Origin: Campylobacterales bacterium
Lineage (GTDB): Bacteria; Campylobacterota; Campylobacteria; Campylobacterales; Sulfurimonadaceae
Direction: 5' to 3'
Length of the DNA stretch: 60,452 bases
Assembly: GCA_024280035.1 (NCBI GenBank)
Contig: JAJRQV010000089.1
Span: forward strand, 1-60,452
Each line of letters begins with the position of its first letter. Within the stretch, counting starts at the first letter, position 1. Below are positions 1 through 60,452 of the stretch, piece by piece. Under the pieces are notes generated by a model. The model was not told where the DNA came from and did no database searches. It worked only from the letters and a program-made list of their open reading frames with translations. Both the position numbers and the translations under genes were made by a program.

Positions 1-590
1 AAAAAGAGGTCAGCAAAAGAGTTTTAGCCTCAGTGGGACAACCTATTTTAATGAGTAGTTATAAAAATAAATTTGATATTTTTAATGTTGATATTGCACA
101 AATTTTATTAACAGAAGAAGATTTTGATTCCAGAGTTCATATAAAAATATTTCAGCAAATCATTGATAGAACATTAGAAAATGATATTTTACCCATCGTA
201 AATGAAAATGATATCTCTACTACTCCCGAACAGTTATTTGGAGACAATGACCAGTTGTCAGCACATGTGGCACACTACACCAACTCAGATATTTTAATTA
301 TCTTAAGTGATATTGATGGTTATTATGAAGAGAATCCAAAAATAAATTCACAAGCAAAAATTAGAAAACTTGTTACAAAAATTACAGATGATGAGTTAGC
401 ACAAAAACATTCACCCAATAATGAGTTTGCAACAGGGGGTATTGTGACTAAATTAAAAGCTGCAAAATACATGATGAACAAAAACAGAGAAATGTTTTTA
501 TGTAATGGCTACGACTTAACCTCTGCAAAAGAGTTTTTATTTGAAGATAAACACACAAGAGGAACACTCTTTTCTTCTAGACTCAAATAA
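1..590 (+). CDS. proB: Glutamate 5-kinase (5'-truncated by window edge)
   Basis: The reading frame is open from the first complete codon (position 3), so the true start lies outside the window. The visible part runs from the conserved VGQPILM segment through the NENDIS and FGDNDQLSAHVA motifs, which bind glutamate and help form the kinase active site, then DIDGYY and the FATGGIVTKLKAA segment typical of the amino-acid kinase fold. The protein would phosphorylate L-glutamate in the first step of proline synthesis in the cytosol. It ends shortly after the kinase domain (TRGTLFSSRLK), so there is no C-terminal PUA domain of the E. coli enzyme. A GTG at 33 is internal, not a start. It converges with the secretion operon on the other strand. 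Confidence 0.9.
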   Translation, partial: KEVSKRVLASVGQPILMSSYKNKFDIFNVDIAQILLTEEDFDSRVHIKIFQQIIDRTLENDILPIVNENDISTTPEQLFGDNDQLSAHVAHYTNSDILIILSDIDGYYEENPKINSQAKIRKLVTKITDDELAQKHSPNNEFATGGIVTKLKAAKYMMNKNREMFLCNGYDLTSAKEFLFEDKHTRGTLFSSRLK

Positions 591-615
591 CTACTTTTAA
601 CACTAATCATCTAAG

Positions 616-652
616 AAAGCAGTACCTCTGCTATGGGGGGGCTTATTGCTTT
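616..652 (+). terminator. Possible weak terminator between convergent genes
   Basis: AAAGCA (616-621) and TGCTTT (647-652) can pair around a 25-nt loop, and the right arm runs into a T-rich stretch on the + strand. A run of seven G (635-641) sits in the loop. The stem is only 6 bp, so this is a weak call based mainly on its place between proB and the convergent operon. Confidence 0.25.
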
Positions 653-664
653 TATTTAACTCTC

Positions 665-1330
665 TTAAAACATATAATTCATTCCCAGATAAAACTGTTT
701 TCGTTTTGTTTGAAATGTAGTATCTCCTGAATCAGCTTCCGTTTCTAAGAGGTTTCCTCGGCGGTAGCGATACCCTAACTCTGCACTAAGCCCCCTGCTC
801 ATCTCAATCATTACACCAATTTGAGCCCCATAAATCGCTTGAGTATCTGAGGAGTCTGTTGCATCTGTAAAGTCAAGTTGCTCTTGTATGTTTGCACTTA
901 AACCACTCAAATCGTTTTTTGTAAAACCTACAGCTAAACCTGTAATAAGACGTACCACATAAGTTTTTGCTCTATAAAGTACAGGAATATACTCAATATT
1001 AGCCTCATATGAGGTTGATTCAACAGTATAATCATCTGTTTTTTCATCCACTTGTGAATACTTAAAATAGACTCGGGTAAAGTAGTACTGGTACCCTGCT
1101 TTAAATGCTGGTTCAGTATAGGTATCTTCATTATCTCGTATCGTATAAAGAGAGTTTGTACTGCTTGTACTGTAACGGGTGTCTGCTTTTATACTTTCTA
1201 AATCAAAACCAATAAAAAAGCCTTTACCCCTTAGGCTCTCTTTCTCATTTTTAGTTTCTTCTTGTAAGACTTGCGCTAAACTCAATGAGTTCAACATAAT
1301 TAAGCTCAAAACTATGCCTAATACTTTCAT
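665..1330 (-). CDS. Small outer-membrane beta-barrel protein, last gene of the adhesin secretion operon
   Basis: A 221-residue protein with a Sec signal peptide (MKVLGIVLSLIMLNSLSLAQ) and alternating amphipathic strands with paired aromatic residues, ending in GMNYMF. A C-terminal Phe is typical of barrels inserted by the BAM machine. Its start overlaps the stop of the HlyD gene by one base (TAATG), so it is translationally coupled to the type I secretion genes. It is far too short and lacks the helical hairpins to be a TolC channel. A role in surface retention or display of the giant adhesin is inference from position only; no family name was recognised. Confidence 0.7.
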   Translation of the reverse strand: MKVLGIVLSLIMLNSLSLAQVLQEETKNEKESLRGKGFFIGFDLESIKADTRYSTSSTNSLYTIRDNEDTYTEPAFKAGYQYYFTRVYFKYSQVDEKTDDYTVESTSYEANIEYIPVLYRAKTYVVRLITGLAVGFTKNDLSGLSANIQEQLDFTDATDSSDTQAIYGAQIGVMIEMSRGLSAELGYRYRRGNLLETEADSGDTTFQTKRKQFYLGMNYMF

Positions 1331-2604
1331 TAATGTTCCTTTAGTGATTGTGATTTGATATCTTTAAGTGGTTTTAAAATGTACTCTAAAATACTTTTTT
1401 TACCTGTTAAAATATTTAGATTAGCGACCATTCCTGGAAGAATTTGCTCTTCTTGTGAAAAAGAGACCTCTGTTGTTTTTACCTTCACTTGATAATAAGA
1501 GCCCCCTCTTTCATCTACAAAACTATCGGGGCTTATAGAGACCAACCTGCCTTCTAACATGCCGTACTTAGAGAAGTCAAAGGCGGTAATTTCTACACTT
1601 ACCTTCTGCCCTTCCCATATCATTCCTCTGTCTGAGGTTTTAATCTGGGCTTCAATAGTTAAGGAGTCTCCCAAGGGTGTAATCTCTGCTACCTTGTCTC
1701 CTGGTTTAATAATTCCACCAAGGGTATGAAAATAGAGTTTATTAATCTTCCCATTAACAGGGCTTTTAATAAGTTTTCGTGTTTCACGATCGCTATTTGC
1801 CTTGCCTTTTTCCAGAAGTTTATTCATCTCAATACGAACACGTGTTAACTCTTTTAACTGTTTAGTATGCTCTTTAGAACCGTAAGACATCAGTTTTTTA
1901 GTTGCCTCTTGTATCTCTTCTTTCGTAACAGGAATGGAGCTTTTAAGACTTTCAATCTTTGTTACTAAGTTTTGTTTAACAGAGAGTTCTCGTAGGTAAT
2001 CCTTTCGAGAAGCCGCTCCTTTTTTCATTAGGCTCTCTTGAATAGAAAGTTTTTCTTTAGCAATTTCAAGTTCAACATGAAAGTTATTCACCTTTTGCTG
2101 CATCTCTTTTAGACGAAACCCTTCTTTATCTATCTTATCTTGAAGAGCACCTGACTCCTCTTTAAAGTCATTTCGAGAGGTTCTAAAGACTCTTTTTTCA
2201 TTATCAATAATATAAGGAATTTTCTCTTTTAAATTTTTTGTAAAAAGAACCTCTTCTTTCTCATCAATTTCTGCTTTTAGTCGTAGCTCTCTGGCTTCAA
2301 GGGCTAAAAGGTCTAACTCTTTTTCTTTCTGGTCAGCTTGAAAAAAAGCCTGTGACAGACGGTAAAGAGAATCTCCTTTTTTTACATTTTGCCCCTCTTT
2401 CACTAAAATCTCTGCAACAATTCCACCCTCTAAATGTTGAATAATTTTTGTCTGCCCTGAAGGAACAACCCGCCCTTCTCCTCGAACACTCTCATCAACC
2501 TCACTAAAGGTAGCCCAAACAAAAAAAACCACCATAAATATCATAATCGGCCAGGTTACTAAACGGTGATTCCAATGGGCATCAAAAGGGATAACACTGT
2601 TCAT
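1330..2604 (-). CDS. HlyD-family membrane fusion protein of a type I secretion system
   Basis: The protein has one N-terminal membrane helix (about residues 15-33, WPIMIFMVVFFVWATFSEVDES), then a barrel-sandwich segment containing GRVVPSGQTKIIQHLEGGIV, the standard opening of HlyD/LapC/PrtE adaptors. A long Lys/Glu-rich coiled coil follows (about 90-270), then the second half of the lipoyl domain and a beta-barrel domain (SPVNGKINKLYFHTLGG; LPGMVANLNIL). At 424 residues it is normal length. It would bridge the inner-membrane ABC transporter to a TolC-like outer-membrane channel. Start and stop overlap the neighbouring genes by one base each, giving tight translational coupling. Confidence 0.95.
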   Translation of the reverse strand: MNSVIPFDAHWNHRLVTWPIMIFMVVFFVWATFSEVDESVRGEGRVVPSGQTKIIQHLEGGIVAEILVKEGQNVKKGDSLYRLSQAFFQADQKEKELDLLALEARELRLKAEIDEKEEVLFTKNLKEKIPYIIDNEKRVFRTSRNDFKEESGALQDKIDKEGFRLKEMQQKVNNFHVELEIAKEKLSIQESLMKKGAASRKDYLRELSVKQNLVTKIESLKSSIPVTKEEIQEATKKLMSYGSKEHTKQLKELTRVRIEMNKLLEKGKANSDRETRKLIKSPVNGKINKLYFHTLGGIIKPGDKVAEITPLGDSLTIEAQIKTSDRGMIWEGQKVSVEITAFDFSKYGMLEGRLVSISPDSFVDERGGSYYQVKVKTTEVSFSQEEQILPGMVANLNILTGKKSILEYILKPLKDIKSQSLKEH

Positions 2605-4685
2605 TATTGACCTCCTTGTAGTTTGGCTAAGACTTCTTTTTTAGGACCATCTGCTATGATTTTTCCATCCCCTATAACAATCACTCTATCCACTAAATCA
2701 AGTGCCGCAAAACGATGTGTAATAACCACTAAGGTCTTCTCTTCAACAATACCTTTAAGTCTTTGTACAACCGTTCTTTCTAATCCTACGTCTAAACCTG
2801 TTGTTGGTTCATCCAGAACTAAAACCTTAGGGTCATTAACTAAGGCTCGAGCAAGTGCTACAAGGTGTTTCTGTCCTACAGAAAGATTATCTCCATTCTC
2901 CCCCACTTGAATAGAGTCTCCTTGACCACTCTTTTTGATTAACTCTTCTAAACCCGTCAGTTTCATTAAACTAACTAAGTCATCCTTAGAAATTGCACGT
3001 GAAAGGGAGATATTTTCTTTTATAGAACCCGCAAACATAAAAGGGTCTTGGGGCATTACACCAATGTTTTGACGAACCTCAACAGGGTGAAGGGTAGAGG
3101 TTTCTTGTCCATCTAAATATAAAGAGCCTGTAGTCGGTAAATCAAGGGCTGCAATAAGACGTAAAATTGTACTTTTACCAGCACCGGTTTGACCAATTAT
3201 TCCCACTTTTTCACCTGCTTTTATTGTAAAGCTAACATTATCTAAAGAGGGGTATTTACTGCCTTGATAAAAATAGGTCACATTATTAAACTCTATATCT
3301 CCCTCAAGTGTGCCTAAACCAATTTGAGTATTTTCATTCACTTCTCTGGGTAGATGCCAAAACTCATTAATAGAAAAAAGTGCTTCTTTCATCTTTTTAT
3401 AATGAAGCAGTACCCCTGAAATATTTACAATAGGTACCATTGCACGAGAAGAGAGAATAGTCACAGCAATTAAACCACCAATGCTTAGGTTTTTTGCATG
3501 AATCTCATATACCCCAAGAAATACAACAAACAGAGTTACGGCTTGAATGATAATATAAGAGCTGTTTGCCGTTGCATGATGTAAGACTTGAATTCTCTGT
3601 CCTAACTGCTCATAAAAGGCGACAAGACGTCGCCAAGTAAAAAGACGCTGGGTATGTCCATTTACAAGTTTAACGGCGTCACGCCCTTGTATAGTCTCTA
3701 CCAAAAAACCGTGTTTAGACTGTGCCTCTTTAAACTGCTCATGCGCAAGTGTTGCTAAAGGAATCTGCATTAAAAGATTAAATCCTACCATTAAAAGCCC
3801 TGCAATTGTAGGGACTAAGGCAATCATTGGAGAAATCATATAAATTACAATCACGGCTATAAAGAAAAAAGGAAGGTCTAAAATCTGAACCATAGTACGT
3901 GAGGTAAAAAACTCTTTAACCTGCTGAAGTTCTTTAAAAAGATTTGCCTTTGCCCCTGAAAGGAGCTTATCATACTGAGTTTGCACCCCAATCATACGCT
4001 CAAGCAGTAACTCTTCTAAATATTTACCGATTTTTTTACCCGTACTTTCTAAGATATAAACCCGTGCACTTTTTAAAATAAGCTCAAAAACAAAGATAAT
4101 TATCACCCCTGAGGCTAAAACAATTAAGGTCTCTGTTGCAAAATTAGGAATAACTCTGTCATAAACATTCATTGTAAAAAGAGGCAAGGCAAGGGCAAAA
4201 AGGTTAATAAAAAAACTTAAAACACCCACTTCAGCGTACGCTCTCCACGAAGATTTCAGAGGTTCAAAAAACCAAGACAGTTCTTTAGAACGTGAACTTA
4301 CTGTACTTTCACGTTCACTTCTAAAAAATAGAATACCTTCTTTATACTCTTTGAGTTTTTTCTTTTTAATTTTAAAGTTCTGACCTGTATTAATATCTAA
4401 ACCATGGGCTTCATCTTGAGAAAACTGCTCAATAACAAGAAGCTTATCTTCTTTATTAAACACTACAAGAGGCAATAAAAAGGTATCAAGTTCTCTTAGA
4501 TTGATTTCTTGCGTTTGTGCAAAAAGATTGGTCTCTTTTACCACTTGCATTAAAGATTCTAGGTCAAAATCCTCTTCATGACACCCCGCTATTGTTAAAA
4601 TCGTATCACGTTCAACATTACCAAAATAGAATTTTAAAATATGATGCAAGGCATCCACTAAGTTCGAACCAGAAAATTTACTCAA
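2604..4685 (-). CDS. Type I secretion ABC transporter with degenerate C39 (CLD) domain
   Basis: A 693-residue fused permease-ATPase of the LapB/HlyB type. Residues 1-130 form a C39-like domain without the catalytic Cys and His of bacteriocin peptidases, so it should dock substrate rather than cleave it. Residues about 150-430 hold the membrane helices. The nucleotide-binding domain has Walker A GQTGAGKST near 495, signature LSVGQKH near 600, Walker B VLVLDEP near 623 and the H-loop ITHR. It would export the neighbouring RTX protein in one step. The absence of a C39 active site fits an RTX substrate with an uncleaved C-terminal signal. It overlaps the upstream TPR gene by 4 nt (ATGA) and the HlyD gene by 1 nt. 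Confidence 0.95.
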   Translation of the reverse strand: MSKFSGSNLVDALHHILKFYFGNVERDTILTIAGCHEEDFDLESLMQVVKETNLFAQTQEINLRELDTFLLPLVVFNKEDKLLVIEQFSQDEAHGLDINTGQNFKIKKKKLKEYKEGILFFRSERESTVSSRSKELSWFFEPLKSSWRAYAEVGVLSFFINLFALALPLFTMNVYDRVIPNFATETLIVLASGVIIIFVFELILKSARVYILESTGKKIGKYLEELLLERMIGVQTQYDKLLSGAKANLFKELQQVKEFFTSRTMVQILDLPFFFIAVIVIYMISPMIALVPTIAGLLMVGFNLLMQIPLATLAHEQFKEAQSKHGFLVETIQGRDAVKLVNGHTQRLFTWRRLVAFYEQLGQRIQVLHHATANSSYIIIQAVTLFVVFLGVYEIHAKNLSIGGLIAVTILSSRAMVPIVNISGVLLHYKKMKEALFSINEFWHLPREVNENTQIGLGTLEGDIEFNNVTYFYQGSKYPSLDNVSFTIKAGEKVGIIGQTGAGKSTILRLIAALDLPTTGSLYLDGQETSTLHPVEVRQNIGVMPQDPFMFAGSIKENISLSRAISKDDLVSLMKLTGLEELIKKSGQGDSIQVGENGDNLSVGQKHLVALARALVNDPKVLVLDEPTTGLDVGLERTVVQRLKGIVEEKTLVVITHRFAALDLVDRVIVIGDGKIIADGPKKEVLAKLQGGQ

Positions 4686-6055
4686 GTAGTGCCCTTCATA
4701 TTAAATTTTATCTCTAACTCTTTATAGACCTGTTTAAAAACTGAGTTCCAGTCACCTAAAGAGTACTGCCTAAAAAGTGTTGTATTAGGGTACCAAGAAC
4801 TTTGTACCTCATTTACACCCCAACGCCAATCAGGAACTTTTTGCAGTAAAACCCAAACATTCGCACCCATAGCTCCCGCTAAATGCGCAACTGAAGTATC
4901 TGAAGTGATGACTAGGTCTAAGCTATTAATAATCTCTGCCGTACTTTGAAAATCGGTGATTTTATTACTAAGGTCTATTATATCCTCTTGTAAGTTATAT
5001 TTTTGAATATCTTTTGCATCTTCGCCTAACTGTAGGGAATAGAGCTCAATTCTTTTATCTTTTGCCATTAAAGAGAAGTGACGCAGGTCAAAGACCTTAT
5101 TTTTATATGACTCCCCTGTATTACTCGCACCCCAAACAACTCCAATACGAAGCTTTTTACTCGAGACGAGTTTAGACTTTTTCTTAATTTCAAAATAAGG
5201 GTAATGTTCATTCAGTTTTTCTAGTTTTTTGTCACAAATGAAAGGAAGGGACATCATTGCTAATTGAAAGTCTGTTTCTGGAGGTTTGTTTTTACGAGAA
5301 ATCACCTCATCTGCACAAGCCATATTTTCAAAAAGCACCTCAAGTCCTTCTCGGATATAAACAATGACCTTAGCCCCACGATTTTTCAGTTCAAACAGAT
5401 AGCGTGCCATCATTAAGGTATCGCCAAAACCCTGTTCTGCATGGACTAAGACTGATTTTCCTGAGAGTATTTGCCCCTGATAAGTAGGACGGCTAAAGAT
5501 ATCTTGATATTTTTTAATATGACCTAACATCTGCTCTTTTTTAAATCGCCATTCATACTCTTTAAAGCCCTGAGCATACTCTCGTGTTTGTAAAAGTACT
5601 GTTGCCAAATCAAAATGAGCATTTACATGTTCAGGTTCTATACTCAGAGCTTTTTTGTACATCAACTCTGCCTTATCCAAACGTCCTAGGTTTTTATAAA
5701 CACTTCCACAGTTCGCATAATGGTTAGCCGACGTAGCATCAAGGTTTATCGCTTTAAGATGAAAATAGATTGCTTGTTCATACTCTCCTAGTTTATTAAG
5801 GGCATTGCCTAAGTTGGTGTATGTCCCTGCATAATCAGGGCTAAGATGAATGGCTTTTTTATAACACTCAATAGCATCAAGATACTGCTCAAGTTTAGAT
5901 AAAGAAGCACCCAAATTACTCCAACACTTCGAACAGTTTTCATTTAAGACAAGACTCTGTTTAAAAGCAACCACGGAGTCATTGTACTCATGAATATTAT
6001 AAAACCTTACCCCTTTTTCAAGTAAGTCATCTACCTGCTGTTTTAAATGACTCAA
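4682..6055 (-). CDS. TPR protein with GT9-like glycosyltransferase domain
   Basis: Residues about 5-175 contain four to five tetratricopeptide repeats (for example KCWSNLGASLSKLEQYLDAI, then YAGTYTNLGNALNKLGEYE). The second half resembles the ADP-heptose/GT9-like domain fused to TPRs in many Proteobacteria: HAEQGFGDTLMMARYL, LRIGVVWGAS, SDTSVAHLAGAMG and VPDWRWG. It lies between the giant adhesin gene (9-nt gap) and the ABC transporter gene (4-nt overlap). That position makes cytoplasmic glycosylation of the Ser/Thr/Asn-rich adhesin before export the obvious inference, though nothing in the sequence proves activity. Alternatives are a chaperone or targeting factor. The TPR and GT9-like assignments are good; the substrate is a guess. 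Confidence 0.8.
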   Translation of the reverse strand: MSHLKQQVDDLLEKGVRFYNIHEYNDSVVAFKQSLVLNENCSKCWSNLGASLSKLEQYLDAIECYKKAIHLSPDYAGTYTNLGNALNKLGEYEQAIYFHLKAINLDATSANHYANCGSVYKNLGRLDKAELMYKKALSIEPEHVNAHFDLATVLLQTREYAQGFKEYEWRFKKEQMLGHIKKYQDIFSRPTYQGQILSGKSVLVHAEQGFGDTLMMARYLFELKNRGAKVIVYIREGLEVLFENMACADEVISRKNKPPETDFQLAMMSLPFICDKKLEKLNEHYPYFEIKKKSKLVSSKKLRIGVVWGASNTGESYKNKVFDLRHFSLMAKDKRIELYSLQLGEDAKDIQKYNLQEDIIDLSNKITDFQSTAEIINSLDLVITSDTSVAHLAGAMGANVWVLLQKVPDWRWGVNEVQSSWYPNTTLFRQYSLGDWNSVFKQVYKELEIKFNMKGTT

Positions 6056-6064
6056 AAACTACCC

Positions 6065-9000
6065 TTAAACCACATGTAAATCTATTCCTGTATTACCTGC
6101 ATTCGTAATCGTGTCTCCTACATTTAAATCTACGCCATCAAAAGAGACCAAACCATTTTGAGAAGTGTCATCTTTTAAGTTAATAGTAAATTCATCCACC
6201 GTACCCGAGATATCTGTCCATGCAGTCAAATTGCTTGATGTTAAAGCCAGTCTTTCTGTTGTCCCTGCATTAAAACTAGCCCCATCAAGATCTAAGGTTT
6301 TAATATTACTAAAGGCATTGTCTGCAATAGTTTGATTTCCTGCACTTAAATCAATAACACTTTGAACAAAAACCGTATCATTTTGATCATCGGCTTGCCC
6401 ATTAAAACTAAATGCCGTAGCCACACTACTAAAGTCTAAGGTAAAACTATCTGCACTTGTTGAACCCACTAAGTTTTCAACCCCATTAACATTAGTAAAG
6501 TCCGTCTCATAATCTTTATTCATTGTATCACTAAAACTTAAAGAGTCTGTTCCTGCACCACCCGTTATAGTGTCTGCACTAGAAAAGTCAGCATTCGCAT
6601 AATTAAAAGTATCTCCTACACTGCCTGCTTTAAGTTCAACACCATCTTCATTAATAATAATATTATTGCTAACATTAGCAAATTGTATGCTGTCTATACC
6701 GGTTTGTGAAAGTGCTGAAAAGTCTAAGACTCCACCATCAGAAACACTCAGCTCAATATTTCCTACTGCACCCGTAGCATCTAAACTACTTCCTAGGATT
6801 TGGGTACTATTTAGCGTGCTATTTTGATTAATATTAATATTTTCAATATCTGTTAATGTTACCCCACTTAGGTCTGTACCCAGAGCATTAAGATTAAGAA
6901 CATCTACATTACTTCCTGTACTACCACCATCAATTGTACCGCTATAACTTGGCGTCGCATCATTAATTGTAAAACTGTCTGAACCTTCTTGCCCATTCAG
7001 TGCGGTAAAGGTATTTGTAATATCAAAACTATCATCACCATTTCCAGCATTTACGGTATTTAAACCCCCACTGCTAATACTATAATTTTCAGCTAAAGCC
7101 GTTCCTGTAATGGTATGCGTTCCTGCTGAATCGGTGATATTAACAGTAGCACTACTAAAGGCAGAAACATCAAGCAAGGAGAGGTCTGTTGTATTATCTA
7201 CATTTACATTTAAAGTACCTGCACCTGTAAATACAAGTGTTGTTGTACTAATCAATGCACCATTAATATCTAAAATAGCATCCACATTAATGGTGTCAAT
7301 AATACCTAAACTATTGCTTGCTTGGTCAAAACTTCCATTTACATCTAAAATAATAGAAGCATTTCCTGTTTGTGAAAGCCCTGAGTAATCTAAGGCAGAA
7401 CTTGCATCAATGTTCATAACATTAGATGTTGATGAATTCACTGCAATCGTTTTTCCACTAAGATGTGCCGTATCAACTTCTAAGTTCGCATTAAGTTCAA
7501 GATTACTAATCCCACCAAGGTCATCTGCAACGGCTAAGGTTAATGCTGTTGCTACTACCATTGTAACGGTTCCTGCACTACGTGAAAGTGATGCATAATT
7601 ATTATTGTTTGCTGCTGCCGCATTAAAACGTACGTCACCACTACCCAGTTTGGTATAAGTCTGATTATTGAGTTGTGTTGCATTCATAATAAGAGTGTTT
7701 CCGGCTGTTACGTCTATATTATCAATATTGGCACCTAAGGTATCTAAAGAGATATCTCCACTTCCACTCATAGTGACCGTATCTAAAGTAACAAAATCAA
7801 TACCTGAACTTGCTTGTATTGTTGAAATGTTTAAAGTATCATTATCACTATCTACAATATCTACTCCAACCGTAATCAAGTCTGCAAAACTTGCCCCTTC
7901 AATAGAGGCTTGCGTATCTATAACGGTAACCACATCTGCTGCTGCAAAAGCAATGCCTTCTGCTAAAAGTGTTGAGGCTTGAGACACACTAAGACTGGCA
8001 AGGTCATCACTGGCATCTAAAATATCTACATTACTTCCATAAGTCCCAATAGCAGTTGTTAGGTTAGCTCCTGTTCCTGTAACGGTTATCGCGTCACTTC
8101 CAACAAAGTCTATTCCTGCTGTTGCTTGTGTAATAGAAAGGTCTAAACTTCCACTTGATGAATCCACAATATCTACACCCGTAGAAAAGAGCGTCACAAA
8201 ATCAGCTGCTTCAATATTTGCCTGTGAATCTGCTACGGTAATACTATTTCCTGCATCAAAAACAGCACCAATTGTATTAAGGGCTAAGGCATTTGTTACA
8301 CTAACCGTAGCCGTTACATCACTTGAACTTAGGGTAGTAAGATTAGCACCTAAGGTCGAAAGGTCAGCTGCTGAAATCTCGGTATCTGTTCCTGTTACTG
8401 TAACATTATCACCCACACTAAAGTCTATTCCTGCCGTTCCTTGTGTCATTGATAAACTTAGAGTATTTGTCGTACTGTTAACACTATCAACACCTACTGA
8501 AAGAAGGTCTGCAAAAACAGCAGCTTCAATGGCTGTATCAGTATCAATAACTGTTACTACATCACCTGAGGCAAAAGCTGTACCTCCTGTTAAGAGTGTT
8601 GAGGCTTGAGAAACAGTAATATCTGCAATATCATCACTGGCATCTAAGATATCTACATTAAGTGCATAAGAACCAATAGCTGTTACTAAGTTTGCTCCCG
8701 TATCAACCACAGTTACTGTATCACCAGCGGTAAAGTTAACACTTGTTGTTGCTTGGCTTATGGAGAGACTTAAGGCATTGGTATCGGTGCTGTCAACACT
8801 ATCTACACCAATAGCAACTAAATCATTACAATTCACTACTTCTATCGTCGCTGATACATCCGCTACCCGAACACTGTCTCCTGCATCAAAACTAATACCA
8901 TAAGTATTAATATCATTAGCTTGAGTCACATTAATCGTAACCGCATCCGTAGCATTGATAGCATCAATATTCGTAGCTAAGCTAGAGAAATCTGTTGCAC

Positions 9001-12000
9001 TAAGCGCTGCATTATTATCAACTATTGTAACAGTATCTAATCCTGTAAAGTCTATACTTGTTGTTGCTTGCTGTGCTGTAATATTTAAGGTGTCATTATC
9101 ACTATCTACACTATCTACACCCGCTGTAATTAGGTCTGCAAAATTTGCTCCCTCAATGGCGGCTTGCGTATCAGTAATGCTAACAATATCTGCTGAGGCA
9201 AAGGCAGTTCCTTCACTTAAGAGTGTTGAAGCTTGAGAAACATTCATGCTCGCAACATCATCATTCGCATCTAAAATATCCACATTACTGGCATACGTTC
9301 CAATAGCGGTAACCAAATCTACCCCTGTTCCTGTCACTGTAACTAGGTCAGCTCCTACAAAGTCTATGCTCGTTGTAGCTTGACTGATTGAGAGATTTAA
9401 GACATCATTATCACTATCTACAACATCTACTCCAACCGTAATTAAATCTGCAAAACTTGCACCCTCAATAGCAGCTTGCGTATCGGCTATCGTCACCAGG
9501 TCTGCTGAGGCAAAAGCTATTCCTGCTGTTAAAAGTATTGAGGCTTGAGAAACACTCATACTCGCAATATCATCACTTGCATCAAGAATATCAACATTAA
9601 GAGCATAACTGCCAATTGCGCTCACTAAGTCAGCCCCTGCTCCTGCAACTGTAACCAAATCTGCTCCTACAAAGTTTATGTTCGTTGTTGCCTGTATTAT
9701 CGAAAGGTTTAAAATATCACTGCTTGAATCTACTGTTTCAACACCAGTACTGTCCATAACCGTAAAGTCTGCTGCTTCAATATTTGTTTGGTTATCAATT
9801 AGATCTAAGGCATTCCCTGCTTTAGTGATAAAACCTGCAAATTGGTTCGCTTGTGCAACATTTAAGATGGTATCACCATTTAAGGTGGCACTACTCGCCT
9901 TCGTTAAATCTTTTGCTGTAATATCTCCATTTACATCAATCAAAGAAATAAGATCTGCTGTTCCTAGAGAGATATTAGCCGTTGATATTGCTTCATACTG
10001 AGCCATAGTAAGTGTTGATGTAATAGAACCTGCCGTAGCATCATCAACATTAAGATTTATGACATCACTTAAATTAATACTGCTTAAGTCAAGCGTAGTT
10101 TTTTGATTGAGTGTCTCAATACTCGTTAATGTTCCACTTAAAGAAGAACCTGATTCAAGGTTTAAAGTATCCGCACCTGAACCTCCTGAAATAGATGAGC
10201 TTGTTCCATTTAAAGTGATGGTATAGTCTCCGCTACCTGTTGCATTTAAGAGACCATTATTAAGGGTAATGGCTGTGTCTACTGTTCCTGAAAGGCTTAA
10301 GGTATGTGTAGCATCAATACTACTTGCATCAACGGTATCTGCATTTGAACCCGTGATGATGGAGATATCATTTGCGGTTGCAGTAGTAATATTTAAGCTA
10401 TCCCCTGAAGCACTTCCCTCTAAATCAATAACTAAACCTGTGATACTTAAGGCTGTGGTTAAACACGTAATTACCATTTGCGAAGCGGTAATATTACTAG
10501 CATTTAAGGTGCTACTTCCTCCATTTGTATTAATTGTAAGGACTTGACCTGCCATATTAATGGTACGTCCATCTGCTTGAGCTGCATTCATGGTGAGGTT
10601 AGCACTGGCATTTATAATTTCAAAGTTTAGTATTGTTGCCCCACTAATGTCACTCACCGTAGTATTCACATCTAAGGTATCTGTATTGGCACCACCATCT
10701 AAGGTTCCTGTAGGATTAACAGATATCTCAACCCTATCATTTCCAATACCCGCATCAAGAGAACCTACATTTGCACTAAGGATAATATCATCAGCCCCAT
10801 CCCCCGTATTCACAAGAAGTTCCCCTCCTGCTGTAATAATGTTATCAATTCCCGTTCCACCTAAGATCGTCTCAAAACTTCCTGAAGTAGAGAGGTCTAC
10901 ACTGTTTGTTGCATCTGCTAATTGAAGGACCTCAACATTCGAAACATTACTTAAGTCTGTTCCACTGATGTTGGCTGCATCACTCATAATTAGACTATCA
11001 CTTCCACTGTTTCCATCAATAGTATCATTTACATCAAGGGTAGCATCTGCGTAGGTAAAACTATCTGTACTTGTTCCACCCACTAAATTAACACCATTTT
11101 CATCTACCGTAATAGCATTAGCGCCATTAGCAAAAGCTACCGTTTCAATACTTAATAAATTTCCAACATTCGTCACTGTTCCTGCATCATTTAACGATAC
11201 GGTATCTATTCCCCCATTACCAGTAATATTATCAGCAGCACTTAAATTAGCAATGTCATATCTAAAAATATCTGCGCCTGCTCCACCAATAACTTCAGTA
11301 ACCTGAGCACCTGCATTAAGGTCAAGCTCTTGCGTTGAACCTGTAGCATTTGAGCCATCTACAATAGAGATTGAACCTGCATTCGTACTAAAATCTAAGG
11401 TATTATCACCTGCGGCAAGACTTAGGGTTTGAATATTACTAACCCCTGCAAACTTACTGTGGTCAGAATTAATAAGGGTTTGTAGGGCTAAGGTATCATT
11501 TCCAGCTTCACCATCAAGCGTATCGGCTGCACTTAAAGAGCCTACATTAACCTTAATAACATCATCGCCTGTACCCGCTTTAACATCATCCGTCCCTCCA
11601 CCAATATCTATTACATCATTTTCAGAACCCGTGTTAATAATATCATCACCCGTACCCGCATCAATAATATCTATTCCTGCGCCCGAAGTAATCGTATCAT
11701 TTCCACTACCTGTAGTGATATTATCATCTCCTGCGTCTGTACTAATCACATTATTTTCACTTGTTGCCCCCACAATCGTTGAAGCTAATCCTCCTGCACC
11801 TGCGGTTATACCTACATAATCAAGGTCTGTGATACTAAGGGCACTTAGGTCAAGATTTTCACCATTATTAAGGTTAATCTGTACCACATCACTTAAGGTC
11901 GTATCTCCATCATAGGCTGTTATACCTGAGTTATCTACAAAATTCTTATCTAAGGTCGCTGTGAAGTTTCCATTAATAAACAGTGTCTCTATTCCTGATA

Positions 12001-15000
12001 CAGAACTGATTGCACTCAGATCACTGTCTCCAATAATTTCAATTCTATCTATACCTGCACTATCACTAAGAACATCTGCCGCGGCATCAGCACTGTAAAT
12101 ATAACTATCATCTCCAGCACCACCTTCTACGGTATCAATTGCACCTGTAGTAATACTAATATTGTCTGCAAATTTAGAACCCGTAATCGTATCTGCTCCA
12201 GCGCTATCAGAAATATTAATAACACCCGAAAAAGCACCATCTGTAATACCGCTAAGGTCTGTGCTGTTGGCAACAGTGATTACATTAAATGTTCCTGCCC
12301 CATCTAAGGCGGTAATATTTCCAATTGGGTTAGAGTCTGCATTAAGACTTGCATTAATAACAAAAGCATCTATATCTCCAAATACACCTGCCCCTTCACC
12401 TGTTTTATCAATAGCATGATTAACTTCATAAGCAACATTCCCCGCACCAATGTCATTAATGTTAGTAAAAACATTATCTGCATCAATAGCTGTTGATTTA
12501 ATTAAGACATCCGCACTACTGCTTGCCCCATTTATAATTAAATTTTCATCTGTTTGGTCTGCATTTAAGCTTAATAACGCACCCGAAGCTACATTCACCT
12601 GAGTTAAAGGAGTAAGGTCATCCCCAATAGCACCTGAGATATCTAGGTTGTTTGCAATACTCATTTCTAAGAGAGTTCCTGCTGTAGGCGTGATACCACT
12701 ATAATCATTAGCCCCTGCAAGACCGGCATCAAACTGTGTCGTACCCCCATCAATAGAGAGTGTATTTCCATCTAAATCACTCGAGAGTAGGCTTAATGTT
12801 CCTATTAAAGTAATCGTTGTCACCGTAGAGTCTATTTTTCCACGCAGATCATTACTGGCATTAATTTCTAAAATCTCTATGCCACTAATACTTCCATACG
12901 TGCTCGTACCATTGTCTAAAATGACCTTATCACTGGTACTGTTTCCACCAATAATATCAATAGCATTTGCATTTGCACTTAACTCAAGGGTCTCATTAGC
13001 AATAAGATTGCTTGCATCTACATTTTGTGAAGCATTACTGACACTAATAATTCTAGCCCCTGTATTTGTTGCTGATTGTAAAAGGTTTGTAGCCGTAGAA
13101 ACACCCGATAAATCAATATTATGGTCAGAATCATTAATTTGAAGATTAAAGGTTTCAACCGCACTATCTACCGTAAAGCTACTGTCTAAAACTTCTACCA
13201 AATTAAGTGCTACATTTAAAATATCACCACCAACACTTGAGCCTTGAATATCTAAGCCTGTTTTTGCTGTTGTCGCATCTATGTTCATAATCAGTGCTTG
13301 GTCAGAGGCTGAACCATCGATGTCCATCTTAATATTATTAATCGTTGTATCTTGATCAAGCCCTGCGGTTAGAACAATCTTTGAAGCCGTAATATTCGCA
13401 GCTGAGAAACTGTTATCTGTTCCATTTCCAACTACATTAAGCGCATTTGTTCCTACATCTACATTTCCACCAAGATTATTAATCTGCTCCACTGTCATAT
13501 CTAAGTTACTATCAGAAATAATATTTTCAAAGTTAATTACCGTAGAGCCACTTAAGTCTACGGAACCCGTAATGTTTAGGGTGTCATTTAATCCGCTATT
13601 AACGCCATTATCTCCATCTAAAAGTGTACGTGCCGAGTCAATATAAACAATATCATCACCATCTCCAGCAATAACACTCTCAAATGCCGTACTTCCACGA
13701 AGGTCAATGCTATCATTGCTTGCCCCTGTTTGAAGGGCTTCGACATCAGCATTAATACCGACTAAGTCTGCTCCCACTAAACTGGCTTGGTCACTAATAA
13801 TTAAGGTATCTTGACCGGCTCCTGCACTAATAACATCATTTCCATCTAAGTTAGCATTACTTACAGTAATGGTGTCATTTCCTGCTTGAGTAGAGATATT
13901 ATTATTTCCGATACCCAACGTAAGACTGTCTGCCCCTAAACCTGTAGTCACCGCAACATCATTACTCATCGCACTTATATCTAAAATAGCCGCACTGCTT
14001 CCTGCTGAGTTCATATCAATATTTACAAGACCCGCAGCATCTGCGTCTGCTCCAAGCGTTAAGGTGTGTGTAGTGTCATCACTTAAGACTAAGTTCTCAA
14101 CACTGCTTACATTTGCAAAGTCAGCATCACTTAAATTTCCACCCGTAACATTATCTGTAATTTCTATGGTGTCATTATTTAAACCACCATTAATGCTATC
14201 AGTACTGTTTAAGTTCAGTGCGGTAAATTCAATAAGGTCATCCCCTGCACCTGCATTAATAACATCATCACTACTAAGGGTTGAGAGGGTATTAGCACCC
14301 GCGTTACCATTAACAATATCATTTCCTGTTGTTGCATCAACGCGGTTTACACCTGTAGTCCCCAACAGATTAATTTCAACAACATCACCCGCATCACCCA
14401 TATTTGTAATGGTTTTGAATCTAAGGTCTAGACTGTTTCCATCAGCTACATCCATAATAAAACGGTCATTTACTCCTGTTGAACCTGTATAAGTATCAAT
14501 GGCATTCACTTGCGTGTCCGTTAAACTAACTTGAGCACCTGCGGTTGCAATTTCTACCTCTTCAATACCACTAATTGTTGCCGTACTTAAGTCTATGTTG
14601 GCATTGGCTTCTATCTTATCAGCAACACCCGATCCCCCATCAATAATATCTCCCGTCTCATCACCCGTAACATTATAAACAAAGGTATCATTTTCGTTTC
14701 CACCAATAAGATTATCCGCGCCACCGCCACCTTCAAGAATATCATCTCCACCTCGTCCATCTAAGGTATTAACATTAGCATCACCTTTTAGATTATCGGC
14801 ATTGTCTGTGGCACGAATCACTTCAATGTTTATTAAGGTATCTTGTCCGCCATCACCATCATTACTCACCTGAACAGCCTGTGTTAAATCAACACTAATA
14901 CCCCCTGCTGCTTCAGAATAATCCGCAATATCAATGTTCGTTCCGCCAGTGCCACCATCTAAAACATCGTCTCCAGCATTTCCAAAAATAGTATCTGAGC

Positions 15001-18000
15001 CATCTTCTCCATTTAAGGTGTCGTTTCCTGCACGACCATAGATTTCATCATCTCCTGCACCACCATTAATAATATCTTTGGTTGTTGAACCAATAAGAGT
15101 CTGATTAGCCGCACTTCCGTTAATAATTACCTCATCTACATCGGTCATGATTTTTGAAGAGATATCAAGATGATTTGTGGTGTCTACAATAAGGGTATCT
15201 AAACTTACTGCCCCTCCAATAAACTCATCAAAACCCAGTACTGAGATTTGAGACTCATCAATAGTCACTGCCTGATCTAATGTACCATCAAATTCCATCT
15301 TCTCAATATCTGTAATATTTGCATTAGAAATATCATAAACAGCATCATTTTTAACTTGTAAGATATCACTTCCTGCTCCCCCATCAAAAGAGTCTGTTGA
15401 GACATCAGTCGCACTACTAAGAACTAAGGTATCATCATCTGCCTCTCCAAAAAGAGTATCAATACCCGCACCCCCTTCAAGCGTGTCATTTCCTGCATCA
15501 CCCCGAATAATATTATCATTATCATCACCTGTGATAAGGTCAGTGAGGCTAGAGCCTGTTACATTTTCAATACGAATAACCTCATCACTTGCACCATTGA
15601 TACGTGTTGCTGTTGATGTTCCTGCATTATTAAGCGTTAGGATAATACCTGCATTTGTTCCTGAGTAGTCAAGGGTATCAATTTCACTTCCCCCATCAAA
15701 ACTATCTCCCCCATCAACATGCCCAAGAAGAAGGTCATTATCTTCTTCTCCAAAAAGAGTATCAACACCCGCACCCCCCTCAAGAGTATCTGAACTTGCA
15801 CCACCATATAAGGTATCTACTCCATCATCTCCAAAGAGTTTGTCATTATCATTACGACCATAAATAATATCATTTCCACTGTCTCCATGAATCTCATCCG
15901 AACCCCCAAGTCCATCAAGAATATTCGCACCCGCATCACCCGTAATGGTATCAGAACCATTAACAGAACCTATAACATTTTCAATATCATGTAAGGTGTC
16001 ATTTCCTTCGCTTAAGCCCGAACCACTTCCTACACCACTACCTGTGTCTAAGTCAACAATAACCTTAGCCACCGAGTTTGTGTAGTCCACCGTATCATTT
16101 CCAGCATCAGCTAAGTCATCTCCACCGTACAGGTCATCATCTCCACCCGCACCATAAAGCGTATCATCTCCTGCTTTTCCAAAGATGGTATTATCGGCAC
16201 TACTTCCTAATAAGGTATCATCTCCCAGAGCATTGTCTGAACCAATAAGATGTTCAAAATCAGTAAGCGTATCAATATCCATACCCCCACCAATAATCTG
16301 TTGTGTTCCATTAATAGATAAATCAACCTTAATAGCGCCTGTAGCATTAGAATAATCAATCCAATCCCCAAGAGTATGGTTACCCCCATCAAGGATATCA
16401 TTTCCACCGCTTCCTATAACCGTGTCATCTCCATTCAGTGTTATAATAGTGTTTACTTCAGCATTTCCAGTAATAATATCATCAAAGTTTGTAGCCTTAA
16501 GATGTTCAATATTACTTAGCGTGTCTGTATTTCCAAAGGCATCATTAATCGCACCCGTTAGATTTCCGCTAATGCCTTGAGAACCACTGAGCGAATAATC
16601 TACCCAATCTCCTCCATTTAAATCATGTGTTCCTCCATCAAGAACATCATCTCCTGCGCCTGCAATAAAGGTGTCATTTCCAGCCTCACCTACTGAAATA
16701 TCATTATCAGCACCACCTTCTAAGGTGTCACTTCCCGCACCACCAAAAAGGCTATCACCTCCAGCACCACCAAGAACAGAGTCATTTCCATCCCCACCAA
16801 AGAGGGTATCTACTCCGCCTAATCCATCAAGCGAATCATTTCCCGTAACACAATTTAAGATATTAGTATTAGCATCTCCTTGAAGCGTATCATCAAAACG
16901 TGAACCCGTAATATTTTCTATGGACGTGTAGGTATCTGTTCCCCCATCTCCATCAAGACCTGTTGAAGTTCCCCCATTATTAATACTTGCTGTTACTCCA
17001 CCTGTAACACGTCCACTTCCATCATTAAAATAATAATATGCGGTATCCGTATCGGCACCACCATCAAGAATATCATTCCCTGAACCCCCGTATAAAAGGT
17101 CGTTTCCTGTATTTCCTAAAAGATTATCCGCACCACTCCCCCCATCTAAGAAGTCATTATTGGCACCACCATCAAGATTATCATCATTAGCACCACCAAA
17201 AAGATTATCATCTCCACTTCCCCCATCAAGGGCATCATTCCCAGCTGCACCACTCAGAATGTCAATGCCTTCATTTCCAAAAAAGGTATTGGCATTAGTA
17301 TCACCACTAAGGGTGTCATTCAGTGCTGAACCCTGAATAATTTCAATTGAGTTTCCAATAATTGTATCTCGGCCATTTAATCCATCTTGTTCAATTTGCG
17401 CCGTAGAAAGAGAGAGATCAACTTCAACATTTTTAAATTCTGTACCCGTATGAAAGTCAAGAGTATCTACTCCCGTTCCCCCATCATAAATATCATTTTC
17501 AGAAGAATTTATAAGGGTGTCATCGCCTGCTCCTGTTGCAATACGATTTCTTTGATCTGAACCTGTAATGGTGTCCTTATAATCCGAACCCATTAAATTT
17601 TCTATATCAACTAGGGTATCTGTACCTTGGTCTGCACCTACTACCTGCGCGCTTACTAAACCTAGATTAACAACAACACCATTGCTATCACCTGGTACAG
17701 CTTCTAATGCTGAAGAGTAATCAACCGTATCTGAGTTTAATCCCCCATCTAAAAGATCATCCCCTAATCCACCGCTAAGCGTGTCATCTTGTCTATCCCC
17801 ATACAAAGAATCATTTCCATCACTACCAAAGAGAAGGTCATTATCATCCCCTCCACGAAGGGTATCATCATCTGCACCACCATCTAAGATATCTGTTCCT
17901 GCACCACCATCTAAGGAGTCATTTCCAAGATTTCCAAAAATAGAATCATTTCCTTGTGCGCCATAAAGTCGGTCATTTCCAAGCCCACCATCAATACTAT

Positions 18001-21000
18001 CATTACCCTCATAACCATAAATATAATTGGCATCATCTGTTCCAATAACCGTATCGTCTCGACTAGTTCCATACAGACTCTCTACATCACCATTAAAAAC
18101 ATCAATATCCCCTACATTATCCGTACCCCCTGTACGCATATCAATATCAATTCCTTGGGTACCATTTCCAAAGTTACGGTAATCTACAAGATCAAAACCA
18201 TCCCCTCCGATAAAGGTGTCATGTCCTGCATCACCTACTAATCTATCATTTCCCAATCCACCATCAAGGGTATCATCACCAAGACCACCTTGAAGAATAT
18301 CATTTCCATCTTCACCTTCTAAGATATCATTTCCCTCATTACCTTGAAGGGTATCTGTACTTAAACCTACACGAAGGTAGTTATCATTGCTGTCTCCATA
18401 AATTGTATCTATAAAATCCGTACCAATAATATTTTCAACATTTGTAATAGTGTAGTTAATGGTGATTCCACCTTGAGTTGCCGAGTTATTTACTAAATCA
18501 ACAAACACCTTAGCTGTTATTTCAGGAGTATTAAAGTCAATAACATCAACATCATTTCCCCCATCAATAGAGTCTGAACCCCCTGAGGCTAAGAAGGTAT
18601 CATTCCCATCATTTCCAAGTAAGGTATTTTCACCAGCATCACCCTTAAGTATATCATCATATACAGAACCTTGAATATTTTCAATTGCGTTAAGAGTATC
18701 AGTATCTCCATATCCATCAGTTGCCGTGTTAAGTGTTAAATCAACGTTTACACCCACAAGACCATTTTGAGGATCATTAGAATAATCTACAAAATCACGT
18801 CCAGCTCCACCATCAATAAGGTCAGCACCTGCGCCCCCTTCAATGGTATCTCTATCACTTTCACCAAAAAGAAAATCATCTCCAGCGCCCCCTTGTAGTA
18901 GGTCGTTTGAGCCACCACCTAAAAAGGTATTAGAAACATCATTTCCAAACATTGTATCTGCAAAATTTGAACCTTGAATAATTTCAAGATCATAAACAGC
19001 ACTAGCACCACTGCCGGAGATTTCCGTAAAAGTGTCACTTCCTCCATCAGCAGTTTTTATAACTTGATTACCAACATCTGAAAGATTTACCAAGATTTTA
19101 TCTGCTTGGTCAGCATAATTAGCAACATCTATCCCCGTACCGCCAAGAAGAACATCATTCCCTGCACCTGAATAAAGAGTATCTGCACCTGCTTCACCCT
19201 CTAAGGTATCATTATCGGCATCTCCAAAAAGAACATCATCTTCACTCCCACCAAGAATATGGTCATCTCCTGTTCCCCCATAAACAGTGTCTAATCCTGC
19301 ATCCCCTTGAATATAATCATCACCAGCATCACCATTAATAATATCATCCGCATCATCTCCATAAAGAGAGTCATCTCCTGTACCACCAAAGAGGGTATCT
19401 GCACCTTCATTACCGTGAACGGTGTCATTTTGACCACCTCCATACAGCGTGTCTTCTAAAAGCCCACCATCAATAATGTCATCCCCATCACTACCATCAA
19501 TAATATCTTTTCCATCCCCACCAAAAAGGGAGTTTTTACTCTCACTTCCCGTAATCGTATCATCAAAATCACTCCCAATAATATCTTCAACATTACGAAT
19601 CGTATCCGTACCCTGATTAGAAATTGCCGTACCATCATCATCTGTTTTAAGCACAACATTAACCGAAGAGGTTTCTGTAGAAAAATTAATAACATCTGTT
19701 CCAATACCCCCATCAATTAAGTCATCTCCAAAACCACCAATAAGCGTATCATCTCCACTCTCGCCCATAATCGTATCGTTCCCATCACGACCATCAAGGG
19801 TATCATTGCCTGCACCACCCGTAATAACATTAACACCAACATCACCACTTAAGGTATCTGAAAAATTAGAACCTTTAATATTTTCAAAACCGAGTAAGGT
19901 GTCTGTTGCCCCAGGAGCTGTTCCCGTACCTGTAGCTAAATCAACCACCGCACCCGTAGAGCTAACATAAGAATAATCAATCGTATCAATATCTTCTTCA
20001 CCATCAAGAATATTAACACCTGTTCCACCGGCAATAGTATCTTCACCTCGCGCACCACTTAAGGTATCATCACCTTGAAGCCCTAAGATAGTATCTTTAC
20101 CTACCGCACCAATAACCGTAGTATCTCCCTGCGAAGCAGTAATCACGTTATAGTTTGCATTGGTTGCTAAAACAAAGGCATCTCCACCAAGGTCTATATA
20201 ATCAATAGCTCCACCCGGATCATTTCCGCTAGGAAGGTAGTCATAACGAATTTCATTCATCACAAATTGAATAGCATCGGTTCCTGAAAGCTGAGTGATA
20301 TCAGGAGTTTGAACACCCTCTTGCCCAGGTAATAAGTTGGCACGATCAAAGGTTGTGGTAAAAGAGAAGACGGCATCAATTCTTGTCCCATCAGCTAGGG
20401 GAGAGTACTTTAAAACAAAGTCTGCTGCTCCTGTAAAAGGGTTCACTACAAAACCGGTCATAACCGTACCATCTGTTGAAGCAGGAACTTCCCAACTTCC
20501 ATCCCCATTACTTGTTGCCCCTACAATTTCATATCCTATAGGTAAGTTTGCAATCGTAATAGAGGTAATTCCAAAACCTGTAGGTTGTTCAGGATTAATT
20601 CTAAGTGTTCGTGAAAGAACCCCGGTATCATCAAAAAGAACAGGGTTATCAGCTTGAATAACAAGAGGACCTGTTTGTGCTGAATAGTCTAAAATTTCAG
20701 ACTGAAACTGCGCTTCAGGAGTGGATTCAACACCACCATAAGCAGAACCACCCCCACCATCAACTGTTGTTGGGGTTGCCGCATCTTCAATTTTTTGTGT
20801 TTGAAAAAGGTTTATTGAAAATTTCAATCCTGCTTGAACTGCATCTGTAATTTCTGAAATAGCAACATTAACAGGATTATCATCTTGGGGTCTATAAACA
20901 GCATTAAAGGTATTGGCTTCTACCTCATCAGGAGGAGGAAGTACTTCATCTTCAAATTGATTTTGGTACTGAGGAAGGTCGACAGGAGGAGGATTATCAT

Positions 21001-21415
21001 TTAAAACCATAGAAATATTATCATTTTCTTCTATTTCTTGAGGTTTTTCATCTGAAAATTCATCATTTAACTCTACAAAATCATCAGTGATAACACTCTC
21101 AGTGGGGGTCTCTTTAATATCATCAATTTGAAAAATTATATCATTAAGTGTTAGGGCAGATGAGGGGAATTCTAAGGCAACACTGTTCTCTTCAAAAGCA
21201 ACTATCCCCATAGAAACAAAAGTAATTGTACTCCCGTTAGACAGGTGCATAACCACATCACCGCCTACGAGTTGATAGGTTGCTTTATCTTGGTTTTGAA
21301 AAAACTCAATTGTGTCTTGTGGCTGTACAAAAACATTAATATTCTCACCCGCACTTGGAAGTTTTTTGATAAGAATTTTATTCTTTTCGTAAATAATGCC
21401 CTTGGATATGCTCAT
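6065..21415 (-). CDS. Giant RTX-type adhesin secreted by type I system (5116 aa)
   Basis: This is the first gene of a five-gene secretion operon. There is no Sec signal. Residues 1-100 form a beta-rich prefix (QPQDTIEF...GGDVVMHLSNGSTITF) resembling the N-terminal region of LapA/BapA-type adhesins. An acidic, Pro-rich linker (about 105-170), a Gly-rich hinge (DGGGGSAYGG, near 220) and a beta domain (about 235-395) follow. From about 430 to 2250 the protein is packed with calcium-binding nonapeptides such as GGAGNDTLDG. Residues 2250-3870 are diverged beta-solenoid-like repeats with sparse GGxGxD motifs. Residues about 3870-4540 hold a 104-residue tandem repeat. The end is acidic and hydrophobic (DLHVV), as in T1SS signals. 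Cys is almost absent. A surface adhesin or biofilm matrix role is inferred from family. No LapG/LapD pair is visible nearby. Confidence 0.93.
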   Translation of the reverse strand: MSISKGIIYEKNKILIKKLPSAGENINVFVQPQDTIEFFQNQDKATYQLVGGDVVMHLSNGSTITFVSMGIVAFEENSVALEFPSSALTLNDIIFQIDDIKETPTESVITDDFVELNDEFSDEKPQEIEENDNISMVLNDNPPPVDLPQYQNQFEDEVLPPPDEVEANTFNAVYRPQDDNPVNVAISEITDAVQAGLKFSINLFQTQKIEDAATPTTVDGGGGSAYGGVESTPEAQFQSEILDYSAQTGPLVIQADNPVLFDDTGVLSRTLRINPEQPTGFGITSITIANLPIGYEIVGATSNGDGSWEVPASTDGTVMTGFVVNPFTGAADFVLKYSPLADGTRIDAVFSFTTTFDRANLLPGQEGVQTPDITQLSGTDAIQFVMNEIRYDYLPSGNDPGGAIDYIDLGGDAFVLATNANYNVITASQGDTTVIGAVGKDTILGLQGDDTLSGARGEDTIAGGTGVNILDGEEDIDTIDYSYVSSTGAVVDLATGTGTAPGATDTLLGFENIKGSNFSDTLSGDVGVNVITGGAGNDTLDGRDGNDTIMGESGDDTLIGGFGDDLIDGGIGTDVINFSTETSSVNVVLKTDDDGTAISNQGTDTIRNVEDIIGSDFDDTITGSESKNSLFGGDGKDIIDGSDGDDIIDGGLLEDTLYGGGQNDTVHGNEGADTLFGGTGDDSLYGDDADDIINGDAGDDYIQGDAGLDTVYGGTGDDHILGGSEDDVLFGDADNDTLEGEAGADTLYSGAGNDVLLGGTGIDVANYADQADKILVNLSDVGNQVIKTADGGSDTFTEISGSGASAVYDLEIIQGSNFADTMFGNDVSNTFLGGGSNDLLQGGAGDDFLFGESDRDTIEGGAGADLIDGGAGRDFVDYSNDPQNGLVGVNVDLTLNTATDGYGDTDTLNAIENIQGSVYDDILKGDAGENTLLGNDGNDTFLASGGSDSIDGGNDVDVIDFNTPEITAKVFVDLVNNSATQGGITINYTITNVENIIGTDFIDTIYGDSNDNYLRVGLSTDTLQGNEGNDILEGEDGNDILQGGLGDDTLDGGLGNDRLVGDAGHDTFIGGDGFDLVDYRNFGNGTQGIDIDMRTGGTDNVGDIDVFNGDVESLYGTSRDDTVIGTDDANYIYGYEGNDSIDGGLGNDRLYGAQGNDSIFGNLGNDSLDGGAGTDILDGGADDDTLRGGDDNDLLFGSDGNDSLYGDRQDDTLSGGLGDDLLDGGLNSDTVDYSSALEAVPGDSNGVVVNLGLVSAQVVGADQGTDTLVDIENLMGSDYKDTITGSDQRNRIATGAGDDTLINSSENDIYDGGTGVDTLDFHTGTEFKNVEVDLSLSTAQIEQDGLNGRDTIIGNSIEIIQGSALNDTLSGDTNANTFFGNEGIDILSGAAGNDALDGGSGDDNLFGGANDDNLDGGANNDFLDGGSGADNLLGNTGNDLLYGGSGNDILDGGADTDTAYYYFNDGSGRVTGGVTASINNGGTSTGLDGDGGTDTYTSIENITGSRFDDTLQGDANTNILNCVTGNDSLDGLGGVDTLFGGDGNDSVLGGAGGDSLFGGAGSDTLEGGADNDISVGEAGNDTFIAGAGDDVLDGGTHDLNGGDWVDYSLSGSQGISGNLTGAINDAFGNTDTLSNIEHLKATNFDDIITGNAEVNTIITLNGDDTVIGSGGNDILDGGNHTLGDWIDYSNATGAIKVDLSINGTQQIIGGGMDIDTLTDFEHLIGSDNALGDDTLLGSSADNTIFGKAGDDTLYGAGGDDDLYGGDDLADAGNDTVDYTNSVAKVIVDLDTGSGVGSGSGLSEGNDTLHDIENVIGSVNGSDTITGDAGANILDGLGGSDEIHGDSGNDIIYGRNDNDKLFGDDGVDTLYGGASSDTLEGGAGVDTLFGEEDNDLLLGHVDGGDSFDGGSEIDTLDYSGTNAGIILTLNNAGTSTATRINGASDEVIRIENVTGSSLTDLITGDDNDNIIRGDAGNDTLEGGAGIDTLFGEADDDTLVLSSATDVSTDSFDGGAGSDILQVKNDAVYDISNANITDIEKMEFDGTLDQAVTIDESQISVLGFDEFIGGAVSLDTLIVDTTNHLDISSKIMTDVDEVIINGSAANQTLIGSTTKDIINGGAGDDEIYGRAGNDTLNGEDGSDTIFGNAGDDVLDGGTGGTNIDIADYSEAAGGISVDLTQAVQVSNDGDGGQDTLINIEVIRATDNADNLKGDANVNTLDGRGGDDILEGGGGADNLIGGNENDTFVYNVTGDETGDIIDGGSGVADKIEANANIDLSTATISGIEEVEIATAGAQVSLTDTQVNAIDTYTGSTGVNDRFIMDVADGNSLDLRFKTITNMGDAGDVVEINLLGTTGVNRVDATTGNDIVNGNAGANTLSTLSSDDVINAGAGDDLIEFTALNLNSTDSINGGLNNDTIEITDNVTGGNLSDADFANVSSVENLVLSDDTTHTLTLGADADAAGLVNIDMNSAGSSAAILDISAMSNDVAVTTGLGADSLTLGIGNNNISTQAGNDTITVSNANLDGNDVISAGAGQDTLIISDQASLVGADLVGINADVEALQTGASNDSIDLRGSTAFESVIAGDGDDIVYIDSARTLLDGDNGVNSGLNDTLNITGSVDLSGSTVINFENIISDSNLDMTVEQINNLGGNVDVGTNALNVVGNGTDNSFSAANITASKIVLTAGLDQDTTINNIKMDIDGSASDQALIMNIDATTAKTGLDIQGSSVGGDILNVALNLVEVLDSSFTVDSAVETFNLQINDSDHNIDLSGVSTATNLLQSATNTGARIISVSNASQNVDASNLIANETLELSANANAIDIIGGNSTSDKVILDNGTSTYGSISGIEILEINASNDLRGKIDSTVTTITLIGTLSLLSSDLDGNTLSIDGGTTQFDAGLAGANDYSGITPTAGTLLEMSIANNLDISGAIGDDLTPLTQVNVASGALLSLNADQTDENLIINGASSSADVLIKSTAIDADNVFTNINDIGAGNVAYEVNHAIDKTGEGAGVFGDIDAFVINASLNADSNPIGNITALDGAGTFNVITVANSTDLSGITDGAFSGVINISDSAGADTITGSKFADNISITTGAIDTVEGGAGDDSYIYSADAAADVLSDSAGIDRIEIIGDSDLSAISSVSGIETLFINGNFTATLDKNFVDNSGITAYDGDTTLSDVVQINLNNGENLDLSALSITDLDYVGITAGAGGLASTIVGATSENNVISTDAGDDNITTGSGNDTITSGAGIDIIDAGTGDDIINTGSENDVIDIGGGTDDVKAGTGDDVIKVNVGSLSAADTLDGEAGNDTLALQTLINSDHSKFAGVSNIQTLSLAAGDNTLDFSTNAGSISIVDGSNATGSTQELDLNAGAQVTEVIGGAGADIFRYDIANLSAADNITGNGGIDTVSLNDAGTVTNVGNLLSIETVAFANGANAITVDENGVNLVGGTSTDSFTYADATLDVNDTIDGNSGSDSLIMSDAANISGTDLSNVSNVEVLQLADATNSVDLSTSGSFETILGGTGIDNIITAGGELLVNTGDGADDIILSANVGSLDAGIGNDRVEISVNPTGTLDGGANTDTLDVNTTVSDISGATILNFEIINASANLTMNAAQADGRTINMAGQVLTINTNGGSSTLNASNITASQMVITCLTTALSITGLVIDLEGSASGDSLNITTATANDISIITGSNADTVDASSIDATHTLSLSGTVDTAITLNNGLLNATGSGDYTITLNGTSSSISGGSGADTLNLESGSSLSGTLTSIETLNQKTTLDLSSINLSDVINLNVDDATAGSITSTLTMAQYEAISTANISLGTADLISLIDVNGDITAKDLTKASSATLNGDTILNVAQANQFAGFITKAGNALDLIDNQTNIEAADFTVMDSTGVETVDSSSDILNLSIIQATTNINFVGADLVTVAGAGADLVSAIGSYALNVDILDASDDIASMSVSQASILLTAGIAFASADLVTIADTQAAIEGASFADLITVGVDVVDSDNDVLNLSISQATTSIDFVGADLVTVTGTGVDLVTAIGTYASNVDILDANDDVASMNVSQASTLLSEGTAFASADIVSITDTQAAIEGANFADLITAGVDSVDSDNDTLNITAQQATTSIDFTGLDTVTIVDNNAALSATDFSSLATNIDAINATDAVTINVTQANDINTYGISFDAGDSVRVADVSATIEVVNCNDLVAIGVDSVDSTDTNALSLSISQATTSVNFTAGDTVTVVDTGANLVTAIGSYALNVDILDASDDIADITVSQASTLLTGGTAFASGDVVTVIDTDTAIEAAVFADLLSVGVDSVNSTTNTLSLSMTQGTAGIDFSVGDNVTVTGTDTEISAADLSTLGANLTTLSSSDVTATVSVTNALALNTIGAVFDAGNSITVADSQANIEAADFVTLFSTGVDIVDSSSGSLDLSITQATAGIDFVGSDAITVTGTGANLTTAIGTYGSNVDILDASDDLASLSVSQASTLLAEGIAFAAADVVTVIDTQASIEGASFADLITVGVDIVDSDNDTLNISTIQASSGIDFVTLDTVTMSGSGDISLDTLGANIDNIDVTAGNTLIMNATQLNNQTYTKLGSGDVRFNAAAANNNNYASLSRSAGTVTMVVATALTLAVADDLGGISNLELNANLEVDTAHLSGKTIAVNSSTSNVMNIDASSALDYSGLSQTGNASIILDVNGSFDQASNSLGIIDTINVDAILDINGALISTTTLVFTGAGTLNVNVDNTTDLSLLDVSAFSSATVNITDSAGTHTITGTALAENYSISSGGLNTVNAGNGDDSFDITNTFTALNGQEGSDSFTINDATPSYSGTIDGGSTGSNVDVLNLNALGTDLSGVTLTDIENININQNSTLNSTQILGSSLDATGAVGNIELSVSDGGVLDFSALSQTGIDSIQFANVSNNIIINEDGVELKAGSVGDTFNYANADFSSADTITGGAGTDSLSFSDTMNKDYETDFTNVNGVENLVGSTSADSFTLDFSSVATAFSFNGQADDQNDTVFVQSVIDLSAGNQTIADNAFSNIKTLDLDGASFNAGTTERLALTSSNLTAWTDISGTVDEFTINLKDDTSQNGLVSFDGVDLNVGDTITNAGNTGIDLHVV
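7793..9982 (-). repeat. About seven tandem copies of a ~312-bp coding repeat in the adhesin gene
   Basis: The element containing AAAGTCTAT...GTTGCTTG recurs with starts near 7793, 8104, 8420, 8732, 9047, 9359 and 9671, giving intervals of 311-316 bp. In protein each unit is 104-105 residues, with segments such as SISQATTSIDFVGADLVTV, NVDILDA, SQASTLL and DTQAAIEGA. Each unit contains two related halves of about 52 residues. The copies are diverged rather than identical, so this is an old expansion. The outer limits are approximate. Confidence 0.8.
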
Positions 21416-21429
21416 AATAGTATCCCCCG

Positions 21430-21467
21430 ATACAGGCTAATTTCCATACTAGGGAGTAAGCCTGTAT
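21430..21467 (-). promoter_or_regulatory. Leader hairpin just upstream of the adhesin start codon
   Basis: ATACAGGCT (21430-21438) pairs perfectly with AGCCTGTAT (21459-21467) around a 20-nt loop. On the coding strand it lies directly before the Shine-Dalgarno GGGGGA, which is 7 nt from the ATG at 21415. The loop contains TCCC, which could pair with the Shine-Dalgarno bases. This gives a plausible translational control element. Confidence 0.5.
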
Positions 21468-21485
21468 GATAAGTATTAATGCTCT

Positions 21486-21491
21486 ATTATA
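21486..21491 (-). promoter_or_regulatory. Probable -10 box of the adhesin/secretion operon
   Basis: A perfect TATAAT on the minus strand, preceded by TTTGC, would start transcription near 21478 and give a leader of about 65 nt containing the 21430-21467 hairpin. The upstream sequence does not carry the TCACA box pair seen at the metal promoters. Confidence 0.5.
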
Positions 21492-21587
21492 GCAAATTTC
21501 GCTCCATAATTATAAATAGAAGGAATTCTTAAGAAATTTTCAAGACAATAAAATACTAAACATTTTTAAATCACTTTTTTTAACTTT

Positions 21588-22043
21588 TTAAAAGCCGCGT
21601 TTAGCAATTCCTTTATTAACAGCATCATCAATATTAAGCCCATATTTTGGGTTTTTTACACGTAACTTTTGATCAATTGCAATAATAATATCCTTATCAG
21701 CTTGAGGGTTTGTACACAGCGCCATAATTAACTCCTTATAACGCTTAAAATCGGGATGAGGAAGATCTCCTAATTTAGCATGAATCTTCCCATGATGACG
21801 GATTAACTGTTCAATTGCATCTCTTAATTCTTTTTTTGTACTTTTTTTATGTATAAAGATTTTTAAAATCTCTTCAAAACTTAATGCTTCAGAAGACTCT
21901 CTTTCAACTTTTTTTTCTACTTTTTTTACTTTTTTAGTCTTTTTTGAAAGTTTTTTATCTGGATAAATCAGGTAAGACAAAAGAAGAGGAATGAGTAAGA
22001 CTAACAAAATAATAAGTATGGTAATTAAGGTACTGGCTTCCAA
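21588..22043 (-). CDS. Membrane-anchored conserved protein of unknown function
   Basis: A 151-residue protein with one N-terminal membrane helix (about residues 6-27, LITILIILLVLLIPLLLSYLI), then a Lys-rich, coiled-coil-like linker (KLSKKTKKVKKVEKKVERES) and a soluble helical domain from about residue 55. The soluble part contains LIRHHGKIHAKLGDLPHP and ends IAKRGF. The topology suggests an inner-membrane anchor with a cytoplasmic helical domain. No function is recognised. It is transcribed away from the response regulator at 22203 across an intergenic region holding a perfect inverted repeat. Confidence 0.7.
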   Translation of the reverse strand: MEASTLITILIILLVLLIPLLLSYLIYPDKKLSKKTKKVKKVEKKVERESSEALSFEEILKIFIHKKSTKKELRDAIEQLIRHHGKIHAKLGDLPHPDFKRYKELIMALCTNPQADKDIIIAIDQKLRVKNPKYGLNIDDAVNKGIAKRGF

Positions 22044-22091
22044 AGATTTATCCTCATCTTAAAATAGAAATGTGTAAAATATAATCAAATG

Positions 22092-22122
22092 GCATATAAT
22101 AATAAATTATGTTATTATATGC
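22092..22122. promoter_or_regulatory. Perfect 11-bp inverted repeat in divergent promoter region
   Basis: GCATATAATAA (22092-22102) and TTATTATATGC (22112-22122) are exact inverted copies separated by 9 nt. It lies between the divergent genes at 22043 and 22203, which favours an operator over a terminator. The binding protein is unknown. Confidence 0.5.
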
Positions 22123-22140
22123 TATGTTTTTATATTAATA

Positions 22141-22179
22141 ATTAAGCTTTCATATCATGATTAAGCCTAATTATTAAGC
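22141..22179 (+). promoter_or_regulatory. Three ATTAAGC direct repeats upstream of the response regulator gene
   Basis: ATTAAGC occurs at 22141-22147, 22160-22166 and 22173-22179, ending 23 nt before the TTG start at 22203. Repeats of this kind can be regulator binding sites, but the intervals (19 and 13 nt) are unequal and the sequence is AT-rich. Confidence 0.35.
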
Positions 22180-22202
22180 AAAAAAGTTTTAGGATCTCAC
22201 CT

Positions 22203-23495
22203 TTGTATCATATTTTACTTATCGACGATGAAGTTATTATATCAGAAATTATCACAGATATATTATGTACCTATTTAGAAAAAAACTATGTTGAATTCAA
22301 ACTTTATACAGCGACTAATGGGCAAGAAGCCCTAGATATTTGTAAACAAAATACGATTGACCTTGCCTTTATGGATATTAATATGCCCATCATGGATGGC
22401 ATTGAAGCCACTCAAAAAATTAAAATCAGTTCACCAGAAACAATGATTATAGCCCTCTCTTGTATAGAAGATGATTTAAAACATAAAGAGATTCTTATTT
22501 CTGGGGCAGAAGATTATATTAATAAACCCATCAGTTCTATTATTTTTAACACCCGTCTTAAAAATTATCTTTCCCTCTTAGACTCACGTTCGCATATTGA
22601 TATTATATATTCTGCTAAAAATCTTTTTTCTTCAACTATTTATAATCATAATCTCAGTTTTGGTATCTCTAAAGAAGACCATTTGGCTGAGTTTTGGGAG
22701 AGCATACTGATTCGTATGAACCTTCTTAAAGAGATTGAACATTCACAAGATATTGTTCGTCTAATTTATGAGCTTGGAAGCCTTTATTTACAGGCTTCTC
22801 AAAGTTTTAAGATTATTATAGAAGAAGATGAGCAGAACTACTATTTTACCCTTACACATGCAAATATTATCCCTAAAAGACTTCTAGACAGATTGGTTGA
22901 AAAAAACTTTCCTTTGGTTCGACATATTCTTAATGATAATAGATTTTCTATCTTACTCCCTAAAACTACTGAAGACACAAGTATTCAAGAGACAAAAGAA
23001 GAAACTATAAAACACAAGGTTAATACTATCTCTAGTCTAGATAAAAAAGAGTATAAGACCTACGCATTTTTAGATACTCAGGAGATAGATGAATTTGAAG
23101 ATAACCTTTATAAACTCCACGCTATCATCACCTCCTTAGAAGGAGAAGAGACTACTTCTGCACATATACAAAATATACGTACCTATTGTGATGCTATGAA
23201 AAAGGTTTTAATACAGGCATCAGAATCATATATTATTGCTAGTGCCATTGAAGAGTTTGGCGCAACTATTAGTGCCTACCCTCAAGAATTCATACAGATG
23301 TCTCAAGATTTACAAGCCATAGCCCTAGGTTTTATTGATGACCTTATCTCATGGAAAGAGATGATTTTTTATGAGGGAGCACCTTCTCTTGATTTTATGA
23401 ATGACTCCATTTTAGCTAATTCCAAAATCTTGCAAGATCTCTTAAATCCTTGCAATCTTAATGAAGAGGAGCTTGATGATATTTTTACCTTTTAA
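22203..23495 (+). CDS. Response regulator with N-terminal receiver domain and unknown helical output
   Basis: Residues 1-125 form a receiver domain: acidic pair in LLIDDE, phospho-acceptor Asp57 in FMDINMP, and the conserved Lys in INKPIS. The remaining 300 residues are helical and acidic and match no output domain I recognise; there is no helix-turn-helix or GGDEF signature. The start is a TTG at 22203, chosen because AGGA (22191-22194) lies 8 nt upstream and the receiver fold begins at once. Nine nucleotides separate it from the hybrid kinase downstream, so the two form an operon and probably one phosphorelay. Its position next to the adhesin operon suggests, but does not show, control of adhesion. 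Confidence 0.85.
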   Translation: MYHILLIDDEVIISEIITDILCTYLEKNYVEFKLYTATNGQEALDICKQNTIDLAFMDINMPIMDGIEATQKIKISSPETMIIALSCIEDDLKHKEILISGAEDYINKPISSIIFNTRLKNYLSLLDSRSHIDIIYSAKNLFSSTIYNHNLSFGISKEDHLAEFWESILIRMNLLKEIEHSQDIVRLIYELGSLYLQASQSFKIIIEEDEQNYYFTLTHANIIPKRLLDRLVEKNFPLVRHILNDNRFSILLPKTTEDTSIQETKEETIKHKVNTISSLDKKEYKTYAFLDTQEIDEFEDNLYKLHAIITSLEGEETTSAHIQNIRTYCDAMKKVLIQASESYIIASAIEEFGATISAYPQEFIQMSQDLQAIALGFIDDLISWKEMIFYEGAPSLDFMNDSILANSKILQDLLNPCNLNEEELDDIFTF

Positions 23496-23504
23496 AGCAT
23501 TATT

Positions 23505-26123
23505 ATGTTAAATAAATCAGAACTTCAAAACCTTTATCGCGTACAAAGAGAGTACTCTACTGATGCTGTATTTATCTTAGAAGATGGATACCTTATAGAC
23601 TGTAATACTTATGCCTTAGACCTTTTTAATTATAAAAAGAGAAAAGAGTTTATGCACCTACATCCTTCAGAACTCTCCCCTAAATTACAACCTGATGGGA
23701 AAGATTCTCTTTCAAAAGCAGATGAGATGATGAAAATCTGTTTAGATATAGGATATCATCGTTTTGAATGGATGCATAAGACTAAAAAAGATAAAAATAT
23801 ATGGATGGAAGTCACCCTAACTAAACTTACCAACAAGCCTCCTTTTAAAATTCATGTTAACTTACGAAATATCCATAAAGAGAAAAAACTCACCTCTCAA
23901 TTACACACAGAAATCAAACAAAATAGACGACTTATCTCAACCCTTGAAGAGTACAAACTTATTATTGATAAAATGGTAATTGTTTCTAAAACAGATCAGA
24001 TGGGTATTATTACTTATGTTAATGAGCACTTTATAAATTTAAGTGGTTATTGTGAAGAAGAACTTGTAGGACATTCACATAATATTATTCGTCATCCAGA
24101 CACTCCTATTGCAGTCTTTAAAAAGATGTGGGACACTATAAGAAAAAACAAAGTATGGCAGGGAACCCTTAAAAATAGAGCTAAAGATGGAAGTACTTAT
24201 TATGTAAAAGCCAGCATTGTTCCTCTTCTTGACGAAAAACAAAATATTCTTGAATATATAGGCCTTAGAGAAGACATTACCGATATTATGGAAGCCAATA
24301 TTCGTATTGAAAAAGAGAAAAGAAAAGCCCAAGAGGCAGAAAAAGCAAAGGCTTTCTTTTTAGCAAGTATGTCTCATGAGATACGAACTCCTATGAATGG
24401 AATTGTTGGTTTTACCAAACTTCTTTCTGACTCTGAACTCAACCCTGAACAGAAAAAATATACCGCTTTAATTGAGTCTTCTACTAAAACACTCACCAGT
24501 ATTGTGAATGATGTTCTTGATTATTCTAAAATTGAAAATGGAAAGATGGTCTTAGACCCTATTGAAGTGAACCCCTTTTTAGAGCTTGACTCTTTGTTTG
24601 CTCAATTTGAAGTCACCGCTATAGAAAAAGAGATTAAACTCTGCATGCATATTGATGCACGTATATGTGAAATTATCAAACTTGATAGCTTACGCTTAAC
24701 ACAGGTTCTTTCAAACCTTATCTCTAATGCCTTAAAGTTTACCTACAGGGAAGGTTCAATCCATATCCATATCTCATGTCTTAAAAACAGAGATGAATCT
24801 CAGCACTTACTCTTTGAAATTGTTGATACGGGTATTGGAATGGACAGTGAACAGCAGAAAAAAATCTTTACTGCTTTTGAACAAGCTGATAACTCTACCA
24901 CAAGAAAATTTGGAGGAACAGGGCTTGGCTTAAGCATTAGTTCTTCTCTTATTAAACTTATGAATTCATCCTTAAAATTAAAGAGTGAACCTAATAAAGG
25001 TTCAACCTTCTCTTTTACCCTTGATGTTCCTATCTGTACAAAAGAGCCTCTTCTAAAGGCTATCTTAAAGAAAAAAAGAATTTCTCTTATTTATCATGAA
25101 GATAATAATGAATATCTTCTGGTTAAAAATCAGCTTGACCTCTTAAGTATTACTTATGATATCTTGTATGAAACTGCCTTAGATTATGATATTTATATCT
25201 GTTTTGATATTTTTGATTCTCAAAAACTTCTTGAAAACATCACTCCAAGTCAGCAAGATATTATTCTTATTTATCCTATAGGTAATGTTATTAAAGATGT
25301 ACATGTACTAACCCATTACACCCAAACCCCAGCAAGTCTATACCGACTACTTTATAATCTAGAAAATAAGAAGTCCTCACAACAAACTAAAGAAGATGTT
25401 AATATAAAACTCTTAATTGCCGAAGATTATGAATTAAATCGTGTTTTATTAACTGAGATGTTAGGAAAGTACCATATTGAACCTGATTTTGCAATCAATG
25501 GTCAAGAAGCGGTAGAGATGGCACGTTCACAAAAATATGATCTTATTTTAATGGACATTAATATGCCTATTATTAATGGAATGGATGCAACTAAAATTAT
25601 ACGCATTAAGGATAAAAAGGTGCCTATTGTCGCCTTATCTGCTAATGTTATGATTGAAGACAGGCAAAACTATTTAGATGCAGGAATGAATGACTTTTTA
25701 TCTAAACCCATAGAACGAGACAAACTTTTTAAAACCATTCAAGAATATAAAAAAGATATTATTCCTATAGAAGAAACCGTGAATGAAGACTGCTCTTCTT
25801 GTATATTAGCCGCCGTTGAGAGTTTAGGTCTTCCCCAAGAGACTATCCAAAGATTAGTTAAGAAGTTTACACAAGACTCGAAAGTTAGCCTAGAAGCCCT
25901 CTTTGAAGGTGAGCCTAGTCATAAAGAGATTGAACTGTGTTTTCACACCTTAAAAGGTACAGCAGGAACACTAAAACTTACTAATATTGCACGTATGTCT
26001 AAAGAGATTGAGCTGGCTGCGAAACAGTCACTAGATATGGATTATCAACAAAAAAGAGATGAAGTCTTAGCCCTCTTTACGGAGTGTGAAAAGCATTATA
26101 TTCAAGAAGAACTATCGACCTAA
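23505..26123 (+). CDS. Hybrid sensor histidine kinase (PAS-PAS-HisKA-HATPase-REC-HPt)
   Basis: An 872-residue soluble kinase. Two PAS domains lie at about 10-120 and 150-265; the second has NIIRHPDTP, as in Aer-like PAS sensors, so a redox or oxygen signal is possible. HisKA has its phosphorylated His near 290 (SMSHEIRTPMNG). The ATPase domain follows (NLISNALKFT; GTGLGLSIS). A degenerate receiver-like segment (about 525-625) precedes a full receiver (AEDYELN; Asp in LMDINMP near 683) and a C-terminal HPt domain (CFHTLKGTAG, His near 813). No membrane helices are seen. It follows the response regulator by 9 nt and is its likely partner through His-Asp-His-Asp relay. Confidence 0.93.
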   Translation: MLNKSELQNLYRVQREYSTDAVFILEDGYLIDCNTYALDLFNYKKRKEFMHLHPSELSPKLQPDGKDSLSKADEMMKICLDIGYHRFEWMHKTKKDKNIWMEVTLTKLTNKPPFKIHVNLRNIHKEKKLTSQLHTEIKQNRRLISTLEEYKLIIDKMVIVSKTDQMGIITYVNEHFINLSGYCEEELVGHSHNIIRHPDTPIAVFKKMWDTIRKNKVWQGTLKNRAKDGSTYYVKASIVPLLDEKQNILEYIGLREDITDIMEANIRIEKEKRKAQEAEKAKAFFLASMSHEIRTPMNGIVGFTKLLSDSELNPEQKKYTALIESSTKTLTSIVNDVLDYSKIENGKMVLDPIEVNPFLELDSLFAQFEVTAIEKEIKLCMHIDARICEIIKLDSLRLTQVLSNLISNALKFTYREGSIHIHISCLKNRDESQHLLFEIVDTGIGMDSEQQKKIFTAFEQADNSTTRKFGGTGLGLSISSSLIKLMNSSLKLKSEPNKGSTFSFTLDVPICTKEPLLKAILKKKRISLIYHEDNNEYLLVKNQLDLLSITYDILYETALDYDIYICFDIFDSQKLLENITPSQQDIILIYPIGNVIKDVHVLTHYTQTPASLYRLLYNLENKKSSQQTKEDVNIKLLIAEDYELNRVLLTEMLGKYHIEPDFAINGQEAVEMARSQKYDLILMDINMPIINGMDATKIIRIKDKKVPIVALSANVMIEDRQNYLDAGMNDFLSKPIERDKLFKTIQEYKKDIIPIEETVNEDCSSCILAAVESLGLPQETIQRLVKKFTQDSKVSLEALFEGEPSHKEIELCFHTLKGTAGTLKLTNIARMSKEIELAAKQSLDMDYQQKRDEVLALFTECEKHYIQEELST

Positions 26124-26187
26124 TGCCTTTATAAATACTCTTTTTTCTGCTCACAAAGAGTATATATTAACAATAATAAGAGGTCTG

Positions 26188-27378
26188 CTACTTTTTTATT
26201 CGGTTTTTAAAGTCTATATTAATACGCAGATGTAAACCTAATAAATAGGCATATGTAATCGCTTTTTTAAGTAAAAAGGCTCCATACCCCTTAACCTTAA
26301 TAAAACCAAAGATTTCACCTACCCCATATTTTCCGCCTAAAGCAACAAAAACACCTGAAATTTTTTCATCAAAAAGTTTACACGCTTTACCTCGCATACG
26401 TTGTTGAATACATTCAACTACATATTCAGCACTTTTTTCTGCTGTTTGCGCAGTGGGGGCTAAGATATTAAGATGTTTGTCATGGAGTTGAACACAGTCA
26501 CCAATGGCATACACATTAGTATATCCTTTGATATTTAACTTATTATCCACAATCAACTGATTTAATTTATTTTTTTCCCCACTAATATGCTCAATCAGTT
26601 CTGCTCCGCTAATGCCTCCTGTAAAAATCATAAAACTATAAGATAATGAGCCTGTATCTTTAAAATACAAGTGCTTACTATCAACCTTAGTAATAAAAGA
26701 ATTTGTTAAAACGTTTACCTCTAATTCAGATAATCGTTGATGCGTATTTTTAATTAGATACCTACTCATACCAGGTAAAATCGTTTCACTTGCATCAACT
26801 AAATAAATTTTAATCTCTTGGGTACGACTCCCTATAGTTTTTGCATATAACTGAAGAATATACGCCATTTCTGCGGCAATTTCTACTCCACTTAAACCTG
26901 CTCCAGCAATAACAATATTGCGTTCTTGTTGTTCTTGGTATGAAAGTTTTTGATAAATCATACTTTCAAATTTTTGCCTAAAGGAGTAGGCTTCTTTTAA
27001 ACTTTTCACACCATAAGCATTTTCTTTAAGCCCTTGTATAAAACTAAAGAAATTTGTTTTAGCCCCAACCGCAATTATAAGGTAATCATAAAATAGCTTC
27101 TCTTGCTGAAAATAGACCTCTTGCTTCTCATAATCAACCGTATTCACCTTAGCATGAATAAATTTCACCTTTACTCCAAAACCAAGACACCAGCTATTTA
27201 AGTCAACTGCTAAATCATTAATATTAAAGCGTCCCGCAATATAACCATAGGCTTCTGTTTGAAGGTAATGATAAGGGTTTTCATCAAATAAGACAATCTC
27301 AATATTAGAATCTTTGACAAGGTGTTCAACTGCACGAAGCCCACCATAACCAGCCCCTACGACAACAACTCTTACCAT
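26188..27378 (-). CDS. Type II NADH dehydrogenase-like FAD oxidoreductase
   Basis: A two-dinucleotide-binding flavoprotein: FAD motif VVVGAGYGGLRA at the N-terminus, NAD-binding motif IVIAGAGLSGVEIAAEMA near residue 155, and the C-terminal FAD contact NVYAIGDCVQL. Length (396 aa) and motifs fit NDH-2/sulfide-quinone-reductase-like enzymes, with NDH-2 favoured because the Cys pair of SQR is not evident. It would move electrons from NADH to quinone at the inner membrane without pumping protons. The ATG at 27378 is preferred over 27414 because AGGG lies 8 nt upstream and the protein then begins MVRVVVVGAG. It ends in TAG after NRIKK. Confidence 0.85.
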   Translation of the reverse strand: MVRVVVVGAGYGGLRAVEHLVKDSNIEIVLFDENPYHYLQTEAYGYIAGRFNINDLAVDLNSWCLGFGVKVKFIHAKVNTVDYEKQEVYFQQEKLFYDYLIIAVGAKTNFFSFIQGLKENAYGVKSLKEAYSFRQKFESMIYQKLSYQEQQERNIVIAGAGLSGVEIAAEMAYILQLYAKTIGSRTQEIKIYLVDASETILPGMSRYLIKNTHQRLSELEVNVLTNSFITKVDSKHLYFKDTGSLSYSFMIFTGGISGAELIEHISGEKNKLNQLIVDNKLNIKGYTNVYAIGDCVQLHDKHLNILAPTAQTAEKSAEYVVECIQQRMRGKACKLFDEKISGVFVALGGKYGVGEIFGFIKVKGYGAFLLKKAITYAYLLGLHLRINIDFKNRIKK

Positions 27379-27492
27379 AGTTTTAACCCTCATCCTTACT
27401 AATAAAAGACTCACCCATAACCATACTGAGTTCTTGTTCTAACAATAAATACTCTACCCTATAGTCTAAAACCTGTAGCTGATTTCTCTTAT

Positions 27493-27960
27493 TTAGTGCA
27501 TATCCTCAAATTTTCTCTTAGCCGCAAAAGAGTTTACTGTTAATTTAGAAAAAGCTTCTACATAATCCCAAAAGCTCTGTTTTAATTCTTCATCAACATC
27601 GGTTGCTTCAAGTGTCTCTCGCATACAACCTAACCACTCTAAGCGTGACTTATCATATATACTAAAGTCATCATGAATACGAATCATAAACTCATTGAGT
27701 TCCATTCCATCGGCTTCTTTATATACCTTAGGTCCGCCACATATTTCAATAAAAAAAAGAGTATTCTTTTCCTTAATAATATTAAACTCATCTTCGTCTT
27801 GTGGAAAAAAGTTGGCAATATCACTTTCATAAATACAGTCATAAAACCTGTACATCATCTCTTTCATTCCATCAAAGCCTAAGGCTTCGTAAAAACCTTT
27901 AGCAGGGTTGGTAAAAGGAACATCTTCGCCCTTTTGTGTTTGTGTAATATTAAATTTCAT
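27493..27960 (-). CDS. Truncated hemoglobin
   Basis: A 155-residue protein with the 2-on-2 globin pattern: FYEALGFDGMKEMMYRFYDC in helices A-B, FFIEICGGPKVYKE in helix E and MIRIHDDFSI with the probable proximal His, then WLGCM and helix H. Truncated hemoglobins bind O2 or NO and in Campylobacterota often detoxify nitric oxide or buffer oxygen. It lies 114 nt upstream of the NADH dehydrogenase-like gene and could be co-transcribed. The region before it has repeated GTTACAAATAG elements that may be regulatory. Group II or III cannot be decided here. Confidence 0.85.
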   Translation of the reverse strand: MKFNITQTQKGEDVPFTNPAKGFYEALGFDGMKEMMYRFYDCIYESDIANFFPQDEDEFNIIKEKNTLFFIEICGGPKVYKEADGMELNEFMIRIHDDFSIYDKSRLEWLGCMRETLEATDVDEELKQSFWDYVEAFSKLTVNSFAAKRKFEDMH

Positions 27961-28344
27961 TACCTGTTTTTCCTTTTACTTAATACATATGCTTAAGTAT
28001 AATAAAATAATACACACTTAGCTCTAGGAACATCCTACAAAACAGAATAATTCAGAAGCATAGATAATTAGTGTTACAAATAGTTTCATTTATTTTTAAT
28101 AACAAGGAAGGGTTATTCTAGCTACAATGAACAATAGTAAATAATGTTACAAATAGTGTCACTATTCTTTCTGGGAATAAAGAACAAGTAACTAAAAGTT
28201 ACATATAATTTTAAAACATTGGGTTTACTTATATAAAACTTTTTACTATTTTTCTAAAAACTGAAGAGCTTTTTTCACAAAGAAAGAGAGGAGTTGTAAA
28301 CTAAAGAGCTAAGCTTTAGTTTACAAGAAGAACAGAGTTTCTCT
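27961..28344. promoter_or_regulatory. 384-bp intergenic region with repeated and palindromic elements
   Basis: No coding sequence is seen. GTTACAAATAGTTTCA (28073-28088) and GTTACAAATAGTGTCA (28146-28161) differ at one base. A perfect GTAACT-AAA-AGTTAC palindrome lies at 28188-28202. These sit upstream of the truncated hemoglobin gene and could bind a CRP/FNR-type or other regulator. The right end holds the porin terminator. Confidence 0.5.
28294..28326 (-). terminator. Strong 13-bp hairpin after the porin gene
   Basis: TTGTAAACTAAAG (28294-28306) is an exact inverted match to CTTTAGTTTACAA (28314-28326) with a 7-nt loop. It starts 18 nt beyond the porin stop. On the minus strand it is followed by a pyrimidine-rich stretch, not a pure T tract, so termination is likely but not classical. 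Confidence 0.6.
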
Positions 28345-29757
28345 CTAGAAGAACCACTGTGATGTTAAACGAACCGTAGTAATATCTTCTTCTGAGGTAC
28401 CATTATCGCTAATGCTTGTACCAAAAGTCTCTTTTTGTACATACAGTCCGATTTTTGTTGTATTTCCTCTAAGGTACCAGTTAATACCAGCAATCTTAGA
28501 CTCATAATCATATCCAGCTTTGTCATCAAATCTGTCCCAGTCTTCGTATCTAATAAATGGAGCGATATAATAAAAATCAGAAAATACATATTCAGATGTT
28601 GCATACCAACCCGAAGAGTCACCTGTATTAAGTGTAGCTGCTGCAAAGTCTTCTACAACATCTTTAAACTTAAAGTACTCTGCTTGTGCAAAGAAACCAC
28701 CATAATGACCAGAAACCTCAAGATTAATTAACTCATTTTTAAGATCTTCTTTTCCGCCTGCAGTATTTTGAACTTGAATGCTATTAACAGCCCAATATCC
28801 TGCACCAACAGAGAAGTGTTTTCCTTCGCCAAAATATGTTTCTGTTCTTTTAGTCTCTTCCCAACCATCAAATGGAGAGAAACGAATCTTACCACCATAG
28901 AAAAATGTCTGCTTAGAAATTTCTCCACCTGCGGCATCATCTACAGCATTACCAAGAGCATCATCTAACTTACCTTCATAAGTAGCATCACCTGTAGCAA
29001 TCTGATAATGAATCTTTTTTTCCCAATCACCATACATTTGAACATTTGTACCACGACGGTTATGTGTAATGTACTGGGCCGCATAATCAGCAACTTTTGG
29101 ACGATCATACGCAAGCACACGTGCTGATTTAACTGTTTCTGTACGTGAAATATCAATTTTTGCACGGTAAAGTTTGAAGTTTACTAAAGAGGTGTCAAAA
29201 GGTTTTTTGATTTTAACATAAGCATCCCCAACGTTAAAGCCTTGCTCACCCTTTTGTTGGTAGTTTGCCTTATCATTACGAATATCCATTACGAATGAAG
29301 AGTGTTTGCCAAAACCAGCCGCAACTTCAAAACGTACACGACGAAGGTAAGCATCAGACTGGCTACCTGTTTGGTCAGAATCTACATTTTCAAATGAACC
29401 TTGAATACGGACACCCGCTTTTAACCACATATCTGGATTATCTTCAGGTACAAACTTCATATTAATATGTGTCTCTTGACCTAAAAGAAATTCTGGTGAT
29501 TTTGAGTTAATGATAGTAATACCATTACCTTTTGAAGCACTCGTTGATTGTACTTTTGCTTCTTCAATTTTTACATCTTGTGCTTCATTTTCAGAATAAA
29601 CTGTTTTGGCATCTACGAAATCGCCCATTGCAACACGACCTGCACCTTCTTTTGTAAATACTTGACCTGTAGCAGGGTCTTGGTATAAAGTTAATGCACT
29701 TAGGCTCGTTGAAGCCAATGCTAAAGTTGTTAAAATACTTAAAGTAGTAATTTTCAT
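28345..29757 (-). CDS. Outer-membrane porin (OprO/OprP-like)
   Basis: A 470-residue protein with a signal peptide ending near LSA, then a periplasmic segment and a large antiparallel barrel rich in Tyr, Trp and Gly, finishing TVRLTSQWFF with the terminal Phe of BAM substrates. The pattern MKFVPEDNPDMWLKAGVRIQ and the repeated strands (VKIKKPFDTSLVNFKLYRAK) resemble phosphate-selective porins. Substrate selectivity cannot be read from sequence. It stands alone with its own TATAAT-like promoter (near 29787) and a strong 3' hairpin, and is probably a major porin. Confidence 0.8.
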   Translation of the reverse strand: MKITTLSILTTLALASTSLSALTLYQDPATGQVFTKEGAGRVAMGDFVDAKTVYSENEAQDVKIEEAKVQSTSASKGNGITIINSKSPEFLLGQETHINMKFVPEDNPDMWLKAGVRIQGSFENVDSDQTGSQSDAYLRRVRFEVAAGFGKHSSFVMDIRNDKANYQQKGEQGFNVGDAYVKIKKPFDTSLVNFKLYRAKIDISRTETVKSARVLAYDRPKVADYAAQYITHNRRGTNVQMYGDWEKKIHYQIATGDATYEGKLDDALGNAVDDAAGGEISKQTFFYGGKIRFSPFDGWEETKRTETYFGEGKHFSVGAGYWAVNSIQVQNTAGGKEDLKNELINLEVSGHYGGFFAQAEYFKFKDVVEDFAAATLNTGDSSGWYATSEYVFSDFYYIAPFIRYEDWDRFDDKAGYDYESKIAGINWYLRGNTTKIGLYVQKETFGTSISDNGTSEEDITTVRLTSQWFF

Positions 29758-29930
29758 TCTAATCTCCCAATTAAATTGCCGAAATTATAATAAGGCTAGA
29801 TTACACAAAGGTTACAAAAAGAGTGGGCTTGTAATAAATAAAATAATTCTTACTTAAAAAAAACCTAGATAAGCCCAAGCAAAGCAGTAAACAGAACAGG
29901 AGGGGTAATGACTAAACCTACCTTCATATA

Positions 29931-31118
29931 CTACGTCCACGTAATCTTAATACCCTTTTGTGACAACACATGTAACCAAAGCAGTGTTGCTAATGAACCA
30001 ATTGGTGTCATTTTCGGTCCAAGGTTACAACCAATAATATTAGCATACGCAAGTACCTCATGCCCTGTCTGCCCAATAGCAATATCCATAATCATAATTG
30101 TTGGCATATTATTCATAAATGAACTCAAGATAGCAGACAAGAAACCTGTACCAATAACGGCTAAGGTATTACTATATGCTGCCATAGCATCTATAATCAC
30201 CGCGAGATAAGAGGTTAACCCCGCATTTTTAAGCCCATACACTACAACATAAAGCCCTATACTGAACCAAACTACTTGCCAGGGTGCTGTTTTAATAATA
30301 TGCACCGGTTCAACCGCCTTAAAATAATTGGCTAAAAGAAGAAAAAGGATAGCTCCGCCTAAGGCAAATACAGAAACAGGAAGGTTATAGGCGTCTCCAA
30401 TAAAATATCCCACCATTAAAAGTGCTAAAAAGTACCAAGACAGATGAAACATCGTCTTGTTTTTAATCACAGACTCTGGGCTCACTAAACTTTCTACATT
30501 AATACGCGAAGGAATATCTTTTCTAAAGAAAATCCATAAAACGGTAATAGAGGCAATAATACTTAAAAGGTTAGGCAAAAACATGTTTTTTGCATACTCC
30601 CAAAAACCGATATCAAAATATCCTGCGGTTACAATATTAGTAAGATTAGAAATTACTAAAGGATTCGATGCCGAATCACCAATAAAACCTCCTGCCATTA
30701 CAAAAGCAAAAACAGCAACAGGATCCATCTTAAGATGTCGCATCTGCGCAAGTAAGATAGGTGTTAAAATCAGAGCCGCTCCATCATTAGCAAAAAAAGC
30801 GGCTACTACCGCACCAAGAAGCAAGATATATACAAACATCAAGTTCCCATTTCCCTTAGAAAACAGTGCCATTTTAATCGCTGCCCATTCAAAAAAACCA
30901 ATCTCATCTAAAACCATAGATAAGATAATAATCCCAATAAAAGCAAGTGTAGCATCCCAAACAATACGTGTTACCTCAAGTACATCACCTAAAGAAACAA
31001 CCCCTAAAACAAGAGCTATAACAGCCCCAATAACTGCTGTCGTTCCAATCTGAAGTCCCTTAGGTTGCCAGATAACAAATACTAAAGTCACTAAAAAAAG
31101 CCCAAAAGCTAAAATCAT
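29931..31118 (-). CDS. arsB: Arsenite efflux permease ArsB, cut short by an in-frame TAG
   Basis: The protein closely follows ArsB: VIWQPKGLQIG near the N-terminus, FFANDGAALILTPI, SSFMNNMPTIMIMDIA and CNLGPKMTPIGSLATLLWLH. It would extrude arsenite across the inner membrane. The start at 31118 has AAGGA 7 nt upstream; the upstream ATG at 31178 would add 20 unlike residues. E. coli ArsB continues WGYYFRTGIIMTLPVLF after this point. Here the same frame reads WT, TAG (29931-29933), then YMKVGLVITPPVLF and a stop at 29865. Thus a Tyr codon seems to have become TAG, removing the last 22 residues and the final membrane helix. Third gene after arsR and arsC. Confidence 0.9.
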   Translation of the reverse strand: MILAFGLFLVTLVFVIWQPKGLQIGTTAVIGAVIALVLGVVSLGDVLEVTRIVWDATLAFIGIIILSMVLDEIGFFEWAAIKMALFSKGNGNLMFVYILLLGAVVAAFFANDGAALILTPILLAQMRHLKMDPVAVFAFVMAGGFIGDSASNPLVISNLTNIVTAGYFDIGFWEYAKNMFLPNLLSIIASITVLWIFFRKDIPSRINVESLVSPESVIKNKTMFHLSWYFLALLMVGYFIGDAYNLPVSVFALGGAILFLLLANYFKAVEPVHIIKTAPWQVVWFSIGLYVVVYGLKNAGLTSYLAVIIDAMAAYSNTLAVIGTGFLSAILSSFMNNMPTIMIMDIAIGQTGHEVLAYANIIGCNLGPKMTPIGSLATLLWLHVLSQKGIKITWT

Positions 31119-31227
31119 ATAAAATTCCTTTGTAATTTTGCAATTTATGTTGCGGGGATAATTACTTACTTCGCTCACGAAGAGATGAAGAACTAATAAG
31201 GAGAAGAAGCATCAAATCCCCCATTAC

Positions 31228-31644
31228 CTAAAAAGAGCAAAGCTCTTTTTCTACTATAGGAAGTAAAGTCGTCTCAATTTCCATCATAGTTTCTACAAAA
31301 GCCTCAGGACCTTTTCCATCAGGATCTTCAAAGCCAACATGGATGGTTTTAATCGCCTTAGGGAACATAGGACACGTCTCTTTAGCATTATCGCATACCG
31401 TTATAACAAGGTCATAATCTATATCCATTACCGTTTCAATAACCTTTGAATGGTATTCATCTCTCCACATATCATGTTCTTGAAGAAGCTCTTTAGCAAA
31501 AGGGTTTACTCTTCCACTTGCCTTAACCCCTGAGCTATATGCTTCAACACATCGGTCAAGTTTTGCATTAATCAAAGCTTCTGCAATGATAGAACGGCAC
31601 GAATTTCCCGTACATAAAATTAAAACTTTTTTCACAGTGGGCAT
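31228..31644 (-). CDS. arsC: Arsenate reductase, thioredoxin-coupled type
   Basis: A 138-residue protein of the low-molecular-weight phosphatase fold. The P-loop CTGNSCRS holds the nucleophile Cys11; Cys84 and Cys91 (VCDNAKETCP) match the redox relay Cys82/Cys89 of Staphylococcus ArsC. It reduces arsenate to arsenite for export by ArsB, with thioredoxin as electron donor, in the cytosol. It overlaps the end of arsR by 13 nt and ends in TAG after a normal C-terminus. All catalytic residues are present. Confidence 0.95.
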   Translation of the reverse strand: MPTVKKVLILCTGNSCRSIIAEALINAKLDRCVEAYSSGVKASGRVNPFAKELLQEHDMWRDEYHSKVIETVMDIDYDLVITVCDNAKETCPMFPKAIKTIHVGFEDPDGKGPEAFVETMMEIETTLLPIVEKELCSF

Positions 31645-31952
31645 CCCTCTTTTTCTGTTTTTACTAACTTAGGTAACTTAATCTCTAAATGCCGAATCTC
31701 TTCAATCGCATTAGCACGAAACTTATCTAAAGGAGATCGAATTGAATAATATGCCCAAGTCCCTTGCCTATCTACTCGCACAAAACCACCCTCTTTAAGT
31801 ATCTTAAGATGACGTGAAAGACGTGACTGAATCATATCTAAAGAGTTTTGCAGGTCACATACACATAAGGCACCATGTTCATCTAAAAAACGTAAAATAA
31901 GTAAGCGTGTCTCATCATGTAAGGCAGAAATAGTTTTTAGGTAAATTTCCAT
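31632..31952 (-). CDS. arsR: ArsR-family arsenic repressor
   Basis: A 106-residue winged-helix repressor. Cys30 and Cys32 (ALCVCDL) lie at the start of the recognition region, as in the arsenite-sensing ELCVCDL site of E. coli-type ArsR, and QSRLSRHLKILKEGGFV forms the recognition helix. It should leave its operator on binding arsenite. It heads the arsR-arsC-arsB operon, and a matching palindrome (31993-32018) lies 41 nt upstream of its start. Confidence 0.95.
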   Translation of the reverse strand: MEIYLKTISALHDETRLLILRFLDEHGALCVCDLQNSLDMIQSRLSRHLKILKEGGFVRVDRQGTWAYYSIRSPLDKFRANAIEEIRHLEIKLPKLVKTEKEGCPL

Positions 31953-31992
31953 ACTCTCCCCTTTTTTATTGAAAGTATAACCAAATATATAT

Positions 31993-32018
31993 TATACATC
32001 AAGATATATTGATGTATA
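31993..32018 (-). promoter_or_regulatory. ArsR operator
   Basis: TATACATCAA (31993-32002) and TTGATGTATA (32009-32018) form a perfect 10-bp palindrome with a 6-nt spacer. The ATCAA...TTGAT core is typical of ArsR sites. It lies just upstream of arsR. Confidence 0.8.
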
Positions 32019-32064
32019 TAAGAACAAAGAGCCTCTTCTTCCCCAAGTAAGGGACTAAGAAGGT

Positions 32065-32844
32065 TTAGAGTTTTTTATACACTTCCTGAAACTCTTCACC
32101 CTTTTCAAAGGGAGCTGATGAGCACTCTAATTCTATATTAATAACCTGTCCACTATGCGTTTTAAACTTTTTACTCAAAATAAGATTTAAGGTATCATCA
32201 AAAACTTTCTGCACCTTTTTTGAAACAGATTTTTTTGAAACAGCTATAAATTCAACCCCTATATACCTAATAATATGAACACCTACAGACTTAAGATGTT
32301 TCTCTAAAACATTACTCACAAACTTAAGTACGGTATCTCCTGCTTCATTCCCCTGTTCTCTGTTAATATCTGAAAAATTATTAACTCGTATGTGCATTAA
32401 AACACCATCATATTTTAATGCCCCTTTTGAGAGTTCATGATTAACAAGATATTTTCTATTTTTTACACCTGTTGTTTCATCAGTATAAACAGACTGCTCA
32501 AGTTCAAGAATACGCTCTTGATAAGCTTTCATCTGCGAATATGCATTTTTTAATGAGCTTGTGTCTTTTTTATCAATTGCGGTAATAGCATCTTCTGTAC
32601 TCTGTTTAATATCAGAAACATTTTGAGCCATAGCAAGAACGGTTTCATCCAAACAGCAGTAATCTTTTAACTGTTTAAAGATTAGTTTTTTAAGACCTTC
32701 ATGCCCTAAAAGATTTTCATCTGCACCAAGTGAGTTAGCATATACATCAAACATATCTAAAACAGACATATTTTGATCTTGGGAAAAACTCTTTGTCAAC
32801 TCTTTGACTAAGGAGGCTTGTGTTGTTGTTAATAATTGAGCCAT
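32065..32844 (-). CDS. GGDEF-like protein with degenerate active site
   Basis: A 259-residue soluble protein. Residues 1-105 are helical and unrecognised; then SVYTDETTGVKNRKYLV opens a diguanylate-cyclase fold, with later NNFSDINREQGNEAGDTVLK matching the FKxxND and GHxxGD regions. The signature GGDEF is replaced by YIGVEF, so the metal-binding Asp is missing and cyclase activity is unlikely. It may bind GTP or c-di-GMP, or act as a scaffold. It stands alone, 113 nt from arsR. Confidence 0.75.
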   Translation of the reverse strand: MAQLLTTTQASLVKELTKSFSQDQNMSVLDMFDVYANSLGADENLLGHEGLKKLIFKQLKDYCCLDETVLAMAQNVSDIKQSTEDAITAIDKKDTSSLKNAYSQMKAYQERILELEQSVYTDETTGVKNRKYLVNHELSKGALKYDGVLMHIRVNNFSDINREQGNEAGDTVLKFVSNVLEKHLKSVGVHIIRYIGVEFIAVSKKSVSKKVQKVFDDTLNLILSKKFKTHSGQVINIELECSSAPFEKGEEFQEVYKKL

Positions 32845-33015
32845 ATTGTGTCTTTATATGTTAATTTAAACAATAATACTGCGTAAATCTATAAAAGAAT
32901 CTTATATTTTTAAGGGGCAAGGTAGATATAAGGCAGAGAAAATATTCTTTGTATCAGGCTATAGCTTCTACCTCAAAAAATAAGGTTAACTTGAAGAAGG
33001 TCCCTTATACAAAAT

Positions 33016-33774
33016 TCAACTCTTTACATCTTTTTCTGGGCTTAAAATCCATACCCCTATCAAAGTAATTAAAACCAGTACAAAAATAATTGTATACCCT
33101 GTTGGTAAATCATAAAAATACGAGAGCACCATAGCAAGTAAGGCACTACTAGAACCCATTAACCAAGCAAAAACAAGGGGTCTTATCTTTGTTTGTACTA
33201 AACCCAGATAAGCCGGTGCAATGAGAAGTGAAAAAACTACAAGAACCCCTGAGTTTTGAACGGAAGAGCTTACCACCAAAGCAAGCATGCTAAAAAACAG
33301 CACCTCTTTTATCAGCCCCTTCACCCTAGGATAAACAAAAAACATAACCAAACTCACACTGATGTAGAGCAGAACACTTTGTAGTAAAGCTTCAGACGAA
33401 GTAAATAAAATATCTGCGGCTGATATCTGCTTAAAGAGCTCTGTTCCCTCACTACTTTGAGCAAGAATAAGCATTAAAAAAGAGATACCCAAGGCATACA
33501 AGAGCCCGATAAACGCTTCTATATGGGCAACCCTTTTGGTTGCAAAAGAGATAAGCAGTGCTGCTAAAACTGCAAAACCTAAGACCATGGGCGTTTGCCA
33601 TTGCCCATGAAGATAAGTAATACTAATTGCCATACCAATTGCCGCAATCTGCCCAATAGCAAGATCTGTAAAGATAACCCCGCGTTTAATTATCTCTAGT
33701 CCAAAGATGGAGTGAATAAACACTAAAAAGACAACCAGAATAAAAGCAGGCCAAAAGAGTTCTATTATTGACAT
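33016..33774 (-). CDS. znuB: ABC-3 family metal permease (ZnuB-like)
   Basis: A 252-residue protein with about seven or eight membrane helices and the family opening LFWPAFILVVFLVFIHSIFG, then RGVIFTDLAIGQIAAIGMA, which is the segment contacting the ATPase in ZnuB/MntB permeases. It should form the inner-membrane channel of a zinc (or manganese) importer. It overlaps the SBP gene by 10 nt. No ATP-binding subunit gene lies in the window, so the ATPase must be encoded elsewhere or shared. The gene name is by family; the metal is inferred. Confidence 0.8.
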   Translation of the reverse strand: MSIIELFWPAFILVVFLVFIHSIFGLEIIKRGVIFTDLAIGQIAAIGMAISITYLHGQWQTPMVLGFAVLAALLISFATKRVAHIEAFIGLLYALGISFLMLILAQSSEGTELFKQISAADILFTSSEALLQSVLLYISVSLVMFFVYPRVKGLIKEVLFFSMLALVVSSSVQNSGVLVVFSLLIAPAYLGLVQTKIRPLVFAWLMGSSSALLAMVLSYFYDLPTGYTIIFVLVLITLIGVWILSPEKDVKS

Positions 33775-34643
33775 ATTTTATTTGAAATGACAGTATAAAA
33801 TTTTTCTAAACTATCGGTCTTATCAACAGCACCAACATCGTGAGGCAAAATAAGAAACTTTACACCTGCTTTTTGGGCAATAAACTTAGCTGTTTTTTGA
33901 TTATGATAAACATCTTGTAAAATCATATTTACTTTTTTTGACTGGATAGTATTAATCAATGCTAAAGTATGTTTAGAACTTGGAGACACCCCAGGTAAAG
34001 GCTCTATATTTCCATAACTTTTATACTGATAACGGTTTAAAAAATAATTAAAAAGTTCATGATACTGCACCACATTTTTTTCTTTACACCCTCTCATTTT
34101 GGTATCTAAACCTTTAAGGTAGATTTTCCAGTTCTTTAGAAACTTGTCTAGATTTTCATGATAATACTCGGCATTACTTTCATCAACAGCACTTAGTTTT
34201 GAAGCAATAAGTCTTGCTGCAGGAATAACACTGTAAGGGTCAAGCATATAGTGGGGATTCCCTTGTGAATGGACATCTCCAAAGGCTCTTGACACTGTTG
34301 CTGGAATATTTTGAAGTTTTATCGCATTTGAAACATCAATAAAACCTTTTGCCCCTGGGCGTATTTTTCCATTATGTGCACCTTTTAAAAGAGGGGGTAA
34401 CCAACCCAGTTCTAAACCTGCCCCATTAATAATCAAAACATCCGCACGACGAAGTTTAGAGATAAGAGAAGGTTTTGGGACAATAAAGTGAGGGTCATAA
34501 TGGGGATTAGCCAAAACATTTACACTCACCTTATCTCCGCCCACTTTTTTAGCGATTTCACCTAAACTCGTGTATGTTGTCTGCACATTTAAACTTGCAT
34601 ATACAGAAGCTAATGTTAGCATCAAAAATAATAAAAATTTCAT
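33765..34643 (-). CDS. znuA: Zinc-type periplasmic binding protein (ZnuA-like)
   Basis: A cluster A-I (cluster 9) solute-binding protein of 292 residues with a signal peptide (MKFLLFLMLTLASVYA). Candidate ligands are His in NPHYDPHF, GNPHYMLDP and VVQYHELFNYF, plus an Asp near HDVGAVD, a mix of mostly His ligands that favours zinc. No long His-rich loop is present. It delivers metal to the permease encoded immediately downstream and follows the outer-membrane protein gene by 11 nt, suggesting one operon for metal passage across both membranes. Confidence 0.85.
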   Translation of the reverse strand: MKFLLFLMLTLASVYASLNVQTTYTSLGEIAKKVGGDKVSVNVLANPHYDPHFIVPKPSLISKLRRADVLIINGAGLELGWLPPLLKGAHNGKIRPGAKGFIDVSNAIKLQNIPATVSRAFGDVHSQGNPHYMLDPYSVIPAARLIASKLSAVDESNAEYYHENLDKFLKNWKIYLKGLDTKMRGCKEKNVVQYHELFNYFLNRYQYKSYGNIEPLPGVSPSSKHTLALINTIQSKKVNMILQDVYHNQKTAKFIAQKAGVKFLILPHDVGAVDKTDSLEKFYTVISNKICQ

Positions 34644-34654
34644 AATCTTTTTCC

Positions 34655-35902
34655 TTAGTAACTGTGAGCGCCATGGGCACCAACAGCAATATTTAACTCA
34701 AGCATAAGTTGTTGAACATCTTTTTGTTCACCACCATAATATTTTGATTTATCTAATGAATATTCTAAACGTAAACGTGAAAATTCAAAGGGTTTGTACT
34801 CAACCATAGCCGTATACATATCTAAGTTTTTATCCCCAAGGTTATTTTTCATTAAAATATCATACCGTGCACCCATAGAGTAATTTTGATTAATATCATA
34901 AACTAACTGCGTGTACATCCCATCTTGACGAGCTGTTTTAATATTTTGTTCTCTGTTTCTGTACATATATTCACTCTGCCATGCTAAAGAGCGGTAACTG
35001 TCTAACTGGGTCTGAACAGTAAGGTCAGCAGCATAAATATCCGTATTTCCCTCAAGATTTTTCCCATGTATATAAGAGATCCCCGCAAGTACAGACGTAT
35101 CCTCTGTTACATCTACACTCGACTTTACATAAGTATTATAAAGATTATTTGTTTTAGCATAAGCAAAACTCTGCTCATTTGTTCCTTGCATTGCCTCTAC
35201 TCCAAGCATAAGGTAGGTATCTGTAGGCGCTACCCATTGAAGCTGAACACCCGGATCACTTAAGCCTTCTGGTCCAAAAAAACCACTATACACAATAGGC
35301 TGTTCACTAAATTCCCACGCATGTTGATGTTTTTCATTATAACGTCCAAAAGCAGACTTAAACTTACCTGCTTTAACCTTTAAGCCATAAGGTAAATCAC
35401 GCGTAGAAACATATGCCTCATCAATCTCAAAATCAGCCGCACGCATATGAAAAATAGCAAAAGCATCAAAATAGGGGTCAACAGCTGAATACATTGCAAC
35501 CTCAGCATAATTAAGATTAAATCCTCTATCTGGATTAAAAGGTATCTCTTTATTGGGGTCAGTATCTATAAAACCAGGAGTACTATACGCTGAGTAATCC
35601 ACATTATCAATGTTTCGTCCGACCGCAGATGAGTTAATAATCAGTGCAATATCAGGAAGGTAAGCATTTTGTGAAAAACTAGCATTCGCTGTTTGTGTCC
35701 CCTGCATCATACTCGTATCAAATCCACTACTTGCTATATTTTCGCTATATGGGCTTTTTTCTTCTTCAAGTTTATCTAAACGTTGGGTTAGTGCCTTAAT
35801 CATCTCGGATTGCTGTAGTAACTGCATTTTAAGGTCTTCTACCTCACTGGAAGCAAGTAATATAGAAGAGCAAAATGCAGATAAAATTAATATCTTTTTC
35901 AT
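34655..35902 (-). CDS. Coiled-coil outer-membrane porin linked to zinc uptake
   Basis: A 415-residue protein with a signal peptide, a short coiled coil (EVEDLKMQLLQQSEMIKAL, about 19-45) and a beta-barrel body, as in trimeric porins with a periplasmic or peptidoglycan-contacting stalk. Tyr/Asp-rich strands contain GLKVKAGKFKSAFGRYNEKH. The end, VGAHGAHSY, carries two His that could bind metal and differs from the usual terminal Phe. Its place directly before znuA/znuB suggests a zinc-specific entry route. It is not a TonB receptor: no plug domain or TonB box is seen. Confidence 0.7.
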   Translation of the reverse strand: MKKILILSAFCSSILLASSEVEDLKMQLLQQSEMIKALTQRLDKLEEEKSPYSENIASSGFDTSMMQGTQTANASFSQNAYLPDIALIINSSAVGRNIDNVDYSAYSTPGFIDTDPNKEIPFNPDRGFNLNYAEVAMYSAVDPYFDAFAIFHMRAADFEIDEAYVSTRDLPYGLKVKAGKFKSAFGRYNEKHQHAWEFSEQPIVYSGFFGPEGLSDPGVQLQWVAPTDTYLMLGVEAMQGTNEQSFAYAKTNNLYNTYVKSSVDVTEDTSVLAGISYIHGKNLEGNTDIYAADLTVQTQLDSYRSLAWQSEYMYRNREQNIKTARQDGMYTQLVYDINQNYSMGARYDILMKNNLGDKNLDMYTAMVEYKPFEFSRLRLEYSLDKSKYYGGEQKDVQQLMLELNIAVGAHGAHSY

Positions 35903-35945
35903 TTTTTTCCTAATTAGTAAAATATTTTTTATTTAAATAGTTAAG

Positions 35946-36015
35946 CTTACTTATCTTAAAAAAGAATCATTTTTCTCTAAAAATTTCGTCTATTGTAGTA
36001 GCTAAGATTCGTAAG
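35946..36015. promoter_or_regulatory. Imperfect inverted repeat upstream of the porin gene
   Basis: CTTACTTATCTTA (35946-35958) and TAAGATTCGTAAG (36003-36015) are inverted copies with 11 of 13 matches, 44 nt apart, filling most of the gap between the His/Cys gene and the porin gene. It could be a pair of operators or a long-range stem. Confidence 0.3.
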
Positions 36016-36017
36016 TA

Positions 36018-36284
36018 TTAAGAAAAAGAGGGAGGGGCGCGAGAAAGGGTATAAGAATAAACTAAGGCATTTTTATAACTGTTTTCAGTAATAAGTACCG
36101 TACTAAAGTAGGTTTCAAGTGTTTCAAGAGAGTAAGCGTGTAAATCTCCAGAGATATCAAGAGTGTGTTGAACCGTACAGACCAAACAGTTACTATTACT
36201 TAACCCATCATCATGATGGTGAAAACTTCCAAGAAGCGTTCCCATAACAATAAGCCCAAGAAAGAATAATTTGTACTTTTTCAT
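36018..36284 (-). CDS. Small exported His/Cys protein ahead of zinc uptake genes
   Basis: An 88-residue protein with an N-terminal hydrophobic segment (FFLGLIVMGTLLG) followed at once by FHHHDDG and then CLVCTVQHT, giving three His, two Asp and a CxxC in about 25 residues. This is a likely metal site in the periplasm. It reads in the same direction as the porin, ZnuA-like and ZnuB-like genes. TATAAT (36292-36297) sits very close to its start and overlaps TGTTATAAT, which resembles half of a Zur box. Function is unknown. Confidence 0.65.
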   Translation of the reverse strand: MKKYKLFFLGLIVMGTLLGSFHHHDDGLSNSNCLVCTVQHTLDISGDLHAYSLETLETYFSTVLITENSYKNALVYSYTLSRAPPSFS

Positions 36285-36319
36285 ACCAACATTATAACAA
36301 AAAGAGTATTACAGCGATG

Positions 36320-37468
36320 TTAAGAAAAATCTAATATAAAGCGTGTTCCTTCCTCTTTTTTTGATTCAACGCTTAGTTTTATTTCATATTCATCACATAT
36401 TTTTTTAACAATACTTAATCCCACTCCAAAACCACCTGCATACTCTGTTTGACGATTATATTTTTGAAAAATATTATCTATTTTGTCCTCTTCTATACCA
36501 ATACCATAATCTTTAATAATAAAAATACCTGATTTTAGGCTTATCTCAATCTTAGAATTCGCCATAGAATACTTAATCGCATTATTAATTAAATTCCCAA
36601 ATAACATAGAGAGTTTACTCTCATCAATCTGAAAATTATAATTTTTACTATCAAGCTCTATTTTTATCCCTTTACTCTCAGAAAGTTCTTTATAATAAGC
36701 AACTGATTTTTCTAAAATAGTTTTCACATTAACAGGTCGTGACACCTTAATTTGAGAAGTAAAATTGAGGTACGTTAAAGAACGATAAATATCAAAAAGT
36801 TGTTTGGTACTAATGGAGATATTTTTTAAAATCTTCTCATCATAGGTCTATTTTTTTATCGCACGTGACACTGACATAGACAGTGCAGTTATCGGAGTGT
36901 TAAGCTCATGCGTTGTGTCATGAATAAAGTCTTCAATATGCTGAATGTGTTGATGAATTGGTTTCATAAAAAGCTTTGAAAGTACAAAAGCAAGAAGACT
37001 CATAATGATTGTTCCAAAAAACATAACAAGCATAACACTCTGTTTTAATTTCTTTATTTCATCAAATAAAACCTTAGATTGTACTACTACATATTTAATC
37101 CCTAAATGTTCTTGCGGTGCTTGAGAAACTAAGACACAATAATCGCCTTTTGCAAAATATTCAGGTTTTGTAGGAAAAAAGTCTTCTGTTATTTTTCCAT
37201 AAACCACTTTATTATGGGTGTCAATAAAGGCAAGTGTAATCCCCTCTTCTTTACGAGGAGTATAGTTAAGATGCCCTTTTGTGGATGCTGCAATAATTTC
37301 ACTTGATATCCTGTCTGCCGTATGCTGATGTTTATAATAGTCATTACTTTTTAACATCGTCTCTTGAGCAGTATAGTACCAGTAGGCACTTAAAGATATA
37401 AAAGCAAAAGAGGAGACAATATACAGAAATAAAAAAGAGTAAAAAGACTTTCGCTCAACACTATTCAA
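36320..37468 (-). pseudogene. Sensor histidine kinase split by an in-frame TAG
   Basis: The N-terminal part (37468 down to 36851) has two membrane helices around a periplasmic domain (about 150 residues) and the H-box DTTHELNTPITALSMS. After ...SRAIKK the frame meets TAG at 36848-36850, then continues TYDEKILKNISISTKQLFD without shift into a full ATPase domain (NLINNAIKYS; DYGIGI; GVGLSIVKK). The paralogue at 59824-60452 has KKTLKNISISTKQLFDIY at the same place without a stop. The stop therefore separates dimerisation and catalytic domains. A TTG at 37468 (AAGGG 7 nt before) is the likely start, overlapping the regulator stop. The catalytic half could be re-initiated at an internal codon, but linked signalling would be lost unless the TAG is read through. 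Confidence 0.8.
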
Positions 37469-38117
37469 AACGGTACCCTTTTGCACGTACATTAATAATA
37501 TGTTCTTTTCCTAAAAGCTGTCTAAGATTTTTAATATAGGTGCGAATCGTATCATTTGTGGGCATTTCATCATATTCCCATAAATTTTGCAAAATCTCAT
37601 CTGTAGCAATAACACGATTTTTATTACGAATAAGATAGAGTAAAACCGAACTCTCTTTTGCACTTAAAGAGGTCATCTCATTATTAATAATCAGCTGACA
37701 TAACACCGGATTAAAAATAATATCTTCTTCAATTTCAATCTCTTCATCAATACTAAAGTGTCGCTTAATGTTTTCTATACGTGCACGCAACTCTTCAAGC
37801 TCAAAAGGTTTACGAAGAAAGTCATTTGCACCTACATTAAAAGCATCTTGAAGATATTTTAACTCTTGATGCGCAGTAATAAAGATAGTCGGTGTAGCAT
37901 CTGAAAACTCACGTAGATTCTTTAAGAGTTCTATTCCTGAAATACCAGGAACATTAATATCAAAAAGATACAGATCAAAGCTTTCATCTTCTGCTATTTG
38001 CAGTGCGGTAGCCGAATCAAAACAGTGTTTAACCTCACAATCGCTTAGGGTCTCTAATAAAAAGTCTTTTACAATATTACTAATAACAGGGTCATCTTCA
38101 AGGAATAATATTTTCAT
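37461..38117 (-). CDS. OmpR-family response regulator
   Basis: A 218-residue regulator with receiver (LFLEDDPVIS; phospho-acceptor Asp in LYLFDINVPG; Lys in RKPFELEEL) and C-terminal winged helix (LSAKESSVLLYLIRNKNR; TIRTYIKNLRQLLG; VRAKGYRFE). The ATG at 38117 begins the conserved KILFLEDD; the upstream TTG gives six extra residues. GGAG lies unusually close to the ATG, and TATAAT (38129-38124) only 6 nt upstream of it, so the mRNA may be nearly leaderless. Weak matches to the paired TCACA boxes upstream suggest autoregulation. It is the only complete OmpR-type regulator in the window and so a candidate controller of the metal regulon; an alternative is the unseen partner of the kinase at the right edge. 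Confidence 0.9.
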   Translation of the reverse strand: MKILFLEDDPVISNIVKDFLLETLSDCEVKHCFDSATALQIAEDESFDLYLFDINVPGISGIELLKNLREFSDATPTIFITAHQELKYLQDAFNVGANDFLRKPFELEELRARIENIKRHFSIDEEIEIEEDIIFNPVLCQLIINNEMTSLSAKESSVLLYLIRNKNRVIATDEILQNLWEYDEMPTNDTIRTYIKNLRQLLGKEHIINVRAKGYRFE

Positions 38118-38123
38118 TCTCCT

Positions 38124-38155
38124 ATTATAGTGCAAAAGTGTATAGCCTCTGTGGA
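38124..38155 (-). promoter_or_regulatory. Weak paired-box promoter of the response regulator gene
   Basis: TCCACA (38155-38150), 5 nt, TATACA (38144-38139), 9 nt, TATAAT (38129-38124). The spacing equals that of the nine stronger sites, but the second box matches TTCACA at only four of six bases. Possible autoregulation. Confidence 0.3.
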
Positions 38156-38217
38156 GTAAGACTTTCTTTTGATATTAATTTGATTCTAAAACCCTATAAT
38201 ACAATCAAAGGAACCTT

Positions 38218-38628
38218 ATGAAAACTCTATTATTCACACTATTTGCTCTGTTAAGCTTCACTGCATCTGTACAAGCAGACACTTCAGGCGAAGCACTTTT
38301 TGATGCCAAATGTGCAAGCTGTCATATCAAAGTCATACCCCAAGACACCTCTTCACTTATTGCACCACCGATTATAGGTGTTATGCGACATGTAAATATG
38401 ACCTATCCTTCACAAAAAGAAGCTGTTAAATTCATATCAGCTTATGCTATGCACCCTCAGGTTAATAAGGCAGTTTGTCAAAGTCAAAAAATTAAACGTT
38501 TTGGTCTTATGCCTTCTCAAAAAGGAAACCTCAGCGAAGAAGATCTCCACTCCATCTCAGTATGGTTAGTTAAGAATTATCTCTCTTCACCTCCTAAACA
38601 AACAGGTTCAAAAAGCTGTAATAACTAA
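38218..38628 (+). CDS. Periplasmic class I cytochrome c
   Basis: A 136-residue protein with signal peptide (MKTLLFTLFALLSFTASVQA), one heme site CASCH near residue 33 and a probable axial Met in FGLMPSQKGNLSEEDL, the usual order for small mono-heme cytochromes. It would carry electrons in the periplasm. It is divergent from the response regulator, with TATAAT near 38195 as a likely -10. The tail has extra Cys (AVCQ; KSCNN) that are not heme sites. Confidence 0.85.
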   Translation: MKTLLFTLFALLSFTASVQADTSGEALFDAKCASCHIKVIPQDTSSLIAPPIIGVMRHVNMTYPSQKEAVKFISAYAMHPQVNKAVCQSQKIKRFGLMPSQKGNLSEEDLHSISVWLVKNYLSSPPKQTGSKSCNN

Positions 38629-38633
38629 ACCTT

Positions 38634-38846
38634 TTAGCAAGAGCAGTTTTTCTTCTCTTGCATCGGTGGGCAAACGACACTCCCATAAGAGCAAAACACA
38701 CAACAATCTCCCTTAAGTGGTTTTAAAATCTCTTTACAAGCCTTACATTCATAAAACCATTGACAAGCATCTGTAGGCATGGTCTCTTCTTTTTTGTACC
38801 CACATTTTGGACAGCATAGAGTTGATTGTAAAATTATTGTACTCAT
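38634..38846 (-). CDS. GDCCVxC-domain small Cys-rich protein
   Basis: A 70-residue protein with CCPKC, CKAC and the signature GDCCVFCSYG, then VVCPP and CSC. The first two Cys pairs suggest a zinc ribbon. This matches the family named GDCCVxC-domain (seleno)protein, in which the first Cys of the pair is selenocysteine in some species; here it is Cys. These proteins occur beside mercury, arsenic and copper resistance genes. Its ATG overlaps the copA stop (ATGA), so it is made with CopA under the same promoter. A thiol-based metal-handling or redox role is inferred. Confidence 0.8.
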   Translation of the reverse strand: MSTIILQSTLCCPKCGYKKEETMPTDACQWFYECKACKEILKPLKGDCCVFCSYGSVVCPPMQEKKNCSC

Positions 38847-40957
38847 ATTTTAACTCCTTTAAGCCTTAAGGCATTCGTTATTACCGATACAGAAGAGAAA
38901 CTCATCGCAGCCGCAGCAAAGATTGGACTCAATAAGATACCAAAAAATGGGAAGAGTACACCTGCTGCAATAGGAACACCTAAGATATTATAAATAAAGG
39001 CAAAAAAGAGATTTTGTTTTATATTTTTCATGCTTGCCCTGCTTAAATCTTTGGCTCTTAGTATAGCACTTAAATCCCCTTTTATTAAGGTGACATCCGC
39101 ACTTTGCATGGCAATATCTGTTCCCGTTCCCATTGCGATACCCACATCAGCAAGAGCTAATGCAGGGGCATCATTAATTCCATCTCCTGCCATCGCTACT
39201 ACATATCCTTTTTCTTGATACTCCCTAACCTTATCTGCTTTTTGTTCAGGTAAAACTTGAGCAACCACCTCATCTAAATTTAAAACCGAAGCAACCGCAT
39301 TCGCTGTATCTTGACTATCTCCTGTAAGCATAACTACCTTTGCCCCATCATCTTGTAAACCTTTTATCGCACTTGCCGCACTCTCTTTTATAGGGTCATT
39401 AACGGCTAAAATACCAATTAACTCATTTTCTTCAGCAAGATATATTACCGTGTTAGCCTGCATCTTTAAGACATCTGCTGTAGCTTTAAAATTTTCAGTA
39501 CTAATATTTCGCTCTTGCATTAAGGTATCATTTCCTAAAAGATAAAGCTTATTTAAGAAATTGGCTTGCACCCCTTTTCCTGTGATTGAGACAAAATCTT
39601 GACTCGGTCTTAATTCTAATTTTCTATTTTTTGCCTCATTCATAACAGCAAGTGCCAAAGGGTGTTCTCTCCCTCTTTCTAAGCTTGCCGCAATAGATAA
39701 AAACCTATCTTCATCTTTATCTGTAATTATAGAATGTAAACGTGGCTTACCTTCTGTTATCGTACCTGTCTTATCAATCACAAAAATATTAACCTTTTCT
39801 AAAGACTCAATAGCCTGTGCATTTTTAAATAAAACACCCATTTTCGCCCCTCTTCCTGTTGCTACCATAATAGACATCGGCGTGGCAAGCCCTAAGGCAC
39901 AAGGACAGGCAATAATTAAAACAGCAACCGCATTAATAAGCGCATATGCCATAGAGGGTTCAGGTCCAAAAATGGACCAGACTATAAAGGTAAGAATGGA
40001 GATAAAAATAACAATAGGAACAAAATAACCAGAAACACTGTCTGCAAGTTTCTGTATAGGTGCTCGAGAGCGTTGTGCCGCAGAAACCATCTCTATAATA
40101 CGCGATAACATCGTATCTTTTCCTATCTTTTCAACTTGCATAATAAAAGAACCCGTAGTATTTAGTGTCGCTCCAATAAGTTTATCGTTAACACTCTTTG
40201 ATACGGGAATAGCTTCTCCTGTAATCATAGACTCATTTATTCGTGAGTTACCCTCACTAATTCGACCATCCAAAGGTACTTTCTCTCCAGGTTTTACCCG
40301 CAAAAAATCACCAACTTTTACCTTATCTATATCAATAAGTTTTTCTTCATTATTGTTTACAACAAGGGTTGCTTTTTGTGCAGAGAGATCTAAAAGGGAC
40401 TTTATTGCCTCTCCTGTTTGACTCCGTGCGCGAAGTTCTAAAACTTGACCTAAAAGAATAAGGGTAACAATAGTTCCTGCTGCTTCAAAATAGAGACCAA
40501 CTTCTCCATTTTCCAAACGAAAAGTAGAGGGAAAAATATCTGGAAGAAATAGAGCAACAAGGCTGTATCCATAAGCCACGCTAACGCCTAACCCAATAAG
40601 TGTAAACATATTCAAGTGCCCTGTTTTAATAGAAGCAATAAATTTTGTATAAAAAGGAAATGCAGCATAGGTACATATTGGTGTAGCAAGAATAAATTCT
40701 AATAAACCCTTATATTCAGAACCAATAAATACTGAGATAGGTTTTGAGGGGAACATATCTCCCATTACAATAATGAGCAGAGGAATGGTTAAAACAAGAG
40801 AAAGAATAAAACGGTTTCTCATATTAATATATTCTGGGTTAGCACTCTCTTCATTACTTATTTTTGCTAACTCCAGAGCCATTCCACACTTCGGACAGTC
40901 TCCAGGTTCGTTTTTAAGTACTTCGGGATGCATTGGACACGTATAAAGAGTATTCAT
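38843..40957 (-). CDS. copA: Copper-exporting P1B-type ATPase
   Basis: A 704-residue heavy-metal ATPase. The N-terminus carries a short metal-binding motif YTCPMHPEV...GDCPKCGMALE in place of the usual CxxC ferredoxin-like domain. Further on are the membrane CPC site (ACPCALGLATP, near 352), DKTGT with the phosphorylated Asp near 395, HP motif (REHPLALAV) and GDGINDAP near 591. YN in the seventh helix and MSFSS in the eighth indicate the Cu(I) class. It pumps Cu(I) from the cytosol to the periplasm. It lies downstream of a canonical paired-box promoter (40997-41028) and is coupled to the GDCCVxC gene. Confidence 0.95.
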   Translation of the reverse strand: MNTLYTCPMHPEVLKNEPGDCPKCGMALELAKISNEESANPEYINMRNRFILSLVLTIPLLIIVMGDMFPSKPISVFIGSEYKGLLEFILATPICTYAAFPFYTKFIASIKTGHLNMFTLIGLGVSVAYGYSLVALFLPDIFPSTFRLENGEVGLYFEAAGTIVTLILLGQVLELRARSQTGEAIKSLLDLSAQKATLVVNNNEEKLIDIDKVKVGDFLRVKPGEKVPLDGRISEGNSRINESMITGEAIPVSKSVNDKLIGATLNTTGSFIMQVEKIGKDTMLSRIIEMVSAAQRSRAPIQKLADSVSGYFVPIVIFISILTFIVWSIFGPEPSMAYALINAVAVLIIACPCALGLATPMSIMVATGRGAKMGVLFKNAQAIESLEKVNIFVIDKTGTITEGKPRLHSIITDKDEDRFLSIAASLERGREHPLALAVMNEAKNRKLELRPSQDFVSITGKGVQANFLNKLYLLGNDTLMQERNISTENFKATADVLKMQANTVIYLAEENELIGILAVNDPIKESAASAIKGLQDDGAKVVMLTGDSQDTANAVASVLNLDEVVAQVLPEQKADKVREYQEKGYVVAMAGDGINDAPALALADVGIAMGTGTDIAMQSADVTLIKGDLSAILRAKDLSRASMKNIKQNLFFAFIYNILGVPIAAGVLFPFFGILLSPIFAAAAMSFSSVSVITNALRLKGVKI

Positions 40958-40996
40958 CTTGAGCCTCCATATATTATAAGTAGTACCGAATAATTA

Positions 40997-41028
40997 ATTG
41001 TATACCCTAACTGTGAAGACTTCGTGAA
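40997..41028 (-). promoter_or_regulatory. Paired-box promoter of copA (metal regulon)
   Basis: TTCACG (41028-41023), 5 nt, TTCACA (41017-41012), 9 nt, TACAAT (41002-40997). The -10 lies about 40 nt upstream of the copA ATG. Same geometry as eight other sites in the window. Confidence 0.8.
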
Positions 41029-41082
41029 AATTAAAATGAGAGAATTTTTATTTTTGTATAAAAAATAGTTTTTAGGTAAAAG

Positions 41083-41104
41083 AACCCCTCTTTTTTAAAG
41101 GGTT
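41083..41104 (-). terminator. Terminator hairpin after the TPR gene
   Basis: AACCC (41083-41087) pairs with GGGTT (41100-41104), with an additional A/T-rich partial extension into the loop. It lies directly after the stop at 41106 and is followed on the minus strand by CTTTTACC. Confidence 0.4.
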
Positions 41105-41105
41105 T

Positions 41106-41705
41106 TTATTGATTTAAATAGGCTCTTGCTTTGGTATCGGCAGGGTCTAAAATAATAATATCTTGATACACACCCAAGGCAAGTTTATCTTGTTTTGTAT
41201 CTACATAGACTTGAGCTAACTGTCCTAAAAAGTAAATATCCGTTGGATAAGAGGCTAACATCTTATAAATTATCTTCAGTGACTGCTTATACTCTTTGAG
41301 AGCATTAAGAGAAACAACCAGATAAGAATTAGCATAATAATTATACAAATCATCTTGTAAAATATCATAAATCATACGTGTAGCATCATTATGTTTTCCC
41401 ATTGCCTGATAGACCTGAATAAGCCCTAGTTTTGCCTCCACAGAAGTAGACACAAGGCTAATGGCTGTCTCATAATGTAAGATAGCATTTGTGTAGTTTT
41501 TATTCATATAAAAGAGCCATGCCAGACGAAAATTAGGAGTATATGCCTTTGGATACTTCTCATAAACTAATGTTAGCACCTTAATTGCATCCGTATAGTT
41601 TTGCATCTTCTCATAATTATAAGAGTCATAATAAGCCTGTTTAATAAAGTCTGAACTCGTAGCACTAAGATTCAAACTCAAAAATAATAAAATAATAAAA
41701 CGCAT
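41106..41705 (-). CDS. Exported TPR protein, last gene of the PqqD/ATP-grasp operon
   Basis: A 199-residue protein with a signal peptide (MRFIILLFLSLNLSA) and about four TPR units spread over the rest (YTDAIKVLTLVYEKYPKAY; YTNAILHYETAISL; DPADTKARAYLNQ). It is likely a periplasmic scaffold. Its ATG follows the stop of the 59-residue ORF with no gap, and the AAGGAG serving it lies inside that ORF, so the two are translationally coupled. No specific function is recognised. Confidence 0.75.
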   Translation of the reverse strand: MRFIILLFLSLNLSATSSDFIKQAYYDSYNYEKMQNYTDAIKVLTLVYEKYPKAYTPNFRLAWLFYMNKNYTNAILHYETAISLVSTSVEAKLGLIQVYQAMGKHNDATRMIYDILQDDLYNYYANSYLVVSLNALKEYKQSLKIIYKMLASYPTDIYFLGQLAQVYVDTKQDKLALGVYQDIIILDPADTKARAYLNQ

Positions 41706-41885
41706 CTATACTCCTTGGAAAATGTAGTTTAAAAATGAAGAAAGGTCATGCCCTAAAATATAACCTACAGAAGAAGGGCTCTTTTTACCCAGTAGAGTAA
41801 AGCCCTTATCCTCACACGCTAATATATTTTGTAAAGAACTATTTTGAAAATTGAGTTCTACAAAACATCTTAAAAAATTTATCAT
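41706..41885 (-). CDS. 59-residue ORF filling the gap in the PqqD/ATP-grasp operon
   Basis: ATG at 41885 overlaps the TGA of the transporter-peptidase gene (ATGA), and the stop TAG (41706-41708) abuts the ATG of the TPR gene. The product begins MINFLRCFVELNFQNSS and continues ILACEDKGFTLLGKK, with SSVGYILGHDLSSFLNYIF near the end. Two Cys, many Ser, Gly and aromatic residues. No homologue is recognised. Perfect packing between two coupled genes argues that it is translated. It could be a small subunit, an adaptor or the precursor peptide of a modification pathway encoded upstream. Confidence 0.6.
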   Translation of the reverse strand: MINFLRCFVELNFQNSSLQNILACEDKGFTLLGKKSPSSVGYILGHDLSSFLNYIFQGV

Positions 41886-43942
41886 TTTTTCATCTTTATT
41901 GTAAGTTTATTTATTTTTATACTCTTTATACCATTGGTGTTATCAAGAACAACACTTAGTTTCTGTTTAGAACCATTCAGTAAAATACCCTCAATATGGG
42001 TTTCATCTTTAAAGTTCCATTTTCCCTTAATCACATAGGCTCGAGGAACAAGCATTGCACCCATAGTCGTTAGGCTTGAAAATAGACTTTTTTTGCTATA
42101 ACGTCGAGGTAAATAATCATACCAAGACAGATTCTTTTTACTCCTAAGTGGCAGACGTGGTATAGCAAGGTAAAACTTCTGTAACCATGCCTTATCTTCT
42201 CCCTCATAATCATAAAAATAGAACATACCTGCCTCTTTAGCAAAATGCAAGATATTTCCATCATCATCTTCAAAATAAAATTTTCCTGAAAAGCGATTCA
42301 TCTTCACTTTTATAACTAAGTTATCAATGAGTTCTTCTTCTTGATAAACCTCATAAGCATACTCACTATCTAAGGTAAAGGAGAGTTTCTTATCTAATGC
42401 CTTATCATTAAAATAAGATTCAATTTCCATATGTTTAAGCGGATTTGCATAAAAATGTACATGATTTTTTTCTATATAACTTACAAAATGAAAAGGGAGT
42501 GTTTTTGAGCCTAAAAGAGCACTCTCTTGAACTTGAATATGGATGTGTGGAAGAGGGGAATAACCACTATTTCCACAAAGCCCAAGTATCTGCCCGGGTT
42601 CAATATATTCCCCTCTTTTCACTTTTATAGAATCTTTTGCAAAATGTGAAATCTCAACAAAATGTCCTTCATGGGTCTGAATAACAACATAATTTCCCCA
42701 GTTTTCAATAGTGTTGACCTCACCAATAAGGTTATCTTCTACATTAGCTTTTAAATCAACTACATATCCATAAGCAGGGGAGAGTACAGGTTTTTTGAAG
42801 GCATAATAATCTTCTAAAAAATCTCCCTTATTTTTAAAAGAGTGCCCCTCTTTGATAATAACAAAATCATACGCATATTTCCAATCACCCTGATGTGTCC
42901 ACTCATCATCAAAGGCCTGATAAACAGACCATTTCCCTGAAAAAGGTAAAAATACCTTTCTCTCATCTGCTCTAAAACGAAACAGAGAGAGGATATAAGA
43001 ACGCAGGGTCAGTTCAGGTGTTTTACGAATAACATAAGCAAACTCTTTAAGTTTAACCACTTGTAAAACAAACAAAAAAGAGATAGTAATAATATTAAAA
43101 GGAAGGGTAAAAACAGGAATCTTATAAATCGTCCAAAATGAAGAAGAGGCATCAATTAGAAGTACAGACATAGCAATTCCCATTAAGGACAGGGCAATAC
43201 TTCGAACAGAAGGCACAAGAAAAACTGTTCCTAAGGCGATAGCAATAAGAATATAATTAAAGGCATAAGGGTTATACATTGCAGCAGTAAAACTTCCTAG
43301 CATTAAAGAGTGTACTAATACGCCAAAATAAAATCCACCCAAAGAAAAGAGAAACATAATACGTGAATAAGAGAGTAAAATAAGGGCAAAAGCAAGACCA
43401 ATACTGGTATAAGGTAAAAAGAAAATCGTTCCTAAGGCACTAAAATAATTACTTAAAAACAGGGGTAAAAAACTTAAATCAAGAAGATGAGGTTTAACAT
43501 ACAAGGCTTGGGTATATAAAGCCGTATAATTAAGCGTAGCTAGGTAAATCAGTGTACTTACCATGGTAAAAGGTAGAGATAATATTGGTACAGATGCCTT
43601 TGCTAAAAACTTATATAAAACCATAGTCAACAAAAATGTAAATACAGAAGACATGGAAATTAAGATAATAGAAACAAAAGAGACTTGAAAAAGGTAACCC
43701 ACAGACATCCCCACCAAAAGAGGATTATAAATATAAAAACCATTTTCTAAAAAAGCAGCTTCCATACGAATAAAATGGGCAAAGGCAAGTACAACAATAA
43801 TAGCAATAAGCCCTGAAACAGCTACATTAACATTAAAAAAAGAGATGAGTAAAAGTACAATACCATACTTCGCATTTTGCAAAAACAAAATCTCTGCATA
43901 CGAAGCAATAATGGCATTTAAATAGTACTTTAATGTCTTCAT
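41882..43942 (-). CDS. Urea-transporter-like membrane domain fused to M23 peptidase domain
   Basis: Residues 1-300 hold about ten membrane helices with the urea-transporter-like motifs MEAAFLENGFYIYNPLLVGM and SLPFTMVSTLIYLA. Residues about 330-520 form an M23/LytM fold: WKYAYDF (metal Asp), SPAYGYVVDLKANVED, GNYVVIQTHEGHFVEISH, GLCGNSGYSPLPHIHIQV with the HxH metal pair. The first zinc His of HxGxD appears absent (KYAYDF), so catalysis is uncertain. The last 150 residues are beta-rich and unrecognised. The fusion suggests a channel-linked wall-facing or peptide-cleaving module. It follows the decarboxylase gene by 1 nt. Urea as substrate is not assured in this context. Confidence 0.8.
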   Translation of the reverse strand: MKTLKYYLNAIIASYAEILFLQNAKYGIVLLLISFFNVNVAVSGLIAIIVVLAFAHFIRMEAAFLENGFYIYNPLLVGMSVGYLFQVSFVSIILISMSSVFTFLLTMVLYKFLAKASVPILSLPFTMVSTLIYLATLNYTALYTQALYVKPHLLDLSFLPLFLSNYFSALGTIFFLPYTSIGLAFALILLSYSRIMFLFSLGGFYFGVLVHSLMLGSFTAAMYNPYAFNYILIAIALGTVFLVPSVRSIALSLMGIAMSVLLIDASSSFWTIYKIPVFTLPFNIITISFLFVLQVVKLKEFAYVIRKTPELTLRSYILSLFRFRADERKVFLPFSGKWSVYQAFDDEWTHQGDWKYAYDFVIIKEGHSFKNKGDFLEDYYAFKKPVLSPAYGYVVDLKANVEDNLIGEVNTIENWGNYVVIQTHEGHFVEISHFAKDSIKVKRGEYIEPGQILGLCGNSGYSPLPHIHIQVQESALLGSKTLPFHFVSYIEKNHVHFYANPLKHMEIESYFNDKALDKKLSFTLDSEYAYEVYQEEELIDNLVIKVKMNRFSGKFYFEDDDGNILHFAKEAGMFYFYDYEGEDKAWLQKFYLAIPRLPLRSKKNLSWYDYLPRRYSKKSLFSSLTTMGAMLVPRAYVIKGKWNFKDETHIEGILLNGSKQKLSVVLDNTNGIKSIKINKLTIKMKK

Positions 43943-43943
43943 T

Positions 43944-45290
43944 TTAAGCCTTTAAATACTCAGGAAGTACTTCACGTGTTTCAATATCTTTTAACTCTTC
44001 AGCTTCACGAATCAGATGATGTTTACCTTGAGTATCAATCAGTGCCACCGCAGGACGGTAACGAATAAACTGCATCCACTGTGTTATACTATACGCACCC
44101 ACGGGTGAAATAATCATATGATCACCACGTTTAAGGCGTGGCATCATTACTGAGTCATCAATAATATCAATATTCATACACAAGGGACCATTCACTAAAG
44201 AAGGCTCCATCATTCCATCGCGTTTTTCTGCTAATTCAAGGTTATACTTAAACCAAAAAGCAGTGTATAAAAGGTTAACACCCGCATCCATAATATAATT
44301 CATTCTTCCATCTGGAAGACGTTTTGTTCCGGTAAGTGATGTTATAAGATAACCCGCTTCATCAATAAGGTGACGTCCTGTTTCAAGATAAAGTTTAGGG
44401 TAGTTACCACTCTCTAAGTTCTCATATAAGGCAGAGGTAATGGCTTCGGCATAATCATCAATACTTGGAACAACTACTTCAGGTGGTTGGTACAGACCTT
44501 TAAGATGTGCCTTCGAAGCAAAACCACCTCCCACATCAAGATATTCAATAATAAAGTCTGTATTAGACTCTATCTCTTTCATCAGGTTCACCATTTTAAC
44601 AGTTTGAAGTTTATAAGCATTCGCATCTAACATAAAGGTACCAATATGCGAATGAAGCCCTGTAATCAAAAGTTTTCCACCGGCTTCAATACGCCGTACG
44701 GCATCCATCGCCTGACCACTTTCAATATTAAAACCAAAACGTGACCATTGCGGTTCAATACCCGTATTCATGTTTAGACGAATTGCCACAGGAACTTTCA
44801 CTCCTAACTCATCAGAGACCTTCTCTAAATCACTAATCTCATCAAAGGTATCAATATGAATTTTCGCACCTTCTTTAGCCGCTGTAAGTAAGGAGTGATA
44901 AGGTTTATAAGGACCATTAAAGATAATGTCTTTTCCCTCAACACCTGAGTTTCTTGCTTTTTCATATTCAAATTCACTCACCACCTCAGCAATAGCACCT
45001 TCTTGATGAAAGATTGAACAGATGGCTTTAAGATAATTGGTTTTATATGACCAACCAAACTGCACATTAGGATAACGTGAAGAGAAGGCTTCATATGCTT
45101 CTTGATAAAGTGAACGCATTTTTGATTCAGAAAAGACAAACAGAGGTGAACCATACGCATTAATTAACTCCGAAATACTTATGCCATCAATATTATCACG
45201 AATTTTATGCTGCATACTTGGCAGACCTGCTTTTGACATTGAACTTTGGATTTTTAAAATAGTTGGGCTTTCATAAACCTTTTTACTCAT
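43944..45290 (-). CDS. LysA-like PLP-dependent (fold III) decarboxylase with leader-like N-terminus
   Basis: A 448-residue fold-III decarboxylase of the diaminopimelate/ornithine type. WSYKTNYLKAI carries the PLP Lys; GLHSHIGTF, DVGGGFAS and LETGRHLIDEAGYL bind PLP phosphate; GPLCMNIDII holds the cross-subunit catalytic Cys. Substrate Arg/Glu residues cannot be assigned, so lysine synthesis is not assumed: the operon context points to a dedicated pathway. The first 25 residues (KKVYESPTILKIQSSMSKAG) precede the normal fold and resemble YxxP-type RiPP leader sequences. It overlaps the ATP-grasp gene by 8 nt. Confidence 0.85.
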   Translation of the reverse strand: MSKKVYESPTILKIQSSMSKAGLPSMQHKIRDNIDGISISELINAYGSPLFVFSESKMRSLYQEAYEAFSSRYPNVQFGWSYKTNYLKAICSIFHQEGAIAEVVSEFEYEKARNSGVEGKDIIFNGPYKPYHSLLTAAKEGAKIHIDTFDEISDLEKVSDELGVKVPVAIRLNMNTGIEPQWSRFGFNIESGQAMDAVRRIEAGGKLLITGLHSHIGTFMLDANAYKLQTVKMVNLMKEIESNTDFIIEYLDVGGGFASKAHLKGLYQPPEVVVPSIDDYAEAITSALYENLESGNYPKLYLETGRHLIDEAGYLITSLTGTKRLPDGRMNYIMDAGVNLLYTAFWFKYNLELAEKRDGMMEPSLVNGPLCMNIDIIDDSVMMPRLKRGDHMIISPVGAYSITQWMQFIRYRPAVALIDTQGKHHLIREAEELKDIETREVLPEYLKA

Positions 45291-46323
45291 AACTCTCTCC
45301 TTGCGTTGCCAAATGGCTTAATTCTTGTATATCTGCTATGGTCTCATAGGTGTATCTAATCATCATCTTTCCTGCTTGATAATTACTTTGGGTATCCACC
45401 TCTTTACCCATACTAAAGTCAACAAGTCTTTGCGGTAGATTAACGCCTAAACCTGTTGCAAAATAGACCCACGCAGGAAAACGAGGGTTAATTTCAATCA
45501 TATAAATTGTATTTCCATCCACCATACACTCTAACTCAAAAGCTCCTCTCCATGAGGTCTTTTTAAGAAATTTCTCTGCCACTTCCATTAATGCCTTATG
45601 CTCAATAGAGATACCATTCCAGAACTTACCCATTGCTGTAGTGGTCATCTTTTTTGCAGCAACCATACCAAGGCTACCCCCTTTTCCATCACCCACACCT
45701 ACAACATTAAGCTCATCACCCTTAACCATCTCTTGCACTAAAATAGGATAACCCCACTCATTAGCAATTTCACTAAATCGGCGAATTGCATCACTCAAAT
45801 TAGAAACAATATATGCCTTATAATAGTTTCCTTTTACAACAGCTGGAAAGTCTAGTTCTTTTAATGCCTCTTTTAACTCCTCAACATTAGTTGTTTTAAA
45901 GGTTTTGGGGTAAAAAATACCTAAGGCTTCAGAAAGTGGAGCAAGATGCTCTTTAGCACGTAAATCAAACTGTTCTTGTGTTGGTAAGAAGCTTTTAATA
46001 CCCTCTTTTTCTAAATCGCTTTGATGTTTAATATATAAGGGGAGTTCGGCATCCAAGTTAGGAAGCACCATATCTAAACCCATCTTCTGTTTAATCTTTA
46101 AAAGGTGTAAAAAGATAGCTTGCCATCCTTTGTTGGGGTAGGGAAGTACAAAAGACTTATCAATCACAAAACCCATATAATTACCAGGGTCTTGAATATC
46201 ATAAGAAAGACCAATGGTAGTGACATCTAAATTTGACTCTTTTAAACTACGTGCTACACCCACTCCTGGACCAGGATTATCAGTATCATTAATGCCACTT
46301 AGGGCAATCTTTAAACCCTTCAT
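45283..46323 (-). CDS. ATP-grasp ligase (carbamoyl-phosphate-synthase-like)
   Basis: A 346-residue enzyme: N-terminal Rossmann-like domain (LKIALSGINDTDNPGPGVGVA), central FPAVVKGNYYKAY with the ATP-binding Lys, LVQEMVKGDELNVVGVGD, and FELECMVDGNTIYMIEINPRFPAW with the Mg-binding Glu and Asn. These are complete ATP-grasp signatures, so it should join a carboxylate to an amine through an acyl phosphate. The substrates are unknown. It sits 1 nt after a PqqD-like gene and overlaps a decarboxylase gene, a grouping suggesting peptide or amino-acid conjugation. Confidence 0.9.
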   Translation of the reverse strand: MKGLKIALSGINDTDNPGPGVGVARSLKESNLDVTTIGLSYDIQDPGNYMGFVIDKSFVLPYPNKGWQAIFLHLLKIKQKMGLDMVLPNLDAELPLYIKHQSDLEKEGIKSFLPTQEQFDLRAKEHLAPLSEALGIFYPKTFKTTNVEELKEALKELDFPAVVKGNYYKAYIVSNLSDAIRRFSEIANEWGYPILVQEMVKGDELNVVGVGDGKGGSLGMVAAKKMTTTAMGKFWNGISIEHKALMEVAEKFLKKTSWRGAFELECMVDGNTIYMIEINPRFPAWVYFATGLGVNLPQRLVDFSMGKEVDTQSNYQAGKMMIRYTYETIADIQELSHLATQGESYE

Positions 46324-46324
46324 T

Positions 46325-46564
46325 TTAATCCACTAAACCAAAATTTTTAAGCTGTTTAATAAAGTCTAAAACATCCGTAAAACTATCTAAGGTTTCAACC
46401 TCATAAACAGTGCTTAACTGCTCAGCAATTTCACGTTCATTTTTACCCTCTTTAACCGCTTTAATAATCTCAATAGCTGTTTCATTAAGAGTAAAACTTT
46501 CCCCACTCATTGGGTCAAAAGCAAATCCAGAATCGTTTAAGGCTAGGGTCTCTACTCTGCTCAT
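46325..46564 (-). CDS. PqqD-like peptide-binding protein (RRE fold)
   Basis: A 79-residue protein with the PqqD/RRE pattern: GFAFDPMSGESFTLNETAIEI, then VKEGKNEREIAEQLSTVYEV and a closing helix ending KNFGLVD. PqqD-like proteins bind leader peptides of ribosomal peptides and present them to modifying enzymes. No PQQ synthesis gene lies nearby. It is the first gene of the 46564-41106 operon, with AAAAGGA upstream of the ATG and a probable -10 at 46652-46647. The binding partner may be the decarboxylase N-terminus or the 59-residue product. Confidence 0.85.
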   Translation of the reverse strand: MSRVETLALNDSGFAFDPMSGESFTLNETAIEIIKAVKEGKNEREIAEQLSTVYEVETLDSFTDVLDFIKQLKNFGLVD

Positions 46565-46709
46565 TATATTTCCTTTTTAATTATGTGTAATGATAGGGTT
46601 TATATGTTAATGTAGCGTTAAAATCATCTTTATTTATGAAGGTTTTATTATAATTTTCATTTATGAAGGCTCTAGGCAAAACAAATATCACTTTTAATTG
46701 TTTTATCTC

Positions 46710-46741
46710 CTCACAAAGGCTTCACAGATCTTTACTATAAT
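46710..46741 (+). promoter_or_regulatory. Paired-box promoter pointing into a non-coding region
   Basis: CTCACA (46710-46715), 5 nt, TTCACA (46721-46726), 9 nt, TATAAT (46736-46741). A perfect member of the metal-regulon promoter set, yet no ORF follows on the + strand. Confidence 0.75.
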
Positions 46742-46747
46742 TACCCT

Positions 46748-46835
46748 ACCGTTTATAACACGGCTACTAAAACTTTCTATTTAAACCCTTATAATTACTT
46801 AACTTCCCCCCCTTGGTAATTGGGTTTATTTAGGA
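46748..46835 (+). ncRNA. Candidate metal-regulated small RNA with seven-C loop
   Basis: The expected start is about 7 nt after the -10 at 46736-46741. A short 5' stem (CCGT/ACGG) is followed by a long hairpin: AAACCC (46783-46788) and AATTAC (46793-46798) pair with GTAATT (46816-46821) and GGGTTT (46822-46827), then ATTT. The loop holds CCCCCCC (46806-46812). The hairpin can act as terminator for this RNA and, on the other strand, for the cus operon. Both ends are inferred. Confidence 0.5.
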
Positions 46836-46877
46836 GTTTTATTAAACTTCTTGTAAATAAGATTACTAAATTACATT

Positions 46878-47129
46878 CTAATAATGAGCTTTGTATTTAT
46901 CTTCTAAAATCTTTTTGTTTTGCTGTATACGTTTATTAAGAATATTATAGCCTTGAACATAAGCAAGGGCACCTATTTTCTCTTTTTGATAAGCCTGAGT
47001 AAGGTGTTTAAGTGCAAGTTCATCTTTTTGTAGATGTACCTCTTGCACGCGGGTACTATTTTTGTGTAAGCATCCACTCATAATAAAAAAGAAGAGTATT
47101 AAAGAAAGAATACAGCTTAATTTTTTCAT
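46878..47129 (-). CDS. Small lipoprotein at the end of the cus operon
   Basis: An 83-residue product from ATG 47129: signal sequence with lipobox IMSGC, then a helical charged domain (LALKHLTQAYQKEKIGAL; YNILNKRIQQNKKILEDKY). The start at 47129 overlaps the preceding TAA by one base (TAATG) and is preferred to the upstream ATG at 47147. It is probably anchored in the outer membrane facing the periplasm. No metal motif is seen and no function is recognised. Confidence 0.7.
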   Translation of the reverse strand: MKKLSCILSLILFFFIMSGCLHKNSTRVQEVHLQKDELALKHLTQAYQKEKIGALAYVQGYNILNKRIQQNKKILEDKYKAHY

Positions 47130-47503
47130 TACATTGAACTTCCACATTTACCTGTACCACACTTCATTGAAGACTCTTTTTTCTTTATTTCTGGTGCAGG
47201 AACATCAGTACCGCACCTTCCTGTACCACACTTCATAGTAAGTTTGTTACCACCCGGTTCACGCACACAGTTATACGCCGCCTTGGTTGTTTTGGCACTA
47301 AGAACACACTCTTTTCTTGTGTCATCTTTGCGCATCTGTTTTAAGATATTTTTTTTCTTTTTAGCTAAGGCAGAGTTACCATCAAACATATTAGTACCAC
47401 ATTTTCCTGAACCACATTTCATTCCTGGAGCAGTAGAACCCTGCTGTTTTTTATCACCACAAGCAATAAAAACTAAGACAAAAACAATCAGTAAGTATTT
47501 CAT
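47129..47503 (-). CDS. MKCGxGxCG-repeat metal-binding lipoprotein
   Basis: A 124-residue protein with signal and lipobox (VLVFIAC) and three copies of a MKCG-type motif: MKCGSGKCGTNM, MKCGTGRCGTDV and MKCGTGKCGSSM. Each offers two Cys and nearby Met, so Cu(I) or Ag(I) binding is probable. Two more Cys lie between. It is encoded directly after CusA (1 nt gap), suggesting metal capture in the periplasm for the efflux complex. The motif resembles the EGKCG repeats of MNIO-modified copper-binding peptides, but no DUF692 modifying enzyme is in the window. Confidence 0.8.
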   Translation of the reverse strand: MKYLLIVFVLVFIACGDKKQQGSTAPGMKCGSGKCGTNMFDGNSALAKKKKNILKQMRKDDTRKECVLSAKTTKAAYNCVREPGGNKLTMKCGTGRCGTDVPAPEIKKKESSMKCGTGKCGSSM

Positions 47504-47504
47504 T

Positions 47505-50500
47505 CTACTCCCCTTTTTTTAAAAGATAAATCTGATAAATATCAAATAAGATAGGAATAATAATAAGACTTAGAACAGCTGAACTTATCACCCCACCTAA
47601 CATAGGTGCCGCAATACGTTGCATTACCTCTGAACCAACACCATGGGTGTACATAATAGGAGCAAGCCCTGCAAGAATAGCAAAAACTGTCATTAACTTT
47701 GGTCTAACACGCTGAACAGCACCCTCATAAATCGCCGCATTAAGCTCTTTCATTCCAAAACTACTTTCATATTTCTGTCGAGACTCATCTACAGACTCTT
47801 GCAGATACACAATCATTACAATAGCAGTCTCTGCTGCCACACCAAGCAAGGCTAAAAAACCAACAATAACAGCAATACTCATTGCGAAATTAAGTATATC
47901 AATATAAATAAGCCCTCCTAATAGTGCAAAAGGTAGGGTGAAAAAAACAATCAAAGTAGGAATCATCTGTTTTAAAGCAAAATAAATTAAGACTAAGATA
48001 CTTAAAAGTACCGCAGGGATAATCCAAACTATCTTAGCCATAGCCGACTCAAGATATTCAGACTGCCCTGCCCACTCTACATAATATCCTGCTTCAAAAT
48101 CAATTTCATCAATTAACTTTTTAGCCCCTTCTTTATAACTACTGGCTGTTACACCTTCGTTGGGTGTAATATAAACAAAGGTCACAGGGCTTGCCATTTC
48201 TGACTTAATCACAGAAGCACTCTGTCGATAAGAGACATTAGCAAAGGTTGATAAAGGAACAAAACCAAGTTTTGTTTTAATCTGAATATCAGCAATACTT
48301 TCTAAAGAGCGTCTCTCCCCCCCATCTAAACGAAGGGTAATAGGGTATCTTTCTAAACCCTTATACATCGTAGAGACTTTCATCCCACCAATAGCCAAAG
48401 AGGTATATTCTAGTAAGGCATCTTTAGCTAAACCATAACGTTGTAGTTTCTCTTCATCAATATCTATATCTATATAATACCCTGCACTTGCCTGATCAGC
48501 AAAAACAGAAAGGGTGTCTTTATAATTACGGAGTTTATCTTCAATTGCTTTTCCATACTTCTGAAGCCCTTCGGCATCTTTTCCGTACAGTTTAATTCCT
48601 AAAGGAGTACGAATACCTGACAGAAGCATATCTATACGCCCACGAATTGGATAAGTCCACGAATTTGTTAATCCAGGGACTTGAAGGGCATCTTCCATCT
48701 CTTGACGAAGTTTACTATAGGTCATACCCTCACGCCACTCACTCTCAGGCTTAAGGGTAATAATAGTCTCTAGCATTCCAAGTGGAGCAGGGTCAGTTGC
48801 TGTATTAGCACGTCCCCCTTTTCCAAAAACCATTTCAACCTCAGGAAAAGACTTAATAATTTTATCTGTCTTTTGTGTTAGTGCTTTAGACTGGTCAATA
48901 GAGATACCATAAGGGGTTACAGGCATATACATAAAACTCTGTTCATTAAGCATTGGCATAAACTCCCACTTTAGTGAGTTAAACAGAGGGTACATATAAC
49001 CTAACGAGGCAAGTACAATAACAATAACAAGGTATTTAAGTTTAAGCCCATAAACAATAATAGGATGATATAACCAGATAAAAAAACGATTTAGAGGATT
49101 TTTATTTTCGGGTAAGATTTTTCCTTTTACAAAAAACACCATAAGCACAGGAACAAGAGTAATACTTAGAATTGCTCCTGCTGCCATAGCAAAGGTTTTT
49201 GTAAAAGCAAGGGGTGTAAAAAGAAGCCCTTCTTGACCTGAAAGTGCAAAAATCGGTAAAAAAGAGACCACAATTAGAGCCAAAGCAAAAAAGATAGGAC
49301 GACCCACTAATTGAGATGATTTTAAAATAATATCAATACGTTCCTCATTTGTAGGCACTCTTCCTTGTTGATGCTCAAACTTATGCAACATCTTATGTGC
49401 ATTTTCTATCATCACAATAGAAGCATCAACCATCGCACCAATAGCAATAGCAATTCCCCCTAAGGACATAATATTAGAACCAATATTAAAAAGGTACATC
49501 AATAAGAAGGTTGCCCCAACCGTTAATGGTAAAACAATAAGTACAATTAAAGAAGAGCGAAAGTGCATCAAAAAAAGCCCAATAATAACCACAACAATAA
49601 TAGACTCTTCAATCAGAGTGCTTTTTAGTGTATCAACCGCTTTTTCAATTAAAGAAGAGCGGTCATATACTACGGTAACATCAACCCCTTCTACCTTTAA
49701 CTCTTTCATTTTTTTATCAATACGTTTTATTTCCGAATAAACATCTTCACCATAACGTAGCAGAACAATTCCTCCTACGACTTCACCATCTCCGTTTAAG
49801 TCTGCAACACCACGACGTGCCGCAGGAGTGAGTTCAACCCTAGCAATATCACCTAGGGTAATCTGTATCCCCTCTTTTTCAGTAACAACAAGACCACGAA
49901 TATCATCCAAATCTTTTACATAACCCTTAGCTTGAACCATCCATTCAAAACCATTTTCAATAACTATACGACCACCCGTGTCATTATTATTGGCTCTTAA
50001 GACCTTAGCAATATCTTTAATACTCAGGTTATAACGGATTAAATTATCATTATTAACACTTACTTGATAGGTAGGAATAAACCCACCAATACTGGCTACT
50101 TCAGAAACACCATCTACGCCCATAAGAGCATATTTATAATAATAATCTTGTAAGGTTCTTAACTCAGCTAAATTCTTTGTTTGAGATGACAGTGCATACT
50201 CATATGCCCATCCTACACCACTAGCATCTGGTACTAAAGAGATCTCCATAGAAGCAGGTAGTTGCGACTGAATAGAAGAGAGTTGTTCTAAAACACGAGA
50301 CCTTGCCCAATAAAGGTCAGTCCCTTCTTTAAAAATAATATAAATCAGACCATTTTCATATGTTGAATATCCACGTACCGTATCAATATTCGCAATGGCT
50401 AAAAATTGAGATACTAAAGGATATGTTCCTTGATCCTCAATAATTTCAGGAGACTGCCCTGCCCAGTTTATCTGTACAATTACCTGAGGGGGAGAGAGAT

Positions 50501-50621
50501 CAGGGAGTGCATCTAAGGGGGTATTTTTAAGTGAATAGTACGAACCCATTGTAATAAATAGTGCCATCATTAATACTAAAAACTTGTTTTTAATACTAAA
50601 TGCTATTAATTTTTCAATCAT
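47505..50621 (-). CDS. cusA: CusA/CzcA-type heavy-metal RND efflux pump
   Basis: A 1038-residue RND transporter: first helix region IKNKFLVLMMALFITMGSYY, TPLDALPDLSPPQVIVQINWAGQSPEIIEDQ, two large periplasmic loops and twelve membrane helices. GGIAIAIGAMVDASIVMIEN holds the proton-relay Asp, and FALALIVVSFLPIFALSGQEGLLF is the RND family signature. DPAPLGMLETIITL and RGRIDMLLSGIRTPLGIK place Met residues as in CusA, favouring Cu/Ag over Zn/Co. It exports metal to the outside with CusB and CusC encoded upstream. It begins inside a 31-residue ORF that may couple it to cusB. Confidence 0.93.
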   Translation of the reverse strand: MIEKLIAFSIKNKFLVLMMALFITMGSYYSLKNTPLDALPDLSPPQVIVQINWAGQSPEIIEDQGTYPLVSQFLAIANIDTVRGYSTYENGLIYIIFKEGTDLYWARSRVLEQLSSIQSQLPASMEISLVPDASGVGWAYEYALSSQTKNLAELRTLQDYYYKYALMGVDGVSEVASIGGFIPTYQVSVNNDNLIRYNLSIKDIAKVLRANNNDTGGRIVIENGFEWMVQAKGYVKDLDDIRGLVVTEKEGIQITLGDIARVELTPAARRGVADLNGDGEVVGGIVLLRYGEDVYSEIKRIDKKMKELKVEGVDVTVVYDRSSLIEKAVDTLKSTLIEESIIVVVIIGLFLMHFRSSLIVLIVLPLTVGATFLLMYLFNIGSNIMSLGGIAIAIGAMVDASIVMIENAHKMLHKFEHQQGRVPTNEERIDIILKSSQLVGRPIFFALALIVVSFLPIFALSGQEGLLFTPLAFTKTFAMAAGAILSITLVPVLMVFFVKGKILPENKNPLNRFFIWLYHPIIVYGLKLKYLVIVIVLASLGYMYPLFNSLKWEFMPMLNEQSFMYMPVTPYGISIDQSKALTQKTDKIIKSFPEVEMVFGKGGRANTATDPAPLGMLETIITLKPESEWREGMTYSKLRQEMEDALQVPGLTNSWTYPIRGRIDMLLSGIRTPLGIKLYGKDAEGLQKYGKAIEDKLRNYKDTLSVFADQASAGYYIDIDIDEEKLQRYGLAKDALLEYTSLAIGGMKVSTMYKGLERYPITLRLDGGERRSLESIADIQIKTKLGFVPLSTFANVSYRQSASVIKSEMASPVTFVYITPNEGVTASSYKEGAKKLIDEIDFEAGYYVEWAGQSEYLESAMAKIVWIIPAVLLSILVLIYFALKQMIPTLIVFFTLPFALLGGLIYIDILNFAMSIAVIVGFLALLGVAAETAIVMIVYLQESVDESRQKYESSFGMKELNAAIYEGAVQRVRPKLMTVFAILAGLAPIMYTHGVGSEVMQRIAAPMLGGVISSAVLSLIIIPILFDIYQIYLLKKGE

Positions 50622-50709
50622 TGTTTTTTCCTTTAGAAAAAAGTGAAACTAAAGACAAAAAACAAGAGCCGTTTATAAACGCTTTATTTAGCTTAGGTTT
50701 CATACTCAT
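50614..50709 (-). CDS. Possible 31-residue ORF between cusB and cusA
   Basis: ATG at 50709 has GAAGGG directly upstream, and the ORF runs through the gap to overlap the cusA start by 8 nt. The product begins MSMKPKLNKAFINGS and has one Cys in a hydrophobic stretch (SCFLSLVSLF). It may be a leader that couples cusA translation, or a small membrane peptide. Evidence is only position, ribosome site and overlap. Confidence 0.35.
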   Translation of the reverse strand: MSMKPKLNKAFINGSCFLSLVSLFSKGKNND

Positions 50710-50722
50710 CCCTTCACGTACC

Positions 50723-51724
50723 TTAGTACAATCCATTAATCTGCGCATCCGAATCCATCATAAATAGAGCATTATTAACCACTTCATCACCTTCGCTTAA
50801 ACCACCAAGTACAGCATAATGATTCGCATCAATAACCTTAACTTGTATCTCAAGGGGTTCGTACTCACCTGCAAACTCACCTATCATAAAGACATAAAAC
50901 GTTCCGTTTTTACGAATAACTGCCGTTGTGGGTAAAACAAGTTGCTCTTTTTCGTTTTTTAAAGAGGTCACTGTTGAATACATGCCAGGGAAGAGCTCAT
51001 GATTATCATTATCTATACGTAAACGAAGGGTTAGGGTAGCTACCTTTGGGTCAAGTTCAGGGTAGAGTAGTTTTTTGTCTGTCTTATACACTTTTTTTAA
51101 GCCCTTAAACCTTAGTTCATAATTTTTAGTACTTGACAAACGGGCACGTTCTTCTTCAAATAGTTTTACCTCCACCCAGACCTCATCTAAATTTACAATT
51201 TGAAAGAGTTTTGCTTTAGCATTAAAGGCAGAACCCTTCTCGATTCCTTTGATAAATACATAACCATCAACAGGAGCATAAATTGTAGTGTTGGCTTGAG
51301 CCTTTCCTTTTTTAAGGATAGCCTTAATTTCAGAATCCTTAATATTTAGCAGTTCTAATTTCAATCTAGCACTCTCTAACATTCCTTTATTTGGGCGTTT
51401 ACGAGTATAACGATAAGCATTTAGATACTCATCTTTTGCCTTAAATACCTCAGGTGAATAGACCCTTACAAGGGGTTCACCTTTTTTAACTTTTTGATAA
51501 ATTTTATCCGCATAAAGTTTAACAACATAACCACCAAAACGAGGGGAAATATCATACATACGTGCATCATCAGCCTTAACAAATCCATAATTTTTGATTT
51601 TTTGACTAATCAACTCTTTTTTAACTTTTACCGTTTGTACCGAAAAGAGCTGTTCTACAGTAGCTTCTCTCGCAACAAGCAATAGGGGTAAAAAGAGTAA
51701 ACATGATTTTAAAAATAGTTTCAT
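50723..51724 (-). CDS. cusB: CusB-like periplasmic adaptor of the RND pump
   Basis: A 333-residue membrane fusion protein with signal peptide (MKLFLKSCLLFLPLLLVAREA), then GFVKADDARMYDISPRFGGYVVKL, a helical hairpin, IYAPVDGYVFIKGIEKG and the beta-barrel segment LFPGMYSTV. It links CusA to the outer-membrane channel and in homologues hands metal to CusA. It is shorter than E. coli CusB (about 400) and lacks the N-terminal metal-binding tail. It overlaps the stop of cusC by one base. Confidence 0.88.
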   Translation of the reverse strand: MKLFLKSCLLFLPLLLVAREATVEQLFSVQTVKVKKELISQKIKNYGFVKADDARMYDISPRFGGYVVKLYADKIYQKVKKGEPLVRVYSPEVFKAKDEYLNAYRYTRKRPNKGMLESARLKLELLNIKDSEIKAILKKGKAQANTTIYAPVDGYVFIKGIEKGSAFNAKAKLFQIVNLDEVWVEVKLFEEERARLSSTKNYELRFKGLKKVYKTDKKLLYPELDPKVATLTLRLRIDNDNHELFPGMYSTVTSLKNEKEQLVLPTTAVIRKNGTFYVFMIGEFAGEYEPLEIQVKVIDANHYAVLGGLSEGDEVVNNALFMMDSDAQINGLY

Positions 51725-52899
51725 TATAATTCTCCTTGAAGTGCTGAAATTTTTACTTCAGCTTTATGATAATTTGCAATAGCAATGATGCTTTGCTGTT
51801 CTAACTTAAGTTTTTGTACTAAAAGATCTATATATTTAAAAAGATCCCCTCCTGTTGCAATAGAAGATGATGTTAATTCAAACATATGCTCAACTTGAGG
51901 AAGGGCTTCATCATGCACAATATGATAAATTTCATAGGCTGATTTCATCTGAAGATAACTTGCCTCAAACTCTGAAGTAATTGCAATCTTAGTATCCTCT
52001 TTCAAGCTCTGTGTAGACAGTGTTAATTTTCGTGCTTCTTCTTCTTGATAATCTTCACTTCCATAAATAGGTAGACTCACCCCCACTCCGAAGGTAAAAT
52101 AGTTATCAAAGTTTTTTCGATATGAGTACGCACCCAAAATATTAATATCAGGATAATTATTTAAATCTGCTGTTTTAACCAAGGCTTGGCTTTTTTGAAT
52201 CTCTTTCTCTTTTATAGCAAGATTATGGTTGTTTTCTAATCCATGTAAAAGGCTTGAACGACCGGGCATCTCATTAACTAAAAGCTTAATTTCTATGTCA
52301 TTTACCTCAAAAGCAGCTAAATAAGAGAGATTTGCATAAGTAGCATAAATTTTTGCATTTAAGACACTTTTTTGTATGCGTAAATCAGAAAGAGTAAGCT
52401 CTGCTGACATAATTCCCATGTGTTGATTTGCTTGTGTACTCGTATATGATTCAAAAAGCTCTATATTTTGTCGGGTTAAGTCTTCATAATCACAAATGAT
52501 TTTATATAGTCTTTCCCTCTCCCAGATTGTATAGGCTTGATTTTTAATAGCATTTACTAAGGTGACTTTTGCTTGTTCCAGATTTTCAGTTAAAACACCT
52601 TCTTGTGCAATAGCCACCTCTTTTAAACTATCTCTTTTACCAAAATAAGGTAGTTTTTGTTGCAAGGTCACTGTTTTTCGACTCATCGCTTGTGCATCAT
52701 CTATAGTATTTTGCGTATAACTTATATTTGGATTTGAAAACTGATTAGAGAGATCAATATTGGACTTATTTGCCGCAATACGAAAAGAGAGGGACTCTAA
52801 AGTAGGGTTTTCATCTAACGCCCTTTGTATCAGCTCATCAAGAGTCACAGCATAAAGCGTAGTGCCCAAAAAAGTAAGTATTAAAAGTAGTTGTTTCAT
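51724..52899 (-). CDS. cusC: TolC-family outer-membrane channel (CusC-like)
   Basis: A 391-residue outer-membrane efflux protein with signal peptide and the family opening LDELIQRALDENPTLE, then two long helical repeats (LSDLRIQKSVLNAKIYATYANLS-like heptads) with strands at FTFGVGVSLPIYG. It would form the trimeric exit duct for CusBA. It is the only TolC-family gene in the window; the distant adhesin secretion system lacks one, but sharing is not implied. Gene order is adaptor and pump downstream, YtkA-like gene 12 nt upstream. Confidence 0.88.
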   Translation of the reverse strand: MKQLLLILTFLGTTLYAVTLDELIQRALDENPTLESLSFRIAANKSNIDLSNQFSNPNISYTQNTIDDAQAMSRKTVTLQQKLPYFGKRDSLKEVAIAQEGVLTENLEQAKVTLVNAIKNQAYTIWERERLYKIICDYEDLTRQNIELFESYTSTQANQHMGIMSAELTLSDLRIQKSVLNAKIYATYANLSYLAAFEVNDIEIKLLVNEMPGRSSLLHGLENNHNLAIKEKEIQKSQALVKTADLNNYPDINILGAYSYRKNFDNYFTFGVGVSLPIYGSEDYQEEEARKLTLSTQSLKEDTKIAITSEFEASYLQMKSAYEIYHIVHDEALPQVEHMFELTSSSIATGGDLFKYIDLLVQKLKLEQQSIIAIANYHKAEVKISALQGEL

Positions 52900-52911
52900 C
52901 CCCCCGTACCT

Positions 52912-53298
52912 CTAAAAGTTCATTGAGGTTTTAACACGAGATTTTTTACCCTCAGTTGGTGTAATAAAGATATGAAACTGCCATGTTCCGCCCATCGCTA
53001 CATTAACCGTAACCTCATATTTTCCATTACCTAAGTCTTTAGCATTGGCTTTTGATTTCATTGCAGGCATACCGGGCATTGCAGGCATAAAAGCTTTAAC
53101 ACTTACCTTTGCGCCTTGAGGAACTTTACCCGCTTGTGTAATATCTAAGATAAAAGTATTTGAACCTGTTCCAATTGGTTTTTCTGAGCTAATGTGAACC
53201 TTTGTTGTTCTAAACTTTGCATCTTTTTCAAAGGCAGCTGCTTGAAGCAGCGAGGCAGTAAGTGTTAAACTTAATAAAACTAATAATATCTTTTTCAT
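52912..53298 (-). CDS. YtkA-like periplasmic protein, first gene of the cus operon
   Basis: A 128-residue protein with signal peptide (MKKILLVLLSLTLTASLLQA) and an immunoglobulin-like beta domain. The segment VKAFMPAMPGMPAMKSKA is Met-rich and the motif KYEVTVNVAMGGTWQFHIFI is typical of the YtkA/FixH-like family. The Met cluster suggests Cu(I) contact in the periplasm. It leads the cus operon, 27 nt after the -10 of a paired-box promoter. Confidence 0.8.
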   Translation of the reverse strand: MKKILLVLLSLTLTASLLQAAAFEKDAKFRTTKVHISSEKPIGTGSNTFILDITQAGKVPQGAKVSVKAFMPAMPGMPAMKSKANAKDLGNGKYEVTVNVAMGGTWQFHIFITPTEGKKSRVKTSMNF

Positions 53299-53325
53299 GA
53301 CGTATCCTTATTCCTAATATGTTGT

Positions 53326-53357
53326 ATTGTAACTTCTTTATGTGAGGGCTATGTGAG
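53326..53357 (-). promoter_or_regulatory. Paired-box promoter of the cus operon
   Basis: CTCACA (53357-53352), 5 nt, CTCACA (53346-53341), 9 nt, TACAAT (53331-53326), then the YtkA-like gene at 53298. Confidence 0.8.
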
Positions 53358-53401
53358 GCAATACTTCTCCTCAGAACTTCATTTATATTCTACCCTATAT
53401 T

Positions 53402-53433
53402 TTCACATAAGCTTCACACTTCTTTTATAAACT
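53402..53433 (+). promoter_or_regulatory. Paired-box promoter of the DUF302 gene
   Basis: TTCACA (53402-53407), 5 nt, TTCACA (53413-53418), then TAAACT at the 9-nt spacing (53428-53433), or TATAAA at 7 nt (53426-53431). Divergent from the cus promoter. Confidence 0.7.
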
Positions 53434-53457
53434 ACTTCACTAAAAAAGGATATGTAT

Positions 53458-53841
53458 ATGCGCTATATAGTAAAAAGTTCTAAAAGTGTAAAAGAGGTTG
53501 CTCAACGTTTAAAAGTGGGTATTGCGGCTAATGGCTTTGGTATTTTACATACCTATAACCTAGAAGATGCCTTAGATAAAAAAGGAATTACCCTAGGAGA
53601 ATCTTGCTGTATATTTGAGATATGTAACCCTAAACTAGCAAAAGAAGTTCTTAGTAGAGATATGAGCATGAATATGTTACTTCCTTGTCGTATCTCAGTC
53701 TATACAGACAAGGGAAGCACCTATATAGGTATAATTAAACCTTCGGCTTTACTGCAAGATTCAGAGCATTCACAAGAACTTTTACTCATTGCTGATATTG
53801 TAGAAGCCGCAGCAAAAGAGATTATAAATGAGTCTAGTTAA
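53458..53841 (+). CDS. DUF302 family protein
   Basis: A 127-residue protein from ATG 53458, chosen because AAAGGA ends 7 nt upstream; ATG 53452 would add two residues. The pattern VKSSKSVKEVAQRLKVGIAANGFGILHTYNL, then CIFEICNPKLAKEVL and LLPCRISVYTDKG is that of DUF302, a small alpha-beta domain of unknown activity often found near metal and redox genes. Two Cys (SCCIF) and a third near LPC could contact thiophilic metals. No signal peptide, so cytosolic. It has its own paired-box promoter. Confidence 0.85.
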   Translation: MRYIVKSSKSVKEVAQRLKVGIAANGFGILHTYNLEDALDKKGITLGESCCIFEICNPKLAKEVLSRDMSMNMLLPCRISVYTDKGSTYIGIIKPSALLQDSEHSQELLLIADIVEAAAKEIINESS

Positions 53842-53898
53842 GTATTTTTATTGAAATATTATTATGCTTTATCTCTGTTATCTTAATATTAGGATTTC

Positions 53899-53930
53899 TA
53901 CACAAAATCCTCACATTATCCTAGTATAAT
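53899..53930 (+). promoter_or_regulatory. Paired-box promoter of the 155-residue unknown gene
   Basis: TACACA (53899-53904), 5 nt, CTCACA (53910-53915), 9 nt, TATAAT (53925-53930), 25 nt before the ATG at 53956. Confidence 0.75.
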
Positions 53931-53955
53931 ATAGGTAAGACAGAAGGAGGATATC

Positions 53956-54423
53956 ATGAGAATAAATCCTAACTCAATAGTATTTAATATTAAGACTAAA
54001 GATTATACACATGACTTGTTTGAAAGTGTTAGACCTTCTTATCAAAAATTTGATTATCGATTTCAGCGTAATGGACTGACCTTTAGTATGGCACTATTTT
54101 ATTCGCCAGATTCTTTAGATGAAATTGTTTTTACACATTCTATTCGTACAACTGATAAAATCATAAGAGTTTATGATAATCTTTTTTGTATTATTTTTGA
54201 TATTTCTTCGGGGATTAAAGGTTTTAAAGCCTGTCAAAATATTTTGTCTGCTTATGAAACAAAACATTTTTCTCAACAACTTTATATCTCTTATGCAAGT
54301 ATTGAAGAGTATCCTTATGAAGAGATTATTTTTTCACATCTTAAATCTTTTCTTGATTATGCACTCAAAGAAAATCTTGTTAATCAAGTTACCGATGGTT
54401 TTCATGAGCTAGAGACTGTTTAA
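53956..54423 (+). CDS. Unknown cytosolic protein in the metal regulon
   Basis: A 155-residue protein with a strong ribosome site (GAAGGAGG) and no signal peptide. It is an alpha-beta protein: VFNIKTKDYTHDLF, then LTFSMALFYSPDS, NLFCIIFDISSGIKGFKA and QQLYISYASIEEYPYEEI. The alternation of hydrophobic strands with helices and the phrase YISYASIEEYP faintly recall a degenerate GGDEF/cyclase-like fold, but no catalytic motif remains and I do not assign a family. Its promoter has the paired TCACA boxes, so a role in metal stress is likely. Confidence 0.7.
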   Translation: MRINPNSIVFNIKTKDYTHDLFESVRPSYQKFDYRFQRNGLTFSMALFYSPDSLDEIVFTHSIRTTDKIIRVYDNLFCIIFDISSGIKGFKACQNILSAYETKHFSQQLYISYASIEEYPYEEIIFSHLKSFLDYALKENLVNQVTDGFHELETV

Positions 54424-54461
54424 GCTTTCTAGCCCCTTAGCATAGATAACGACAAAACGAC

Positions 54462-54746
54462 TTACTTTCCATCTTCTTGTGTTTTAGACTCTTCAATAAA
54501 TGCTAAAATATCCTTTGTCTCTTGCTCTGTTAAACCCGCACGAACTCGCATATGTTGCATAGAATATTTCCATGCTCTTTTGCTTAAGTCAGCCGGTTCC
54601 CTTAGGTTATGACATCGCATACAGACATCTGACCAAATAGTAGCACCATTAGCACTATTAGGAGTAATCTTTTCGCCAAAAATAGAGGCACTTAATCCGG
54701 ATGTTAGCAGACATGAAATAACTACTACTTGTAATATTTTTTTCAT
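54462..54746 (-). CDS. Small mono-heme cytochrome c
   Basis: A 94-residue protein with signal peptide (MKKILQVVVISCLLTSGLSA), one heme motif CMRCHN near residue 42, and MQHMRVRAGLTEQETKDILAFI with a likely axial Met. It is a minimal cytochrome c of about 75 mature residues. It follows the interrupted porin gene by 12 nt and is likely co-transcribed from the paired-box promoter at 56072-56103. A link between periplasmic electron transfer and metal stress is inferred. Confidence 0.8.
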   Translation of the reverse strand: MKKILQVVVISCLLTSGLSASIFGEKITPNSANGATIWSDVCMRCHNLREPADLSKRAWKYSMQHMRVRAGLTEQETKDILAFIEESKTQEDGK

Positions 54747-54758
54747 CTTTTTCTCCTC

Positions 54759-56036
54759 TTAGAAACCAAAGGCTAGCTGGGTAAGAACACGATTGTTATT
54801 CACACTCGCATCCCCCGCATTATCTTCATTATCATTATATTCATAGGCGATTTTTGCAATTAAATTGTTTGCGAAAAGGTAATTCAGACCAATAGCCCAT
54901 TGGTTTCGTTCAACCTCTGGATTATGGTAATCACTGTAACGTAAAACTGGTTCAATTGGTAAAAAAGAAAATTGATAAGAGGCTTGGGCATACCAAGCTC
55001 TCCATGTTCCACCCTCAAGTGAACTTTTGTCATTATCACCAATTTTTTGTTTAATATATTCAGCTTTGATATCAATAGCATTAAGGTTATACATAACATC
55101 TACTCCTGCAACGTCATAATCACGCTGAAGCTTATCATCAATAGCAGAACCTCCCGTAATCGTAGTCGCAGTTAATGTTTCAGATACCTTACCCTTTGCG
55201 TAGGAGACGCCAATTTCCATCCCACCTACAGGGTTAAGGGCAAAACGTCCACCCCATGTTTTTGAAGCATCTCCTGAACTCGTTTTACCACTCGCATCAA
55301 CAATAACATCCCCATCAGGTGCTTCTGCAAAAGTTGGCGCATTACCAACAAAAATAACATAATTACTTCTGATATCTACCACCTTAGGCAAACCACCTCT
55401 TAAGGCAGCTCCAATAAAAGAGGTAGGCGCCGCACCATCATGACCAAAACCCACTGGAGTAGCAGGAAGTTTGTTAATCCATGAGGGGTGTTGGTTTTGA
55501 ACAAACTGACCAACAGGCGACATAAATTTACCAAGCTGAAGCCCCATATAATTATTTAAAAAGAGGGTGCCTGCGGCATATTCTAGCTCAGTATCTGTCT
55601 CCCCTTGATTATTTGTTGTGAACTCCAACTCGCCCTCAAATTGGAAAATATCTCCATACTGATAATGGAAAATAGGAGCAAACTTTACACCTGAAAATTC
55701 ATTATCACTTCCTTGTTGATCTGTCCAATCAAAGGAGGCATAACCTGCAAGTTGAAAACCTGATTTAGCATTACTTTCAAGTTCTGTTTGCATCTGTATA
55801 ACCTCTTCTTTTAAGGCTTGAAATTCATGTGATTTAGTGTCAACAGTCTCGCCTTCACTGTAGCTTGTGGAACGAGCCCGTAATGCATCATTAGACTTTT
55901 TTAGTTATCCAACTAACTGCTTAAGTTCTTGCATATCTTGGCGAAGTTGTGATAGGTCTTCCTGATTCGCAGGCACAGCAAAAAGTACAGAAGAAAGTAC
56001 AGCACTAAGCGTAATACTGGTTATAAATGTTTTCAT
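54759..56036 (-). pseudogene. Coiled-coil outer-membrane porin interrupted by in-frame TAA
   Basis: From ATG 56036 (GGGAG 5 nt upstream) the frame encodes a signal peptide (MKTFITSITLSAVLSSVLFA) and a coiled coil (QLRQDMQELKQLVG), then meets TAA at 55905-55907 (codon 44). The frame continues LKKSNDALRA...QALKEEVIQMQTELESNA and a 330-residue barrel ending LTQLAFGF. Without the stop it would be a 425-residue trimeric porin with a normal stalk. Restart at ATG 55793 would give a barrel without signal peptide. The promoter carries paired TCACA boxes, so the gene belonged to the metal regulon. A cytochrome gene follows. Confidence 0.75.
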
Positions 56037-56071
56037 GAATACTCCCTATTCATTTTATTCGATAGGCTATA

Positions 56072-56103
56072 AGTATAGGCTTGAGATGTGAAGTCTTTGT
56101 GAA
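56072..56103 (-). promoter_or_regulatory. Paired-box promoter of the porin-cytochrome pair
   Basis: TTCACA (56103-56098), 5 nt, TTCACA (56092-56087), 9 nt, TATACT (56077-56072), ending 35 nt before the ATG at 56036. Confidence 0.8.
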
Positions 56104-56132
56104 AAAAAGGAAAAAGAAAATTATTATCGTAG

Positions 56133-56579
56133 TTAACTCGTTCTATTAGAAGCTTCAATAACTGCTTTCATCACCCTGCCTTTTGCTTTCATACCCGTAA
56201 TAATTGCTTGAAACATTAGTGTGTTTTTTGTCATCTGTGTTGTCTCAACATCAAGGTCAACACTGTTTCCATCATTTCGACTTAGGTGCGAACCTCTATA
56301 AAAGAGTTTGGCTTTATCGATCTCATCTTCCGAACTTGATTTAAAGTATTTACCCTGTGTAGCAGCAAGCTCTAACTTTTTTATACTCTTTTTATCTTTA
56401 TCTTTTTGAAAAAATTCTTTTGCTTCGTTTTGAAGGATTTTTGCAAAATTTATATCTCTTGCTTTATAAAAAGGGGTGTCTATATTCGCAATATTTCCAG
56501 CTATCAGTTTCCCTCTAGCTGAACGATAATCAAGTGCCTTTTCTGCTAAAGCATTGACCTTATCACTTATATTACTCAT
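56133..56579 (-). CDS. flgB: Flagellar rod protein FlgB, isolated from other flagellar genes
   Basis: A 148-residue protein with the rod-protein signature near the N-terminus (RGKLIAGNIANIDTPFYKARDINF) and the C-terminal helix MTKNTLMFQAIITGMKAKGRVMKAVIEA. FlgB forms the proximal rod at the MS ring and is secreted by the flagellar export gate. Usually flgB heads flgB-flgC-fliE; here neither partner is present. It follows a lipoprotein gene by 2 nt and would be driven by a paired-box metal promoter. It could be the only flgB or a duplicate. Confidence 0.85.
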   Translation of the reverse strand: MSNISDKVNALAEKALDYRSARGKLIAGNIANIDTPFYKARDINFAKILQNEAKEFFQKDKDKKSIKKLELAATQGKYFKSSSEDEIDKAKLFYRGSHLSRNDGNSVDLDVETTQMTKNTLMFQAIITGMKAKGRVMKAVIEASNRTS

Positions 56580-56581
56580 GT

Positions 56582-57286
56582 TTAACTTCTATTACCTTGG
56601 TGTTGAAGTATTCCTGCTCTCAATTTTTTAAGGTTTTGAGTTGAACTATTTAACCAGTTATCTAAAACAGGTTTCACATCTTTAAAAACAAGTTTATCTG
56701 CATCAACATCAACCTCTTTACCTTTTTCCAGACGCATCATCTGAATAAGTACTGCGCCTGTTTGGGCATCTTTAATTCTACCTTCACCTAAGATACGAAT
56801 ACTTTCATCTTTAAAAGTAGCACGGGCTATCATCGTGCCCACAAACATCATTGGCATATAACTCATTCCATTTAAGTCATCAAACTCAACACTCACAGAA
56901 GAAATTGAGCCCTCATACACTAAGGTGTTTGCATGATCAGGTGAGTCAACAAGTGTATAAATAGACTCACGCTGAATCATCTGTTTATATGCCATAGTAA
57001 GGTACTCAGAGATCTGACTTATTAAAAGTTTTTGCTCTGAAGTTTGATCTTTTTCATTAATAGCTGCAAGCACTTTTACTGGAGCAATATAAATATTTTT
57101 ATAATGAGTAAAGTCCGCCTTTGGCGAAAAATATGTTTTAGTACCTTCGAGTTTAGCGCTCTGTTTAAAATCCTCTTTAGTGTCTAAAAACTGAGAATCA
57201 TTAACCGTCATGTTTTTACTTGAACATCCTGAGATAAAAAGCATAGCCCCTATTAAAGAACTGCTTAAAAGTAGAGATAATTTCAT
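56582..57286 (-). CDS. DUF3313-like outer-membrane lipoprotein
   Basis: A 234-residue protein with lipobox LFISGC, then YKNIYIAPVKVLAA, LISQISEYLTMAYKQMI and TLVYEGSISSVSVEFDD. This resembles the DUF3313 lipoprotein family, small periplasmic domains related in fold to the FlgT/LPP20 middle domain. A segment YMPMMFVGTMIA is Met-rich. It is 2 nt upstream of flgB, so a rod- or envelope-related role is possible. Transcription starts at a paired-box promoter shared with the divergent HD-GYP gene. Confidence 0.7.
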   Translation of the reverse strand: MKLSLLLSSSLIGAMLFISGCSSKNMTVNDSQFLDTKEDFKQSAKLEGTKTYFSPKADFTHYKNIYIAPVKVLAAINEKDQTSEQKLLISQISEYLTMAYKQMIQRESIYTLVDSPDHANTLVYEGSISSVSVEFDDLNGMSYMPMMFVGTMIARATFKDESIRILGEGRIKDAQTGAVLIQMMRLEKGKEVDVDADKLVFKDVKPVLDNWLNSSTQNLKKLRAGILQHQGNRS

Positions 57287-57309
57287 AATTTTTCCTTTTT
57301 GTTTTAGAA

Positions 57310-57341
57310 ATTATATTAAGAGTGTGTGAGTGCTTTGTGAA
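57310..57341 (-). promoter_or_regulatory. Paired-box promoter of the lipoprotein-flgB pair
   Basis: TTCACA (57341-57336), 5 nt, CTCACA (57330-57325), 9 nt, TATAAT (57315-57310). Back to back with the HD-GYP promoter, only 2 nt apart. Confidence 0.8.
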
Positions 57342-57343
57342 TG

Positions 57344-57375
57344 TTCACATAACACTCACAAAGTTATAATAAAAT
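57344..57375 (+). promoter_or_regulatory. Paired-box promoter of the HD-GYP gene
   Basis: TTCACA (57344-57349), 5 nt, CTCACA (57355-57360), 9 nt, TAAAAT (57370-57375), 17 nt before the ATG at 57393. Confidence 0.75.
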
Positions 57376-57392
57376 ATTATAAAGGCTACTCA

Positions 57393-58622
57393 ATGAAAAT
57401 ACACTCTCGTATCCTAAAACCCTTACTTATTTTTTCTCCTATTATTGCCTTGTTCGCTTCACTTTTCACTCTGTATATTCAACTATCTCAAATGGAAGAG
57501 AAGGTTCTTGTTCTAGCTAAAAATGAGGTCAAACATTTTACAAAAGACCTTGAATTAAGAGATGATATGCATACGTATACACTCGAACTCTCTGATACAA
57601 ACTTTTTAAATATCTCTATCTTAAATACAGAAGGTTTACGTATTTACTCTAATCAAACCAAAGATTACAGACAGATACAAAATGAATTAAAAAAGATAGA
57701 CCACCATCTCACTACTAAATCAGACCCTGAGTATCAAGAACGCCTTATCCATAACCATATTAAAAAACAGTTCTATTTTCAGTTTAAAGCCCCCATACAA
57801 ACAAAAAACTTTAGAGGTTATGTACAGGGGCTTTATCACATCTCTTCTCAAGAGGTTGACGACATTTATACTAATATATTTTACAGTCTTGTTCAACTTC
57901 TAAGTACAGTTTTTATTACCACCTTGCTCTTATATCCCCTTATTGTTTATCTTAATAAGAGTTATATGCAACAGAGCCAAAACCTTTTACAGGCCAATCT
58001 TGAGATTATGTCCGTACTTGGTAGTGCTATAGCCAAACGAGATAGTGATACCAATGCCCATAATTACAGAGTAACACTTTATGCAATAGCCTTTGCGAAA
58101 GAACTTAGATTTACTCCTGAAAAGATGATGGGTTTAATCAAAGGCGCTTTTTTGCATGATATTGGGAAGATAGGTGTCTCAGACATTATCTTACTTAAAC
58201 CCAATAAGCTTACTTCAGATGAGTTTGAAAAAATGAAACTTCATGTTGAGTACGGGGTTGATATTATTTCAAAAAGCAGATGGTTAGACGATGCAAGGGA
58301 TGTTATCGCTTATCATCATGAGAAATATAATGGTCAGGGTTATAATCAAACCCTTAAAGGTACAGAGATTCCTCTTAATGCTAGGCTTTTTATGATTTGT
58401 GATGTGTTTGATGCTCTTATCTCAAAACGTCCTTATAAAAAAGAGATGAATTTTAATGACAGTATAAAAAAACTAAAAGGAGAGGCAGGTTCTCATTTTG
58501 ATCCCCATCTTGTTGATATTTTTCAGAGTTTTATTTTTCCTGTATTTAAAAATATTACACAGCTTAAAGATGAAGAGCTACATCAACTTCTAATGGAAAA
58601 ACTCAAAGAGTTTTATCATTAA
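57393..58622 (+). CDS. Membrane-bound HD-GYP domain protein
   Basis: A 409-residue protein from ATG 57393 (AAAGG 8 nt upstream; the earlier ATG 57330 lies before the promoter -10). A first membrane helix (LLIFSPIIALFASLFTLYI), a periplasmic sensor of about 130 residues and a second helix (STVFITTLLLYPLIVYL) lead to an HD domain: AHNYRVTLYA, FLHDIGKIGVSD, HVEYGVDIIS, AYHHEKYNGQGYN, CDVFDALISKRPY. The GYP motif reads GYN. Metal ligands are all present, so c-di-GMP hydrolysis is plausible. It may link metal stress to motility or biofilm. Confidence 0.88.
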   Translation: MKIHSRILKPLLIFSPIIALFASLFTLYIQLSQMEEKVLVLAKNEVKHFTKDLELRDDMHTYTLELSDTNFLNISILNTEGLRIYSNQTKDYRQIQNELKKIDHHLTTKSDPEYQERLIHNHIKKQFYFQFKAPIQTKNFRGYVQGLYHISSQEVDDIYTNIFYSLVQLLSTVFITTLLLYPLIVYLNKSYMQQSQNLLQANLEIMSVLGSAIAKRDSDTNAHNYRVTLYAIAFAKELRFTPEKMMGLIKGAFLHDIGKIGVSDIILLKPNKLTSDEFEKMKLHVEYGVDIISKSRWLDDARDVIAYHHEKYNGQGYNQTLKGTEIPLNARLFMICDVFDALISKRPYKKEMNFNDSIKKLKGEAGSHFDPHLVDIFQSFIFPVFKNITQLKDEELHQLLMEKLKEFYH

Positions 58623-58690
58623 TTATCTATTTCATAATAATGATTAATCATAATAGACTCATAATCATCAGGAAAATTGTTTCCTGTTTT

Positions 58691-59071
58691 CTACATATAT
58701 CCCATCATACGTGCTAAAATAGGTCTCCATTCATTAGGGGAATAAAGACTCTTCTCTCTAAAACCATGACATTGCGTACAATATCTTTGCGTAATAATAT
58801 AATCTTTTTCTTTTGAAGAACCTGCTTTCATTGAGTGGTCATTTTTGTCCATTTTAATACCAGATCCACACTTCATTGCAGCACTACTAGACATATTAGA
58901 ATCATGTTTCATCTCTTTTGAGTCATGTTTCATTCCACCCATCATCATGCCACATTTCATCATACCCGAAGAGTATTTATCATCACTTCCACCCATACCA
59001 CCCATCATCATACAGCCGCTTAATATGCTTACTAAAGAGAGCATTATCACTGTGCCAGTAAAGTACTTCAT
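58691..59071 (-). CDS. Met/His/Cys-rich lipoprotein with cytochrome-like CTQCH motif
   Basis: A 126-residue product with lipobox ILSGC, a Met-rich stretch (CMMMGGMGG), MKCGMMMGGMKHDS, MKCGSGIKM and then YCTQCHGF, a single heme-binding motif, followed by SPNEWRPILARMMGYM. The first part is an obvious Cu(I)/Ag(I) sponge; the second resembles a minimal cytochrome c. After the TAG (58691-58693) the frame continues with protein-like sequence (KTGNNFPDDYESIMINHYYE) to TAA at 58619, suggesting a lost or optional 23-residue tail. Third gene of the 59743 operon. Confidence 0.75.
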   Translation of the reverse strand: MKYFTGTVIMLSLVSILSGCMMMGGMGGSDDKYSSGMMKCGMMMGGMKHDSKEMKHDSNMSSSAAMKCGSGIKMDKNDHSMKAGSSKEKDYIITQRYCTQCHGFREKSLYSPNEWRPILARMMGYM

Positions 59072-59072
59072 C

Positions 59073-59225
59073 TTATACTACCTTCTGCTTATTAGGCTTA
59101 TCCTTCATCATCATACCACATTTTCCACCACCAGAATTGTGCCCATTTGAATCATTAGAATATCCTCTTGAGATACATCCACTCATTAAAAGAATAAGAG
59201 CGGCACTAGCTAAAAAAAGTTTCAT
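59073..59225 (-). CDS. 50-residue KCGMMM lipoprotein
   Basis: ATG at 59225 overlaps the TAA of the outer-membrane gene by one base (TAATG), and its stop is 1 nt before the ATG of the next lipoprotein. It has a signal with lipobox LLMSGC, then a polar stretch and SGGGKCGMMMKDK. The KCGMMM motif is shared with the next gene and suggests Cu(I) binding. It is too short for routine gene finders but is tightly packed in the operon. Confidence 0.75.
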   Translation of the reverse strand: MKLFLASAALILLMSGCISRGYSNDSNGHNSGGGKCGMMMKDKPNKQKVV

Positions 59226-59737
59226 TAGAAATTCACCGAAATTCCGATAGATCCACCATTTACACCACTTCCAAAAGAGCCATAACTTACGTAACCGCTA
59301 AAGTTATTTCTAAAGTTATATAAAATACTTAATCCATAAGCAAAACTACTACTGTCTTTATAGATATTATCACCTAAGTTAGGCCAAACAACACCTGCAC
59401 GTGGACGAAGATAAAATTTTGTATCCGCAATCTTATAAGAGTACACAATGTACGTACCTACTGTTAAAGCAATGTCTCTGTTACTTGGTCCATAACCTGA
59501 ACTACTATTTAGGTTATCATTGTCCATATCTACCATCAGAGGATTTAGTTCAGCTTCAAGACCAAAACTATTGTCTTTATCACCCAAGAGATAACCCAGA
59601 CGTCCGATTGGACCAAAACCTGTATTATTTGTATAATCCGTGTCTAAAACACTCATTCCCATATCAACATAAACGCTTCCCGCATTTAAACTTGTAGATA
59701 GAAGAGCGACACAGGCACTTAATATTATTTTTTTCAT
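59225..59737 (-). CDS. Small outer-membrane barrel, first gene of the MKCG lipoprotein operon
   Basis: A 170-residue product from ATG 59737 (the ATG at 59743 adds MC). Signal peptide MKKIILSACVALLSTSLNA, then an OmpW/OmpA-like eight-stranded barrel pattern (GSVYVDMGMSVLDTDY; FGLEAELNPLMVDMD; FYLRPRAGVVWP) ending SIGISVNF. It may be a pore or membrane anchor for the metal-binding lipoproteins encoded downstream. Its promoter (59767-59798) has the paired TCACA boxes. Confidence 0.75.
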   Translation of the reverse strand: MKKIILSACVALLSTSLNAGSVYVDMGMSVLDTDYTNNTGFGPIGRLGYLLGDKDNSFGLEAELNPLMVDMDNDNLNSSSGYGPSNRDIALTVGTYIVYSYKIADTKFYLRPRAGVVWPNLGDNIYKDSSSFAYGLSILYNFRNNFSGYVSYGSFGSGVNGGSIGISVNF

Positions 59738-59766
59738 ACACATAAATTCTCCTTTATTAAAGGAAA

Positions 59767-59798
59767 ATTATATTCAGAGAGTGTGAGGGTTTTGTGAG
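59767..59798 (-). promoter_or_regulatory. Paired-box promoter of the MKCG lipoprotein operon
   Basis: CTCACA (59798-59793), 5 nt, CTCACA (59787-59782), 9 nt, TATAAT (59772-59767). Confidence 0.8.
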
Positions 59799-59823
59799 TA
59801 AATGAAGAAAAGGTAGCTTTGTA

Positions 59824-60452
59824 TTAAGAAAAATCTACTGTAAAACAGCTGCCTTCTTCGAGTTTGGAATCAACAGAAAGTTTAAGCTTATATTCTTCGC
59901 TTATTTTCTTAACAATACTTAAGCCTATGCCAAAACCACCCGAGTAATTTGTCTCTCGATTAAAGCGCTCAAATATTTTACTTATCCCTTCTTCGCTTAT
60001 GCCGATGCCATAATCTTGGATCTTCAACACACCCGCATGTAGGTTAATTTTTATTTTTGAGTTAGCATGAGAGTATTTAATCGCGTTATTTATCAAATTA
60101 CCAAAAAGCATAGTAATTTTCGTTTCATCTATTTTAAAATGGTAAGAATCACATTCAACAATAAACTCTATTCTCTTTCTGTGGGCAAGCTCTTCATAAT
60201 ATGAAATTGACTTTTGTAAATAAGCACAGATATCAATACTCTCCACCGCTTTCTCTTCTTCTTGATCAAAAGAGAGATAAGATAAGGCATTATAAATATC
60301 AAACAGCTGTTTAGTACTAATAGAAATATTTTTAAGTGTTTTTTTATCACAGGGTTCACCATTTAAAGCACTCGATACTGACATTTTCAGTGCAGTAATA
60401 GGGGTATTTAACTCATGTGCTGTATCGCTTATAAAATCTTCTATCTGCTTTA
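59824..60452 (-). CDS. Sensor histidine kinase, C-terminal part (truncated by window edge)
   Basis: The frame is open to the right edge. It begins within KQIEDFISDTAHELNTPITA, which is the H-box with the phosphorylated His, and continues through NISISTKQLFDIYNAL, the N-box NLINNAIKYSHANS, DYGIGISEEG and GFGIGLSIVKK, ending in VDFS. This is an OmpR-partner (HisKA/HATPase) kinase, closely similar to the split kinase at 36320-37468 but without its stop codon. Its sensor domain and any partner regulator lie outside the window. Beside the metal regulon it is a candidate copper/silver sensor. Confidence 0.9.
   Translation of the reverse strand, partial: KQIEDFISDTAHELNTPITALKMSVSSALNGEPCDKKTLKNISISTKQLFDIYNALSYLSFDQEEEKAVESIDICAYLQKSISYYEELAHRKRIEFIVECDSYHFKIDETKITMLFGNLINNAIKYSHANSKIKINLHAGVLKIQDYGIGISEEGISKIFERFNRETNYSGGFGIGLSIVKKISEEYKLKLSVDSKLEEGSCFTVDFS

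Follow-up and report, generated by a model that had tools for sequence, protein, structure and literature searches.

The two-component system CrdRS of Helicobacter pylori and the crdAB-czcBA genes correspond to HP1365/HP1364 and HP1326-HP1329, respectively. The operon, arranged in the order crdA-crdB-czcB-czcA (PMC12319023, PMC9182242), is induced by copper through CrdRS (PMC12319023, PMC9696931). In the CrdRS literature that was examined, the scope of which excludes the original 2005 study (Waidner 2005), no consensus CrdR binding site was found. As regards promoter structure, architecture I of Salmonella PhoP is characterized by a direct-repeat box at the place of the -35 element, with a fixed distance to the -10 box and one orientation (PMC3335776).

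The window, that is, the whole stretch of 60,452 nucleotides from a Campylobacterales bacterium that was analyzed, contains a locus sharing features with both systems (table 1). As in H. pylori CrdRS, an OmpR-family response regulator (RR1) is paired with a membrane histidine kinase (HK1), and a small CrdA-like YtkA protein is followed by CusC-, CusB-, and CusA-family genes (53298-47505), an order that is kept in other families. Unlike the H. pylori system, the locus forms an island of ten or more sites that adds copA, DUF302, HD-GYP, porin/cytochrome, MKCG lipoprotein, and flgB paralogue genes, the regulator pair is doubled, and the regulator has a site of its own. As in PhoP architecture I, two direct hexamers about 11 nt apart stand where the -35 element belongs, in one orientation and at a fixed distance from the -10 box. 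The hexamer is YTCACA here and (T/G)GTTTA in PhoP, and the distance to the -10 box is 9 nt here versus 12 nt in PhoP, each by its own definition. Moreover, PhoP responds to a different signal and uses several architectures, whereas the regulon described here uses essentially one. We consider it very likely that this 32-nt layout comprises an operator and a -10 box, and that the promoters of a copper efflux regulon are activated through it by a CrdR-type response regulator (OmpR/PhoB family).

A sequence-only reading of the window had listed nine sites with one exact 32-nt layout, and all nine were present and read as claimed when the window was inspected directly. Its total was one short, since a tenth site (38124-38155) had been overlooked; the ten are packed into about 22 kb, and their layout holds about 35 bits of information (small sample, uncorrected). 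When YTCACAWARNCYTCACA-N9-TATAAT was searched with at most three mismatches, exactly the nine listed sites were matched in the window, and no match was obtained in 100 dinucleotide shuffles. In the whole genome (2.51 Mb), the same pattern had 13 matches, 9 of them inside the 19 kb that hold the nine listed sites and four in the other 2.45 Mb, while a reversed control pattern had none; these numbers come from consensus-pattern searches in a draft genome, not from a calibrated model. Chance thus does not account for the sites. The tandem boxes without the -10 box had 12 matches in 2.5 Mb at one mismatch, namely the nine, one upstream of the second copy of the regulator (C60:4276), and a further two. 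At two mismatches, the boxes without the -10 box were rejected as a signal (34 matches against 36.9 expected by chance), so it is the full layout that carries the signal.

Eight of the nine listed sites stand just upstream of a gene, as had been noticed, and 46710-46741 is the exception. The distance from the -10 box to the start codon was 17-39 nt for the copA, crdA-like, DUF302, 155-aa, DUF3313 lipoprotein, HD-GYP, and 172-aa outer-membrane genes; the value for the porin gene was about 35 nt.

Table 1.— Sites with the 32-nt layout, regulators, and genes of the island (window positions)
Feature	Position	Strand	Remark
Tenth site, TCCACA-N5-TATACA-N9-TATAAT (TCCACAGAGGCTATACACTTTTGCACTATAAT)	38124-38155	-	6 nt before RR1 ATG
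Site before copA	40997-41028	-	39 nt from -10 to ATG
Perfect-consensus site	46710-46741	+	no ORF downstream on own strand
Site before crdA-like gene and cusC-cusB-cusA-MKCG operon	53326-53357	-	27 nt from -10 to start codon
Site before DUF302 gene	53402-53433	+	
Site before 155-aa protein gene	53899-53930	+	
Site before porin-cytochrome c pair	56072-56103	-	counterpart in L066 before porin orthologue
Site before DUF3313 lipoprotein and flgB paralogue	57310-57341	-	
Site before HD-GYP gene	57344-57375	+	back to back with 57310-57341
Perfect-consensus site before outer-membrane 172-aa protein	59767-59798	-	orthologous site in sister genome G001
HK1, histidine kinase of RR1	36320-37492	-	one in-frame stop codon
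RR1, OmpR-family response regulator, CrdR-like	37461-38117	-	Response_reg and Trans_reg_C
copA, copper P1B-ATPase	38843-40957	-	
MKCG-repeat lipoprotein	47129-47503	-	no Pfam family above cut-off
cusC-cusB-cusA (crdB-czcB-czcA like) RND efflux genes	47505-52899	-	
crdA-like YtkA-domain periplasmic protein	52912-53298	-	Pfam family common to Helicobacter-like CrdA
DUF302 protein	53452-53841	+	
Porin and small cytochrome c	54462-56036	-	porin start near 56036, in-frame stop near N-terminus
DUF3313 lipoprotein and flgB paralogue	56133-57286	-	
Membrane HD-GYP protein	57393-58622	+	
MKCG-type lipoprotein and outer-membrane 172-aa protein	58691-59743	-	
HK2 (second histidine kinase), C-terminal part	59824-60452	-	HisKA and HATPase_c

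Considering the regulators, a second copy (RR2), 61% identical to RR1, was found on contig C60 together with the N-terminus of HK2. C60 and the window share exactly 141 bases, at the end of the former and the right end of the latter, and thus the kinase truncated at 60452 belongs with RR2 as its partner. The site preceding RR1 makes this gene a candidate for autoregulation; RR2 is preceded by a weaker tandem-box site (C60:4276), the best -10 box of which lies one base further off. Only 6-7 nt separate the -10 box from the ATG in RR1, RR2, and the copies in the sister genomes G001 and G005 (window 38111-38155; L220:4276-4315), and from this spacing the regulator mRNAs should be leaderless. HK1 and the island porin (54759-56036, - strand) each contain a single in-frame stop, which reflects either real decay or an assembly error.

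In E. coli CusRS and Pseudomonas CopRS, too, copper export of the CusCBA and CopA types is under the control of a two-component system. A copper-silver regulon under a CusR/CopR-type member of the proteobacterial heavy-metal regulator family would account for the same target classes, a CusCBA-type RND pump plus CopA. Against it, RR1 scored 86.2 bits with TIGR01387 (the CusR/CopR/SilR family), far below the cut-off of 279.2, and the operator is a direct repeat, unlike the palindrome of CusR. The sequence-only reading had remarked that the boxes do not match this palindrome, which agrees with our genome search: the palindrome had one match with two mismatches, outside the island, where 4.6 were expected. 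This explanation, already weakened by both tests, is very improbable. In a tree, RR1 and RR2 clustered with the response regulators adjacent to crdA in families f9, f18, and f20 (support 0.84), and 11 paralogues of their own genome fell outside this clade; the named H. pylori CrdR was not in the tree. Because of the low TIGR01387 score, the lack of a CusR palindrome, and this grouping, CrdR-type appears to be a better name for RR1 than CusR.

The conservation of the layout was investigated in relatives, as the sequence-only reading had proposed. The motif recurred at two or fewer mismatches in 81 of 228 genomes of the same family, with more than 100 matches versus 4 for the reversed pattern. 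It repeatedly stood before the same genes, namely the crdA-like gene, copA, cusA, DUF302, OMP172, MKCG, and the regulator itself, with the start codon usually 20-35 nt past the -10 box. An RR1 orthologue (48-67% identity) was often divergently adjacent. Some matches, especially in genus g14, stood before unrelated genes. Across the 228 genomes, the motif and an RR1 orthologue (at least 51% identity) were both present in 49, the motif alone in 32, the regulator alone in 28, and neither in 119 (Fisher P 7e-10, a value inflated by shared ancestry). The discordant genomes, that is, 32 of the 81 motif genomes without a close RR1 orthologue and 28 of the reverse kind, are partly explained by draft genomes and box variants.

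The same geometry was recovered when loci were collected by protein. Among 132 upstream regions of loci chosen by regulator homology, with both spacings left free, 25 of 38 strong matches had the 5/9 spacing, and none was seen in shuffles. In a second set, fetched by the CrdA protein and not by the motif, NNCACA-5 nt-NNCACA-9 nt-(-10) preceded 41 of 49 crdA orthologues across the order, with at most one error allowed in the two CACA cores, and shuffles gave an average of 0.085; a few genomes were common to both sets. Counts at spacings 3/9 and 7/7 in the crdA set were set aside as register slides in CACACA runs. Promoters of families f4, f5, f9, f14, f18, and f20 were also read by eye, and some copies in f9 and f18 were weak. 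In three f14 genomes (1.6 Mb), TCCACAATTTTTACACA-N9-TATCAT was found before crdA, and the CrdA of one of them strongly matched the copper resistance protein in PDB chain 9ll2 (E 1.2e-65); the three genomes presumably belong to Helicobacter pylori or close kin. A search with the YtkA family had no Helicobacter among the matching controls listed.

The sequence-only reading had regarded the 11-nt box repeat as typical of OmpR-family regulators and as replacing the -35 element, and the genes as a probable copper regulon. Both views gain support from the layout being kept before orthologous copper genes, adjoining the same regulator, and co-occurring with it. Judged against hundreds of relatives, reaching as far as Helicobacter-like genomes, the layout is very probably the operator of the copper-responsive CrdR regulator. 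The silver part of the proposed regulon would have CusA-type homology as its sole pointer. We also asked whether one promoter could have been spread by recent duplication, or the sites could be due to chance. They do lie close together in one island, but their 9-nt spacers and flanks differ from site to site, and the layout is also present in orthologous promoters of distant families, a conservation that refutes this explanation and leaves it a negligible probability.

Based on the CrdR-type interpretation, excess copper would be sensed by a CrdS-type kinase, leading to the phosphorylation of CrdR. Phosphorylated CrdR, as a head-to-tail dimer, would occupy the two hexamers 11 nt apart in place of the missing -35 element and recruit RNA polymerase to the -10 box, which lies 9 nt further downstream. 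The genes induced in this way would be copA, those of the crdA-cusCBA efflux operon, including the MKCG lipoprotein gene, the accessory envelope genes, and the regulator gene itself. The dimer binding and polymerase recruitment are proposed by analogy with PhoP architecture I; binding itself, activation rather than repression, phosphorylation, and copper as the signal are what we infer from the regulator family and H. pylori CrdRS. The genomes with the motif or the regulator alone, the matches before unrelated genes, the two regulator copies in the genome, the stop in HK1, and one perfect site without a gene are points against this interpretation.

The half-sites themselves were found to vary with the regulator. 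Where the regulator was only 43-50% identical to RR1, the boxes read TACACA or TGCACA, with the same target genes downstream, and in relatives with a diverged regulator the half-sites usually changed as a pair (TT..TT, TA..TA, TG..TG). Both regulator types occur together in several genomes, which makes it probable that two paralogous regulons exist; small GKCG-rich and DoxX-like genes often follow the second. At loci L083, L107, L113, L162, L171, and L186, boxes of the TACACA type lie ahead of genes for small, secreted, GKCG-rich proteins and of DoxX-like genes, which resemble copper-binding peptide clusters, and a second CrdR-like paralogue is present in many of these genomes.

A further box group, CACACATTNTCYACACA-N9-TATAAT, has the same geometry and is scattered in the genome (C9:30, C13:2538, C34:25927, C47:22442, and C99:36184), which points to another OmpR-type regulon. 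The geometry is thus not unique to copper, and by itself it names no regulator. This group is what could be cited for the view that the layout is a promoter class of another OmpR-family regulator (e.g., an HsrA/CosR-type orphan) and that the copper genes are merely clustered. Yet the YTCACA version hardly occurs outside the copper island and the regulators' own promoters, and it tracks RR1 orthologues across genomes, making that view unlikely.

The exceptional site at 46710-46741 points at the 3' end of the MKCG/cusA operon. The 100 nt after it (46748-46850, + strand) fold better than shuffles (z -3.7), with a predicted hairpin that has a C-rich loop. When the region 46690-46878 was sought in 60 relatives, nothing was conserved beyond a 22-nt match, so the putative RNA is either specific to this genome or not real; Rfam gave no match over the island. 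The site may serve a copper-controlled antisense or small RNA, or may be a promoter that lost its gene through a rearrangement beside the PqqD/ATP-grasp cluster.

What appears to be new is the definition of a candidate operator, the age of this operator, and the island form of the regulon, enlarged and presumably autoregulated. A broader joint reading, which we put forward tentatively and regard as possible at best, is that the exact geometry was kept order-wide, from environmental bacteria to Helicobacter, while the half-site letters co-evolved with the regulator, and that in this genus it controls an enlarged island regulon, with duplicated regulators on leaderless mRNAs and a copper-controlled structured RNA starting from 46710. 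Given a defined operator, copper regulons throughout the order, probably that of Helicobacter among them, would become readable from sequence alone. The operator would also connect several uncharacterised families, namely DUF302, the MKCG lipoproteins, and the proteins of 155 aa and 172 aa, with the defence against copper, which are testable predictions, and the paired change of half-sites and regulator would offer a natural series for the evolution of OmpR-family specificity.

Several other features were observed in and around the island. Between copA and the MKCG operon (41882-46564, - strand) lies a cluster of PqqD-like, ATP-grasp, PLP decarboxylase, and urea-transporter/M23 fusion genes, which may encode peptide-modification or amino-acid ligase functions. 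Off the island, at about 3963-4125 of L222 (G000 C13), a copper-type site stands before an MKCG gene with a broken reading frame, which seems to be a decayed member of the regulon. The flgB paralogue (56133-56579, - strand), with a copper-type promoter ahead, is 61% identical to the other flgB on contig C17, and the sister genome G005 likewise has a flgB copy in its island.
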